DNA from: Deltaproteobacteria bacterium
Lineage (GTDB): Bacteria > Bdellovibrionota_B > Oligoflexia > Oligoflexales > Bog-1112
Direction: 5' to 3'
Length of the DNA stretch: 43,927 nt
Assembly: GCA_016186945.1 (NCBI GenBank)
Contig: JACPKR010000027.1
Location: 1-43,927, forward strand
Made by a program: the position numbers and the translations under genes. Positions 1-43,927 of the stretch are shown here, one piece after another (the stretch's first letter is position 1; every line of letters begins with the position of its first letter). Below the pieces are notes generated by a model that was not told where the DNA came from, did no database searches, and saw only the letters and a list, made by a program, of their open reading frames with translations.

Positions 1-503
1 GAGAATTCGATAGTCGGACCTAAGTTATCCACCGTTAAAACATCACTCACAACGTCGCCAGGCGACTCAATACGTCCATCGAACTGACCCCAAAACTTGT
101 CGCCAATCAAAAACTTGATCACCCCATTGCCAGTACAATTGTTCGCTGAAACCACATACGTTCCACGAATCATGCGAACGCTGGCCGTATTTTCCTCTTT
201 TGCTTCTATTTTCGAAATATCACAGCTTGCATCACCGCTGACTTTCTGAATTTCTAGGTACTCAGGTAAGATTTGAAAATCCACCGCGTCCTGATCCTCG
301 TTGGAGAAAGAAAGGTTGAACGTAACTGTATCTTTTAGAGAAACTACCGGCGCAGAAATTGCAGCAAACTCAAATTTTGGAAAGTTCTGCCTTAAAAAAA
401 CGGAGACGGTTTCAGTTGTAAGACCAAAGGGATCCTCTCCACAACTCATAGGAGCAGCGAGAAAGGCTAGAATGAACCCCACTTTCTTCCAGAATCGTTT
501 CAT
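1..503 (-). CDS. Exported protein or lipoprotein, 3' part cut by the window edge
   Basis: A stop-free reading frame runs from an ATG at 503-501 to the left edge, giving 167 visible residues. The N-terminus is a basic stretch, a hydrophobic segment and then MSCGEDP, which looks like a signal peptide with a weak lipobox (Pro at -3). A GAGGGG Shine-Dalgarno lies about 10 nt before the ATG. The mature part is rich in Val, Ser and Thr with alternating hydrophobics, including SLKDTVTFNLSFSN and, near the edge, VLTVDNLGP, as in Ig-like or Calx-beta-like surface modules. I do not recognise the family, and the C-terminus is outside the window. The gene diverges from the P5C dehydrogenase gene, with a family A repeat between them. 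Confidence 0.75.
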   Translation of the reverse strand, partial: MKRFWKKVGFILAFLAAPMSCGEDPFGLTTETVSVFLRQNFPKFEFAAISAPVVSLKDTVTFNLSFSNEDQDAVDFQILPEYLEIQKVSGDASCDISKIEAKEENTASVRMIRGTYVVSANNCTGNGVIKFLIGDKFWGQFDGRIESPGDVVSDVLTVDNLGPTIEF

Positions 504-620
504 GCTTACAAAGCCCCTCGGCTTCTGTTCGGTGTTTATCAATTAAAAGTTGAATGTGTTTTGATTTCAGGGCGTTGCTTTTCAGATTGCAAGTGCTAAG
601 ATCGAAGAATCTGTTTAGCT

Positions 621-764
621 GTAATGCTAAGCCACTTAGGGCAAGGAGGTGGTTTGGAGGAAACTGCGCAGCTGGTTCCTCCATGAATTTCTTGGGGGAG
701 CGACGGTTCCCTCGCCCCCCCAATCCCCCCTCTCCCTTTTTGCCTCAAGCGGCTTACGGGTTAC
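621..764 (+). repeat. Family A composite repeat, full-length copy
   Basis: The element starts with GTAATGCTAAGCCACTTAGG and ends with the imperfect inverse of that sequence (GCGGCTTACGGGTTAC). Inside are module A1 (641-683: AAGGAGGTG, then arms TTGGAGGAA and TTCCTCCA around a loop containing CTGCGCAG) and module A2 (about 693-735: GGGGGAGCGACGGTTCCC, then C-tracts). It fills most of the 300-bp region between the two divergent genes. The frame of the downstream gene stays open through it, which creates a false N-terminal extension. Confidence 0.85.
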
Positions 765-802
765 GTTTACCTTTAGAAACTTCTTCCTTAACAGGAGCGT
801 TT

Positions 803-2440
803 ATGGCACTTGGACTTTACCACCCACCCACACCTATCAATGAACCCATCCTTTCCTATGCACCGGGAACACAGGAGCGCAAAACGCTGAAGGCAGCTCT
901 GGATCGTTTTTCCCCAGGAGCGCCCAAAGACCTGCCACTCGTGATCGGGGGAAAACGACGAAAGGGAGCTGGCTCGATGGACGTGACTTGCCCCCATGCG
1001 AAGAGGGAAGTGCTCGCGCGTTGCGCCCAAGCGAATACGGCAGATGCCGAAGCAGCAGTTGGGGCCGCACTCGCTGCACAGAAAGACTGGTCCCGTTTTC
1101 CTTTCGCTGAACGCGCCAGTGTATTTCTCAAAGCTGCTGATCGCCTAGCAGGGGAATACAGAGCGGAAATCAATGCCGCAACTATGATGGGGCAAGGGAA
1201 ATCCGTCCATCAGGCGGAAATAGATGCAGCCTGTGAATTGATCGACTTCCTGCGCTTCAATGTGTATTTCGCGCAGAAAATTTACGAATCCCAACCCCTC
1301 TATTCACCCCGGGGTTTATGGAACAGAAGCGAGGCACGGGCACTGGAAGGTTTTGTGTTCGCAGTCGGACCTTTCAACTTCACAGCAATTTCCGTCAACT
1401 TGGCGACGGCCCCCGCACTTATGGGTTGCACAGTCGTGTGGAAACCAGCTCCTACTGCGGTTCTCGCATCCTACCTTATGTTGGAAGTCCTGGAGAAATC
1501 TGGACTGCCACCAGGCGTCATCAACTTTATCGCAGGTGAGCCAGAGGTCATGGGGAAAACAGTTCTCGGAAACCCTAACCTTGCAGGAATCCACTTCACA
1601 GGGTCCACAACTACTTTTCAACACCTCTGGTCTACTGTAGGGCAAAATATTGCAAGTTACAAAACCTACCCCCGCATTGTGGGTGAAACCGGGGGCAAAG
1701 ACTTTGTGTTTGCCCACTCATCAGCTGACCCACAGGAACTTATCACCGCGCTGATTCGAGGTGCGTTCGAATACCAGGGACAAAAGTGTTCCGCTGCCTC
1801 TCGTGCCTTTATCCCCCGCACACTGTGGAAACAAATAAAAGACAAACTAGTCGCAGAAACCGAGATGATCAAAATGGGAGACCCCCGCGACTTCTCCAAC
1901 TTCATGAACGCAGTGATCGACGCCCGAGCCTTTGTAAAAATCAAAGGCTATATTGACCATGCTAAACAAGCAAGCGACGCCAAGATTTTATGCGGAGGAG
2001 AATGCGATGATTCCGTTGGTTACTTTGTCCGTCCTACGATCATTGAGGCCATAAACCCCCTCTACCGATCCATGACCGAGGAAATTTTCGGTCCGGTCCT
2101 CACGATTTACGTCTACGACGACAACAAGGAGGCGGAAGCTGTCAAACTTTGCGAGGAAAGCACAGCCTACGGATTGACCGGCGCCGTGATGGCCTGCGAC
2201 CGCATGGCAATCGACCGTCTGTCTCGCTCCTTTCTTAATACGGCTGGTAACTTCTACATCAACGACAAACCAACGGGTGCCGTCGTAGGTCAGCAAGCGT
2301 TCGGCGGAGGTAGAAAATCAGGGACAAACGATAAAGCAGGTAGCGAGTGGAACCTAGCGCGATGGGTTTCTTTCAGAAGTGTCAAAGAAAACTTCCTCCC
2401 TCTCACCGATTACCGGTATGATTTTATGAAGGAGGGCTGA
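803..2440 (+). CDS. L-glutamate gamma-semialdehyde (1-pyrroline-5-carboxylate) dehydrogenase, group 1
   Basis: This 545-residue protein is a complete aldehyde dehydrogenase of the ALDH4A1-like P5C dehydrogenase group. That family oxidises glutamate-gamma-semialdehyde to glutamate with NAD+, the second step of proline catabolism. Visible landmarks are the substrate/cofactor segment VFAVGPFNFTAISVNLA, the general base in GETGGKD (E295), the catalytic Cys in YQGQKCSAASR (C329) and the late EEIFGPVL motif. The length matches the mitochondrial-type enzyme (about 560) and not the PutA fusion. I chose ATG 803 because AGGAG lies 5 nt upstream. The open frame reaches back to 554 only because it reads through a repeat. 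No proline dehydrogenase gene is nearby. Confidence 0.93.
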   Translation: MALGLYHPPTPINEPILSYAPGTQERKTLKAALDRFSPGAPKDLPLVIGGKRRKGAGSMDVTCPHAKREVLARCAQANTADAEAAVGAALAAQKDWSRFPFAERASVFLKAADRLAGEYRAEINAATMMGQGKSVHQAEIDAACELIDFLRFNVYFAQKIYESQPLYSPRGLWNRSEARALEGFVFAVGPFNFTAISVNLATAPALMGCTVVWKPAPTAVLASYLMLEVLEKSGLPPGVINFIAGEPEVMGKTVLGNPNLAGIHFTGSTTTFQHLWSTVGQNIASYKTYPRIVGETGGKDFVFAHSSADPQELITALIRGAFEYQGQKCSAASRAFIPRTLWKQIKDKLVAETEMIKMGDPRDFSNFMNAVIDARAFVKIKGYIDHAKQASDAKILCGGECDDSVGYFVRPTIIEAINPLYRSMTEEIFGPVLTIYVYDDNKEAEAVKLCEESTAYGLTGAVMACDRMAIDRLSRSFLNTAGNFYINDKPTGAVVGQQAFGGGRKSGTNDKAGSEWNLARWVSFRSVKENFLPLTDYRYDFMKEG

Positions 2441-2443
2441 CCT

Positions 2444-2923
2444 ATGACTTTTCTGGAACGTTTGAAGGAAACTGTGACACTGCGCCTGTGGGGCTTTTTC
2501 AAGGTACCCATGATTTACTGGGCAGGACCCAAGGTTCTGGAATTGAATGATGACCGGTGCGAGATCTTGATTCCCCTGAAATACTTGACGAAGAATCACT
2601 TCAACTCCCTTTACATAAGCGCACAAGTGACGGGCGCAGATATAGCGGGAGGGCTTCTGGCCCTGCGTCATGCGAAAAACCAAAAGGGAAAAGTATCGGT
2701 TATTTTCAAAGAAATCCGGGGAGATTTCAAGAAACGACCAGAGGAAGATACAATTTTCAGCTGCACTGACGGGAAAGAAATTGCCGCTTTAGTCAAACAG
2801 GCGATCCAGACAAAGACCCGGCATCATAAAACTGTGAAAGTTACAGCAACGTGCCCGAAGACGTTCGGGACTTCCCCAGTTACCGAGTTTTTCCTTACAC
2901 TGTCTGTCAAAGCGAGCAATTAA
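2444..2923 (+). CDS. DUF4442-like hotdog-fold (thioesterase-type) protein
   Basis: This 159-residue protein resembles the DUF4442 branch of hotdog-fold acyl-CoA thioesterase-like proteins. The pattern includes an N-terminal helix (RLKETVTLRLWGFFKVPMI), a V-x-E-L/I-P-L-K-Y-x-T-K-N-H segment and the central helix around SLYISAQVTGADIAGG. It follows the P5C dehydrogenase by 3 nt, with the GGAGGG of the previous gene's end acting as ribosome binding site, so the two are co-transcribed. The substrate is unknown. No signal peptide is seen, so it should be cytoplasmic. Assignment is by pattern only. Confidence 0.7.
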   Translation: MTFLERLKETVTLRLWGFFKVPMIYWAGPKVLELNDDRCEILIPLKYLTKNHFNSLYISAQVTGADIAGGLLALRHAKNQKGKVSVIFKEIRGDFKKRPEEDTIFSCTDGKEIAALVKQAIQTKTRHHKTVKVTATCPKTFGTSPVTEFFLTLSVKASN

Positions 2924-2926
2924 TCC

Positions 2927-2971
2927 TGGGGGAGCGACGGTTCCTTCGCTCCCCCAAACCCCCCTCTCCCT
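2927..2971 (+). terminator. Free-standing A2 repeat module, perfect hairpin between convergent genes
   Basis: Arms TGGGGGAGCGA (2927-2937) and TCGCTCCCCCA (2946-2956) form a perfect 11-bp stem around the loop CGGTTCCT, followed by the A2-typical AACCCCCCTCTCCC. It sits between convergent stops at 2923 and 2977, where a bidirectional terminator would act. There is no T-tract, so a role in termination or 3'-end protection is inferred from position. Confidence 0.6.
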
Positions 2972-2976
2972 TAGGG

Positions 2977-3819
2977 TTACCGTAGGTCATCCATAACGTA
3001 GGTTGGCAAAATCCCCGAACTGAAATCCTCATGCTCAAGGTTGGTCACCCCACACCCTACAAGCACGCTGTCGATTCCGAAATCATTTGCCCCCTTGATG
3101 TCGGTGAGAAGTTGGTCGCCTATCATGACCATCTCCATAGTGTTCGTGCGTCGTCTCGCTTCCTCAAAGAGAGGGGCATAAGGTTTTCCCAAATAGATGA
3201 CCGGAGACGGAGCTTGAGGGAATCGAATACTCACAGCCTTTTCCAACAGATAAGCAAGGCTCCCCGCTGTAATCCCATAGAAGCCCTCCATTTTCGGATA
3301 GATTATGTCGGTGTTTGGCACCAGGACTTTGAGAGGCTTCCCCCTTTCGATGCTGCGAAAAACAAGAGAAATCGCGTGATCAATGCCTTCCACGTAATCG
3401 AAACCCGTCTGATGGGAAAGGATGATCGCATCGACTTCGTCGACGAGTCCCGTCACAACGTGCGCCCCCCCTTCTTCCACCAGGCTGAAGGAGGAGCGAG
3501 GGCCCAGCACCAGGATCTGTTTCCCCGTCAGGCCATTGTCGCGAATCCATCGAGGGACCAAATGACCCGACGAAAGGATGTGGGCCTGGGGAACAGGGAA
3601 GCCTCGCTTTTTCAAATTGGCTTCACTCTGCTCCAGGTTGTAAATCCCACTGTTAGACAATACGAAATAGTCATGTTTGCTATTGTTAAGCAGTTCGATG
3701 AACGCGATAGCCCCGGGAAGATCCCCCTTTGAATCCATGAGAACGCCGAACGCATCAATCAGTAGCGCTTTGTAGCGCAACAACGAAGAAGAATGGACTT
3801 TGGGAGGACGAGGAGCCAT
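2977..3819 (-). CDS. HAD-superfamily class IIA hydrolase
   Basis: This 280-residue protein is a HAD phosphatase of the IIA (NagD/AraL-like, C2-capped) type. Motif I is LIDAFGVLMD, where the usual second Asp is an aromatic residue, as in the DxWGV-type subgroup (TIGR01459-like). Motif II falls in FVLSNSG, motif III Lys in YLGKPYAPLF, and motif IV is MIGDQLLTDIKGAN. The substrate is unknown; relatives act on small phosphorylated sugars or nucleotides. ATG 3819 is preferred to the in-frame ATG at 3852, which lies inside a family B repeat. The 3' end converges on the hotdog-protein gene. Confidence 0.8.
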   Translation of the reverse strand: MAPRPPKVHSSSLLRYKALLIDAFGVLMDSKGDLPGAIAFIELLNNSKHDYFVLSNSGIYNLEQSEANLKKRGFPVPQAHILSSGHLVPRWIRDNGLTGKQILVLGPRSSFSLVEEGGAHVVTGLVDEVDAIILSHQTGFDYVEGIDHAISLVFRSIERGKPLKVLVPNTDIIYPKMEGFYGITAGSLAYLLEKAVSIRFPQAPSPVIYLGKPYAPLFEEARRRTNTMEMVMIGDQLLTDIKGANDFGIDSVLVGCGVTNLEHEDFSSGILPTYVMDDLR

Positions 3820-3832
3820 CGCGTCACTTTCT

Positions 3833-4020
3833 ATAGTATTCAAGATAATCATTTGGGGACAAACTTTTTGAAAAAAGTTATTTCCCCAAACCCCTTTTTA
3901 AAAACTTCAATATTTAAAGTTTTTTGGGGGGAGGCGTGGAGGGGAACTTTTTTTCAAAAAAGGTCCTCTCCACAAATTCTTTTTCTCAAATCCACAAATT
4001 CTTTTTCTCAAAGACTATAG
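3833..4020 (+). repeat. Family B multi-hairpin repeat, copy 1
   Basis: The element runs from TAGTATTCAAGATAATCA to CTCAAAGACTATAG. It contains nested complementary blocks (GGGGACAAAC with GTTATTTCCCC, and GTGGAGGGGAACTTTTT with AAAAGGTCCTCTCCAC) and long A/T runs. This copy has a 22-bp tandem duplication (3969-3990 and 3991-4012). Its right end overlaps the last codons and stop of the peroxiredoxin gene on the minus strand. Other copies are at 34344, 36578 and 37312. Confidence 0.85.
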
Positions 4021-4599
4021 GCCGAAATAAGTTTTCAAGCCTTGCTCATTCGGACGCATGGTTTTCTCACCCTTTCTCCAGTTAGCGGGGCAAACTTCCC
4101 CATGCTTTTCGTTGAACTGAAGGGCATCGAGCACGCGCAAGAATTCATCCACATTTCGGCCAAGCGGAAGATCGTTTACCGTTTGATGGCGAACAACACC
4201 CTTCTGGTCGATGAGGAAAGCTCCTCTATACGCCACGCCCGCACCCTGTACAAGAACATCGTAGTCGCGTGCGATCGTCTTGTTGATATCCGCTACAATC
4301 GCATAGCGTACACCTTGAATACCCCCGTCTTTCTTCGGAGTCCTGAGCCAAGCAAGATGACTGTACTCAGAGTCCACGGAACAACCAATCACCTCACAGC
4401 CCCTTTCACGGAAGGCCTCAGACCTTTCCTGGAACGCATGAAGCTCCGTTGGGCAAACAAACGTAAAATCCAAGGGGTAAAAGAACAAAAGAACGTACTT
4501 CCCCCTGTAGTCACTAAGCTTGAAATTGTCTTTAAGATCACCGTTTACAACAGCCTTGGCTGTAAAATCAGGTGCTTGCTTTCCAACCAATACACTCAT
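4015..4599 (-). CDS. ahpC: Typical 2-Cys peroxiredoxin (AhpC/Prx1 type)
   Basis: This 194-residue thiol peroxidase reduces H2O2, organic peroxides and peroxynitrite in the cytoplasm. The peroxidatic Cys is C49 in DFTFVCPTEL. The resolving Cys is C170 in GEVCPANW, followed by a typical C-terminal YF-containing tail (TYFGL). GGIQGVRYAIVAD and AYRGAFLIDQ are typical Prx1/AhpC segments. The stop codon and last residues lie in the end of a family B repeat. No ahpF or thioredoxin reductase is adjacent, so the reductant is not evident. The gene symbol is used for the family and not for proven orthology to E. coli AhpC. Confidence 0.92.
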   Translation of the reverse strand: MSVLVGKQAPDFTAKAVVNGDLKDNFKLSDYRGKYVLLFFYPLDFTFVCPTELHAFQERSEAFRERGCEVIGCSVDSEYSHLAWLRTPKKDGGIQGVRYAIVADINKTIARDYDVLVQGAGVAYRGAFLIDQKGVVRHQTVNDLPLGRNVDEFLRVLDALQFNEKHGEVCPANWRKGEKTMRPNEQGLKTYFGL

Positions 4600-4706
4600 G
4601 ATGCACTCCCATAATTCGTATTATTTTGTTAAAGAAAGAAGATTTATTCAATCAAAGGTACCGATAAAATTCAAGAAAGCTTTTCTGGCGATAACAAGTC
4701 TCATTT

Positions 4707-6323
4707 TCACGGAGAAGCCTCTTGCCTTTCCCCCTCGGGGAAAAACTCACAACCTAGGTGCTTTTTCTTGGCGCCCACTACGATCGTCCATATCGTTGCA
4801 CCTACCTTGTTGGCATCAAGAACGCGATGAGTCTGAGTCCGTTTCTTGAAATGAGAAAACATGTTCTTTCTCGCTTTCTCTAGGTCTTCCCCCTTTCTGA
4901 CTATGGACTTCGGTTTGAGGGGACAGGAGCCAATAATCGGATACAACTCGTGATCGTCTCCGTGCCGGACGGAAATAACACCATCAAGATCGCTGAGAGA
5001 AACCAATCCGTCCAGAAGGTTCAAGTCCACCAATTGTTTCGCCACAGCAATATTCTCGGCAATAATTTTCTGCTGAGGAAGGTTCAATAAATTTCTTAAC
5101 CTGACCCGCTCCCAACGCAGCCGACTCAACTCCTCCACCAAGCGTCCCTGAAAGAGGGACTCGAAGAGCCGCTGTCTGTCATGAGGAATGCTGATTGAAT
5201 TCCTGACCACCCTGCTTGCGACGATATCCTGTAGCGTTCTGAGTTTTGCTTGCACGACCTTGTAATCTTTTACGGGGCCATAGCCATAGCGTATATGCGA
5301 AGACTCAAAGGGACTTATGGCAACGTGCATCTCTTTCTGTTCCACAATTAAAGTTAAAAGAGTCACCACGCGACCATGCCACCTATAAGGTTCGACAGCA
5401 AATTGGAACTTTTTGTAAAGCTCTGCCTCATGAAGCATTGCAGAGAAAATGTCTGGATGGGTTATAGTTTCAAAATCATACGCCTGCAGAACCGTTCTCA
5501 GCAACTTGCGCGGAACTTGATCAAAATAACGCAAGCCCTGCAACTCACTCTTTAGGCGTAGAGCACTGCTGGCAAAAAGAACATCTCCCGAGAGTCCTTT
5601 GAGAACAAAAACCCCAGGTTCATCCGGCGTCTTGAAAATCTTGCGTTCATCAAGCGCAAGGCCTAGACGCATGTTCGTTTCCAGATGCCCCTGAAAACGG
5701 ATAGCTTCCCCAGTTTTCGAGATGCCGGTTGCCCTAAGTCTTCGTTTTAGTTCCAGGAAAAGTTTTAAGGTAAGTTCCGCATCCGCCTCTGCTCTATGCG
5801 ACTTCCCCTCCACAGTTAACCCCAAATAATCACCCAAACCAGTCAAACTGTAGTTGGGAGCATCATTCACCAATTTTTCCGCTAAAAGGTGCGTGCAAAG
5901 AAAGTAGTTGGTCAGTTTATGCTTACAAACGTGCTTTGCAAAGTAAGTCAGAAACGTCATGTCTCCAACTGTGTTATGGCTGACCAAAATATCATCCCCA
6001 ACAAAACGGAGGAAAGCAGGGAAAACTTGTTCCACAGTCGGAGCGTTACGAACCATTTGATTAGTGATCCCCGTCATTCTTCTTACAATGGGAGGAATGG
6101 TCATGCGAGGGTTGAGAAGCGTATAGAAGCGATCGAGAATTTTGCCACCCGACATTTTGAGAGCGCAGATTTCGGTCAATCTGTTTTTAGCGGGATTTCC
6201 ACCCGTGCTCTCCAGGTCAAACACTATATAAGTCGTCGAGGAAAGGGGCCTTTCAAAAAGTTGCGGATCATGCATGGTTTCCGATTGAAACGGCTGGCCC
6301 CGGCTTGGTTTCTTTTTTTTCAT
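4707..6323 (-). CDS. DnaQ-like 3'-5' exonuclease fused to a degenerate UvrC/GIY-YIG-type domain
   Basis: This 538-residue protein starts with a DEDDh exonuclease domain (about 30-195): ExoI in IVFDLESTGG (D36, E38), ExoII in VSHNTVGDMTFL, ExoIII in HRAEADAELTL. A second part (about 215-300) resembles the UvrC N-terminal GIY-YIG region (EPGVFVLKGLSGDVLFASSALRLKSEL), but the GIY, YIG and key Arg positions are not kept, so it is probably not catalytic. The rest is helical and unassigned. Such DnaQ-UvrC-like fusions are known and may act in repair or in proofreading-like trimming. ATG 6323 is chosen; the upstream ATG at 6476 lies in an A1 repeat. ATG 6275 is an alternative. Confidence 0.8.
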   Translation of the reverse strand: MKKKKPSRGQPFQSETMHDPQLFERPLSSTTYIVFDLESTGGNPAKNRLTEICALKMSGGKILDRFYTLLNPRMTIPPIVRRMTGITNQMVRNAPTVEQVFPAFLRFVGDDILVSHNTVGDMTFLTYFAKHVCKHKLTNYFLCTHLLAEKLVNDAPNYSLTGLGDYLGLTVEGKSHRAEADAELTLKLFLELKRRLRATGISKTGEAIRFQGHLETNMRLGLALDERKIFKTPDEPGVFVLKGLSGDVLFASSALRLKSELQGLRYFDQVPRKLLRTVLQAYDFETITHPDIFSAMLHEAELYKKFQFAVEPYRWHGRVVTLLTLIVEQKEMHVAISPFESSHIRYGYGPVKDYKVVQAKLRTLQDIVASRVVRNSISIPHDRQRLFESLFQGRLVEELSRLRWERVRLRNLLNLPQQKIIAENIAVAKQLVDLNLLDGLVSLSDLDGVISVRHGDDHELYPIIGSCPLKPKSIVRKGEDLEKARKNMFSHFKKRTQTHRVLDANKVGATIWTIVVGAKKKHLGCEFFPEGERQEASP

Positions 6324-6410
6324 ATTCAATTTGCTGATTCCAAAATGATTTTGGCTCACGTTGTCCCATATTCTATCATCCTTTGGCAAGCAAGATCCCC
6401 CCTTCCTCCC

Positions 6411-6476
6411 GCAAGGAGGTGGTTGGGATCCAGCAAGGAGGTGGTTTGGAGGAAACTGCGCAGCTGGTTCCTCCAA
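6411..6476 (+). repeat. A1 repeat with a truncated tandem copy
   Basis: A partial copy (GCAAGGAGGTGGTTGGGATC, 6411-6430) is followed by a complete A1 hairpin module (6433-6476). It lies between the divergent exonuclease and glutaredoxin genes, about 95 nt before the glutaredoxin ATG. Confidence 0.85.
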
Positions 6477-6570
6477 TGAGGCTTGGCAAGCAGCAGTTGA
6501 AAATTTGAAATACCAAGCTTATGCTAGACGCCTAAATTTGAAGCCAACCCTTTTCACTTATGGGAAATTT

Positions 6571-6879
6571 ATGACTAAAGAAATCCGCAAAAAAATCGAA
6601 GACGATCTAAAAAACAACCACATCATGCTTTACATGAAAGGCACCCCCGATGACCCCCAATGTGGGTTCTCTGCCCAGGTCGTCAACATCCTCAATTCCT
6701 ACGAGGTAAAATATGGATCCCGTAATGTTTTGGAAGACTGGGACCTCCGCGAAGGGATCAAGGAATACGCCAATTGGCCCACCGTCCCTCAGCTTTACAT
6801 CGGCGGGAACTTCGTTGGTGGATGCGATATCACCGTGGAGCTACATCAAAAGCAAGAACTCGCCAAGCTTCTACTTTAG
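6571..6879 (+). CDS. grxD: Monothiol glutaredoxin (Grx4/GrxD type)
   Basis: This 102-residue CGFS glutaredoxin has the CGFS active site at C31 (DDPQCGFSAQ), the GSH-binding WPTVPQLYIGG segment and the GGCDI motif, all diagnostic of monothiol glutaredoxins that carry and transfer [2Fe-2S] clusters in the cytoplasm. The length matches E. coli GrxD (115) minus a few terminal residues. ATG 6571 is the natural start; the longer open frame is repeat-derived. It is followed by a full family A element and then a PLP enzyme gene on the same strand. Confidence 0.93.
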   Translation: MTKEIRKKIEDDLKNNHIMLYMKGTPDDPQCGFSAQVVNILNSYEVKYGSRNVLEDWDLREGIKEYANWPTVPQLYIGGNFVGGCDITVELHQKQELAKLLL

Positions 6880-6886
6880 ATATTGG

Positions 6887-7023
6887 TAATGCGTAAGCCA
6901 CTTGGGGCAAGGAGGTGGTTTGGAGGAAACTGCGCAGCTGGTTCCTCCAAGAAATCCCTTGGGGGAGCGACGGTTCCCTCGCCCCCCCAAACCCCCCTCT
7001 CCCTATTTGCCCCAAGTGGCTTA
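6887..7023 (+). repeat. Family A composite repeat, near full-length
   Basis: Terminal inverted repeats TAAGCCACTTGGGGCAA (6894-6910) and TTGCCCCAAGTGGCTTA (7007-7023) are perfect over 17 bp. The left end extends further to GTAATGCG, while the right extension is lost. Inside are A1 (6907-6950) and A2 (about 6960-7003). It occupies the entire gap between two co-directional genes, and the next ATG is only 9 nt after its end. Confidence 0.9.
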
Positions 7024-7032
7024 AAACACGAG

Positions 7033-8178
7033 ATGAGTATGGATCCGAAGAACTTCACGGTGGCGGTCCACGGAGGTGCTGAAATCGAGCCAGTCACCGG
7101 CGCCGTCATGACCCCCATTTTCCAAACTTCCACCTTCGCACAGAAAGCCCCTGGCGAACATGCTGGCTACGACTATTCCCGAGGGGGCAACCCGACGAGA
7201 ACCGCCCACGAAGCAGCCTTGGCGGCCATCGAAGGCGCCAAGTGGGGACTCGCCTTCGCCTCAGGGCTGGGAGCCGAGCAGGCCATCGTCCAAACGCTCG
7301 ACCCGGGGGCGGAAGTCCTCGTTTGCGACGACGTCTATGGCGGCACCGGACGGCTCTTTCGCAAACTGTGGGCGAAATACGGCCTGACTTTTCATTTCGT
7401 CGACATGAATAACGACGCCGAGGTGGAGAAGGTCCTCTCTCCCCGAATTAAAATGATCTGGGTGGAAACCCCGACCAATCCCACCATGAAAGTGATCGAC
7501 ATCGCCAAGATGGCCGAGAAAGCAAAGAAAGTAGGAGCTATCCTCGTAGTGGATAACACCTTCAGCTCGCCCTTTTTCCAGCATCCCCTGAAATGGGGGG
7601 CCGATATCGTCGTTCACAGTACTACGAAATACATTGGCGGACATTCCGACCTCATCGGAGGTGCCGTCATGACGAACAAGCAAGAACTTTACGAACAAAT
7701 CAAGTTCATCCAATTCGCGGCAGGCTGCGTTCCCAGCCCCTTTGAAAGCTTCCTGCTCTTGCGAAGCATCAAGACCCTTGCCGTGCGCATGATCCACCAC
7801 GAACGCAATGCCATTGCTGTTGCAGAGTTTCTGGAACATCATCCGAAAGTCAAAAGCGTTTACTACCCGGGCCTCAAATCACATCCGCAGCACATTCTTG
7901 CTAAAAAACAAATGAGCGGCTTTTCAGGAATGCTAAGTTTCGACCTCAGAGGAACCTATGAAGACGTCATCAAATTCTTACCGAAACTCAAAATCTTCTG
8001 CCTTGCGGAAAGCCTGGGCGGCGTCGAATCGCTCGTGAACCACCCCGAACGCATGACCCACGCATCCGTTCCCCCCGAACTTCGCAAAAAACTCGGCATC
8101 GGCCCCACCTTGCTAAGACTTTCCGTCGGGATCGAGTCCATGGACGATCTGATCGAAGACCTCAACCAAGCGCTGTGA
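7033..8178 (+). CDS. PLP-dependent trans-sulfuration enzyme (cystathionine gamma-lyase / gamma-synthase family)
   Basis: This 381-residue protein is a Cys/Met-metabolism PLP enzyme. Landmarks are YDYSRGGNPTR, the SGLGAEQAI loop, ETPTNPTMKVID, the cofactor Asp in VVDNTFSSP, and the Schiff-base Lys K199 in VHSTTKYIGGHSD. The C-terminal ESLGGVESLVNHP and LLRLSVGIES motifs are also present. The family includes cystathionine gamma-synthase, gamma-lyase, beta-lyase and O-acetylhomoserine sulfhydrylase. These cannot be told apart by eye, although the ESLGG-E-S-L-V-x-H-P pattern is most like gamma-lyase/gamma-synthase. With the homocysteine methyltransferase at 13.2 kb it could serve sulfur amino-acid metabolism. 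ATG 7033 or 7039 may be used. Confidence 0.9.
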   Translation: MSMDPKNFTVAVHGGAEIEPVTGAVMTPIFQTSTFAQKAPGEHAGYDYSRGGNPTRTAHEAALAAIEGAKWGLAFASGLGAEQAIVQTLDPGAEVLVCDDVYGGTGRLFRKLWAKYGLTFHFVDMNNDAEVEKVLSPRIKMIWVETPTNPTMKVIDIAKMAEKAKKVGAILVVDNTFSSPFFQHPLKWGADIVVHSTTKYIGGHSDLIGGAVMTNKQELYEQIKFIQFAAGCVPSPFESFLLLRSIKTLAVRMIHHERNAIAVAEFLEHHPKVKSVYYPGLKSHPQHILAKKQMSGFSGMLSFDLRGTYEDVIKFLPKLKIFCLAESLGGVESLVNHPERMTHASVPPELRKKLGIGPTLLRLSVGIESMDDLIEDLNQAL

Positions 8179-8190
8179 AAGAGAGATTTG

Positions 8191-8234
8191 TTGGAGGAAC
8201 CAGCTGCGCAGTTTCCTCCAAACCACCTCCTTGC
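8191..8234 (-). repeat. A1 hairpin repeat between convergent genes
   Basis: Complete A1 module on the minus strand: TTGGAGGAA, loop with CTGCGCAG, TTTCCTCCAA, then CCACCTCCTTGC. It lies between the stops of the PLP enzyme (8178) and the small membrane protein (8243). Confidence 0.85.
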
Positions 8235-8242
8235 CTAACCGG

Positions 8243-8581
8243 CTAGGGTCTAAACCACCTTATAGCTATGACGATAAGGGTAGCTGCGCCTACTCCCGCG
8301 ACAACACTTTTTATGGAAGGCGTTTTTACTCCTCCCAGAAATGTGGTCAAACTTCGTACAAGAGAACCTGTCGCCTTAGCTTCCTTGCAAAATTCACTCG
8401 TAAATTTTACTGGGTCGTCAATCCCTGATTTTTCAGCAACCATTTTCACAACAGGGAGGAAGTATTTCGCACATGCTTCTGGACTTTCTTGAATCGCGGC
8501 CCAAGCTTCTTCCCCAATATCGGCTTCTCGCAAAATGTCCAACAACTCCTCAAGTTCGCTCATTTTGAAAGAGACTGGCAT
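8243..8581 (-). CDS. Small protein with C-terminal membrane segment, unknown
   Basis: This 112-residue protein is acidic and helical at the N-terminus (SELEELLDILREADIGEEAW) and ends in a hydrophobic segment (VVAGVGAATLIVIAIRWF) that could be a tail anchor. AAAGGAAG lies just upstream of ATG 8581, supporting that start; the next ATG (M7) is an alternative. It has no recognised domain. It is divergent from the lipoprotein gene at 8674. Confidence 0.6.
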   Translation of the reverse strand: MPVSFKMSELEELLDILREADIGEEAWAAIQESPEACAKYFLPVVKMVAEKSGIDDPVKFTSEFCKEAKATGSLVRSLTTFLGGVKTPSIKSVVAGVGAATLIVIAIRWFRP

Positions 8582-8591
8582 CTTCCTTTCT

Positions 8592-8620
8592 TTGATCCAA
8601 AGATGGCTTGCTTATATAAT
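8592..8620 (+). promoter_or_regulatory. Candidate sigma70-type promoter for the 8674 lipoprotein gene
   Basis: TTGATC (8592-8597) and TATAAT (8615-8620) are separated by 17 nt and lie about 55 nt before the downstream ATG. The match to the -10 consensus is perfect. Activity is inferred. Confidence 0.45.
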
Positions 8621-8673
8621 AGGTTAGCCGATCGTGGCAAGAAGGACCGTAAAACAAAAACGTGGAGAAACGA

Positions 8674-10563
8674 ATGCTTCGCATGACTACGTGCTGTTTG
8701 CTTCTGTTCACATTTTTCGCTTGTGCAAAAAAAGGACCTAAGGAACGTTTAGCTGGAGAACGAAGAATTCAAGAACCTAGAGACCTATCCGACCCGACGC
8801 TTGCCGATGAAATGCTCCAATTCGAGCCTCTCAATCCTAAGGAATTTGAGATGCAAGGTTTTGTGTTCGGAGAGAGCCTAGGGGAAATGTCCGTGCCGAG
8901 GATTTTCGTCTACAACTTGCACCAGGACTACACAGAGTACAAGGCTTGCAAAGGCCAGGACTGCCAGGAAGGCGCCTTTCCGACGCCCGAAGCTTACCTC
9001 CCCCTCGATACCGGCAAGTGGGAAGTGCGCATCCGTGGCTGTTTGTCATACGGACGTACGGAAACTGATGAGAAGCAATGCGGCCCTTGGTCACAGCCCA
9101 TGTCCTACGACCAAGAAAATCAGGTTCCCCCGGAATTCCTCGCAAGCATTCAAGCTTTCAACCGGGCCAACATGGATGTCTTCGCAAACGGGGAAAAAAT
9201 CTATCGCACGTTCTACGACTTCATGGTCGCCGGCTCTCAGTGCGAACATCCTCCCTACGCCGATGGTAGTGAAGAAATCTTGGCAGCTTCCACTGCTAAC
9301 ATTTTTGCACAAGCCCTCAACGAAGGAGCCTACCCTTTCGAAGAATACCAAATAAAAGAGGAGGAAGAAGGACTGGCACTGGCTGGCAAAACAGGAAGGA
9401 GTCCGGTCTGGACCACAATGTGGGGGCTGTTCCTGCATTACAATTCCCTGCAAGGAACCCCATTTCTCGATCGAAGCACCCTGACGTTTTCTGAGTGGGA
9501 AAACATCAAATTTTGGGAAACGTCGAAGGATGAACGGCAGCTACGAAAAGCACGTAAACAACTGGAAGCCAAGAGGCGAAAGAAGGTTCAAGCTGACGTA
9601 ATCACTCGCATCGACGCTCAGCTCGATGTTCTCAACCGAAGGATTGCAGAGTTAGTCACGACTCGCCTCAAAGCCATCGAGGCGAAAATCCAGAAGGGTG
9701 AGACGCTGACCGGAGCGGACGAACAGTATCTAAAAGCCAGAAAGGAGGAGATCCCTGAGGACCAGTTTAAGCGTCTCCTTGCAGAGAACAAAACGATCAC
9801 GATCAAACAGCGCGTCGCCGAAATTGGCACGATGGACTTCCCGAAGAAGGTTGATCTCGCAGAACTGAGGGCCTTTAGGAAATCACATCCCGAGCTTGTG
9901 TCTCAAGACTTGATCGACAGGGTTGAGGCAACTAGGAAAACGGCAGTAGCAGCAAAAAAGATGGAGGCTGACAGAATAAGAGGCGTTCAAAAAAGAGCTA
10001 TCAAGAAATGGCTCGCGGAAACGAGAAGCCGACGAATTCAGAGACGGACTTTTGACACGAGGAGAATTACCGAACGCACGCAGGAGCTGGGAGAAATTAA
10101 AGCTTATCAACCAATAAATATAGCAAAACGGACTCTAGCTGAGATGAAGGCACAAGCCAAGACCCCTGATCCTGTCCTTCAAAAATCTGAAGCCGGGTTG
10201 GTAAAATCTAGTCCTGACATGAAGGCAAAAGCACCGACCCCTGATCCTGTCCTTCCACGATCTGAATTTGTTGACGTACCGCTTGACGAACCCGATTCCG
10301 CATTGGGAAAGCCCACAGGAGGTTATAGTCGGGGCACTGCGCTGAAAGCCGGGTTAGGAATTGCTGCTATGCTGGGAGCAACAGCTGCGGTTGGTGCTGT
10401 TGTGTATGCTTACAGTCTCAGCGAGAACCCTACGTGCGAGGGGCAGGCTGTCGGGGATTTCAGGCGCTCGCTTGACGGGATCAAGGCGGACAATGAGCGA
10501 GTCCTTGATGAAAGAGACGCTGGGATGGACGAAATGGAACGTGTAGGGCTAAGCGTCGACTGA
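8674..10563 (+). CDS. Large putative lipoprotein with coiled-coil region, unknown
   Basis: This 629-residue protein has the N-terminus MLRMTTCCLLLFTFFACAKKG, a signal peptide with a plausible lipobox Cys. Residues about 30-160 look like a Cys-containing beta-rich domain (GKWEVRIRGCLSYG, QCGPWS). A long, charged, helical coiled-coil-like stretch rich in Lys, Arg and Glu follows. Near the C-terminus a peptide of about 17 residues around TPDPVL occurs twice (DNA 10140-10191 and 10215-10266, period 75 bp). A hydrophobic segment (GLGIAAMLGATAAVGAVVYA) then precedes an acidic tail. ATG 8674 has GGAGA about 6 nt upstream; an in-frame GTG at 8662 is the alternative. I do not recognise the family. Confidence 0.75.
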   Translation: MLRMTTCCLLLFTFFACAKKGPKERLAGERRIQEPRDLSDPTLADEMLQFEPLNPKEFEMQGFVFGESLGEMSVPRIFVYNLHQDYTEYKACKGQDCQEGAFPTPEAYLPLDTGKWEVRIRGCLSYGRTETDEKQCGPWSQPMSYDQENQVPPEFLASIQAFNRANMDVFANGEKIYRTFYDFMVAGSQCEHPPYADGSEEILAASTANIFAQALNEGAYPFEEYQIKEEEEGLALAGKTGRSPVWTTMWGLFLHYNSLQGTPFLDRSTLTFSEWENIKFWETSKDERQLRKARKQLEAKRRKKVQADVITRIDAQLDVLNRRIAELVTTRLKAIEAKIQKGETLTGADEQYLKARKEEIPEDQFKRLLAENKTITIKQRVAEIGTMDFPKKVDLAELRAFRKSHPELVSQDLIDRVEATRKTAVAAKKMEADRIRGVQKRAIKKWLAETRSRRIQRRTFDTRRITERTQELGEIKAYQPINIAKRTLAEMKAQAKTPDPVLQKSEAGLVKSSPDMKAKAPTPDPVLPRSEFVDVPLDEPDSALGKPTGGYSRGTALKAGLGIAAMLGATAAVGAVVYAYSLSENPTCEGQAVGDFRRSLDGIKADNERVLDERDAGMDEMERVGLSVD

Positions 10564-10575
10564 CCTTGCCGCGCC

Positions 10576-10673
10576 GCAAGGAAGGGAGTTTGAGGGAAAA
10601 CTGCGCAGCTGGTTTCCCTCAAGGAAGTCTTGGAGGAACCAGCTGCGCAGTTTCCTCCAAACCACCTCCTTGC
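10576..10673. repeat. Head-to-head A1 pair, first copy a stem-conserving variant
   Basis: The plus-strand copy (10576-10622) has stem arms TTGAGGGAAA (10590-10599) and TTTCCCTCAA (10613-10622). Both arms differ from the usual TTGGAGGAA/TTCCTCCAA yet stay perfectly complementary, with the same loop. A normal A1 copy on the minus strand follows (10630-10673). The pair lies between convergent genes and may work as a bidirectional terminator. Confidence 0.85.
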
Positions 10674-10750
10674 CAAAAGAGCGCTAACGCAGTTTCCTCC
10701 AAACCACCTCCTTGCTTAACTCCAAAAGAGCACTAACGCAGGTTCCTCCA
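10674..10750. repeat. 49-bp tandem duplication containing A1 fragments
   Basis: CAAAAGAGCGCTAACGCAG... (10674-10701) recurs at 10723-10750 with two mismatches over 28 bp. Each copy ends in a TTCCTCCA arm of A1. The second copy overlaps the last codons and stop of the LptF/G-like gene. Confidence 0.75.
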
Positions 10751-11935
10751 TCCCAGGATATTCTCCGAGATAGGCAGTCTGTTTTTCTGATACAGAAGAA
10801 ACGCGGAACCCACTAAGAGAATCCCGATGGGAATCCAGGCTGCCAAGGCTCCGTGCATATCTCCTCGTTCAGCCAGCCAGCGAAATGCGGCGACCAGCAC
10901 GAAGTTTCCGATCACTGTGAGGATTGCGAGAAAATAGCTCCAGTTCTTCGGCTTTCTCGCTTCCTGAATTCCCAGGATCAACCCGAAAATGGCGAAGATG
11001 AACACCAGGAAGGGGCTAGCCAGCCTTGCGTGGAGAAGATAGCGTGCGCGGAGGAATTCACCTTCGGTCCAGCGTTCCTCCTTCATCCTTGCGTCTACAA
11101 AATTGTAAAGCCGCCCTATGGAGTAAGAGCGGTAGTCCTCGTCAGCGGAACCTGTGCCGGTAATTTTCTCTCTGAAAACACGAAGGAGGTCGATATCTGC
11201 CTTATCATACTGCAAAGTGGACACAGTTGTTCCGTCCTCGCCAAGCGCCAACGACACACCGTTGTGGAATACCATGCGTAGGAAGCCTTCTTTCACGGAT
11301 CCTCTGATTTCCGCATGTTCTGCGGTCATGACGAAGTCTGTCGCTTTCTTCTCATCCGCTGAGGGAGCCAGAAGGACATGGGTGTAGTGAATGCGGTCGG
11401 GAGCTATTTTTTCCGTGTAAAACACATAGTCCAGGAAGTCGCCTACAAAAACGCCTTCTTGAATTTTGAATTTGATCAGGTTGTCGATTTCTGTCTTGGT
11501 TTTACGGAAGACAAAGCGCTCGAACTCTCTGCGTCCCCACGCTTCCAGGCTCATCGACGCCACTCCTGCGAACACAAATGCCCCAAGCGAGACAAGAAAG
11601 ACCGGAAACAAGATCCGACGCAAGCTATAACCGGAGGAAAGCAGCGCCGTATACTCGCCGTCCATGCTCAGTCGCAGAAAGGAGATGAGAAGGGCAAAGA
11701 GTAGAGAGATCGGAATGATAACTGACAAAAAAGGTGCTATGATGAATAGAAAGGGAAGAAACAGATTTTCAAAACTAAGTCCAAAGGCCACCAGGACATC
11801 GGACAAACGCAGAAGTTGTGAGATGACGATGACTGAGCAGAAGACAAAGAGAGTGGATAGGAACTGTGGGATGATTTCCCTTACCAGATATCGAGAGATG
11901 ATAGTGATCTCAAACCCCTTTCGCCGATAAACCAT
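10733..11935 (-). CDS. LptF/LptG-family permease
   Basis: This 400-residue inner-membrane protein matches the YjgP/YjgQ (LptF/LptG) family, which with LptB extracts lipopolysaccharide from the inner membrane. The start ISRYLVREIIPQFLSTLFVF is typical. Three hydrophobic helices in the first 130 residues, a periplasmic beta domain of about 150 residues (jellyroll-like) and three C-terminal helices (LASPFLVFIFAIFGLILGI onward) give the usual 3+3 layout. No second lptF/G or lptB is present. The last residues GWRNLR and the stop are encoded by A1-derived sequence. ATG 11935 overlaps the divergent PBP start, and a later non-ATG start near the ISRYL segment is possible. Confidence 0.85.
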   Translation of the reverse strand: MVYRRKGFEITIISRYLVREIIPQFLSTLFVFCSVIVISQLLRLSDVLVAFGLSFENLFLPFLFIIAPFLSVIIPISLLFALLISFLRLSMDGEYTALLSSGYSLRRILFPVFLVSLGAFVFAGVASMSLEAWGRREFERFVFRKTKTEIDNLIKFKIQEGVFVGDFLDYVFYTEKIAPDRIHYTHVLLAPSADEKKATDFVMTAEHAEIRGSVKEGFLRMVFHNGVSLALGEDGTTVSTLQYDKADIDLLRVFREKITGTGSADEDYRSYSIGRLYNFVDARMKEERWTEGEFLRARYLLHARLASPFLVFIFAIFGLILGIQEARKPKNWSYFLAILTVIGNFVLVAAFRWLAERGDMHGALAAWIPIGILLVGSAFLLYQKNRLPISENILGWRNLR

Positions 11936-13202
11936 GAAACTGTCCTTCTATAATCATAAGTTTTTTCTGGGTGCTTTCGCATCGCTTTTTATATATCAGC
12001 CACTTTTTGCAGTTTTGACTCCGGAAAAAGTTCCGGCGAGGGTCATCCACTTACCCGTCCAGATCCCCATAGAGGGTCTTACAGTCGAGTCACCCATAGA
12101 AATCCTTTCTGACCAGAGTGGAAAGGTAGTCACGACACTCGACGGACGCTTACAGAAGGGGCTTCAAGACTTCCTGACTCGCAACTATAACCCCATTGCA
12201 TCGGTGGTTGTGGTCGATGCCGTCACGGGGCATGTCCTAGCTCTAGTACAGGGACGAGACCCGCGCAAGTGGGGATCGAGTGTACACACTGCGCTTTACA
12301 CCGGCTTTCCTGCTGCTTCGGTGTTCAAGATCGTCCCGGCCGCAGCAGCTTTGCAGGTCGCAAGTGTGAATCCGCAGGCTATAACGGGCCTGACGGGAGG
12401 ATGTGCAAACGTCAATCCCAAAGGGGTCTGGTTACGCAACACCCCCCCTCATAAGCACCAGATGATAAGTTTGGAGAGGGCTTTTGCATTTTCCTGCAAC
12501 AGTTTCTTCGCGAAACTTGCTGTCCAGCAGGTAGGCATGGGTCTGATCCAGAAGTACGCAGAAAGATTCGGCTGGGGTGCCTCTATCCCAGCCGACTTTT
12601 TTATACCTGAGAGTCCGATTCATATCCCCGAGGCTGCGTCCTCCGACATTCAGACAGTGGGTCGCTTTGCAGCCGGTTTTGGCACGGTTGGTCTTAGTGC
12701 CGTACATGCTGCCTGGTTAAACCTTGCCATCGCAAACGACGGAAAGCCTATGCCCTTGCGCATATTTGCCCGGGATGGGTTTTCTCCACTGACAGCGGCA
12801 AGGGAAAATTTCTTCGACGAAGAAACGAGCCACAAAATGCGCCTCATGATGCACAAGACTGTAAGTTATGGCACAGCTCGTGGCACCTTCCGTAAACGCC
12901 GCTACCGAAAACTTGTCGAGCACGTCGGGGGGAAAACCGGCTCCCTTACCGTACACACTCCCCAAGGTCGTATAACATGGTTTGCCGGGCTTATGCCCAT
13001 CGACAAACCTGAAGTGATCGTAAGTTCAGTCGTTCTTAACGACGGAAACAAATGGCACATTCGAGGTCCTGACCTTGCGGCAGAAGCACTCTGGCTCTGG
13101 TTCCAACAAAGGAATTACCAATTTGAAAAAGATCGTCTAGAATCAATTACAAAGTTGGACCCCGACAATCCTGAAAGACTCGTGCAGAAGGTAAAATTTT
13201 GA
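11934..13202 (+). CDS. Class B-like penicillin-binding transpeptidase
   Basis: This 422-residue protein has a signal peptide (hydrophobic stretch to about residue 26). Its penicillin-binding transpeptidase domain shows all three active-site motifs: SVFK (S129-K132), SCN (S187-N189) and KTG (K334-G336). It would cross-link peptidoglycan in the periplasm. It lacks the long dimerisation domain of FtsI/PBP2, so it is a short divergent type; MrdA/FtsI-like activity and beta-lactam binding are inferred. Its ATG shares CATG with the start of the divergent LptF/G-like gene, so its promoter must lie in that gene or its true start is downstream. Its stop overlaps the next gene's start. Confidence 0.85.
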   Translation: MKLSFYNHKFFLGAFASLFIYQPLFAVLTPEKVPARVIHLPVQIPIEGLTVESPIEILSDQSGKVVTTLDGRLQKGLQDFLTRNYNPIASVVVVDAVTGHVLALVQGRDPRKWGSSVHTALYTGFPAASVFKIVPAAAALQVASVNPQAITGLTGGCANVNPKGVWLRNTPPHKHQMISLERAFAFSCNSFFAKLAVQQVGMGLIQKYAERFGWGASIPADFFIPESPIHIPEAASSDIQTVGRFAAGFGTVGLSAVHAAWLNLAIANDGKPMPLRIFARDGFSPLTAARENFFDEETSHKMRLMMHKTVSYGTARGTFRKRRYRKLVEHVGGKTGSLTVHTPQGRITWFAGLMPIDKPEVIVSSVVLNDGNKWHIRGPDLAAEALWLWFQQRNYQFEKDRLESITKLDPDNPERLVQKVKF

Positions 13203-15049
13203 GCCGCTTTCGAGATGCTATCCTGCAAAAAAAGCCCCTACTTTTCGACGGTGCGATTGGAACAGAACTTTACAATCGCGGAATTTTCATCAACCGCTGC
13301 TTTGAAGACGCGAACCTTTCCAGCGAAGAGCTGGTGCTTGCTGTCCACCGTGACTATTTGAAGGCCGGTGCAAACATCATCACCACCAACAGCTGGGGAG
13401 CTAATCGCATTAAGTTGCGGGAGCACAATCTTGACGACAAACTGAAGCTCATCAACATAAAGGCCGTCGAATTAGCTCGAAAAATCGCACAGGACGACGC
13501 TTTTGTAGCGGGAAGTGTCGGCCCGCTTGGGGTGCGTATAGAACCCTTCGGACCGACATCGTTTCAAGAGGCACGTGCGTTTTTCGCTGAACAGATCGCT
13601 GCTCTCGTGGAAGGGGGTGTCGACCTGATTTCTCTCGAAACCTTCGCAGACCTTTCAGAAATCCAGCAGGCAATCCTTGCTACGCGCGATGTAGCTCCCG
13701 AAATTCCTCTCATCGCCAGCGTTACCATGACACAGGAGGGGAAATCTCCTCTCGGCACCCCCATACCGTGGATCATGCAAAAACTGGATGAGTGGGAAAC
13801 AGATGTCCTCGGGCTTAACTGTTCCGTCGGCCCCCAACCCATGATGTCAGCGGTGGAAACCATTCGCAACCTTGTCAAGAAGCCACTCTGCATTCAACCG
13901 AACGCAGGCCTTCCCAAATCCGTGGAAGGACGACAGATCTACATGTGTACACCGGAGTACATGGCCCACTTTGCGAAGGAATTCCTGAACGCAGGAGTAC
14001 TGATCGTCGGAGGTTGCTGCGGAACCACACCCGAACATATCCGAGCGATGTCAAACTCCATCCGCTTCTCCCGAGCCTTTGTAAGGGTTAGCGTCGAAGA
14101 GAAACCTAAGCAGGCAAGGGAAGCGGAGCTTGTCGAAGAACAACCTCGCGTTCCCTTTGCGGAAAAATCTAAGTGGTCTAGAAAAATAGCAGAGGGCGTC
14201 CAGGTAAGCTCTGTCGAACTTCTTCCCCCAGCAGGTATTGACCCAGCGAAGATTATAGAAAGCTCTGTCCAAATTCATAAAGCAGGGGTTGACGCGATCA
14301 ACATCCCCGACGGCCCTCGAGCAAGCGCCCGTATGAGCGCCATCCTGACAGCCGTCATGATCGAGCAAAAGGCAAAAATCGAAACCGTCCTCCATTACAC
14401 CTGCCGTGATCGCAACTTGCTGAGCATGCAGTCCGACCTCCTAGGCGCGCAAGCGATCGGCTTACGCAACATGCTGCTCGTCACCGGCGATCCTCCCAGA
14501 CTGGGAAGCTACCCCAACGCTACGGGAGTCTTCGACGTCGACTCGATCGGACTTACAAACATGGTCTACCGCCTCAACGGTGGCATCGACTTAGGAGGCC
14601 GTTCGATCGGAAAGCCTGCTTCCCTTTCCATCGGCGTAGGCGTCAACCCCGTCCACCACGACTTTGCGTTCGAGATGAACCGCTTCGCCTGGAAAGTGGA
14701 TGCCGGTGCGGAATGGGCCATCACCCAACCCGTCTTCGATTTGAAGGCACTCTACCGATTCCTGGAATACATCGAAGCAAAGAACATTCGCATCCCCATC
14801 ATCGCAGGCATCTGGCCCCTTATCAGTTATCGCAACGCTGTTTTTATGAACAACGAAGTCCCCGGCGTGGTGATTCCCACAGATATCATGGAGAGAATGG
14901 CCGCCGTCAAAGATCCGGAAGATTCCAAGAAAGTCGGCGTTGAAATCGCGCGGACAATGGTTGAAGAACTTGGCAAATCCGTCCAAGGTTTCCAGGTCTC
15001 AGCACCCTTTGGCCGCATCGACCTCGCCCTAAACGTGCTGGGGAAATAG
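13199..15049 (+). CDS. yitJ: Bifunctional homocysteine S-methyltransferase / 5,10-methylenetetrahydrofolate reductase (YitJ type)
   Basis: This 616-residue fusion has an N-terminal homocysteine methyltransferase barrel (about 1-290) with zinc ligands C208 (GLNCSVGP), C273 and C274 (GGCCGTTPEH). The C-terminal FAD-dependent methylenetetrahydrofolate reductase barrel (about 325-616) includes TCRDRN, LLVTGDPPRLGSYP and the TQPVFD segment. It would make methionine from homocysteine and reduce methylene-THF, as described for Bacillus YitJ-type proteins. The TTG start at 13199 overlaps the PBP stop (TTGA), so translation is probably coupled. The pairing with a PBP gene is metabolically unexpected. 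No cobalamin domain is present. Confidence 0.92.
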   Translation: MSRFRDAILQKKPLLFDGAIGTELYNRGIFINRCFEDANLSSEELVLAVHRDYLKAGANIITTNSWGANRIKLREHNLDDKLKLINIKAVELARKIAQDDAFVAGSVGPLGVRIEPFGPTSFQEARAFFAEQIAALVEGGVDLISLETFADLSEIQQAILATRDVAPEIPLIASVTMTQEGKSPLGTPIPWIMQKLDEWETDVLGLNCSVGPQPMMSAVETIRNLVKKPLCIQPNAGLPKSVEGRQIYMCTPEYMAHFAKEFLNAGVLIVGGCCGTTPEHIRAMSNSIRFSRAFVRVSVEEKPKQAREAELVEEQPRVPFAEKSKWSRKIAEGVQVSSVELLPPAGIDPAKIIESSVQIHKAGVDAINIPDGPRASARMSAILTAVMIEQKAKIETVLHYTCRDRNLLSMQSDLLGAQAIGLRNMLLVTGDPPRLGSYPNATGVFDVDSIGLTNMVYRLNGGIDLGGRSIGKPASLSIGVGVNPVHHDFAFEMNRFAWKVDAGAEWAITQPVFDLKALYRFLEYIEAKNIRIPIIAGIWPLISYRNAVFMNNEVPGVVIPTDIMERMAAVKDPEDSKKVGVEIARTMVEELGKSVQGFQVSAPFGRIDLALNVLGK

Positions 15050-15140
15050 CGTCGGTCACAAAATCTCATCAAATCCTTAACATGAATCCGTTATAGAAAA
15101 GCTCTGGTTCGTTTAACGTCCGACAAAAGGGAGACGTCTC

Positions 15141-16013
15141 ATGAGAAGGTTATTGTTTCTACTAACACTTTCGCTTGGCAGTTCAGCGTTTGGCAGGGTA
15201 CACATGTTTTCCGGTAGCTACTACGACGAGAAAATCGAGAAACACAAACTCAAACCACTGGTGGAATCGAGCTACTGGAAGGATCACCCAGGAAGCCTCC
15301 CCTACTCAAAATGCCGCATTACGGCCATAGACGGTCGCAAGAAAATTGGCGAAAAGCTGGAATTCATCGTCGGCGCCTCCACCTACGACGGCCCCTACAC
15401 CGTGTTCTGCTATTCTGAAAAACTCCGTGTCGCCTACATGATCCCCATCGAGCTGGCAAACGACAGATCCGTCGGCCTTGCCGTAAACCTCTCCGAGATT
15501 CGTGTCCTGTCAGGACGCCTTCGTGATGTGAAAGGACATAAATTAAGCGAAATCTTTGGGAAATACAAAGGCTTCAACGGAGGCATCGGCATCGTCGGTT
15601 CAGTAAGCGGCGCCGTCCTCAAAAACGAAAACGACATCATGATGACCCTGAACGAAAGCGGGAGCATCGGTCTTGTCGAATTGTCACTCGCCTACAGAAA
15701 AATCCATGTCCAATCTCGACCCCTTATCGAAACGGAAATCTACACCGACGACTTCCTGGCAAAACGTCACGCCCTGATGACAGAAGCTGGACGAAGCCTT
15801 CAAGAGGTTCTACAAGAAGGCGACTTCGAGCAACGCATGCAACGACTGGAAAACGAACGCCAACTGCTCGACAATTGGCCTGAAGCCAAGAAATACCACC
15901 ACCTCTCCACCTACTGGATTCATAACCTGACCCCAGAAGGAAAAAACCCGCAGAACCGTTTTCAGGAACTCAGTAAAGACTTCATGGATTCACTGGAATT
16001 CAAAAAGTCCTAA
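15141..16013 (+). CDS. Exported protein, unknown
   Basis: This 290-residue protein has a clear Sec signal peptide (MRRLLFLLTLSLGSSAFG, cleavage probably after SAFG). The mature part starts with a Tyr-rich, beta-prone half (HMFSGSYYDEK, TYDGPYTVFCYSEKLRVAY) and ends in a helical half (from about residue 205, KRHALMTEAGRSLQEVLQEG). The start at 15141 has GGGAGA upstream. I see no known domain. The gene is isolated from the yitJ-type gene by 91 bp, in which no strong terminator is visible. Confidence 0.7.
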   Translation: MRRLLFLLTLSLGSSAFGRVHMFSGSYYDEKIEKHKLKPLVESSYWKDHPGSLPYSKCRITAIDGRKKIGEKLEFIVGASTYDGPYTVFCYSEKLRVAYMIPIELANDRSVGLAVNLSEIRVLSGRLRDVKGHKLSEIFGKYKGFNGGIGIVGSVSGAVLKNENDIMMTLNESGSIGLVELSLAYRKIHVQSRPLIETEIYTDDFLAKRHALMTEAGRSLQEVLQEGDFEQRMQRLENERQLLDNWPEAKKYHHLSTYWIHNLTPEGKNPQNRFQELSKDFMDSLEFKKS

Positions 16014-16029
16014 CCCTCCGCCTCTCCCA

Positions 16030-16096
16030 GCAAGGAGGTGGTTTGGATCGTGGCAAGGAGGTGGTTTGGAGGAAACTGCGCAGCTGGTTCCTCCAA
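16030..16096 (+). repeat. A1 repeat with truncated tandem copy
   Basis: A partial copy (GCAAGGAGGTGGTTTGGATC, 16030-16049) is followed by a complete A1 module (16053-16096), the same arrangement as at 6411. It lies between two plus-strand genes, about 78 nt before the next ATG. Confidence 0.85.
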
Positions 16097-16173
16097 GAAC
16101 ATCCTTGTCACTGGTCGTATTGAATCGAAAAAGAAGACATGCCATACTGGAGAAAAACACAAAGGAAAACAGT

Positions 16174-16518
16174 ATGGCTCTCAAACTGGCAAGAATGCTC
16201 CTGATAGGAGCATTCTCTCTATCGACTCCCTCCTATCCGCAGATCAAGCCTACGAAACCAGAAGAACCTTGCTGGGATTATGTTAACAACTATATAGCTG
16301 CCGGAGGATTAGTTTCCGGTTTTACAACCACAATATTTTTGAAGTCGAGGGTAAAATGGAGAGGCCCCCGAGGAAGAATACCAAAAGGGTCCCATGTTGA
16401 CATTCCCTCGATTGCAGGTTTTGTGACAATGGTCATCGTTTTTGGCACTGCAGGAATAAAGTATATGGTCTGCACAGCATCACGACAGGTGAAACATCTC
16501 TTACCAGGTCAGGAGTGA
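16174..16518 (+). CDS. Small exported/membrane protein, unknown
   Basis: This 114-residue protein has an N-terminal signal-like segment (MALKLARMLLIGAFSLSTPS) and two hydrophobic segments (IAAGGLVSGFTTTIFL and IAGFVTMVIVFGTAGIKYMV) joined by a basic loop. ATG 16174 has AAAGGAAA about 6 nt upstream. A longer frame reaching back to 16066 reads through the A1 repeat and is rejected. It ends 5 nt before the next gene, so the two are likely an operon. Confidence 0.6.
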   Translation: MALKLARMLLIGAFSLSTPSYPQIKPTKPEEPCWDYVNNYIAAGGLVSGFTTTIFLKSRVKWRGPRGRIPKGSHVDIPSIAGFVTMVIVFGTAGIKYMVCTASRQVKHLLPGQE

Positions 16519-16523
16519 AGTGA

Positions 16524-17204
16524 ATGAATGCAAAAAACAAAACCGTGATCGCCATCGTCGGAATCCTTGCCATCGCAAGCCTTGTCGTCCTCTATCTTCG
16601 CGAGGACATAAAGGAAGAAATTACTGAAGAGCTTGTCATCGAAGGCGACTCGGTTCTTGAAAAAGCTGACCGCCTGGTTACTCCCCCAGATGATGACGAA
16701 TTCGAACCGTGGAAAGCACCTGTAACAACTCCCGCAGTGGAGGCCGCGCGCGCTGAGGAACCCCCCGAACTGCCCAAAGAACTCGTTGCAGAACTTAGGA
16801 AGCAAAAAGACGAACTTGCAACACTCGCCGAAAAACACTGTGGGAAAGAAGAAGCCAGCAGCTACATGAAATTCCTGGACTGCATGTTCCCCGCAGGAGA
16901 TGTCTCTGCTGAACAAGCAAAGGCGTGCTTCAAATCCATCGACACCACAGACCCCGAACTTATGGAATGCGAAGAACGCGTCCAGGAAGCCAAGGCTCGG
17001 AAATATTGCAACGACGAAGAAGTTAAGGAAGTCGTCGCACTCTCCCGATGCCTTACGAAAGGTTCCCTTCATAAACTTCTTTTGGACGAACACTTTGAAG
17101 AAGCGGAAAAAGTGAACGAAGAATGTATGCGGGAATTCTCAATCTCAGAACTTTCCGAACCCTGCCTTTCAGGCCTCATGGCCCTTCCGGAGGAACAACA
17201 GTAA
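16524..17204 (+). CDS. Membrane-anchored cysteine-rich helical protein, unknown
   Basis: This 226-residue protein has one N-terminal transmembrane or uncleaved signal segment (TVIAIVGILAIASLVVLYL), a low-complexity acidic/Pro linker (to about residue 85), then a helical domain with eight Cys. Some are paired in C-x(9-20)-C steps (KHCGKEE, FLDCMFP, KACFKS, ECEERV), suggesting a disulfide-stapled periplasmic helical bundle. AGGAG lies about 10 nt upstream of the ATG. Its stop lies 1 nt from the stop of the convergent lipoprotein gene. The family is not recognised. Confidence 0.65.
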   Translation: MNAKNKTVIAIVGILAIASLVVLYLREDIKEEITEELVIEGDSVLEKADRLVTPPDDDEFEPWKAPVTTPAVEAARAEEPPELPKELVAELRKQKDELATLAEKHCGKEEASSYMKFLDCMFPAGDVSAEQAKACFKSIDTTDPELMECEERVQEAKARKYCNDEEVKEVVALSRCLTKGSLHKLLLDEHFEEAEKVNEECMREFSISELSEPCLSGLMALPEEQQ

Positions 17205-17205
17205 T

Positions 17206-18654
17206 TCAGGGGACACTATCGTTTTCTTTTGGTCGACTGAAGAAGGTGTCTAAAAATCCTGAGGAGGTTTGTATACACTCGTTCTCCCTAACCATACACA
17301 ATTTCAAATCTTGGAGCATCTTGCACTTCCAAAGCCCAAATCCCCAGCTAGATTCCGCAAATTTGCTGCAGGAAGGCATGCAAACCGATGAATCCGCATC
17401 CCAACTGCAATTTTCTTTTGCAATATTACAATTCCTTTCGTCGAAAACATGGCATTTGGGGGCACAGAATTCTGCTGACGAAGCGCCTGTGTATGTTTTC
17501 ATCAGCGGCGCACAGTTTGCTCCCGTGCAATCGTCATGACCTTTATGTTGGGTGCAATCAAGCGCGGGAGCGTGCCGGCCAGAGAAGAATAAGGCAATGG
17601 CGTTCTTGGCTATAAAATTATTACCTTCAGCCAATTTTTCATCAATAAACTTAATGACCTTCCAATTGAAGCCTACTGACTCATAGAAATTAAAGGGCAG
17701 GATCGTGAAGGCATGTTCTGTCCCCCCTGTCTTTCTGATGAAAAAGTGATAGTTTTGAAACTCGTCTAGCAATTCAACTACAAACTCGACCCCTTTTTCT
17801 CTCTTCGTAAAAACTCCGAGACCGCATGTCGTTTCCAACGAGAGGGTTCCCATACAATCGCCTGACTTTCCGAAGCTATCCGTAACTACCTTCCATTTCT
17901 TATCTTCCTCTTCCGGCAAAGACCCTGTGTGAAGCACTAGCTCCAAATTGCTAAGAGGTGTGTCTCCGCAATAAACCGTGTCACCTTCCTTTCGAAGCTC
18001 CTCTTTACAGACAAGCCTGACCGTAGCACGGTTCTTCTCTGACGGGTCGCGCAGGAGGCTTTTAATCTCCCACCGAGACGCCGACTTCATGTACATAGCC
18101 TTACCTAGGGTTACAGACGTCAACTCGCTTCGAAACGCCTCTTCCTCGTAAATCTCGCTGAGGGTATATGTGAGGGTTAAGCCCTGAGTGATGGTTAAGC
18201 CCTGAGTGATGGTTACACCCTCAGTGAGGGTTTTCGGAGGAGCCTGCAAGGTGGCGTAGATGCTTGACTGCTGCCCCTCCGCTCCCTCCGCTGTAAACAG
18301 GACAGACGTGTCTCCGTCAGCTTCATCCTGATGAGAAGATCGCGTGTAGCCAACTTGTTCCTTCCAGGAAAACTCGTTCAGCTTGAAATTACATGCCTCT
18401 CCCTCGAAGAATTGAGGGGAGGACTTCTCATCAAACGTTCCCTCGCCAGAGCTTCCACACTTGTACCCGATCTTCCATTCCACGGGCGGAGTATTCAGCT
18501 GCGGCCCGGCTGTCAAAGCTAAGCCTGCTCCGAAGTTTATACTGACAGAGACTGGCCTTCTGACAGAGCGATCGTCTTTCTCAATCTTCTGCAAAGCTAG
18601 CTGGCAAGCTGGGATTAGAACTGAGATGCAGAGGAACGTAGATAATATATGCAT
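17206..18654 (-). CDS. Putative lipoprotein with C-terminal Cys-rich domain, paralogue of its neighbour
   Basis: This 482-residue protein starts MHILSTFLCISVLIPACQLA, a signal peptide with lipobox-like IPAC. The first 330 residues share an architecture with the gene at 18680: W-x-I-x-Y-x-C, E-x-C-x-F-x-L-x-x-F-x-W and, later, F-T-I-L-P-F. An 18-bp DNA repeat encodes TITQGLTITQGL (about 18175-18215). The last 110 residues hold about 14 Cys (from ALDCTQHKGHDDCTGANC), like a PSI-type or EGF-like disulfide knot. It is probably surface-exposed. It follows the paralogue by 25 nt, so they form an operon. Function is unknown. Confidence 0.7.
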   Translation of the reverse strand: MHILSTFLCISVLIPACQLALQKIEKDDRSVRRPVSVSINFGAGLALTAGPQLNTPPVEWKIGYKCGSSGEGTFDEKSSPQFFEGEACNFKLNEFSWKEQVGYTRSSHQDEADGDTSVLFTAEGAEGQQSSIYATLQAPPKTLTEGVTITQGLTITQGLTLTYTLSEIYEEEAFRSELTSVTLGKAMYMKSASRWEIKSLLRDPSEKNRATVRLVCKEELRKEGDTVYCGDTPLSNLELVLHTGSLPEEEDKKWKVVTDSFGKSGDCMGTLSLETTCGLGVFTKREKGVEFVVELLDEFQNYHFFIRKTGGTEHAFTILPFNFYESVGFNWKVIKFIDEKLAEGNNFIAKNAIALFFSGRHAPALDCTQHKGHDDCTGANCAPLMKTYTGASSAEFCAPKCHVFDERNCNIAKENCSWDADSSVCMPSCSKFAESSWGFGLWKCKMLQDLKLCMVRENECIQTSSGFLDTFFSRPKENDSVP

Positions 18655-18679
18655 GTTTTTCTCAGCGCCCGCATTTCTT

Positions 18680-19600
18680 TCAACTCGCAGGGGTGACTAC
18701 AATCGAGAATGGCAGAACCGTAAACCCAAAGTTATTTCCTTTCTTTGCGCCTAAAATGAGAAAGTAGATCTTGTTTTCCTCTATTTCTGAGAAACTTAGT
18801 TGCAAGGTGTCGGGAATCTTCTGCGATTCGCCCAAAAGCCCCAAGACTTTCTTGTACCCCTCCATTGTTCTTTCGATGGGTTCTCCAGAGACAATCGCGT
18901 CAATGTCACTAAGGCTGTAATCGCCACATTTAGGAAGTTCCCCCGACTCCATTTCCATTTCACCGGTGCATTCCAAGTGAAGAGTGACAGTAAATCCCTT
19001 ATCAGATTTCACCGGTGCAATCTTACTGAGTTTCAATTCGGGCTGCTTGATACTCTGAAAATTCACCAAGGCTTTTATAGACTGAAGCGTGTTCCTAAGT
19101 TCTTGTCCGATCACAAATTGACCTATTACATATTCAATGTTGTTGTCTTCGCTCTTGATTATTGGCACTGTTCGGAGGACCTTGGCATAGGCACCCTTGC
19201 TTTCGCCGCTATCCACAAAGAACGCCTGATCCGTGGTCGAGTAGGGAGAACTCTCGCTGTCCCAATAGTCTTGTCCCGTTTCCCGGCTATACTTCGATAT
19301 TACCCCCCAATTAAAGCTCTGAAGCCTGAATTTACAAGTTTCATCAACAAGGAAAGTCTGGGTATTCACAGTCTTCTTTATCAATTTTCCTTTTCCTGAT
19401 TGAGCACAGTCGTACTCGATTTCCCAGTCTGCAAGTTCCTCTCCTCCTTCTGTTAATCCCAAACCCTGACCTGCCACTTGGGAGGTATCGATTCGGACGT
19501 TGAGCGCCGATTTTTTCTTGCTGCGTTTGCCAATTTCGATCCGTTTGGGCACGCAGGAACTTACGAGCATGGCACTAAGGAAGAAAAAAATGTAATACAT
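18680..19600 (-). CDS. Putative lipoprotein, first of a tandem paralogous pair
   Basis: This 306-residue protein has a signal peptide ending in the lipobox VSSC (MYYIFFFLSAMLVSSCVPK). The ATG at 19600 has GAGGAG about 8 nt upstream. Shared blocks with the next gene (WEIEYDC, CKFRLQSFNW, FGFTVLPFS) mark a duplicated family, but this copy lacks the Cys-rich tail. The mature protein is beta-prone. The partner, ligand and role are unknown. The upstream region carries an A2 fragment and a MITE-like insertion. Confidence 0.7.
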   Translation of the reverse strand: MYYIFFFLSAMLVSSCVPKRIEIGKRSKKKSALNVRIDTSQVAGQGLGLTEGGEELADWEIEYDCAQSGKGKLIKKTVNTQTFLVDETCKFRLQSFNWGVISKYSRETGQDYWDSESSPYSTTDQAFFVDSGESKGAYAKVLRTVPIIKSEDNNIEYVIGQFVIGQELRNTLQSIKALVNFQSIKQPELKLSKIAPVKSDKGFTVTLHLECTGEMEMESGELPKCGDYSLSDIDAIVSGEPIERTMEGYKKVLGLLGESQKIPDTLQLSFSEIEENKIYFLILGAKKGNNFGFTVLPFSIVVTPAS

Positions 19601-19663
19601 CGCAAAACTCCTCTTCTGTTGTGTATATTGATTTCAAAATATTCTATCATAAATAGACAAATC

Positions 19664-19694
19664 AGGAAGAGGGAGGTTTGGGGGGGCGAGGGAA
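19664..19694 (-). repeat. Truncated A2 module
   Basis: On the minus strand it reads TTCCCTCGCCCCCCCAAACC then CTCCC, the C-tract half of A2. It abuts the left target duplication of the MITE-like element and is 64 nt upstream of the 19600 start. Confidence 0.65.
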
Positions 19695-19893
19695 AAGCCC
19701 AGGGCCTGTTCATATGAAAAAAGGTTAAGAGAATTTCCGTCATTGCGAGCGAATGCGAAGCAATCCAGGCTGAAGTTTGCCCACCTTGGTAAGCGGCAGA
19801 CGACCTGGATTGCTTCGTCGGGCTTCGCCCTTCTCGCAATGACGTTATTTTTTCTCATTCCATTCTCATATGAACAGGCCCTGGGGAAAAGCC
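19690..19893. mobile_element. MITE-like 184-bp insertion with 10-bp target duplication
   Basis: Inverted ends CAGGGCCTGTTCATATGA (19700-19717) and TCATATGAACAGGCCCTG (19866-19883) match perfectly over 18 bp. They are flanked by direct repeats GGGAAAAGCC (19690-19699 and 19884-19893). No transposase is encoded. The interior holds a second inverted structure of the widespread GTCATTGCGAG / GAAGCAATCCAGG type (about 19739-19844). Immediately to the right is CCTGCCCTGAGCAAAGCGAA, another common intergenic repeat. With the A2 fragment it fills the 337-bp gap between divergent genes. Confidence 0.8.
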
Positions 19894-19937
19894 TGCCCTG
19901 AGCAAAGCGAAGGGTCGCTCCCTCAAAAGGCAGAACA

Positions 19938-20630
19938 ATGAAAAACTGGCGGAATTTACTCCTTGTCGTTTTGAATATCTTTTTTCTACCTTTTCTGCTG
20001 GAAGGGTGTTTCCCCCAGCAGGCGCAGAAACGTTCAAAAATCGACTTTAAAGGCGAAATTAAAAAGGGTGACTCACAGGTTACCCTTTTCATGGCTTTCA
20101 GAAGCCCCGAGGACAACAGGAACTTCTTCCAGCATTACATCGCCGCCGCTCCTTTGTTAAAAACCAAGCAAGACACTTACAAACTTAACCTGGCAGTCAT
20201 AAACATTAAGGCGGATGTGTCTCCGTCGGTGCTCAAATCGCACCTCGTACGTGATTTGAACGACGAGATGAAAGGGAAGAATTACACATTCGAACCAGAA
20301 AAAGCAGTGTTCTTCGACCCCATCCATCGTTACGATCCATGGGATGCACCACTAGCTTTGATCAGTAAAGAGAAAGAAGCTTTCAAGAAACTCAATGCAT
20401 TGATCAATGAGACCGTCATGAAGATCGAGCATGCAGCCATGGCCGGCGAGTATATTCCTGACCAGTTCCAGCCGCATATCATTGTCGCATCAAGGTCGTT
20501 TTTGAATGAGCACACGGGGGTCTTGTCAAAGGAGCAAAGTCTGGGCATTCGCGATCAAATTCTCCAAGCCCTCAACCAACGCATTGAGAAGTCAAGTCAA
20601 AGCTACCCCCTCATCTTGATGACAGAGTGA
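19938..20630 (+). CDS. Putative lipoprotein, unknown
   Basis: This 230-residue protein has a signal peptide and a good lipobox (LLEGC, Cys at about residue 24). The mature region is mixed alpha/beta, with FMAFRSPEDNRNFFQHYIAA, a helical middle and FQPHIIVASRSF near the C-terminus. That last segment resembles one half of a 2H-phosphoesterase H-x-[ST] site, but a second motif is not seen, so the assignment is not made. The promoter region was probably altered by the MITE-like insertion ending 45 nt upstream. Confidence 0.65.
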   Translation: MKNWRNLLLVVLNIFFLPFLLEGCFPQQAQKRSKIDFKGEIKKGDSQVTLFMAFRSPEDNRNFFQHYIAAAPLLKTKQDTYKLNLAVINIKADVSPSVLKSHLVRDLNDEMKGKNYTFEPEKAVFFDPIHRYDPWDAPLALISKEKEAFKKLNALINETVMKIEHAAMAGEYIPDQFQPHIIVASRSFLNEHTGVLSKEQSLGIRDQILQALNQRIEKSSQSYPLILMTE

Positions 20631-20642
20631 GTGTTCCCCCTG

Positions 20643-20767
20643 GGGCAAGGAGGTGGTTTGGAGGAAACTGCGCAGCTGGTTCCTCCAAGAAATCCCGGGG
20701 AGGCGACGGTTCCCTCACCCCCCCACCCCCCCCTCTCCCTATTTGCCCCAAGTGGCTTACGCATTAC
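20643..20767 (+). repeat. Family A composite repeat, left terminus truncated
   Basis: A1 (20645-20688), A2 (about 20694-20737) and an intact right terminus TTGCCCCAAGTGGCTTACG...AC (20743-20767). Only GGGGCAA of the left terminus remains. It lies between two plus-strand genes, ending about 60 nt before the PilT-like start. Confidence 0.88.
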
Positions 20768-20828
20768 CTAAACTTTTCCCCCTAAAATCCGAACAGTCCA
20801 CGGCCTAAGCTTCGGTGAGGTGTTTTGT

Positions 20829-22658
20829 ATGCAACGGTTTAAGGAGATCTTGAAAGATTCCATCAAAACGGGAGCTTCCCATCTCGAACTTAAAGCAGGA
20901 GGGGTGCCCACACTTCACAAGGAAGAGCATAAGAAGGAACTTCAACAGCATGGTGTCGTAGGGAAAGAGTGGCTGGCCGGTATCGCGAAGATGCTCTTTG
21001 CAGGAGGGTTTGAATCTTTAGAAAGCGGGCAAGCACAACAGAGCAAGCTATCTATTCCCAGAGTCGGTGAACTGCTCCTCTTGGCCAAAAGTCGGGGGGG
21101 AATGTCCATTACCGTCTACTTTCCACCGAACGGGGAGACGCTTTTCAAAAAACACTGGGAGCAGTCCCTGGCCGAAGCCGCCGAAAAGCCTCCCGTAAGC
21201 ACAGCTGGCGAAGGTTTCGAGAAACCCCAGACGATCGGGTTCGTGCCAAGTGCAGACTTCTTCGCTGCTCCTGAAGAATCTGGAGGAGAGGCTGTTCCCT
21301 TGCCCCCCGACACAAAACAACCACCTGACTCCGTGGGCTTGGATATAGAATTTGGGGGAGCGACGGTTCCCTCACCCCCCCAAGCCCCCCTCTCCCTGGA
21401 GGAGGAGGTTCCCTCGCCCCCCCAAGCCCCCCTCTCCCTAAAGGACTCCGTGGGCTTGGATATAGAATTTGGGGGAGGCGACGCTTCACTCGCCCCCCCA
21501 GCCCCCCTCTCCCTAAAGGACTCCGTGGGCATCGACTTTTCAATTGAGATCCAAGGCGAGGTTGCGACGGGCGGGGGTCAGCTCCCGATAGATAGTCTTT
21601 TGAAAAATATGGTGAGCAGACGATCGAGTGACCTCCACCTCACTTGTGGGCACTTGATCGCTTTTCGGGTGGACGGCGACATTGTACGAGAAGAGAAAGG
21701 ACCTCCGCTATCTCCTGCGATGCTTGAACACCTCCTACTCCCGATTATCCCGGACTTTAAGCGTGCCCAGTTTGCAAAGTTCTGGGACGTGGACTTCGCC
21801 TATGCCTTGGCTGGAGTGGGACGTTTTCGGGTCAATCTTTTCCGCGATAATCACGGCGTAGGGGCGGTGTTCCGCTATATTCCCGACAAAGTCCTGACTC
21901 TGGAAGAATTGGGAGCGCCCGATGCGCTCTTCAACTTCTGTAAGATGGCGAAGGGTCTCGTCCTTGTGACGGGTCCGACAGGAAGCGGGAAGTCGACCAC
22001 ACAAGCCGCGATGATCGACTTTATAAATGAGGCCCGCCACGAGCACATTATAACCATCGAAGATCCCATTGAGTTCGTCCATCCCCAAAAGAAGTGCCTT
22101 ATCAACCAACGGGAAGTGGGGAAGCACACGGAGTCGTTTTCCCAAGCCTTGCGAGCAGCACTACGGGAAGATCCTGATGTCGTGCTGGTGGGCGAGCTGC
22201 GCGACCTGGAAACAACTTCCATCGCGCTTGAAACTGCCGAGACTGGTCACCTGGTCTTCGGCACCCTTCACACAAACACCGCGGTTTCGACAATAGACCG
22301 TGTCATAGACCAGTACCCAACGGAACAACAGAGGATCATCCGCAACACGCTTGCCGCATCCCTCCGCGGTGTAGTCACCCAGGTTCTCTGCCGGAAAAAG
22401 GAGGGCGGGCGCTGCGCAGCCTATGAAATCCTCGTGACGGATGATGCCGTCGCCGCCATGATCCGAGAGGGGAAAAATCATATGATCCCTAGCCACATGC
22501 AGACACAGAAAGCGGCTGGAAACCGCCTACTCAACGAATCCCTTCTCAAGTTGGTCATGGAGGGTTTAGTTGACTACGAAGAGGCCTGGAAAAAGTCTAT
22601 AAATAGGAAGGAATTCGAGGAGACCTTGAAAAAGAAGGGCGGCAGCCGGGCGGCATAG
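20829..22658 (+). CDS. PilT-type secretion/retraction ATPase with duplicated N-domain and repeat-derived linker
   Basis: This 609-residue protein has a C-terminal PilT-like hexameric ATPase (about 245-609): N-domain SRRSSDLHLTCG, arginine region VGRFRVNLFRDN, Walker A GPTGSGKST (G382 to T390), Asp box IITIEDPIEFVH, Walker B DVVLVGELRDLET, His box GTLHTN. PilT is normally about 350 residues and powers type IV pilus retraction. Residues 1-110 look like a second, degenerate PilT N-domain (SIKTGASHLELKAGG). Residues about 174-237 are encoded by three A2 repeat copies and read PSPPQAPLSL twice. ATG 20829 follows GTGAGG. No other pilus gene is nearby. Confidence 0.88.
   Translation: MQRFKEILKDSIKTGASHLELKAGGVPTLHKEEHKKELQQHGVVGKEWLAGIAKMLFAGGFESLESGQAQQSKLSIPRVGELLLLAKSRGGMSITVYFPPNGETLFKKHWEQSLAEAAEKPPVSTAGEGFEKPQTIGFVPSADFFAAPEESGGEAVPLPPDTKQPPDSVGLDIEFGGATVPSPPQAPLSLEEEVPSPPQAPLSLKDSVGLDIEFGGGDASLAPPAPLSLKDSVGIDFSIEIQGEVATGGGQLPIDSLLKNMVSRRSSDLHLTCGHLIAFRVDGDIVREEKGPPLSPAMLEHLLLPIIPDFKRAQFAKFWDVDFAYALAGVGRFRVNLFRDNHGVGAVFRYIPDKVLTLEELGAPDALFNFCKMAKGLVLVTGPTGSGKSTTQAAMIDFINEARHEHIITIEDPIEFVHPQKKCLINQREVGKHTESFSQALRAALREDPDVVLVGELRDLETTSIALETAETGHLVFGTLHTNTAVSTIDRVIDQYPTEQQRIIRNTLAASLRGVVTQVLCRKKEGGRCAAYEILVTDDAVAAMIREGKNHMIPSHMQTQKAAGNRLLNESLLKLVMEGLVDYEEAWKKSINRKEFEETLKKKGGSRAA
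21353..21514 (+). repeat. Three in-frame A2 repeat copies inside a coding region
   Basis: Copies at about 21353-21398, 21405-21440 and 21470-21514 carry the GGTTCCCTC(A/G)CCCCCC and CCCCCTCTCCCT blocks of A2. A 34-bp flank starting GACTCCGTGGGCTTGGATAT recurs at about 21327 and 21444, so the unit spread by local duplication. All are translated in the PilT-like protein. Confidence 0.85.
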
Positions 22659-22773
22659 CCTACGTTAAAAGCCTTATTGCACCGTTGCTTTTCACCAACT
22701 TGACGTATATATAGAGAAGTCCGGACTCATCCCGGATTTATCAGTACCTTCATTAGTTAGGAGAATGATCTGA

Positions 22774-22977
22774 ATGCCAGGTGTGTACAGCAAACCAGGT
22801 GAACCTCTCGATAGGATTATGCGTGCCTTTAAGAAACAAGTTGAGAAGGCCGGGGTCATCGGAGACCTCAAGAAACGAATGCACTACGAGAAACCTTCCA
22901 TCCGACTGAAAAAGAAATCCATTGCCGCAAGAAAGAGACGTCTGAAACAGCTGCGTAAGTTCGGTCAAGCCGAGTAG
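22774..22977 (+). CDS. rpsU: Small ribosomal subunit protein bS21
   Basis: This 67-residue, very basic protein has the bS21 pattern: N-terminal GEPLDRIMRAFKKQVEKAG, central KKRMHYEKPS and the C-terminal KKSIAARKRRLKQLRK helix. It joins the 30S platform near the mRNA 3'-end/anti-SD region and affects initiation on SD-bearing messages. TAGGAG lies about 10 nt before the ATG. It stands after the PilT-like gene with a gap of 115 bp. Confidence 0.95.
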   Translation: MPGVYSKPGEPLDRIMRAFKKQVEKAGVIGDLKKRMHYEKPSIRLKKKSIAARKRRLKQLRKFGQAE

Positions 22978-23028
22978 GGTTGAGGGCAGTTGTCCCTCGC
23001 TAAAAAAACCTCCTGCGATGGAGCTAAT

Positions 23029-23175
23029 ATGCGTCGTTCTTTTCGTGATGTCGTTTACGGTTCAATCTATTTCGTCCTTACTTCTGCCTTTTTCGTTGTC
23101 AACCTTCCCGCTAAACTCTGGGTGAAAACCACTCTCTCCCACAAGATTGTGAAGAGGAATTGTGTGCACGAATAA
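23029..23175 (+). CDS. Short putative membrane peptide
   Basis: A 48-residue frame starts at ATG 23029 with GGAGCTAAT just upstream. It contains one hydrophobic segment (YGSIYFVLTSAFFVVNLPA) and a basic tail. It ends 17 nt before the chosen start of the solute-binding protein. There is no homology I can name; it may be a leader or a spurious frame. Confidence 0.35.
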   Translation: MRRSFRDVVYGSIYFVLTSAFFVVNLPAKLWVKTTLSHKIVKRNCVHE

Positions 23176-23192
23176 CGATCACATGGATACTT

Positions 23193-24623
23193 ATGTTTCG
23201 TCATGTGGCCGCTGTGCTTCTCCTGATAGGAAGCGTTGAGGTGGAAGAGGAAAGAAGTCTGCGAGCAATCTTCAACCTTCGCTACTTCACAGGTAACGGG
23301 GATCTTCTCCAAGCGGGGAACATCAATTTTTCACTCGAATATTACCTCCTGGAAAATTTAGGCGCAGGTCTAGTCTACGAAAACTGGTACAGCCCCGACA
23401 ACTGGGATCCTCTTCTTGCGGAAGATTGGAAACAAGTCGACAACACAAAGTGGCTTTTTCACCTCCGTAGGTCGTTGAACTGGAGCGATGGCTCCCCTAT
23501 GCTCCTTTCCGAATTGAAAGCACATTTTGAACGACTCCGGGATCACGGTTCGCGCCACATTTCGATCCTCAAAAATTTGAAAGACATAGACACTGACGAC
23601 GCCAGACATACACTCCTTTTCATTTTCAAAGATCCCGTCAATGACAGTTTCATCCATGAACTCGCCCTTGCCGATGCCGTTGTCCTTCACCCCAGAAATC
23701 TCAAAGGTGACTGGTCAGTGACCTCCGGTCCTTACTACATAGCTTCACAGAGTAGAGAAAAATTGCTCCTAAAAGCCAACCCCTCGTTTGTCAATGCACG
23801 TCCGATCATTAAAACCATCGAAATACTTCCCCCAAAAGCAGTTGAGCGTGAGGGTACCTTTGACGTCATGAAGCGACCGGCATATTCCTTTCACTCTCAC
23901 GTTCAAAACTTGGAGAAACGGGCAGGAAAAGTGTGGAGTGGGTATCCTGTCACGATCTACTATTTTCGTTTCCGCAGAGAGCATGAGTTGTTCGCTCGAC
24001 AAAGAGTGAGGCAAGCGTTCGCCCAACTAGTGGCCGAAGCGTTTCAGGATGTCCAAATTCCCCACTCTATTGTCTACGACGATCAGATGATTCCCAACGG
24101 CTTCAAGGGCAGGCTCAAGGATTGGCATCCACGAGAGAAGGGAGACCTGTCAGCCTTACGATCGGAAATCAAGAGCTTGAAAAAACAAGCGCTGACCATC
24201 CGCTGGCAAGAAAAAGCCAGTCCACTTTTATCGGAAAAACTTAAGCTTGCGGCGCAAAAGCATGGCATTCAAATTTCCCTGTGCCTTGATGAGGAGGAAG
24301 GGATTTTCGCAGAGTTTGTAAATATCATCGGGAATCAGCGCGACCCACTTGGTACGTGGAACTTTCTCTACGGAGAAGGAGGGCCTGTTCACGATTTCTA
24401 TCCAGATGTCGAACGATTATTTGCCGATATTGCTAGAAACCCTCGGGAATCCGAAAGAGAAGCGCTTTTACACGATTTACACCGCCAGGCATTGGAGCAT
24501 AGTCACCTTGTCCCTTTCATGGCTGAGCATAACGCTATCCTTGCCAGCAAAGCCGTTGACCTCTCGCGGACTAACCCCTTCGACCAGCGCTTGCGATTTT
24601 TTGAAATGAAATGGGCCGACTGA
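23193..24623 (+). CDS. Family 5 (peptide/nickel type) extracellular solute-binding protein, orphan
   Basis: This 476-residue protein resembles SBP_bac_5/OppA-type periplasmic binding proteins. The diagnostic N-terminal module YENWYSPDNWDPLLAEDWKQVDN...WLFHLRRSLNWSDGSPMLLSEL is clear, followed by TSGPYYIAS and the ARQRVRQAFAQLV segment. The N-terminus is hydrophobic (MFRHVAAVLLLIGS), so it is probably exported. No permease or ATPase genes are adjacent, so it would depend on an unlinked transporter or act as a stand-alone receptor. The start is uncertain: ATG 23193 is used; a TTG at 23160 in the same frame follows GAGGAAT but at poor spacing. Confidence 0.8.
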   Translation: MFRHVAAVLLLIGSVEVEEERSLRAIFNLRYFTGNGDLLQAGNINFSLEYYLLENLGAGLVYENWYSPDNWDPLLAEDWKQVDNTKWLFHLRRSLNWSDGSPMLLSELKAHFERLRDHGSRHISILKNLKDIDTDDARHTLLFIFKDPVNDSFIHELALADAVVLHPRNLKGDWSVTSGPYYIASQSREKLLLKANPSFVNARPIIKTIEILPPKAVEREGTFDVMKRPAYSFHSHVQNLEKRAGKVWSGYPVTIYYFRFRREHELFARQRVRQAFAQLVAEAFQDVQIPHSIVYDDQMIPNGFKGRLKDWHPREKGDLSALRSEIKSLKKQALTIRWQEKASPLLSEKLKLAAQKHGIQISLCLDEEEGIFAEFVNIIGNQRDPLGTWNFLYGEGGPVHDFYPDVERLFADIARNPRESEREALLHDLHRQALEHSHLVPFMAEHNAILASKAVDLSRTNPFDQRLRFFEMKWAD

Positions 24624-24629
24624 GCAATA

Positions 24630-24673
24630 GCAAGGAGGTGGTTTGGAGGAAACTGCGCAGCTGGTTCCTCCAA
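24630..24673 (+). repeat. A1 hairpin repeat
   Basis: Complete A1 module on the plus strand, 6 nt after the solute-binding protein stop and 68 nt before the YggT ATG. Confidence 0.85.
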
Positions 24674-24716
24674 GAAAGCTTCGCTCACTTGCCACAAATT
24701 GGTCTCGGAGCTACTC

Positions 24717-24722
24717 TATAAT
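24717..24722 (+). promoter_or_regulatory. Candidate -10 box upstream of yggT-like gene
   Basis: TATAAT lies 20 nt before the ATG, just after an A1 repeat. No convincing -35 is seen at normal spacing, so confidence is low. Confidence 0.3.
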
Positions 24723-24741
24723 AGACGCGAAAGGAAATAAA

Positions 24742-25032
24742 ATGGCTGATATCCTCGTGGCCTTAGCCCACATCTTTAACGTGCTACTCAATCTGGCAAC
24801 GATCGTGATCATCGCTTCTGTAGCGATCAGTTGGTTCAATGTTGACCCTCGGAATCGTTTTGTTTCCATAATTCATGCGGTAAGTGAACCGATGTATCGC
24901 CCCTTTCGCATCCTTACAAGACGAATTCCGGGACCGTTCGATTTTGCACCGTTTCTAGCGCTCCTCGTTATTGTCTTTTTGCAAAACCGCATTCCCTACT
25001 ATCTCATGAAGCTTGCCGCAAGTATGAATTAG
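24742..25032 (+). CDS. YggT family membrane protein
   Basis: This 96-residue protein has two hydrophobic segments (LLNLATIVIIASVAISWFNVD and APFLALLVIVFLQNRIPYYLM) separated by the family motif V-S-E-P-M-Y-R-P-F-R, typical of YggT (CCB3/YlmG-like) proteins. Roles reported for relatives include cell division, osmotic tolerance and cytochrome maturation, so no single function is assigned. ATG 24742 has AAAGGAAATAA just before it. Confidence 0.87.
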   Translation: MADILVALAHIFNVLLNLATIVIIASVAISWFNVDPRNRFVSIIHAVSEPMYRPFRILTRRIPGPFDFAPFLALLVIVFLQNRIPYYLMKLAASMN

Positions 25033-25041
25033 GGAGGTCGC

Positions 25042-25680
25042 CTGTTACGTAGCCTTCTTCTCATGATCGGCTTGGGAACACTCGTAAGCGCGGCCAGTCT
25101 TCACCTCGACCGTTTAAGGAAGCTCGCAGGTGAGGAGCCTTTCGCCCCTATGTCTCCCGCCTTTCTGAAGCTTGCCACCTTAGGGCACAAGCGACTGTTT
25201 GACGATGTCTCGTACTTCTGGCTGCTGCAAAGTCTGATCTCGACCAGCCCCCAAAATGCTCAGCTCTTGTTTGCTAAGATTCAACGCGTTGCCCGTCACC
25301 GTCCTGATATCGAATCGCTCTATACACTTTCCTGTTTCGTCCTGGCCTTGGACTATAAACGTCCCGACCTGTGCGAACCTGTCATACAATATGGTATGCG
25401 TGCCAAGCCAGAAAGCTGGCTCATCCCGGCAACGCAAGGTTATATGAGCGGCTTCGCCCTCAAAGACCCGTTAAGAGCAGCGTACTATTACAGGAAAGCG
25501 GCGGAACGGCCTCGGTGCCCGTCGTATATCGCTGGTCTCAGTCAGACAATGTTGGAGACGGGACTACGAGGTGTCAACGCTGGAGAGACTCTCAAGGTCA
25601 TTATTGAAGGACTAGAGGACGCAGACTTTCGCGATTTTCTGAAATCGTTCCTTGAACAACATAGAAGCAATCAACCGTGA
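25042..25680 (+). CDS. Exported helical-repeat (TPR-like) protein linked to an ABC transporter
   Basis: The protein is alpha-helical with TPR-like pairs (ALDYKRPDLCEPVIQYGMRAKPESW, LKDPLRAAYYYRKAAERP). A good SD (AGGGAGG, 25031-25037) is 4 nt before a CTG at 25042. Starting there gives a proper signal peptide (LLRSLLLMIGLGTLVSAAS). The first ATG (25063) is 25 nt from the SD and loses part of the hydrophobic stretch. The stop overlaps the GTG start of the ABC ATPase, so the three genes to 27166 form one operon and the protein may assist that transporter. Substrate unknown. Confidence 0.7.
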   Translation: MLRSLLLMIGLGTLVSAASLHLDRLRKLAGEEPFAPMSPAFLKLATLGHKRLFDDVSYFWLLQSLISTSPQNAQLLFAKIQRVARHRPDIESLYTLSCFVLALDYKRPDLCEPVIQYGMRAKPESWLIPATQGYMSGFALKDPLRAAYYYRKAAERPRCPSYIAGLSQTMLETGLRGVNAGETLKVIIEGLEDADFRDFLKSFLEQHRSNQP

Positions 25681-26405
25681 CTCAGAAAGCAAAAATTGAA
25701 CTTCATGACATCAACAAGACGTTTCGAAACGACATCTTCACGCACCCCGAAAAAGCTCTGGAACAAGTGAACTGCTCTTTCAAAGCTGGCCGTGCAACAG
25801 CTTTACTGGGCCACAACGGTGCGGGGAAGACGACCTCGATGCGGCTCATCTTGGGTCTTCTCAAACAGGACTCGGGAACGATTCTTATCGACGGAACCCC
25901 GATGCGCCGGGAGGACCGACGACGGATTGGATACATGCCGGAGACAAGCAAACTGCCTCCTGATTTGTGCGCGGAGGAACTTCTTCGCTTCCAACTTAAC
26001 CTGTTCAAAGCTCCTTCAAGTAGACAAGAAGAGAGAACGACTGTGGGTACGACATGGGAACAGATCGGTCTGTCTTCCCAACACAGGCTTAAGAAGATCA
26101 GGCACCTCTCGAAAGGAATGGGGAGGCGTCTCTCCTGGGGTTTGGCAATCATTCATAATCCTGACTTACTGATACTCGACGAACCATTTACCGGACTCGA
26201 TCCTTTGGGCCGGCAGGATTTAAGCAAATGGATCAGCGACTGGGTGACGAAAGGTGGCTCCGTGATTATGAGTACGCACGAACTCGATCTTGCCAGACGC
26301 CTGTGTGATGACTTTGTCGTCTTGAGAACAGGACGAGTCGCCTATTCGGGAGACAGCAAAATCTCCGATGACAGACTCTTAAGTTTTTTCGCAGGTGCCC
26401 CATGA
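25677..26405 (+). CDS. ABC transporter ATP-binding protein
   Basis: This 242-residue ATPase has Walker A GHNGAGKTT (45-53), signature LSKGMGRRLSW, Walker B LLILDEPFTGLDP and switch His in STHELDLA. It resembles the NosF/CcmA/GldA-like ATPases that pair with ABC-2 permeases in export or gliding-type systems. The GTG start overlaps the preceding TGA (GTGA), and its own end overlaps the permease start (ATGA), indicating translational coupling. Substrate not deducible. Confidence 0.92.
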   Translation: MTQKAKIELHDINKTFRNDIFTHPEKALEQVNCSFKAGRATALLGHNGAGKTTSMRLILGLLKQDSGTILIDGTPMRREDRRRIGYMPETSKLPPDLCAEELLRFQLNLFKAPSSRQEERTTVGTTWEQIGLSSQHRLKKIRHLSKGMGRRLSWGLAIIHNPDLLILDEPFTGLDPLGRQDLSKWISDWVTKGGSVIMSTHELDLARRLCDDFVVLRTGRVAYSGDSKISDDRLLSFFAGAP

Positions 26406-27166
26406 AAATGCTGCTAAGTATAGTGTGTGGAACGTTTTCCTCCCTCAGGCGTGGCCCCGTGTTTTTGCCGGTCCTGTTCTTTGGCGCCTTGATCTCTCTC
26501 TTTGCCAGTCTGGCGAGTTCGTGGGGCGTTGCTGAGTTTCGCAAAATACTCTTCGATGTGGGTAGCTTTGGTTTCCACATTGCAGGCAACATCGTAGCCA
26601 TGGTCTGGGCTGCACAAACACTTGCTGTGGCTCGCCAAGACGGGACGCTCGAAATCCAACTTGCCTCTCCGGTTCCCCGTCCTTTGTGGATCACCGGACG
26701 TTTCCTTGGCTTAGCGTTGGCCATTATTGTGTTGGGATGCTCTATGCTCGCCATCTGGCAAGCTTCCCTCTTAGTCACTGGCTTTGGATGGATGACGGGG
26801 GCGGAACTTGCCGCCTTCACCCTGCAAGGAGTCGGCTGGCTTGTCGTCGCCAGTATGGGGCTTTTCTTCGCAAGTTTCTGCGGACTTGTAACGACTCTCT
26901 TTTCAAGTATTGCCGTCTTTTTAGCCGGACTTCTGACTGAACTTGTGGCTGAAACGATTCTATCGGAGGGAGGGGCGATTCTGGCTAAGATTTTTCAGTG
27001 GTTCAAGACCTTTTGGAACCTCCAACATTTCAACCGCACCCCCACCTTTCTTGAAGCTCATGGGTCTGAGTATTTCCTAAGCGGGCTGGCGTATGGGGGC
27101 TTCCTGATAGCGTTTTTCCTGACAGCAGCGTCTCTTATTTTCTCCCGTCGGGAGGCCGTTTTTTGA
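26402..27166 (+). CDS. ABC-2 type permease (NosY-like)
   Basis: This 254-residue membrane protein has about six hydrophobic segments, starting with VFLPVLFFGALISLFASLA and ending with YGGFLIAFFLTAASLIF. The ARQDGTLEIQLASPVPR-type segment is typical of ABC-2 permeases such as NosY, where it follows the first helices. It forms the membrane part of the transporter with the ATPase at 25677. The 3' end contains a small hairpin (CTCCC/GGGAG) followed by a T-run. Confidence 0.85.
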   Translation: MKMLLSIVCGTFSSLRRGPVFLPVLFFGALISLFASLASSWGVAEFRKILFDVGSFGFHIAGNIVAMVWAAQTLAVARQDGTLEIQLASPVPRPLWITGRFLGLALAIIVLGCSMLAIWQASLLVTGFGWMTGAELAAFTLQGVGWLVVASMGLFFASFCGLVTTLFSSIAVFLAGLLTELVAETILSEGGAILAKIFQWFKTFWNLQHFNRTPTFLEAHGSEYFLSGLAYGGFLIAFFLTAASLIFSRREAVF

Positions 27167-27169
27167 TGA

Positions 27170-27205
27170 AAAAGGAGGTGTTTCTGCTCCTTTTCTTGTC
27201 CTTTT
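27170..27205 (+). terminator. Rho-independent terminator of the ABC operon
   Basis: AAAAGGAG (27170-27177) and CTCCTTTT (27187-27194) form an 8-bp stem with a 9-nt loop, followed by CTTGTCCTTTTAA. A second hairpin CTCCCGTCGGGAG with GCCGTTTTTT overlaps the end of the permease gene (27142-27164). Confidence 0.6.
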
Positions 27206-27243
27206 AAATTGAATTTTCCGCTGGATTTTGTGATAGTCCGGGA

Positions 27244-27525
27244 ATGCAAGACTACGAAGAACGCAAACTCCACATCAAATCTGAGAAAAACAAAGCGAAG
27301 GAACTTCGCAAGTCCACCTGGTGGCACAACCTCTGTGTCAACGCATCATGTTATTATTGTCAGACAAAACTTTCCCCAGAGACGGCAACGATGGACCATA
27401 TCATACCGCTTAGCCAGGGCGGCACCTCCCGTCCTGGAAATGTGGTTCCCTCCTGTAAGCCTTGCAATACGGAGAAAAAAGACCGCTCGGCAGTAGAATG
27501 GTTGCTGAGCCGCGGAACTTTGTAA
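27244..27525 (+). CDS. Small HNH endonuclease-like protein
   Basis: This 93-residue protein is a compact HNH nuclease: zinc Cys pairs C36/C39 (CYYC) and C71/C74 (CKPC) frame the catalytic DH (D51-H52, MDHIIPLSQGG) and N66 (GNVV). The third active-site position is Asn75 (CKPCNTEKKD), as in many HNN variants. Relatives occur in phages, in repair and as free-standing nucleases. It is not beside a toxin/immunity pair or phage genes, so its role is open. The basic N-terminus may bind DNA. The gene converges on the thioredoxin-fold gene with 16 bp between stops. Confidence 0.85.
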   Translation: MQDYEERKLHIKSEKNKAKELRKSTWWHNLCVNASCYYCQTKLSPETATMDHIIPLSQGGTSRPGNVVPSCKPCNTEKKDRSAVEWLLSRGTL

Positions 27526-27541
27526 GTAGCAAGGGCGCACT

Positions 27542-28120
27542 TCATCCGTAGTACTCAGGCTCGTTGCCAGGTTTCCACTTGATATTGCAACCCATGGAAG
27601 GTTTTTGGTCACGCGGAGGTGTTTTCCCAGCGAGGACAGACTCCATGGCAAGACGGAGATCTTTTCCATCGTTAGGTTTGTTGTTGGAAGGCCGGCTGTC
27701 GTCCATTTGTCCTCGATAGACGAGTACTTGACGAGCGTCGAACAGGTAGAAGTCTGGGGTGCAGGCAGCCTGGTAAGCTTTCGCCACATCCTGCGTTTCA
27801 TCGAACACGTAGGGGAAGGTAAAACCGTGGCGGAGGGCCTCTTCTTTCATCGCTGCTGGTCCGTCCTGAGGGTAAGCCTTGATGTCGTTGGAAGCTATCG
27901 CAATGACTGCAAAACCTTTTTCCTGAAATTCTCTTGCAAGCGTAATGATAGCAGGGCGAACATGGATCACAAAAGGACAGTGGTTGCAGATGAACATGAC
28001 CAGATAGCCTTTTGCGTTCTTAAACTCTTCCAGACTTCTCATCTTTCCCTCTGTGTCGGGCAGACGAAATTGGGGGGCCTTTGTTCCCAACGGCAGCATT
28101 GATGAAGGAGTGTGTGCCAT
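27542..28120 (-). CDS. Thioredoxin-fold AhpC/TSA-like protein (PRX_like1 type)
   Basis: This 192-residue protein has a redoxin fold with the unusual active site FICNHCPFV (C-N-H-C) and the conserved tail PSMGCNIKWKPG, features of the PRX_like1 group of AhpC/TSA proteins. It may be a thiol-disulfide reductase or peroxidase; the substrate is not known. ATG 28120 has AAGGAAG about 8 nt upstream and no signal peptide, so the protein is cytoplasmic. The longer frame from 28174 adds a spurious hydrophobic leader. Confidence 0.87.
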   Translation of the reverse strand: MAHTPSSMLPLGTKAPQFRLPDTEGKMRSLEEFKNAKGYLVMFICNHCPFVIHVRPAIITLAREFQEKGFAVIAIASNDIKAYPQDGPAAMKEEALRHGFTFPYVFDETQDVAKAYQAACTPDFYLFDARQVLVYRGQMDDSRPSNNKPNDGKDLRLAMESVLAGKTPPRDQKPSMGCNIKWKPGNEPEYYG

Positions 28121-28202
28121 AATATTCTTCCTTTGCGTGATCGTCATATTGAGAAAACATACTACGACGAACACACGGCGGCCGTGAACAAAAAAAAGGG
28201 AA

Positions 28203-28300
28203 CCGTCGCCCCCCCTGTCATCCCGCGGCTTGACCGCGGGATCCAGTCAACAGCAGTTTCCTCCAAACCACCTCCTTGCCCCAAGTGGCTTACGCATTAC
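28203..28300. repeat. Repeat patch: A2 fragment, CCCGCGG palindrome, half of a family A element
   Basis: A C-tract A2 fragment (ACCGTCGCCCCCCC) is followed by GTCATCCCGCGGCTTGACCG then CGGGATCCA (about 28217-28244), an inverted repeat of the same type as the right-edge tandem array. The left half of a family A element on the minus strand follows (28253-28300, ending TTGCCCCAAGTGGCTTACG...AC), broken in the middle of the A1 hairpin. The patch occupies most of the 248-bp gap between the divergent redoxin and lexA genes. Confidence 0.8.
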
Positions 28301-28317
28301 TGACATTTAGAAAAAAC

Positions 28318-28365
28318 TTGCGTCACCTCGCATACGTCGTGTACAACACAATGTATACAGGAGGT
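28318..28365 (+). promoter_or_regulatory. lexA control region and strong ribosome binding site
   Basis: A near-canonical AGGAGGT (28359-28365) lies 3 nt before ATG 28369. Between 28335 and 28358 are imperfect dyads (TGTAC...GTATACA; ATACGTCGTGTAC) that could be a LexA operator overlapping a TTGCGT/TACAAC-like promoter. The dyads match no LexA-box type that I can name with confidence, so autoregulation is inferred from the family. Confidence 0.35.
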
Positions 28366-28368
28366 GTT

Positions 28369-29007
28369 ATGATCAACAAAGTTAACGAGCTCAACAAGAG
28401 AGAAAAGCAAGTCTTCTCGTTCATCAGAGCTTTCAAGAAAAAAACTGGCGCTGTTCCCTCAGCTCGCCAGATTTGTTATCACCTTGGTTTTAAAAGCAGC
28501 CGTTCCGCACAAATTTACATCACCACGTTGAAAGACAAGGGTTTCCTCATGCACCGCAAGCCAGAGACAAGTTCCTACCTGCTAGCGGAGGAGCAGTCTG
28601 GGGCGTCTGCGTTTGATCGCATTCCCTTCCTGGGAGCGATCGCTGCGGGGGCGCCTTCTGAAGCGTTTGTGCAGAGCGATCGCATGATTGAATTGCCGTG
28701 TGGATTTTTCGGTGCTGTGGGGGATGAACTCTTTGCTTTGCAGATCATGGGCAACAGCATGAGTGGTGATTACATCTGTGAGGGCGATGTCGCGATTGTC
28801 AGGAAGCAGACGAAGGGTTTGCAAACCAAGGATATCCTGGCTGTGAGAGTGGGGAGTGACGAGTTCACGCTGAAGCGATTGCACAGGAAAAGGAATATCG
28901 TGGAGCTTCTCCCCTCCAACCCTCAGTATAAAGTCATGAGCGTCCCTGCTGAGCAGGTAGAAATAGTAGGGAAGTACCTTGGGCTGCTCAGACGCTCTAC
29001 CTCTTAA
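28369..29007 (+). CDS. lexA: LexA repressor
   Basis: This 212-residue SOS repressor has an N-terminal winged-helix domain (about 1-65; recognition region SARQICYHLGFKSSRSAQIYI) and a C-terminal S24 peptidase domain. Autocleavage would occur at A93-G94 (AIAAGAPSEAF). Catalytic Ser130 lies in MGNSMSGD and Lys169 in DEFTLKRL. RecA filaments trigger cleavage and release target genes. Here lexA heads an operon with imuA-imuB-dnaE2, the known damage-inducible mutagenesis cassette, so it probably controls its own operon; another lexA may exist elsewhere. Confidence 0.93.
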   Translation: MINKVNELNKREKQVFSFIRAFKKKTGAVPSARQICYHLGFKSSRSAQIYITTLKDKGFLMHRKPETSSYLLAEEQSGASAFDRIPFLGAIAAGAPSEAFVQSDRMIELPCGFFGAVGDELFALQIMGNSMSGDYICEGDVAIVRKQTKGLQTKDILAVRVGSDEFTLKRLHRKRNIVELLPSNPQYKVMSVPAEQVEIVGKYLGLLRRSTS

Positions 29008-29710
29008 TTTACAAGCAAAAGGGGTGTCAGTTGCGGGCTTGACGCTGGCCTGTTCTGACACCTCAGCGTCCCCTATAAACCTGTGTTCGTTCAACAAGAA
29101 GGTCGACGACTTTCTATCAGGAGGTTTCCCGATAGGTTCGTTAATAGAGTGGGGTGTGCCTATGGGGAAAGAAGGAAGGCAGCTGCTTTTTCCCTTCCTG
29201 GCCAACGTCACGCAGGGACGGCAATTTCCTCCGTCTTTTGTGCTGTGGGTCAACGGGTTTAAGGAACTGAAAGTCTTTCCTCCCGCATGGTTTGTGAGGG
29301 GCGTGGTACCGGGCAAGGTGCTCTTTGCCCAAAGCTGTGATGTGCTCCATGACTTGAAGCAGGTGTTTCTAAGCCCCGTGTTCAAAGTGATCGTGCTCGA
29401 CACCCCCCAATATTTGTCACGGGAGGATTGTTTGTTTCTCAAGAAGAAGGCGCAGAGGCATAAGCAGATTCTGTTCCTTCTACGCCCCTACCGTCTCAAC
29501 AACGAGAAGGGCAACGTCGCATGCAGTGTACGCATGAACATCTGGCGTGATCAACAGAAAGACACGCTGGTGGCACATGTCATCAAAGGATTAACGGATC
29601 GTAAGCTTTTCTTGGAGGAACCAGCTGCGCAGTTTCCTCCAAACCACCTCCTTGCCACAGATGGCGAAGTAAGGAAGTCAAATGCGTGTTTACATAGCTT
29701 TGGAATGTGA
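28979..29710 (+). CDS. imuA: ImuA-like (RecA/SulA-related) translesion synthesis accessory protein, repeat-encoded C-terminus
   Basis: This 243-residue protein has a degenerate RecA-like core (DDFLSGGFPIGSLIEWG, SFVLWVNG, FKVIVLDTPQYLSREDCLFL, ILFLLRPYR). Position between lexA and imuB supports ImuA, which helps ImuB and DnaE2 in damage-induced mutagenesis. TTG 28979 has TAGGGAAG 4 nt upstream and overlaps lexA by 29 nt; starts at 29024 (GTG) are possible but poorly placed. The last 35 residues include LEEPAAQFPPNHLLA, translated from an antisense A1 repeat, and overlap imuB by 29 nt. Confidence 0.8.
   Translation: MGCSDALPLNLQAKGVSVAGLTLACSDTSASPINLCSFNKKVDDFLSGGFPIGSLIEWGVPMGKEGRQLLFPFLANVTQGRQFPPSFVLWVNGFKELKVFPPAWFVRGVVPGKVLFAQSCDVLHDLKQVFLSPVFKVIVLDTPQYLSREDCLFLKKKAQRHKQILFLLRPYRLNNEKGNVACSVRMNIWRDQQKDTLVAHVIKGLTDRKLFLEEPAAQFPPNHLLATDGEVRKSNACLHSFGM
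29612..29655 (-). repeat. A1 hairpin repeat translated as the ImuA tail
   Basis: A full 44-bp A1 copy on the minus strand lies within the 3' end of imuA, 26 nt before the imuB ATG. It is the only A1 copy antisense to both flanking co-directional genes. Its plus-strand reading frame gives LEEPAAQFPPNHLLA. Confidence 0.88.
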
Positions 29711-31100
29711 CAATGTCGAGGATCGCATCGTGCATGCACTCACTACGCACGTGATGCGGTGGTCGGACAAGATTTGGCTCTTGGATCTGACACCGTTCTA
29801 TTCTTACTGGGCAGCGCGTGCACGGGCCTTACACACGACCCCGCAAATTTTGTGGAAGAAAACACTTCATCAAGGTTTTGCGCCTGGTGACAGCCATCCT
29901 GGGGACGAAAAGGTGCTGGGGATGAACTTTCCCTTTCGTGCATCCTGTGCGCCGTCTCCTTGGCAGGCGCTCTTGCTTCTTCTCAGCATGAGGGAGCGAA
30001 GGGTAAGCGGGCTTCTTTCTCTGGAGCAGGAATTGGGACAGACGCTTTACACGGACTTGCCTTGGTCGATTTGGTGGCATGCGCTTTCTCAGTTTGCGCC
30101 TCACTTAGCTTCGGAGAAAGACAGGCGTCAACTTGCTCAGGGCTGTGAACGTTTGAAACGCACAGTCGAGCGTTTGAACTTCCGCAATGTCCAGGCTATG
30201 AAGATACTTTCCTACGACGGTATACGAAGACGTTTTGGTTTATGGCTTGCCGAGTGCTGGCAGTGGACCTTCGACGGAGAGGAGCAAGACTTGATGCAGC
30301 TTTTCAGTTCCTTCCCCTGGAAGGCGTTTAGGTTCTCCGAACCTGCCTCTGTGACACGGCACTTGGAAGATCCGCTCTGTCTCTGGGAAACGATCAGCCC
30401 TTTTCTCATCGCAGACCTTGACAAGTTGGGAAGAGACGAGAGTTTTTCTGCTCAGGAGCGTGTTGTCAAACTTGAGTGGAAGATTACTTTCGACGACCTT
30501 TCCATCTTGACGGTGCCCATCTGCTTCCGTCATCCCCATGATTTGCATGGAGAAGAGGGGAAACACAAGACCACTTTGCTGCAAGCGGTCTACGGATTTC
30601 AGAACCTGACGGCGCAGGCATGGAAAGACTTGGCAGCTCCTTACCCCTCTCTTCTCTCGTGGCAGATCCTTCTGAAGGAGAAACTTGTGATCCCTGCTTT
30701 TGTTGAGGGCTTGTTCGACCACGATGCACACCTTGACCCCTTGTCTCAGCTGTTGAAACTGGAGAACGAGTTGCCCATCCCGCTCGAACGTTTTGCCTAC
30801 GCTGAGGACTGGTTCCCGGAAGAGTCGTTTGTGGAAAGAAGCGAGGACGAGCCGGCAAAAGTTTCAAGCTCCTTCCACGCTGTGGCGCGTGCGCGACCTT
30901 TGTTTTTGTATCAACATACTGTTGAACTCACAGAGGTGCGAGGGGGGGAATTTCTCGAAAGTATCCTGAACAAATGGTGGCGTAGCGACAACGCGCAACT
31001 GGAAAAACGGTATTACAAATACGTGGACCCTGTCGGCCGCTCGTACTGGGTTTGCCAGGATGAAACGGGAAGGTGGCTCGCCCATGGCAACTTTGGTTGA
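29682..31100 (+). CDS. imuB: ImuB, Y-family polymerase-like mutasome adapter
   Basis: This 472-residue protein is a degenerate Y-family (DinP/UmuC-like) polymerase. The N-terminus (RVYIALECDNV...) lacks the catalytic D-x-D and S-E carboxylates, as in ImuB. The C-terminus has the ImuB-typical GEFLESILNKWWR, YYKYVDPVGRSYWVCQDETGRW and LAHGNFG pattern. ImuB bridges the beta clamp, ImuA and DnaE2. QLLKLENELPIP is a possible clamp-binding region but not a clean motif. AAGGAAG precedes the ATG. It overlaps both neighbours. Confidence 0.87.
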   Translation: MRVYIALECDNVEDRIVHALTTHVMRWSDKIWLLDLTPFYSYWAARARALHTTPQILWKKTLHQGFAPGDSHPGDEKVLGMNFPFRASCAPSPWQALLLLLSMRERRVSGLLSLEQELGQTLYTDLPWSIWWHALSQFAPHLASEKDRRQLAQGCERLKRTVERLNFRNVQAMKILSYDGIRRRFGLWLAECWQWTFDGEEQDLMQLFSSFPWKAFRFSEPASVTRHLEDPLCLWETISPFLIADLDKLGRDESFSAQERVVKLEWKITFDDLSILTVPICFRHPHDLHGEEGKHKTTLLQAVYGFQNLTAQAWKDLAAPYPSLLSWQILLKEKLVIPAFVEGLFDHDAHLDPLSQLLKLENELPIPLERFAYAEDWFPEESFVERSEDEPAKVSSSFHAVARARPLFLYQHTVELTEVRGGEFLESILNKWWRSDNAQLEKRYYKYVDPVGRSYWVCQDETGRWLAHGNFG

Positions 31101-34100
31101 CTACGGGTGGGTGGAATGGTTGGCGCACACCAACTTTTCGTTCCTCATCGGAGCTTCCCACCCTCACGAAATGATCAAGCAGGCCAGTGAGTATGCCTAC
31201 AAAGGTCTGGGCATTGCTGACTACGACGGTGTCTACGGCATTGCTCGTGCGTACCGGGAACGGCGCCAGGCTTGTGAGGCGCTCAAGCTTTTCTACGGCT
31301 CGGAAATCCATCTGGCGAATGATTTCCAACTGCCTCTGCTCCTCCAAGACACCTTGGTCTTGTTTGCCCAGACCCACAAGGGATACTTCCACCTTTGCCG
31401 GATTTTGAACGAAGCCCATCGGGAAAGCAAAGACAAGGCGTTTGTCACGCCCGAAACTCTGCTCTCTCTTCCCGTGGACGATCTTGTTGCTTTCCAGCCT
31501 ATGCGTGGACTCCTGCGCCGACACGGCCCGTCGCCAGCATGGGAAGCGCGCCTGGGCAAGTTGCGAGAGCATTTTCACGGACGTTTTTACTTTCTCATGA
31601 GCAGACATCTCAACCCGTCTGAAGATTGTTGGATCGCACCCACGCTTACGCTTGCGAAAAAACTTGCGTCACCTGTGCTTCTCAGCCAGGACAGTTTTTT
31701 CCACGACCGTCCCCGCAAGCGTCTCCACGACTTCATGCACGCGATCCGTCACAACAGGACGATTGAGCATGTGAGCGAGCATCTCTTTGTCAACTCGGAG
31801 CGTTGCCTTCATCCTCTCTCCTATCTTGAAAAACTGTTCGGCTCCTTCCCCTTCTATGAGAAGGCCTTGCGTGCATCCTGTGACCTTGCCGAAACCTTTG
31901 CGTTCGACCTCGACGAGTTGCGCTATGTCTACCCCAAGGAGATGCTGCCGCCTGCTTATTCAGCGCAGGCTTATCTTGAGAAACTTGTGTGGGAGGGCGC
32001 CCACCGCATCTACGGAGCAGAGCTTCCCGAGAAGACGAAGAAAATCCTTGATCACGAGCTTGCCCTCGTCAAGATCCTGGCCTTTCCTGACTACTTTCTG
32101 ACAGTGTGGGACATTGTGAAGTGGGCACGTGCCCAAGGCATCTTGTGCCAGGGTCGGGGGAGTGCTGCCAACAGTGCCGTGTGCTTTGTGCTGGGCATCA
32201 CGTCACTCGATCCCGAAACAAGCGAACTCTTGTTCGAGCGTTTCATCAGCTTGGAGCGCGGAGATCCTCCCGACATCGACGTCGACTTCGAACACGAGCG
32301 TCGAGAGGAAGTGATTCAGTATATTTACGAACGCTACGGACGGGACAAGGCGTCGATGGTGTGCAACGTGATCTGCTTCAAGTCACGGGGAGCCATCCGC
32401 TTTGTAGGCAAAGCCTTGGGCGTGCCTGAGAAGCTTCTTGACGAGGGAGCACGCCTCTTGCGACGCCGAGGCTTGCGACAGGGAGGAAGTGACAAAGCGC
32501 TGGGCAAACTTGCAAGCTTACAAAAGCCGACTGAAAACGAAGCGGAGACTCTTCTCAACCCTCATCTGTTAAAACTGTGGGGTTTCCTTGCAGAGGAGAT
32601 CAAAGGTTTTCCCCGCCATCTTGGCATTCACAGCGGGGGTTTCATGCTCGCTGACAAGCCCCTCGCGTGGTTAGTGCCCACTGAACCAGCGACGATGGAA
32701 GGACGGACCGTCATCCAGTGGTCGAAAGATGATATAGAAGGTTTGGGTTTCTTCAAAATCGACATCCTCGCCCTCGGTATGCTTACGGCGTTGCGCAAGA
32801 GTTTTGCACTGATCCGTGAGTTTTATGGTCACAAGATAGGACTTTCGCAAATCCCTTCTGACGATCTGCCGACGTATCGCATGATTCAGAACGCTGAGAC
32901 AGTGGGAACCTTCCAGATCGAGTCACGCGCACAGATTTCCTTTCTCCCTAAGCACAGACCTCAACATTTCTACGACCTCGTCGTGCAGGTAGCCATCATC
33001 CGTCCCGGACCGATCGAAGGAGGAATGATCCATGCGTACCTCAACCGACGAAGGGGACGGGAAGCGGTCGTCATCCCTCATCCGAAATTAGAGGCTATCC
33101 TGGGACGGACGTACGGAGTTCCCATTTTCCAAGAGCAGGTGATGCGAGTGGCGATTGCTGTCGGAGGCTTCTCACCAGGGGAAGCAGACGAGTTGCGCAA
33201 AAAAATCGGAGCGTTCACCATGAAACCTGACGATGTAGGCCCCTTGTTGGAAAAACTACAGAACGGTATGCGTGCCCACGGCATTAAGGAGGAATTTATC
33301 GCAAGCATGTGCCAACACATCCAAGGCTTTTCAAGCTACGGATTTCCCGAGTCACATGCTGCCTCCTTCGCCCTGCTCGCGTACGCGTCTGCTTATGTGA
33401 AATGTCACTACCCGGAGGCGTTTCTCGTTGCTATGTTGAATTCACAACCGCTAGGCTTTTACTCCATCGACACCCTGATTAAAACCGCAAGGCATGGGGA
33501 TGAACGTGGAGGAGTGGGTGTCCGTCCCGTCTGTTTGCGCCGCTCCGACTGGGATGCGACACTGGAAAAGGATGAGAAAGCTTCACGACCCTTCGCTGTA
33601 CGCTTGGGGCTGAGGCTGGTCCGTGGATTGTGTGAGGAGAACGTCAGGAACTTCCTGCAGAAGCGAACGCACCTTGCGACAAATTGCGGACTTGAGGAAC
33701 TCTTGAAATTGCGCTGCTTCTCCCGACTGGACTGGACCGCACTGGCTGCAGCAGATGCGTTCCACTCGTGGGGGATCGCTCGCAGGGCTGCCATTTGGCT
33801 TGCCGAAGCAGCCCCGTTCTGCCATTACCTCGAAGACGAGGAGAGGGAACCTGCGTTCGCACAAGAAAGTGAGTGGGAAAACGTACAAGGTGACTACCGT
33901 GCACTAGGGACATCTCTGGGAACCCACCCTGCGAAGATTCTGAGGGAACAGGCCTGGGTCTACCCCGTCCCACGGGAGCAAATTGTCCTGGGCCAAGATC
34001 TTCTCAAGCTGCGCTCAGGCAGCTTCGTCACGATCTTCGGCATGGTCCTTGTGCGACAAGCACCACCTACAGCCAGTGGGATGCTTTTCATCACGCTGGA

Positions 34101-34341
34101 AGATGAAAGCTCCTACCGTCCCAACCTGGTCGTACGCCCCCACGTTTACCAAAGCTTCGCAGAGGTGATAGAAAGTCATAGTTTCCTCTGTGTCTCAGGA
34201 AAACTGGAACTTGTCGACAACGCATATAACATCATCGTCTCCCGCTTCCACGCACCGGAAGGATGGAAGGCGGAAGTCATCACCCTCCAGAAGCAAATGC
34301 AAGGTGCCGAGGAATTTGCCCTGAGCAGGAACTATTGCTAA
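31084..34341 (+). CDS. dnaE2: Error-prone DNA polymerase DnaE2 (ImuC)
   Basis: This 1085-residue C-family polymerase is of the DnaE2 type. The N-terminal PHP domain begins WLAHTNFSFLIGASHPHEM; several metal ligands are altered (ADYDGVYG instead of a TDH motif). The polymerase core has GQGRGSAANSA-like CQGRGSAANS and the catalytic PPDIDVDFEHERR acidic triad. GIHSGGFML, the DIEGLGFFKIDILALGML segment and GFSSYGFPESHAASFALLAY are DnaE2 hallmarks. A C-terminal OB-like region ends the protein. With ImuA and ImuB it carries out damage-induced mutagenic synthesis. ATG 31084 (AAGGTGG upstream) overlaps imuB by 17 nt; ATG 31060 is the alternative. Confidence 0.95.
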   Translation: MATLVDYGWVEWLAHTNFSFLIGASHPHEMIKQASEYAYKGLGIADYDGVYGIARAYRERRQACEALKLFYGSEIHLANDFQLPLLLQDTLVLFAQTHKGYFHLCRILNEAHRESKDKAFVTPETLLSLPVDDLVAFQPMRGLLRRHGPSPAWEARLGKLREHFHGRFYFLMSRHLNPSEDCWIAPTLTLAKKLASPVLLSQDSFFHDRPRKRLHDFMHAIRHNRTIEHVSEHLFVNSERCLHPLSYLEKLFGSFPFYEKALRASCDLAETFAFDLDELRYVYPKEMLPPAYSAQAYLEKLVWEGAHRIYGAELPEKTKKILDHELALVKILAFPDYFLTVWDIVKWARAQGILCQGRGSAANSAVCFVLGITSLDPETSELLFERFISLERGDPPDIDVDFEHERREEVIQYIYERYGRDKASMVCNVICFKSRGAIRFVGKALGVPEKLLDEGARLLRRRGLRQGGSDKALGKLASLQKPTENEAETLLNPHLLKLWGFLAEEIKGFPRHLGIHSGGFMLADKPLAWLVPTEPATMEGRTVIQWSKDDIEGLGFFKIDILALGMLTALRKSFALIREFYGHKIGLSQIPSDDLPTYRMIQNAETVGTFQIESRAQISFLPKHRPQHFYDLVVQVAIIRPGPIEGGMIHAYLNRRRGREAVVIPHPKLEAILGRTYGVPIFQEQVMRVAIAVGGFSPGEADELRKKIGAFTMKPDDVGPLLEKLQNGMRAHGIKEEFIASMCQHIQGFSSYGFPESHAASFALLAYASAYVKCHYPEAFLVAMLNSQPLGFYSIDTLIKTARHGDERGGVGVRPVCLRRSDWDATLEKDEKASRPFAVRLGLRLVRGLCEENVRNFLQKRTHLATNCGLEELLKLRCFSRLDWTALAAADAFHSWGIARRAAIWLAEAAPFCHYLEDEEREPAFAQESEWENVQGDYRALGTSLGTHPAKILREQAWVYPVPREQIVLGQDLLKLRSGSFVTIFGMVLVRQAPPTASGMLFITLEDESSYRPNLVVRPHVYQSFAEVIESHSFLCVSGKLELVDNAYNIIVSRFHAPEGWKAEVITLQKQMQGAEEFALSRNYC

Positions 34342-34343
34342 TG

Positions 34344-34505
34344 TTTGAGAAAAAGAATTTGTGGAGAGGACCTTTTTTGAAAAAAAGTCCCCCTCCACGC
34401 CTCCCCCCAAAAAACTTTAAATATTGAAGTTTTTAAAAAGGGGTTTGGGGAAATAACTTTTTTCAAAAAGTTTGTCCCCAAATTGATTATCTTGAATACT
34501 ATAAA
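34344..34505 (-). repeat. Family B multi-hairpin repeat, copy 2
   Basis: Full copy, inverted relative to the other three. It starts 3 nt after the dnaE2 stop with TTTGAGAAAAAGAATTTGTG and ends TTGAATACTATA, 3 nt before the convergent stop at 34508. It fills the whole intergenic gap. The stem GTGGAGAGGACC...CCCTCCAC is nearest to dnaE2. Confidence 0.9.
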
Positions 34506-34507
34506 AT

Positions 34508-36508
34508 CTAAAACTCCCTGAAGCACTCGTTATCCTTCAAGAAACGGTCAAGAGCTTCTTTCTGAACTTTACGTTCCTGAATCTGTAACAAGATCATACC
34601 GAAATTCTTTCCCTTCTTTTGCAATTCGTCGATCTTGGTATTGTTACCCTTAAGACCACCCACAATTTGTTTGCGAGCCATGTCCGTTGTTTGCATCGAG
34701 CGGTGAATCTTTCTCTGATAAGACGCTGAGATCGGGAAAAGATGAATCGCCCACAAATATTTTGCCGTCTGCGAATGGATGATCCCCCGGTTTGTGTCGA
34801 AAAAATCCATGAAAACTTCCGCACTGGCATTTGCCTGGTCCCAGGCGATTTTCAGATGTCTTGCGTCCCGACAGGCTTCGCCGAGACTGGAATGTGCGAT
34901 GTTTTCAAGAGCACCAGGGTACTGCCCCATGAACTTCCTCATATTCTTGTCAAACAGTTTCGCGTTTTTCTCACTGTCCTTGCGGAGAAACTTTAAAAAC
35001 GACCAACCGATGTGGCCAAAGACGATTTCAGTTATAAACTGATATTCCTTAAGCACATCGTAGCTTGGTCCCGATTCGGGGTTGTCCTTTCCCATCCCCA
35101 CATCAAGCTGTTTGATCTTTAGAATTTCAATCTGTTTGGCCAACAAGGCGAGAGTCTCTCGAAATCTCTTTTCCGTGCTCTGGAAGATATCAGACGATTT
35201 CTCTAGGTAAACCTGATTGGTCAGATTATCTCGCAGGTTCTTTATGGCTCCAAACTTTGCCTGCTCTTCGAGCAGAGATGTTTTCACGGCCTCTGAAAGG
35301 CCCCAGAGCCGCGTCATGAGCGGCCTTTGGAAGCGTCGTTCAAATTCTTCGTCGTCGATCCCTAGGAAAAAAGGGAGCTTCTCATCCACGAAGGGTTTCA
35401 GAAGTATTGTCAGATCGTCCTTAACGGGAACATCGTCCTTCAGTGCCTCCACGTTTTCCAAAAGGAACTTCGCATGTTTCTGCATGAGAAGGGTGAAGCG
35501 CTCACGCTCGATCCGTGTCTCCTTCTTGCGAGCAAGGCTCCCCTCGATCTCAATCACGCGATCATAGAGAGACAGCCAATCAGGCCCCCTTTGTGCGACG
35601 ACAAACGTTCTCTCCCGCACATTTTCAAGAACTGCAAATTCCTTCCTTTCCCTGAGAAAGTCTTCGAATTCCCTGGACAAGCCCTCGAAATATCCTTTTG
35701 CGGTCTCTATAGTTCCCTCGATCTCTGCACTGGGCATTGAGAAAAAATGGCATCCGTCCAGTTCGTTACGAATTTTGAAGAAAAGGCAGTTGAGTTCCTG
35801 AAACTGACGCCTGTCGTTTTCGTTGTCCCAGTCAAAGTTAGACTGCATGAGGGCCGAGATAACTTTCAACACTGACCCCAGACCAAGACCTGCTGCAGCG
35901 ATCCCAATCCCTGCTTGTGTCGGCACAAGGAGGCCCATTTGTCCCACGCTGAGAGAGACGTTACCGACCATGGAAAGCATCCCACGTTTACGCAGATCAT
36001 CGCTGCACTGTTCGTCTTTCGCAACTTCGTTAAGTTGGCTCATGATCGTTTGGGTTCTCGTAGCAAGAGCGCTATTCTCTGCAACGATGTCATCTGGCGG
36101 CGGGGGCCTGAAAAGCGAGGCAGAGACCCCGCTTCCGTTGGCCGCGAATGGCGCGACATAGGGACTTGTTCCGTAACGGACTTTCATCATGAAGGCCATG
36201 TTCATATTGGCGAGCATTTCCGACAAGCCGTTGACAAGCTCACCATGATGATCCTTGCAGAGACCGATCTTCAGCCCGTTTGACACAATTTTGAGTGACT
36301 CTACAAGATCTGTATATCTTGTAGACTGCAAAGGACAGGTCCGTTCGGCGAAAAAACGCTGTCGCTCAAGAAATTTCGCAAGTCCTGGATTTTCTAGAAC
36401 CGTCCATTTCAAAGGATCAGGGAAAGACCTGGCATCTATAGCGAACCGGCTGATCTCGGCACGGAGGGAGGGAAGCAGGAAGAATGTAAGAAAAGCGAGT
36501 CGCCCCAT
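34508..36508 (-). CDS. Large exported helical protein, unknown
   Basis: This 666-residue protein has a signal peptide (MGRLAFLTFFLLPSLRA). The mature protein is mostly helical with coiled-coil-like stretches. A hydrophobic, Gly/Ala-rich segment (VGQMGLLVPTQAGIGIAAAGLGLGSVLKVI, about residues 170-200) could span a membrane or insert into one. Cys are few (ERTCPLQ, LCKDHH, DEQCSDD, LNCLF, DGCHF). AAGGAGG is 2 nt from ATG 36511 and 5 nt from ATG 36508, so the second ATG is preferred. The family is not recognised; the hydrophobic-hairpin-in-coiled-coil layout recalls pore-forming or secreted effector proteins, but this is weak. Confidence 0.7.
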   Translation of the reverse strand: MGRLAFLTFFLLPSLRAEISRFAIDARSFPDPLKWTVLENPGLAKFLERQRFFAERTCPLQSTRYTDLVESLKIVSNGLKIGLCKDHHGELVNGLSEMLANMNMAFMMKVRYGTSPYVAPFAANGSGVSASLFRPPPPDDIVAENSALATRTQTIMSQLNEVAKDEQCSDDLRKRGMLSMVGNVSLSVGQMGLLVPTQAGIGIAAAGLGLGSVLKVISALMQSNFDWDNENDRRQFQELNCLFFKIRNELDGCHFFSMPSAEIEGTIETAKGYFEGLSREFEDFLRERKEFAVLENVRERTFVVAQRGPDWLSLYDRVIEIEGSLARKKETRIERERFTLLMQKHAKFLLENVEALKDDVPVKDDLTILLKPFVDEKLPFFLGIDDEEFERRFQRPLMTRLWGLSEAVKTSLLEEQAKFGAIKNLRDNLTNQVYLEKSSDIFQSTEKRFRETLALLAKQIEILKIKQLDVGMGKDNPESGPSYDVLKEYQFITEIVFGHIGWSFLKFLRKDSEKNAKLFDKNMRKFMGQYPGALENIAHSSLGEACRDARHLKIAWDQANASAEVFMDFFDTNRGIIHSQTAKYLWAIHLFPISASYQRKIHRSMQTTDMARKQIVGGLKGNNTKIDELQKKGKNFGMILLQIQERKVQKEALDRFLKDNECFREF

Positions 36509-36577
36509 CATGGCCTCCTTGCAAAGAGTTCCCTCTGATTTTGGCAGGATCTTAATGAAGGGAATCTAAGGGTCGCT

Positions 36578-36743
36578 TTAGTATTCAAGATAATCAACTT
36601 GGGGACAAACTTATTGAAAAAAGTTATTTCCCCAAGCCCCTTTTTAAAAACTTCAATATTTAAAGTTTTTTGGGGGGAGGTGTGGAGGGGAACTTTTTTT
36701 CAAAAAAGGTCCTCTCCACAAATTCTTTTTCTCAAAGATTATA
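36578..36743 (+). repeat. Family B multi-hairpin repeat, copy 3
   Basis: From TTAGTATTCAAGATAATCAA to CTCAAAGATTATAG. The right end is about 20 nt from the stop of the minus-strand membrane/HAMP gene. With flanks it occupies the 253-bp gap between two minus-strand genes. Confidence 0.9.
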
Positions 36744-36761
36744 GAGCAAGATACCCTGTCG

Positions 36762-37277
36762 CTAGAGATGCTCATCAAGGAGCGTGTTGAGAGTAGCAGA
36801 CGCCTGGCGTAGCTCCTCGGAAGCTTCGGTCACGTGCATGCGTCGTAGGCGGTTGCCTTGCCGCCACTCATTGAGGATCAGGCACATCTCGGATACGGGC
36901 GTGATGTTGCGCCTCAAGATTTGTCCTTCTAGCAATTTTCCCAGCAAAAAACCCAAAAGAGCGAGGAAAACAATAGCCCATGCGCCCCCCGTTGCAAAAA
37001 GTCTAGCCTCATGGAGATCTTCCTTCATGGCGGCATCTAGAGACCGCAAGTTCTGCAAGTTTTTGGTTAACAAACCCAGCGTGTTAGAATCCGCTTTTTC
37101 ATCTTTGCTAACAACAGAGACCATCTCCTCCACGATCTCCATAATCATTCTGTCTTTCTCAGAAAGATCGGATATGGCTGGTGTCATACGTTCAAGAAGA
37201 AAAACGCACGAAATCCCGACTATGAAATTTATACCGAGGACAAAATTCATCCCCCGTTTGAAGTGTTTTTCCAGCAT
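36762..37277 (-). CDS. Two-TM sensor-like protein with HAMP-like tail and no output domain
   Basis: This 171-residue protein has TM1 (NFVLGINFIVGISCVFLL), an extracytoplasmic helical segment of about 65 residues, TM2 (GGAWAIVFLALLGFLLGKLL) and then a HAMP-like helix pair (RNITPVSEMCLILNEWRQGN...ASEELRQASATLNTLLDEH). This is the front end of a chemoreceptor or sensor kinase, but it stops with no kinase, cyclase or signalling domain. GGGAGG is 4 nt before ATG 37277, which decides the start; upstream in-frame ATGs lie in repeat. A truncated receptor or a small regulatory partner are both possible. Confidence 0.7.
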   Translation of the reverse strand: MLEKHFKRGMNFVLGINFIVGISCVFLLERMTPAISDLSEKDRMIMEIVEEMVSVVSKDEKADSNTLGLLTKNLQNLRSLDAAMKEDLHEARLFATGGAWAIVFLALLGFLLGKLLEGQILRRNITPVSEMCLILNEWRQGNRLRRMHVTEASEELRQASATLNTLLDEHL

Positions 37278-37290
37278 GTGTCCTCCCATT

Positions 37291-37440
37291 GTAATGTGTA
37301 AGCCACTTGGGGCAAGAAAGTTCTTTCCCCCACCCCTTTTCAAAAACTTCAATATCTAAAGTTTTTTGGGGGGAGGCGTGGAGGGGAACTTTTTTTCAAA
37401 AAAGGTCCTCTCCACAAATTCTTTTTCTCAAAGACTATAT
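37291..37440 (+). repeat. Family A left terminus fused to family B copy 4
   Basis: GTAATGTGTAAGCCACTTGG then GGCAA (37291-37315) is the family A terminus. It runs directly into a family B element lacking its left third (CCACCCCTTTTCAAAAAC...CTCAAAGACTATA). The right end supplies the TGA stop of the minus-strand KtrA-like gene. It fills the gap between 37277 and 37428. Confidence 0.87.
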
Positions 37441-38093
37441 GTACTCAAAAGTTTTTCAATCTTACCGGGAGGCGACACAACGATTAGAATATCTCCGTCG
37501 TGTATGATTTCGTCTGCTCGGGCAAGTTTCACCGTTCCCGAAGCAGCGGAGCGGACTGCGATCACGGTAATTCCATAGTTGCGCCTGAGATCCAAGTCGA
37601 TCAGCGACTTTTTCCAGAACCGATCAGGCGCCTTGAATTCGGTGACGGTAAGGTCAGAACCCAGCGACATTTCGGCCAGAATGTTCTCACTCATGATACG
37701 ATTGGCAAATTTTGCACCGAAATCCCACTCGGGGTTGATGACTTCATCCGCACCGACCAGTTTCAAAATCCTAGAGTGCAAATCATCGTTCGCCCTTGCA
37801 ATCACTCGCTTTGCCCCCATCTGCTTGAGAAGGGCCGTGCAGATGATAGCAACCTCCTTTGATTGATCCCCGGTCGCGCAGACACAGACATCCCTGCTTC
37901 CAGGATCGAGCTGAGCGAGAGCCTCGCCTTCCGTCGCGTCGAAGCAAAAAACCTGTGAAGAATACTGAGAAGCGATTTGGACTTTCTCTTTGTTCTTGTC
38001 TATGGCAATCAGTTCGGTCTCAAGACTGGAAAGCGCTTTCAGAAGCCCGAGTCCGAACTGACCGAGACCTATGACCACGATCTGCTTTTTCAC
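37428..38093 (-). CDS. ktrA: K+ uptake regulatory subunit, TrkA/KtrA (RCK) family
   Basis: This 221-residue cytoplasmic RCK protein has an N-terminal Rossmann domain with nucleotide-binding GLGQFGLGLL and acidic D32 (AIDKNKEKV), then DATEGEAL and an RCK_C domain (about 135-221). It gates the adjacent membrane subunit (19 nt downstream in genome order, same strand) in response to nucleotides. The single-RCK length matches KtrA and not the double TrkA. The last codon and stop lie in a family B repeat. Symbol is by family. Confidence 0.9.
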   Translation of the reverse strand: MKKQIVVIGLGQFGLGLLKALSSLETELIAIDKNKEKVQIASQYSSQVFCFDATEGEALAQLDPGSRDVCVCATGDQSKEVAIICTALLKQMGAKRVIARANDDLHSRILKLVGADEVINPEWDFGAKFANRIMSENILAEMSLGSDLTVTEFKAPDRFWKKSLIDLDLRRNYGITVIAVRSAASGTVKLARADEIIHDGDILIVVSPPGKIEKLLSTYSL

Positions 38094-38112
38094 TCAACCC
38101 TCCTTGTTGCGC

Positions 38113-40155
38113 CTACACAACCGTTACTTCTTCTTCCGGCACAACCCATTTTAAAGTCGCAACGCGCTGAGATAGAAAAACGATGACAGAAAGAGAACCG
38201 ACCCGACCCACGAACATGCAGATGATGATGATGATTTTTCCTACCTGATCAAGCTGGGCTGTTCCACCAAGAGAAAGTCCGACTGTACTCAATGCAGAAA
38301 CAACCTCGAATAAGGCCACAATTGGTCTCATGTCCTGCGTTGCGAGTAGGGCAATGCATGCAATCAAACCAGACAACATAGCAAAAGCGGCAATCGTCGC
38401 TGCTCGATAAACCGTTCTCTCGGGAATACGTCGGTTAAACGCTATCACTTTAGCATGCCCTTTCACGACACTGACCATGGTCATGAAAAATACCATAAAG
38501 GTTGTAACGCGAATCCCCCCTGCTGTTCCTCCCGGCGCACCTCCTACAAACATCAGAGCTATGGAAATAAAAACCGATGCAGATGACAACAGCGACTGAT
38601 CCACCGTATTAAACCCTGCAGTGCGAGTGGTCACCGACTGGAACCAGGCGTTATTCAACTTCTCCCAGAAACCAAGATGCGCGAACGCCTGATTCCACTC
38701 CAAAAATGTAAAAAAGAACATTCCTGATAGAAGTAGAATGAGAGTCCCCAAAATGATAAACCGAGCCTGTAAAGGAATGGCGGACCTTCGATGAAGGAAC
38801 GGAAGCGTAATGATAAAGGCAGGAGATAGCCCACCTGCAATGACCAGCAACGCTACACTGTGAAGGATAACAGGATTGCCCTGAAAACGAATCAAGTTAT
38901 CTGAGAATAAAGAGAAACCAGCATTGCAAAAAGCTGAGATAGAGGTGAAAAGCCCTCGCCAAAAGGCCAAACCAAGACTATCCCCTTCCTGAAGAAAAGC
39001 CAGGGAGAGAACAAGTGTCCCCATAAGTTCAAAAAACACGGTCACCTGTATGATCCGCTTAAGAATGCTACCCACAGCCCCCTTTTGCTTTTGTCCCATA
39101 GCTTGAGTGACCGCAATCTCCTCCCTGACACTGAGTCTGCGCCCTATCAGAGCACTGGCAAGAGCAGACAAAGCCATGATTCCCAGCCCCCCCAACTGGA
39201 TGAGGATGAGCACGAAAACCTGACCGAGGGCACTCAAATCTTGTGGTGTATCGACAACAATCAAGCCTGTGACACATACAGCACTGACCGCAGTAAAAAC
39301 AGCGTCGATCATTGCCATACCACTCGGCAAGACTGAACTCGCGGGAAGAACAAGCAGAATCGAACCAATCGTACACAAAAAGAGAAACGTGAGGATGATA
39401 GCACCCTCAGGATGGCGAAAAAGGGAGTCGAGAAGCTGATGCACAGATTTCAACACGGTCGATCGGTAGAAGGCAAGCATAACCCCCGGAAAGGTGAACA
39501 CAACGGAGTACAAACTGAGCACATCCAAGGGCCTGTCAAACTCAAATAGGGTATAACCAAAGAAAGGAAGTACAAAAATCACTAAGCTTAACCCAAGCAT
39601 CTTCGGATGTCCAAACACCGCAGCAAAGTAGACGAATACTAGAAACGCAATGACATTGGCACCAAGACTGGCCCATAGGAAGCTCGGTGAGCCACCTATA
39701 TGAAAGAGGAACACTGCCAACCATATGCCTATAGCAAGCGTTGAGTTAGGAATGAGTATAGAAAGCCAAAGGTCTTCCGAACGCGATAAATTCTGCCTGC
39801 CCGCCTGCCAATGCCGGTGGGAAAGAATCCAACTTGTGATCCCAATATAGGAACTGAGAACAAATAATCCCAGAGTCGGACTCATTATGAGATGATTGGA
39901 AATGTTTCCCAACCAGAGAGTCAAGCTTCCAACGCTCAGAACCTTAAAAAGAAAGGTGCTATAAAAAAGACTGAGACCCCCCAAAAAAGCCAGGATAGCT
40001 ACGGAAATATTGACCAAAACTTCCCATACGACCACCGACGCCATATAAGGAGCTTTCTGACTGAGAAGCTCGGAGGCTATAAGGAGAAGAGGGCCTAGCT
40101 GCCATAACATTCCCACAAGGGCAGGATGATAGTGGGAACGCAGTATGTTTTTCAA
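38113..40155 (-). CDS. ktrB: K+ transporter membrane subunit, KtrB/TrkH family, with N-terminal extension
   Basis: This 680-residue membrane protein contains the four pore loops of the TrkH/KtrB superfamily: AVCVTGL, AFCNAGFS, TTRTAGFN and ALSTVGLS. The Gly of each loop forms the K+ selectivity filter. GGAPGGTAGGIRVTTF before the last unit is typical. The KtrB core is about 440 residues; the extra about 220 residues at the N-terminus add roughly six or seven hydrophobic helices that I cannot assign, so this is a longer subtype. It is first in an operon with ktrA. Confidence 0.9.
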   Translation of the reverse strand: MKNILRSHYHPALVGMLWQLGPLLLIASELLSQKAPYMASVVVWEVLVNISVAILAFLGGLSLFYSTFLFKVLSVGSLTLWLGNISNHLIMSPTLGLFVLSSYIGITSWILSHRHWQAGRQNLSRSEDLWLSILIPNSTLAIGIWLAVFLFHIGGSPSFLWASLGANVIAFLVFVYFAAVFGHPKMLGLSLVIFVLPFFGYTLFEFDRPLDVLSLYSVVFTFPGVMLAFYRSTVLKSVHQLLDSLFRHPEGAIILTFLFLCTIGSILLVLPASSVLPSGMAMIDAVFTAVSAVCVTGLIVVDTPQDLSALGQVFVLILIQLGGLGIMALSALASALIGRRLSVREEIAVTQAMGQKQKGAVGSILKRIIQVTVFFELMGTLVLSLAFLQEGDSLGLAFWRGLFTSISAFCNAGFSLFSDNLIRFQGNPVILHSVALLVIAGGLSPAFIITLPFLHRRSAIPLQARFIILGTLILLLSGMFFFTFLEWNQAFAHLGFWEKLNNAWFQSVTTRTAGFNTVDQSLLSSASVFISIALMFVGGAPGGTAGGIRVTTFMVFFMTMVSVVKGHAKVIAFNRRIPERTVYRAATIAAFAMLSGLIACIALLATQDMRPIVALFEVVSALSTVGLSLGGTAQLDQVGKIIIIICMFVGRVGSLSVIVFLSQRVATLKWVVPEEEVTVV

Positions 40156-40482
40156 TATAACGCCCCTAAATTATTGCCTATCTGTGCTTAGATATTTTAC
40201 TTTGCAAAGGGAGTGAAGCAAAGGAAAAGCTAGGCCATTAGATAAGCCGCTAGTTTTAGGGGCTATTTTGACCGACATCCGCGCAAAAAAAATGTTGTTT
40301 CGTGGAAATCCCTACTGTATGCTCTCCTCATCCTTTTAAAAGAAGGATAGTTGGCTAAGGGTAGAGTTCTTGAGAACCTTGTCGAGTTTAGCTTGGTTGT
40401 GTTACCGCTTGAACCCGCTTTCTTCAGAAACCGGAGCAGTTGCTCCCTACCTATTTTTTAAGTTTTTTTCTTGTAAGGATTC
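40156..40482 (+). promoter_or_regulatory. Long structured leader upstream of the RRM protein gene
   Basis: This 327-bp gap before the RNA-binding protein gene contains several small perfect hairpins: ATCCTT/AAGGAT (40330-40348), GTTCTTGAGAAC (about 40365-40378) and GGAGCA/TGCTCC (40433-40446), then a T-run (about 40452-40470) and AAGGA before the start. The pattern suggests a long 5' leader, possibly with post-transcriptional or temperature control. No clear promoter was found. The left part, near the divergent ktrB start, shows nothing recognisable. Confidence 0.4.
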
Positions 40483-40836
40483 ATGAAAATGGAAAAGAAG
40501 ATCTACGTTGGTGGTTTGTCGTACAGCACCACTGAACAAACGCTCTACGAAATGTTTGCCCGCATCGGCAATGTTGAGTCGGTTAAAATCATAACCGATC
40601 GCGACACAGGCCGAAGCAAAGGTTTTGCTTTCGTAGAAATGGCCTCTGGAGAAGAAGCACAATCAGCTATCGACAAGTACAACGGCACCGAACTCGACGG
40701 TCGTCGCCTTCTCGTTAACGCAGCGAAACCACAAGCTCCTCGCAGTAACCGCACTGGTGGCGGCGGCGGCGGTGGTGGTGGCCGAAGCAGCTGGGGTGGA
40801 AATGGCGGCGGTGGAAACCGTGGCCCACGCTGGTAA
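40483..40836 (+). CDS. RRM-type RNA-binding protein with Gly-rich tail
   Basis: This 117-residue protein has one RNA recognition motif (about 5-82) with RNP2 IYVGGL (7-12) and RNP1 KGFAFVEM (46-53), then a Gly/Arg-rich tail (GGGGGGGGGRSSWGGNGGGG). It closely resembles the small Rbp proteins of cyanobacteria and many proteobacteria, often cold-induced. It binds RNA in the cytoplasm; targets unknown. ATG 40483 is 3 nt from AAGGA, while ATG 40489 has better spacing. A strong terminator follows. Confidence 0.93.
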   Translation: MKMEKKIYVGGLSYSTTEQTLYEMFARIGNVESVKIITDRDTGRSKGFAFVEMASGEEAQSAIDKYNGTELDGRRLLVNAAKPQAPRSNRTGGGGGGGGGRSSWGGNGGGGNRGPRW

Positions 40837-40884
40837 AAAGACCCAAATGTAGCCAACACAACGAAATTGTTTTGAGCTAAATTG

Positions 40885-40917
40885 AAAAGCCAGGTTGGAA
40901 ACGACCTGGCTTTTTTT
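40885..40917. terminator. Bidirectional rho-independent terminator
   Basis: AAAAGCCAGGT (40885-40895) and ACCTGGCTTTT (40904-40914) form a perfect 11-bp stem with the loop TGGAAACG and a 7-T run. It serves the RRM gene on plus and can serve the convergent gene at 40933 on minus. Confidence 0.88.
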
Positions 40918-40932
40918 CTTTGTTTAGGAAGC

Positions 40933-41592
40933 CTATCGGGGCGACATGTGTGGTGTAATTCTTCCTGTCCCATCGACAGAGTAAACACTGCCGAGAGTGG
41001 TTCCGCGACGCTGCACAAACCACAAGTTCCCATCGAACTTTGTTCCAAAAATACCCGCTAGTTCAGAGGGTGACTTTCCCTCTAGTCGCCCTTGTGAAAA
41101 GTCGATAGCCCTGCGCACTTCCGAAGCAGGATGGAATTTCCCACGGATGGGGAGGGCCCCGGGCTTGACTGGACTGTTCATCCCTGCTTGTAGCCGAATA
41201 ATTTTTTTAGAAAGGTTCATCGCATCAAGCGGAGAGATCGCTCTTCCCCCCCGCCACATGTCCCCGGCCAAATTCAACCCCTCTATTTCCCCAAACTCCG
41301 CTTTGAAATCCTGGTCGTTCATGACCAGGAAGAAGTCTTCTGTAAGATCGTCTTCTTTCTTAATTTCAGCAGCTTCAGCCGAACCTTGATTGTCTTCTTG
41401 TGGAATTACGGGTTCAGAGGATGGAAGGTTTTCACTTGCGTTTTTGTCAGTTTCCTCACTTGGAGCTAACGCAGACACTGGTTTCTGGACGGCTGTCTTG
41501 GGAGCAGGCTTTTGAAGCTTCGTGGCCCCTTCCTGATAGCAAGCGGAAGTTAAGAAAAGAAACATAATTAGGTTTAGGTTAGTGGCATTCAC
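40933..41592 (-). CDS. Putative lipoprotein, unknown
   Basis: This 219-residue protein starts at GTG 41592 with GAGGG 5 nt upstream. The signal sequence NATNLNLIMFLFLTSAC has a good lipobox (TSAC). The next 70 residues are a low-complexity Pro/Ala/Glu linker, typical of surface lipoproteins that cross a layer. The folded C-terminal part (about 90-219) includes FKAEFGEIEGLNLAGDMWRGGR and a repeated-looking FHPASEVRRAIDF segment. No domain recognised. ATG 41565 would remove part of the signal peptide; GTG 41625 lacks a spaced SD. Confidence 0.65.
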   Translation of the reverse strand: MNATNLNLIMFLFLTSACYQEGATKLQKPAPKTAVQKPVSALAPSEETDKNASENLPSSEPVIPQEDNQGSAEAAEIKKEDDLTEDFFLVMNDQDFKAEFGEIEGLNLAGDMWRGGRAISPLDAMNLSKKIIRLQAGMNSPVKPGALPIRGKFHPASEVRRAIDFSQGRLEGKSPSELAGIFGTKFDGNLWFVQRRGTTLGSVYSVDGTGRITPHMSPR

Positions 41593-41683
41593 AGTTTCCC
41601 TCTGGGCGAATTTCACGAGTTCCACTCTTTAGTTTATATGAAGCAGGTGCAAAAAGTAACCCGTAGGCTGCACGAGAGATTTC

Positions 41684-41727
41684 TTGGAGGAACCAGCTGC
41701 GCAGTTTCCTCCAAACCACCTCCTTGC
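41684..41727 (-). repeat. A1 hairpin repeat
   Basis: Complete copy on the minus strand, between two minus-strand genes. It is 9 nt after the stop at 41737 and about 91 nt upstream of the GTG at 41592. Confidence 0.85.
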
Positions 41728-41736
41728 TCACATCCT

Positions 41737-42213
41737 TTAATGCATACACTCACCTAATTGACCGCTCAGCAGAACCAATTTCCCAGCCACCTTCGACGCA
41801 TCATAAAAATAATAGAGCTTGGCCTTTTTGGGATTCCGTCTTTTCCCATAATTGACTTCGCAGAATGTCCCTCTTTCGACGTTCCCGATGGAGATTTTGG
41901 GAAAGGTCAGATGAGCGTCAAAGTTCCGCAAGAACCACTGAGCGTCTGAGCTGCTTACTTCCTCACATCCCACCACGGGCGACTTCTGCACCTTGTCCCT
42001 CGCCTTTTCTCTCAGCTCAGCAATGTATTGACCCGCTTCGTCTACTTTTATTTTCAGAAAGGCTTTGTTCTCGATTTTGTCTTGAGCATCTGGTGCGCCA
42101 GGCTTCAAATAGAGGCCAGGAACGCGCACCCCTTTGCAGGAATAACTGGGCGCAGCAAGAGCAGAAAGAGGCAGAACACTTAGACAGGAAATGATAGCGA
42201 TTCTTCGTAGCAT
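41737..42213 (-). CDS. Small exported protein, unknown
   Basis: This 158-residue protein has a clear Sec signal peptide (MLRRIAIISCLSVLPLSALA, cleavage after ALA). The mature protein is mixed, with Cys at SYSCKGV, VVGCEEV, TFCEVNYG and QLGECMH, likely two disulfides. GAGGAGG is 4-5 nt before the ATG. Two A1 repeats lie upstream. No family recognised. Confidence 0.68.
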   Translation of the reverse strand: MLRRIAIISCLSVLPLSALAAPSYSCKGVRVPGLYLKPGAPDAQDKIENKAFLKIKVDEAGQYIAELREKARDKVQKSPVVGCEEVSSSDAQWFLRNFDAHLTFPKISIGNVERGTFCEVNYGKRRNPKKAKLYYFYDASKVAGKLVLLSGQLGECMH

Positions 42214-42289
42214 GAGACCTCCTCAATGGGATTTGTAGTCCTTGCATAACTAACTGATATTCATAGTTATTTCAACCAAAAATGAACTA

Positions 42290-42405
42290 TTGGAGGAACC
42301 AGCTGCGCAGTTTCCTCCAAACCACCTCCTTGCCACTGAAAACTAGCTGCCCAAGGGATTTCTTGGAGGAACAAATGTGCAGTTTCCTCCAAGCCACCTC
42401 CTTGC
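42290..42405 (-). repeat. Two A1 hairpin repeats in tandem, second with diverged loop
   Basis: The copy at 42290-42333 is standard. The copy at 42363-42405 keeps both stem arms (TTGGAGGAA, TTTCCTCCAA) and the AAGGAGGTGG block on the minus strand, but the loop reads CAAATGTGCAG instead of CCAGCTGCGCAG. Both point toward the minus-strand gene at 42213. They occupy much of the 292-bp gap before the translocase gene. Confidence 0.85.
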
Positions 42406-42419
42406 CACAAGATCGGCTC

Positions 42420-42450
42420 TTTACATTTACATCCTGTCGTCGTATATGAT
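42420..42450 (+). promoter_or_regulatory. Weak candidate promoter for the ATP/ADP translocase gene
   Basis: TTTACA (42420-42425) and TATGAT (42445-42450) are spaced 19 nt apart, 55 nt before the ATG. An alternative -10, TAAAAT, is at 42466-42471. Confidence 0.28.
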
Positions 42451-42505
42451 CGGTTCAAGATCAGATAAAATAGTCAATAGGGACTAGCCATAGAAGGGTT
42501 CAAGT

Positions 42506-43807
42506 ATGTTCGACAAGATTAAAAAGGCATTGTGGGGAGAACTATCGTCGGAAGATCAAAAGAGGTTCGCTCTTCTGTCATTAACATTTCTTTTTATCAT
42601 AGGGACCTATTGGTTGATGCGGCCTTTAAAAGACGGCATCTTTTTTAAAGTTGTCGGCGGTGAGTGGCAGCCATTGGCCAAAATTTTGTCGGTTTGTGTT
42701 TTAGTTCCTCTCGTTTTTTTCTATTCAAAACTTGTCGATTTGGTTGAGAAACAGAAACTTTTTTATATCATTTGTAGTTTTTTCTCGATCTTCTTTATTG
42801 GTGTGTCTTTTGCCTTGCAGCATCCCTCTATTGGGTTGGCAAACACAGTAACGTCTCCTGACAGATTGCTAGGTTGGTTTGTCTATTTGGGAATCGAGTC
42901 CTTTGGAACTTTGATGGTGGCTCTTTTCTGGTCATTCGTCATCAGTTCGTCGGAAACGGATTCTGCGAAAAAAGGTTACCCTCTTATTATTGCCGGAGCG
43001 CAAATTGGCTCCCTCCTGGGTCCCACCATTGCAACCCAAGCAGAGAGCTTGGGGATGTCTACGTTAACCTTCATCGTAGCGGGCGGTATTGCTATTGTTC
43101 CTTTCCTTGTCAAGTATTTCATCACTGTTTTCCCTTCTGCAGCGGAAAAGAAGAGTGAAAAATCCACTAAGTCTACGGGCATGATCGAAGGTTTAAAGCT
43201 TCTTCTTTCTCGTAAGTATCTCTTGGGTATTCTTGGTGTCGCCACACTCTATGAGGTGATCGGTACTATTCTTGACTACCAGATGAAAATGATTGCCAAT
43301 CAGGAATATGCTGATGCAGCCGGTGTAACTAAGTTCCTCGGATTTTTTGGTCAAGCCACAAATGGTCTTGCCTTGGTTTTTGCACTAGTGGGGACAAGTT
43401 TCTTGATTCGTCGTTATGGTTTGACGTTCTGCCTGGTGGCTTTCCCAGTGGCGGTAGGTCTGGTGGTGGGGAACGTCTTAATTTTCCCATCTCTCTGGGT
43501 TCTCTTTATTGCCATGGTTGCCATCAAGGGGCTGAGCTATGCGCTCAACAATCCTTGTAAAGAGATCATGTACATCCCCACAAGCAAGGATGCCAAGTTC
43601 AAGGCCAAGGGTTGGATTGACATGTTTGGTGGTCGAACAGCCAAAGCCACTGGCTCTGGAATTAACTTTATGTTTACATCTCTTTCTGCTCTCTTGTTCT
43701 ACGGTTCCATCTTGTCTCTAGGTATTGTCGTAGTCTGGGGCTTTATCGCGCTCTATCTGGGACGCGAAAACAAGAAGCTTGTCGAGGCGGGAACCATCGT
43801 AAGCTAA
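42506..43807 (+). CDS. tlc: ATP/ADP (nucleotide) translocase, NTT/Tlc family
   Basis: This 433-residue membrane protein has about 12 hydrophobic segments and the NTT family start LTFLFIIGTYWLMRPLKDGIFFKVVGGEWQP (key residues RPLKD). Later landmarks are YPLIIAGAQIGSLLGP, YEVIGTILDYQMK, LNNPCKEIMYIPTSKDAKFKAKGWIDMFGGRTAK and the basic cluster around it. Family members in rickettsiae, chlamydiae and plastids exchange ATP for ADP+Pi or import nucleotides. This copy is shorter than rickettsial Tlc (about 500) but complete through the core. The transported nucleotide cannot be told from sequence. It suggests growth inside, or at the expense of, another cell. Confidence 0.93.
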   Translation: MFDKIKKALWGELSSEDQKRFALLSLTFLFIIGTYWLMRPLKDGIFFKVVGGEWQPLAKILSVCVLVPLVFFYSKLVDLVEKQKLFYIICSFFSIFFIGVSFALQHPSIGLANTVTSPDRLLGWFVYLGIESFGTLMVALFWSFVISSSETDSAKKGYPLIIAGAQIGSLLGPTIATQAESLGMSTLTFIVAGGIAIVPFLVKYFITVFPSAAEKKSEKSTKSTGMIEGLKLLLSRKYLLGILGVATLYEVIGTILDYQMKMIANQEYADAAGVTKFLGFFGQATNGLALVFALVGTSFLIRRYGLTFCLVAFPVAVGLVVGNVLIFPSLWVLFIAMVAIKGLSYALNNPCKEIMYIPTSKDAKFKAKGWIDMFGGRTAKATGSGINFMFTSLSALLFYGSILSLGIVVVWGFIALYLGRENKKLVEAGTIVS

Positions 43808-43820
43808 GCTTTAGGTCTAA

Positions 43821-43927
43821 GTTGGATCCCGCGGTCAAGCCGCGGGATGACAAGAGGTCTAAGCGGGATGACAAGAGGTCTAAGTTGGATCCCGCGGTCA
43901 AGCCGCGGGATGACAAGAGGTCTAAGC
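43821..43927. repeat. Tandem 42-bp / 21-bp palindromic repeat array running off the right edge
   Basis: A 42-bp unit (TTGGATCCCGCGGTCAAGCC then GCGGGATGACAAGAGGTCTAAG) occurs at 43821-43862 and 43884-43925, with a 21-bp half unit at 43863-43883. Each full unit folds through GGATCCCGCGG/CCGCGGGAT. A related copy is at 28217-28244. The array starts 14 nt after the translocase stop and may continue beyond the window. Confidence 0.88.

Follow-up and report, generated by a model that had tools for sequence, protein, structure and literature searches.

The 44-nt repeat A1 (GCAAGGAGGTGGTTTGGAGGAAACTGCGCAGCTGGTTCCTCCAA) is probably a non-coding, REP-like mobile DNA element that works in the form of folded DNA and not as ribosome-binding RNA. 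Most likely, it is a selfish mobile repeat rather than a switch of protein synthesis. Its 44-nt copies have sharp ends, lie at sites unrelated to one another, strongly prefer intergenic DNA and show no strand preference. In the window, which is the whole 43,927-nt stretch of DNA analysed here, the perfect Shine-Dalgarno (SD) string AAGGAGGTG occurs 17 times, compared with 0.5 expected from shuffles. As listed in Table 1, 11 window copies match A1 at 43-44 of 44 positions, and partial and variant copies were found besides, including one diverged and one half copy. The dispersed 44-bp repeat described in an earlier note on this DNA is thus real. That note also placed AAGGAGGTG in every copy; the variant at 10576, which belongs to the sister class A1', carries AAGGAAGGG instead and stands tail-to-tail with the A1 copy at 10630. 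No Rfam covariance-model match was found within the window.

Table 1. Copies of A1 and associated features in the window.
Feature	Position	Strand	Remarks
MITE, full (5' TIR, A1, module B, 3' TIR)	621..764	+	144 bp; holds 641 copy; flanks GTTTAGCT/GTTTACCT agree at 7/8 bases
A1 copy	641..684	+	43/44
Truncated A1 head	6411..6427	+	directly 5' of 6433 copy
A1 copy	6433..6476	+	44/44
MITE, truncated 3' TIR	6886..7023	+	holds 6907 copy
A1 copy	6907..6950	+	44/44
A1 copy	8191..8234	-	44/44; solitary
A1' (sister class)	10576..10624	+	head AAGGAAGGGAG; stem GAGGGAAA/TTTCCCTC; without AAGGAGGTG
A1 copy	10630..10673	-	44/44
Truncated A1 head	10688..10715	-	28 nt
Truncated A1 head	16030..16047	+	directly 5' of 16053 copy
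A1 copy	16053..16096	+	44/44
A1 copy	20645..20688	+	44/44; in partial MITE, module B and 3' TIR kept, to about 20767
A1 copy	24630..24673	+	44/44; solitary
Half A1 copy	28253..28279	-	adjoins MITE end; interrupted by another palindromic repeat
A1 copy	29612..29655	-	44/44; antisense near 3' end of called gene
A1 copy	41684..41727	-	44/44
A1 copy	42290..42333	-	44/44
Diverged A1 copy	42362..42405	-	34/44

The genome is a draft of 2.66 Mb in 76 contigs, with 91% completeness. A genome-wide search identified 413 places with at most two mismatches to the first 28 nt of A1, and none for the reversed control pattern; these sharply bounded copies at unrelated sites bear out the suggestion that A1 is mobile. 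Context was analysed for a sample of 166 copies, with orientation and gene calls over 1.1 Mb, and 116 of these copies are perfect. Among the 154 copies away from contig edges, 146 lie between called genes, in sequence of which called genes make up about 87%. Truncated heads were found 5' of 25 of the 154 copies and 3' of 4, and they end within a region of 12-29 nt. The orientation of A1 showed no link with local GC skew, and no replication-strand bias was seen; a lagging-strand mechanism might predict such a link, which is a point against mobile DNA.

A1 had been read as a 5'-leader RNA element, in which the SD sequence serves as a decoy, standby site or anti-SD switch. In the window, five of six copies in co-directional gaps are indeed in sense orientation (the gene calls agree), and AAGGAGGTG matches a 16S tail, GGATCACCTCCTTTCT, which ends the 16S rRNA of a same-family genome; the assembly of the genome itself has no 16S. 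Over 1.1 Mb, however, the 5:1 bias is lost, with 38 sense and 39 antisense copies in co-directional gaps (binomial p = 1.0), the random orientation that the earlier note itself had named as evidence against its proposal. In none of the sense copies over 1.1 Mb does AAGGAGG lie within 15 nt of a called start, and in 61 of the 77 co-directional copies the upstream stop is closer than the downstream start. Nor is the SD sequence conserved: AAGGAGGTG is kept neither in relatives (AAGGAGGGG) nor in sister classes (AAGGAAGGGAG, AAGGAAGAGAG or AAGGAAGAGGG). The competing structures proposed for CCTCC, with AAGGAGG and the 5' arm as alternative partners, cannot arise in these classes, since the head mirrors the arm and cannot stand in for it; in folding, too, the arm-arm hairpin is preferred. 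Orientation, distance to starts and lack of conservation led to the rejection of the 5'-leader element as highly improbable. As a caution, a perfect SD string within a repeat can be something else.

The same placement might suggest a transcript 3'-end element, such as a terminator or mRNA stabiliser. Besides the proximity to upstream stops, convergent gaps hold 21% of the A1 copies compared with 12% of intergenic bases, and a hairpin can function in either direction. However, the hairpin lacks a following T-run on both strands, divergent gaps contain 39 copies, and an RNA function would leave the mirror head unexplained. Avoidance of promoters would yield the same bias, and a 3'-end role is considered very unlikely.

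The fold of A1 was analysed using 110 distinct hairpins from three genomes. The arms described earlier are present, and the 13 nt between them themselves pair around a CGCAG loop. The stem covaries strongly: pair 12-18 (z = 10.1) shows all four Watson-Crick types, and pairs 2-28 and 1-29 have z = 10.6 and 9.4, respectively. Two mismatches are retained, T.T in 107 and A.G in 106 of the 110 hairpins, and the CGCAG loop is fixed. These comparisons indicate that the hairpin has been preserved through compensatory change, in support of the hairpin-forming claim. The 5' purine head reads as the mirror of the 5' stem arm, over 5-7 nt in the main classes (z = 5.5 compared with permuted heads). The mirror match is longer than the direct match in 24 head-arm pairs and shorter in 2. 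Heads with an additional A go with stems that have an additional A-T pair (Fisher p = 7e-5), and the head thus appears to change along with the arm that it mirrors. The direct-repeat score is also above the null (z = 3.8), so the head-arm link is partly due to shared composition and descent. Some hairpins of the relative G003 have no purine head; in about a third of the classes of the relative G005 an additional A opens the stem and makes the contiguous mirror weaker. The sequence layout is that of a class I purine-motif intrastrand triplex (PIT): a 5' purine strand mirrored on a purine arm, a short linker, and a pyrimidine 3' arm. A G-quadruplex was also considered, as A1 has at least four GG runs; it was rejected as not conserved, because there are too few such runs in A1' and in the GGAAGAGGG class of G005.

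From this layout, we infer that single-stranded A1, as exposed during replication, transfer or repair, would form the hairpin. The head might then bend back and occupy the major groove of this hairpin, giving a class I intrastrand triplex of the purine motif, with predicted triples G.G-C and A.A-T, plus T.A-T at position 10. The apparent SD sequence would be the third strand of this triplex. Such a structure may stall DNA polymerase, with truncated heads left behind 5' of it, and it is probably recognised in trans by a single-strand-acting enzyme. A1 may also travel as a module of the MITE described below.

Part of the copies belong to a MITE of about 145 bp, which has 25-bp TIRs (GTAATGCGTAAGCCACTTGGGGCAA) and 8-bp target duplications, with A1 as an internal module. 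Full-length MITEs hold 46 of the 166 sampled copies, and at least 12 have exact 8/8 target duplications. A1 could accordingly be a mere passenger of this MITE, moved by a DDE-type transposase, with solitary copies as decay remnants; solitary copies retain a weak trace of MITE sequence (CTTGTG/GAAAT), which is consistent with this. Against it, of 86 solitary copies, 54 remain 44/44 between flanks devoid of MITE sequence, which rules out uniform decay. Over 62 solitary copies, the information is about 2 bits within A1 and near 0 a few bases beyond. No target duplication was found at solitary copies, and k-mers are shared across them no more than in shuffles. Moreover, the hairpin relatives in G003 and G005 stand in other contexts, and this MITE is absent from the copies examined. 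The passenger explanation is thus improbable. A search for the MITE transposase gave no match. IS66 was rejected as the mover (PF03050 is absent from the genome), and a gene between two TIRs (C52:40825-42534) is an O-antigen ligase rather than a transposase.

Within the same MITE copies, private changes per site per copy are 0.26% in A1 and 1.6-2.1% in the flanks, i.e. 6-8 times fewer private mutations in A1, and pairwise divergence is 0.9% compared with 10-20%. These values would suit a DNA site that the host maintains for a nucleoid, gyrase or replication protein, with purifying selection acting on hundreds of loci. However, A1-type cores are patchily distributed (380, 95 and 66 in three genomes of the family, and none in five others, including one of the same genus). 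Rigidity is about the same at all 44 positions, which is unlike a binding site, and homogenisation by conversion explains the values equally well. We regard a host site as slightly less credible still than a passenger module. The low mutation load of A1 within older MITEs suggests that a homogenising process is at work. More speculatively, A1 may represent a new class of single-stranded DNA mobile elements, recognised via a maintained intrastrand triplex on a mismatch-marked hairpin; a putative enzyme would read this feature, spread the copies and homogenise them in place. A1 would then be clean within otherwise mutated MITEs because this enzyme keeps the copies identical. This extension is only tentatively put forward.

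In a pattern scan of named genomes, relatives of A1 were found in only two others, the MAGs G003 and G005, of the same Oligoflexales family. Phages, plasmids and viral contigs gave no A1 matches beyond chance. The best DNA matches between genome G001 and the A1 genome are 64-74% identical, over short stretches only. No RAYT (NF047646) match exceeded the cut-off in the 91% complete genome or flanking A1. Its four Y1 matches are IS200/605 TnpA, of which three adjoin TnpB-like frames or fragments and the fourth (C52) is cut by a contig end. No A1 lies at the ends of these IS200/605 copies, which, with the lack of a RAYT above cut-off, is a point against a mobile element; two RAYT-like loci read in G005 are not flanked by A1.

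For bacterial repeats, intrastrand triplexes have been suggested on the basis of sequence and demonstrated in vitro, with little evidence that the fold is preserved in evolution. In A1, sister classes that differ in the Watson-Crick stem appear to differ accordingly in the third strand, and this would amount to comparative support for a triplex. A role of the triplex in mobility or polymerase arrest thereby becomes testable. Related PIT repeats block DNA polymerase in vitro, and RNA is reported to form no purine-motif triplexes (PMC4666352).

The closest known systems are the BoxC/PIT triplex repeats and the REPs. Like BoxC, PIT and TM_ECO (PMC4666352), A1 is short, highly conserved, intergenic, without strand bias and patchy across related genomes; it has a purine-motif intrastrand triplex layout with a 3-nt linker, and frequent inverted pairs of two types (here A1 with A1'). 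However, TM_ECO is class II (Y-R-R), G/C-rich, with a hairpin loop of 3-6 nt (PMC4666352), whereas A1 is class I (R-R-Y). The class II TM_ECO/BoxC pattern, CCCTCNCCC N3-6 GGGNGAGGG N3 GGGNGAGGG, does not fit A1, which differs in sequence and in its R-R-Y order. The hairpin of A1 is capped by a conserved 13-nt section, with fixed T.T and A.G mismatches and the CGCAG loop, which exceeds the loop limit of the ITxF search (PMC4666352). Unlike BoxC/PIT, A1 carries cross-species covariation. With REPs and REPINs (PMC3733652, PMC8266576, PMC3116915), A1 shares palindromes of 20-45 bp in hundreds of extragenic copies per genome, single or in inverted heterodimers, with fixed stem mismatches and sister classes with compensatory stem changes. 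It is thus, by general REP standards, a 20-45 bp palindrome with an imperfect stem and more than 100 extragenic copies. It differs from REPs in its long purine head and in having no RAYT above cut-off, whereas genomes with GTAG-superfamily REPs carry a RAYT gene, often with REPs beside it. The tag by the stem is GTGG in A1, GGAG in A1' and GGGG in G003/G005, so no GTAG-superfamily tag (GTAG or GTGG/GYAG) is conserved, and a CGTC-superfamily tag is absent from the 44-nt unit. A RAYT/REP system proper was therefore rejected, on the RAYT cut-off and the missing GTAG tag. The A1-bearing element of about 145 bp has both the TIRs and the 8-bp target duplications of bacterial MITEs, whereas A1, unlike these, also occurs alone.

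The earlier note had described A1, a 44-bp dispersed hairpin, and this repeat was borne out; its unit has a 5' purine head (AAGGAGG), two stem arms and a CGCAG loop section. The window has 17 occurrences of AAGGAGGTG versus 0.5 expected, and 11 copies agree at 43-44 positions of the 44-nt unit, plus partial and variant copies. The source genome assembly spans 2.66 Mb in 76 contigs and is 91% complete; in it, 413 places have at most 2 mismatches to the first 28 nt of A1, versus none for the reversed control pattern. In a 1.10 Mb sample of this genome, 116 of 166 copies are perfect. A1 is an abundant, real and recently homogenised DNA repeat. Genes were called with a simple custom dicodon scorer; 146 of 154 copies (contig-edge copies left out) lie between called genes, which make up ~87% of the sequence. 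Convergent gaps are enriched in A1 (21% of copies vs 12% of intergenic bases; p = 0.005). In co-directional gaps, the upstream stop is closer than the downstream start for 61 of 77 copies (medians of 32 and 114 nt).

A1 was also read as a Shine-Dalgarno (SD) element of 5' leaders. The 16S gene of a same-family genome has the expected 3' end, GGATCACCTCCTTTCT. SD sequences are in use at ordinary genes of the source genome: of 660 ATG starts, 60 have GGAGG upstream, versus 6 in the control window, with an SD bonus favouring such starts during start choice. The claimed sense-orientation bias disappeared in the 1.10 Mb sample (38 sense vs 39 antisense copies in co-directional gaps), and the 5:1 ratio of the window was a small-sample effect. 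The distance from AAGGAGG to a called start exceeds 15 nt in every sense copy of these gaps. A1 was rejected as an SD element; the SD string is regarded as a coincidence of a putative purine third strand.

The head mirrors the stem arm: AAGGAGG and GGAGGAA in A1, AAGGGAG and GAGGGAA in its sister class A1', AAGAGAG and GAGAGAA in a rarer class of the source genome, and AAGAGGG and GGGAGAA in one class of G005. G003 and G005 are MAGs of the same family; in G003 and most G005 forms, AGGGG in the head matches GGGGA in the arm. The longest mirror match averages 5.2 over the 38 different pairs of head and arm, versus 4.7 with permuted heads (z = 5.5); mirror exceeds direct in 24 pairs, and direct exceeds mirror in 2. 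The direct score also exceeds its null (z = 3.8), and therefore descent contributes to the head-arm link. An extra A in the head goes with an extra A-T pair in the stem (Fisher p = 7e-5). The predicted layout of head and arm is exactly that of a class I purine-motif intrastrand triplex, in which the fold-back purine strand runs antiparallel to the purine arm after a short linker (PMC4666352). The linker in most classes is 3 nt, TTT, with which position 10 of A1 would make a T.A-T triple. The commonest change at position 10 is T-to-A (4 of 6), and both triples are permitted in the purine motif. According to PMC4666352, purine-motif triplexes cannot form in RNA, which suggests that A1 works as DNA.

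Covariation was analysed in 110 distinct hairpins from the source genome, G003 and G005, and the stem pairs change by compensation. The loop-proximal pair appears as G-C, T-A, A-T and C-G (z = 10.1 vs shuffled partners), and outer stem pairs gave z = 6.1, 10.6 and 9.4 (slid controls, -0.5 to 2.9); partner shuffling leaves relatedness among hairpins in place, and the choice of hairpins with at least four outer pairs biases the core-adjacent pairs, these quoted pairs being outside the filter. A T.T mismatch (107/110), an A.G mismatch (106/110) and the CGCAG loop are nearly fixed. Such fixed mismatches and loop, together with compensation, would be expected if a protein recognised the folded single strand. 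E. coli REPs also have fixed stem mismatches, which are needed by TnpA_REP (PMC8266576).

Of 154 copies, 25 have a truncated A1 head no more than 80 nt away on their 5' side, versus 4 on their 3' side; the 25 include two full neighbouring copies and some tandem duplications that take in the flank. Most retain the 5' end and stop within A1. This pattern would fit polymerase arrest and slippage at an A1 structure. PIT elements reportedly block DNA polymerase in vitro (PMC4666352).

Terminal repeats flank 46 of 166 copies on both sides, nearly all in elements of ~143-149 bp with 25-bp terminal inverted repeats (TIRs; GTAATGCGTAAGCCACTTGGGGCAA). Target duplications of 8 bp are exact in at least 12 of the 46, and another four match at 7 of 8 positions. 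Because of these TIRs and duplications, the elements were classified as MITEs. With its right module (Table) counted alongside A1, the MITE may contain a convergent pair of triplex motifs. Solitary copies, with no MITE end on either side, number 86-87 of 166, and 54 are perfect. In 62 of them, conservation is ~2 bits per base within A1 and drops to near zero a few bases beyond, with weak flank traces (CTTGTG left, GAAA right). No target duplication was found around solitary copies.

Coordinates of repeat pairs, modules and neighbouring features (C, contigs of the source genome; L112, L114, L115 and L118, sequences of G003; L012, another sampled sequence)
Feature	Location	Remarks
Tail-to-tail A1, then inverted A1'	window 10576/10630; C6 25652/25685; C12 21867/21900; C16 17275/17308	several in source genome
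MITE right module	window 6957-7005, 690-738 (minus strand)	AGGGAGAGGGGGG-TTT-GGGGGGGCGAGGG...CTCCCCC; purine mirror with pyrimidine arm, mirror and direct scores not separated
~138-bp repeat	window 3853-3990, 34344-34483, 36599-36736, 37295-37432	four copies, 85-99% alike; copy at 37293 has MITE's TIR end, different contents
MITE pieces in gene	window 21350-21516, in gene 20829-22658	G/C-rich module, in-frame repeats; nucleotide-binding protein with VLVTGPTGSGKST, repetitive linker added
Toxin-antitoxin-like pair	L012:425-992	contig end beside MITE; small antitoxin-like and PIN-like frames, judged by eye
Other dispersed palindromes	window 43813-43927, 19739-19860, 28253 region	TGGATCCCGCGGTCAAGCCGCGGGATGACA and GTCATTGCGAGC...GCAATGACG type; one interrupts A1 copy at 28253
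G003 palindromic non-coding element	L118:12612-13130; L114:17780-18310; L115:3150-3680; L112:8880-9230	capped by head-facing A1-like hairpins

An alignment of 43 MITEs gave a mean pairwise divergence of 0.9% for A1, versus 19.7% in the 5' TIR, 14.8% in the middle and 9.8% in the 3' TIR. Private changes, seen in one copy only, amount to 0.26% per site per copy within A1, compared with 1.6-2.1% outside it. A1 is unlikely to have entered empty MITEs late, because TIR ends enclosing other contents are rare. The cleaner A1 may instead reflect gene conversion, repeated overwriting or selection; its uniformity is possibly an artefact of read over-correction in a high-copy repeat.

None of the seven other family genomes, one of them in the same genus, contains the exact pattern of head plus hairpin. 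DNA comparison identified many 80-95% matches in two genera, G003 and G005. The source genome contains the hairpin core AACTNCGCAGNTGGTT 380 times, compared with 95 times for G003 and 66 times for G005; the five other family members have none, and 2 of the 50 other genomes of the class have a single occurrence each. In a scan of 84,980 species, the G-rich form was found only in the MAGs Deltaproteobacteria bacterium RE-9nov16-152 and Oligoflexales bacterium Go_Eff_bin_111. Nothing convincing was found in viral contigs, phages or plasmids. The capped G003 element (~350-520 nt) has one or two structured domains of ~190 nt, with invariant blocks CACAAATCGCA and TGCGATTTTGAGAG. The domain has at least 19 copies with some covariation, and a 519-nt element folds at -314 kcal/mol (z = -16). 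It had no match in Rfam, and is possibly a new structured mobile element.

Four Y1 matches were found in the source genome: three are intact or broken IS200/605 TnpA genes adjoining TnpB-like frames or fragments, and the fourth is cut by its contig end. None of these Y1/IS200/605 TnpA genes is flanked by A1, and no RAYT exceeded the cut-off in the 91% complete assembly. From the GTAA tips and 8-bp duplications, we took the IS66 transposase as a candidate MITE mover; it was rejected, being absent from the source genome.

A1 was rejected as a REP proper: it has no conserved GTAG or CGTC tag, and no RAYT exceeded the cut-off. Judged by its sequence, A1 is a putative triplex-forming, REP-like repeat, a variant within the known repeats of such type and itself new. 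The in-gene MITE pieces recall the Rickettsia palindromic elements within genes. Like A1, the TM_ECO/BoxC/PIT repeats are intergenic and patchy, without strand bias; they often form inverted pairs of type A with type B, comparable to A1 with A1'. A1 differs from them in its strand order (class I), its long conserved cap and its cross-genus covariation.

Follow-up and report, generated by a model that had tools for sequence, protein, structure and literature searches.

How a PilT-type ATPase gene came to encode an unusually long N-terminal region, part of it spelled by a repeat that recurs through the genome, and what this region may do for the motor, are the questions raised by the pilT gene described here. 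The gene lies in a stretch of 43,927 bp (contig JACPKR010000027.1, positions 1 to 43,927), hereafter the window, from a draft genome of 2.66 Mb in 76 contigs that is 91% complete. Its reading frame is open from GTG 20820 or ATG 20829 to 22658 on the forward strand. Because orthologues start at a matching M-[EQ]-x-[FL]-K, ATG 20829 is the better start, and from there the gene (20829..22658, forward strand) encodes 609 amino acids with matches to TIGR01420 pilT_fam (E 9.6e-132) and Pfam T2SSE.

The motor core of this protein is intact. Its canonical N-domain and ATPase domain (21588..22613, forward strand) match the PilT/PilU family TIGR01420 over residues 254-595, scoring 439 bits where the cut-off is 319, and span positions 2-343 of the 343-position model. 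The full set of motor motifs is there: Walker A (GPTGSGKST), Asp box (IEDPIE), Walker B (REDPDVVLVGE), His box (GHLVFGTLHTN) and IREGK, the last within AVAAMIREGK, a variant of the AIRNLIRE motif. In the predicted model the canonical N-domain reaches Z values of 15-18 to PilT/PilU structures. The identity as a PilT-type motor is well supported, and the surplus of about 245 residues noted in an earlier sequence-only reading corresponds to about 250 additional N-terminal residues ahead of the core. The long PilT has N-domain, ATPase core and motifs in common with the PilT/PilU retraction ATPases (TIGR01420; PDB 2EWV, 3JVV, 5FL3, 6OJX, 9N32), but differs from them in a degenerate N-domain and a linker of 51-345 residues placed in front.

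It differs further in being encoded apart from other pilus genes. No pilus gene of the kinds searched for was detected elsewhere on the long-pilT contig, in agreement with the sequence-only reading, and the genome search for pilB, pilC and pilQ proposed there located a pilB-pilT-pilC operon on contig C14, and contigs C52 and C54 carry PilQ-like and PilM-like genes, the PilQ-like matches scoring slightly below the curated cut-off. In Bdellovibrio, the gene of a PilT that possesses Walker A and B motifs lies outside the pilus operon, and PilT1 has been reported without a Walker A motif (PMC4237445). The long PilT is likened here, by description and as an analogy, to Bdellovibrio PilT2 (Bd3852, PMC4237445), a Walker-motif PilT off the pilus operon beside a second PilT in the pilB operon; the operon PilT of the host genome possesses Walker A, unlike Bdellovibrio PilT1. 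Downstream, the long pilT is adjoined by rpsU (ribosomal protein S21; 22774..22977, forward strand; Pfam S21, E 1.9e-17), which is the neighbour in three relatives of the family as well. A bifunctional homocysteine S-methyltransferase/methylenetetrahydrofolate reductase gene (13199-15049) is also found near this pilT in G007, G017 and G022, which indicates that part of the neighbourhood is old.

The first part of the extension had been read as a second, degenerate PilT N-domain spanning residues 1-110. Profile comparison bears this out and sets its extent at residues 1-118 (20829..21182, forward strand), a region termed N1 here. Aligned with hhalign, the N1 profile matches the PilT N-domain profile with a probability of 84% (E 7.4e-6); 30 column-shuffled profiles and one reversed profile, used as controls, reach at most 1.5%. 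The four best matches of N1 among all PDB sequences are PilT at their N-domains, with marginal E values of 0.008-0.14, and among 2,645 ORFs of other phyla, 83 of them PilT-like, the top 35 matches are all PilT N-domains, in register. The duplication of the N-domain is established at the level of sequence. The domain was not found in Pfam, and a plasmid search with N1 yielded no match. Two AlphaFold runs were based on alignments of only two and three sequences. The model of N1 alone has a low-confidence pLDDT of 53; its best structural match (VIA, Z 5.1) is to a PAS-containing protein, not PilT, and PilT chains are among its weak Foldseek matches. The full-length model (three sequences) has a mean pLDDT of 47 and is poor even over the ATPase core; within it, the order of secondary structure elements in N1 is like that of the PilT N-domain.

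The long form is not peculiar to the host genome and spans most of one bacterial order, probably Oligoflexales. A long PilT is present in about 30 further genomes of this order, where the open frames measure about 570-830 residues. With a profile built from residues 1-120, the domain was found in 41 out of 58 genomes in the phylum, almost all of them from this order, a count that includes some matches to ordinary PilT N-domains. The linkers of 28 family members measure 51-345 residues, are of low complexity and possess no conserved sequence. A search of the literature for long PilT or pili in this order returned nothing directly relevant.

In G004, G005, G013 and G020, N1 and linker also precede C-terminal regions whose scores do not identify them as PilT ATPase, and a Pfam search of these regions gave no significant domain. 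In G004, the gene of the N1 protein directly follows two pilT genes, and the C-termini in G004 and G005 are alike (29% over 106 residues). By eye, the region after N1 and linker in these two (L171 1016-2287 in G005, L173 3257-4311 in G004) is receiver-like; Pfam support for a response-regulator receiver was not found there. The G004 N1 gene is split over two frames. In L174 757-3576 (G020) and L175 1177-3642 (G013), N1 is followed by a very long acidic linker and then the C-terminal region, in proteins of 940 and at least 822 residues, respectively. A degenerate PilT ATPase in G013 and G020 was considered and is unconfirmed, with best full-sequence E values of 0.02-0.15.

Since N1 has been kept in the order while the linker has not, and since both are found on other C-termini, they may constitute a separable binding module, for which the domain context suggests a role in docking. 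It is rather unlikely that N1 is instead a functionless remnant of a duplicated N-domain, carried harmlessly on a neutral linker that collects repeats. The divergence of N1, with 18-28% identity among members, would agree with such a remnant, as would an unconserved linker that tolerated a repeat; however, N1 persists in most genomes of the order and with other C-terminal regions; had it been idle, it would be expected to be missing from some of these genomes or contexts.

The linker of the long PilT extends from about residue 119 to 251 (about 133 amino acids; 21183..21578, forward strand), is of low complexity and presumably disordered, with a pLDDT of 22-29 in the three-sequence model, itself poor over the ATPase core. 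According to the sequence-only reading, a linker of about residues 174-237 was encoded by three repeat units, called A2, and a 34-bp direct repeat. The repeats are present as described; the linker is considerably longer, and its repeat-bearing part comprises residues 167-233, with the three A2 copies (47-bp segment) in residues 175-229. On the forward strand, copy 1 of the 34-bp repeat (21327..21360) encodes DSVGLDIEFGG. A2 copy 1 (21352..21398; FGGATVPSPPQAPLSL, residues 175-190) aligns over 47 bp to the genomic consensus with 3 mismatches and belongs to subfamily A. A2 copy 2 (21407..21440), truncated at its left end, encodes VPSPPQAPLSL and fits subfamily A weakly. Copy 2 of the 34-bp repeat (21444..21477) is 100% identical to copy 1, and A2 copy 3 (21469..21516; FGGGDASLAPPAPLSLK) belongs to subfamily B, whose consensus scores 39 against 36 for A. 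A third, partial copy of the 34-bp repeat, GACTCCGTGGGC (21519..21530), forms the start of the pre-PilT motif DSVGIDFSIEIQG. In total, the linker contains three A2 copies and two and a half copies of the 34-bp coding stretch.

The 34-bp repeat does not belong to the genomic element. It looks like a local tandem duplication, because DSVGLDIEFGG resembles the motif DSVGIDFSIEIQG in front of the PilT domain. The reading frame is maintained throughout: in A2 copy 3 the extra G of subfamily B (+1) is offset by a 1-bp deletion. All three copies in pilT share a G at one site, where about 53 other sampled copies carry A, C or T instead; this suggests local amplification rather than chimeric assembly. 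The presence of a subfamily B copy beside subfamily A copies is left unexplained by a simple tandem duplication. No inverted repeats or target duplications flank the A2 copies in pilT. These data fit capture, local amplification, some exchange with other copies and selection for an open frame. Very little likelihood attaches to an artefact of the draft assembly by which genomic repeat copies were joined into the gene. The assembly is in 76 contigs, the repeats measure 34-47 bp and two subfamilies stand side by side, as might be expected of such an error; yet the frame is intact across three copies, including the offsetting +1/-1, the G common to them is unseen elsewhere, and the sequence on either side corresponds by homology to a single gene in relatives, three of which have rpsU downstream of it.

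The source of A2 is a mobile element. A2 is the right half of a palindromic element of 143-147 bp, whose full-length copies possess 25-bp inverted repeats, GTAATGCGTAAGCCACTTGGGGCAA, at both ends. Fourteen of 23 distinct full-length copies (each counted once though listed on both strands) are flanked by target duplications of 8-9 bp. With up to 3 mismatches allowed, a genome-wide search finds the A2 core 169 times and a reversed control pattern 6 times, an excess far beyond chance. Outside pilT, 28 of 32 sampled A2 copies adjoin the other half of the element, and four of 32 stand alone. The element is a MITE: short length, palindromic structure, inverted repeats, target duplications and high copy number are all shared with bacterial MITEs. 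No parent transposase was found for it in the families searched, IS66 and Y1. One copy, which has lost its left inverted repeat, is located upstream of the long pilT (20640..20767, forward strand). The whole element was found in the host genome only, among 20 genomes. Such an element is hardly likely to have begun in the pilT linker and then spread, for although gene and genomic copies have about 47 bp in common, most A2 copies sampled outside pilT adjoin its other half, full-length elements carry inverted repeats and target duplications, and the pilT genes of relatives are without A2 sequence.

As to the parentage of the MITE, its GTAA ends and 8-bp duplications presumably point to the IS66 family; an origin from IS66 was considered and set aside, as no DDE_Tnp_IS66 match was present in the 91% complete draft. 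An origin from a RAYT/REP system was rejected as well: there are four matches to Y1 (IS200/IS605-type) transposases, with no A1 or A2 near the two complete ones. Two of the four have TnpB-like ORFs beside them. A1, the left half of the element, is itself palindromic (about 45 bp) and occurs alone at 651-682, 6443-6474, 6917-6948, 16063-16094, 24640-24671, 29614-29645 and other positions, as well as in L145 and L146. Two further genera of the family, G005 and G007, carry many copies of it, and it may be an older, independent REP-like repeat. The window contains two further repetitive features. A second family of about 140 bp, unrelated to the MITE, is found in both orientations at 3853-3990, 34344-34483, 36599-36736 and 37295-37432, and a 53-bp direct repeat (10139-10191 and 10214-10266, 75 bp apart) could encode EMKAQAKTPDPVLQKSE-like peptides and is possibly another repetitive protein stretch.

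The comparison with orthologues that had been proposed shows genes of the same order with a linker and without the repeat at this position. Their loci lack A1 and A2, except for a short stretch resembling A1 in L171, which lies outside the N1 gene. A relative of the same genus has a fragment of a proline-rich linker without A2; the contig ends before what follows. Because orthologues lack the repeat and its source is a MITE with inverted repeats and target duplications, the direction was from repeat to gene, and the earlier claim that a genomic repeat became protein sequence is supported. The repeats are not the origin of the linker itself, because members of the order share both the additional N-terminal region and a long linker of unconserved sequence. 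By this comparison, A2 appears to have replaced or extended part of a pre-existing spacer rather than to have created it.

Among 55 sampled A2 sites, a sample and not a full count, the three in pilT are the only ones recognised as internal to a gene. Other long ORFs that contain A2 in the same frame (contigs C12, C6, C48, C14 and C71) were rejected as internal captures, since A2 lies at their 5' end, mostly before the likely start. At L036 (aspartokinase), L025 (Maf) and L018 (methyltransferase), the MITE is located at the 3' end of the gene, and the C-terminus is apparently replaced or extended by a peptide common to them, RRWFGGNCAAGSSKK. Rickettsia palindromic elements, about 150 bp long, are a known case of in-frame capture within protein genes (review PMC10969869). 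As had been suggested, the capture in pilT resembles these: the insertion is in frame, in an ORF whose relatives are without the element. It differs in its non-Rickettsia host and in involving half-element fragments only, three of them within a single linker; whole-element insertion across many genes, as in Rickettsia, was not seen among the 55 sampled sites. What is new to known in-frame capture is the half-element in the linker of a motor protein, with repeat-free relatives for comparison.

Taken together, the protein is probably an orphan, long-form PilT retraction ATPase, with N1 as a tethered docking or regulatory domain and a linker built in part from captured MITE fragments. The motor part would operate like that of other PilT. 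Each subunit would carry a flexible arm, tipped by N1, before the normal N-domain and ATPase domain, and the ring of a hexamer would be surrounded by six N1 domains on their arms. N1 would bind a partner in the pilus machine, possibly the face of the ATPase domain that is contacted by the normal N-domains, and binding would recruit or restrain the motor. Within hexamers of PilU and PilT, a subunit's N-domain packs against the ATPase domain of its neighbour (PMC13142100), so N1 could compete for such contacts or extend them. Three MITE fragments would have been captured in frame and amplified together with the neighbouring 34-bp coding stretch; the spacer would tolerate them, since length, flexibility and an intact frame are all that is required of it.

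The capture is a clean case, outside Rickettsia, of mobile-element DNA taken up in a protein spacer. Element family, copy number, frame correction and repeat-free relatives are all visible, so that it can be asked where in proteins such capture is tolerated. The long form is a variant, present across the lineage, of a molecular motor that has been studied in depth, and it leads to a simple prediction that can be tested. More tentatively, and with somewhat less than even likelihood, N1 and its disordered linker may be an unrecognised docking module of the type IV pilus motors of this order that links motor control to other outputs. If so, the same arm would be found on a PilT ATPase or on a separate non-ATPase protein (as in G004, G005, G013 and G020), and a single binding domain that descends from the N-domain of the motor itself would tie the control of the motor to other outputs.
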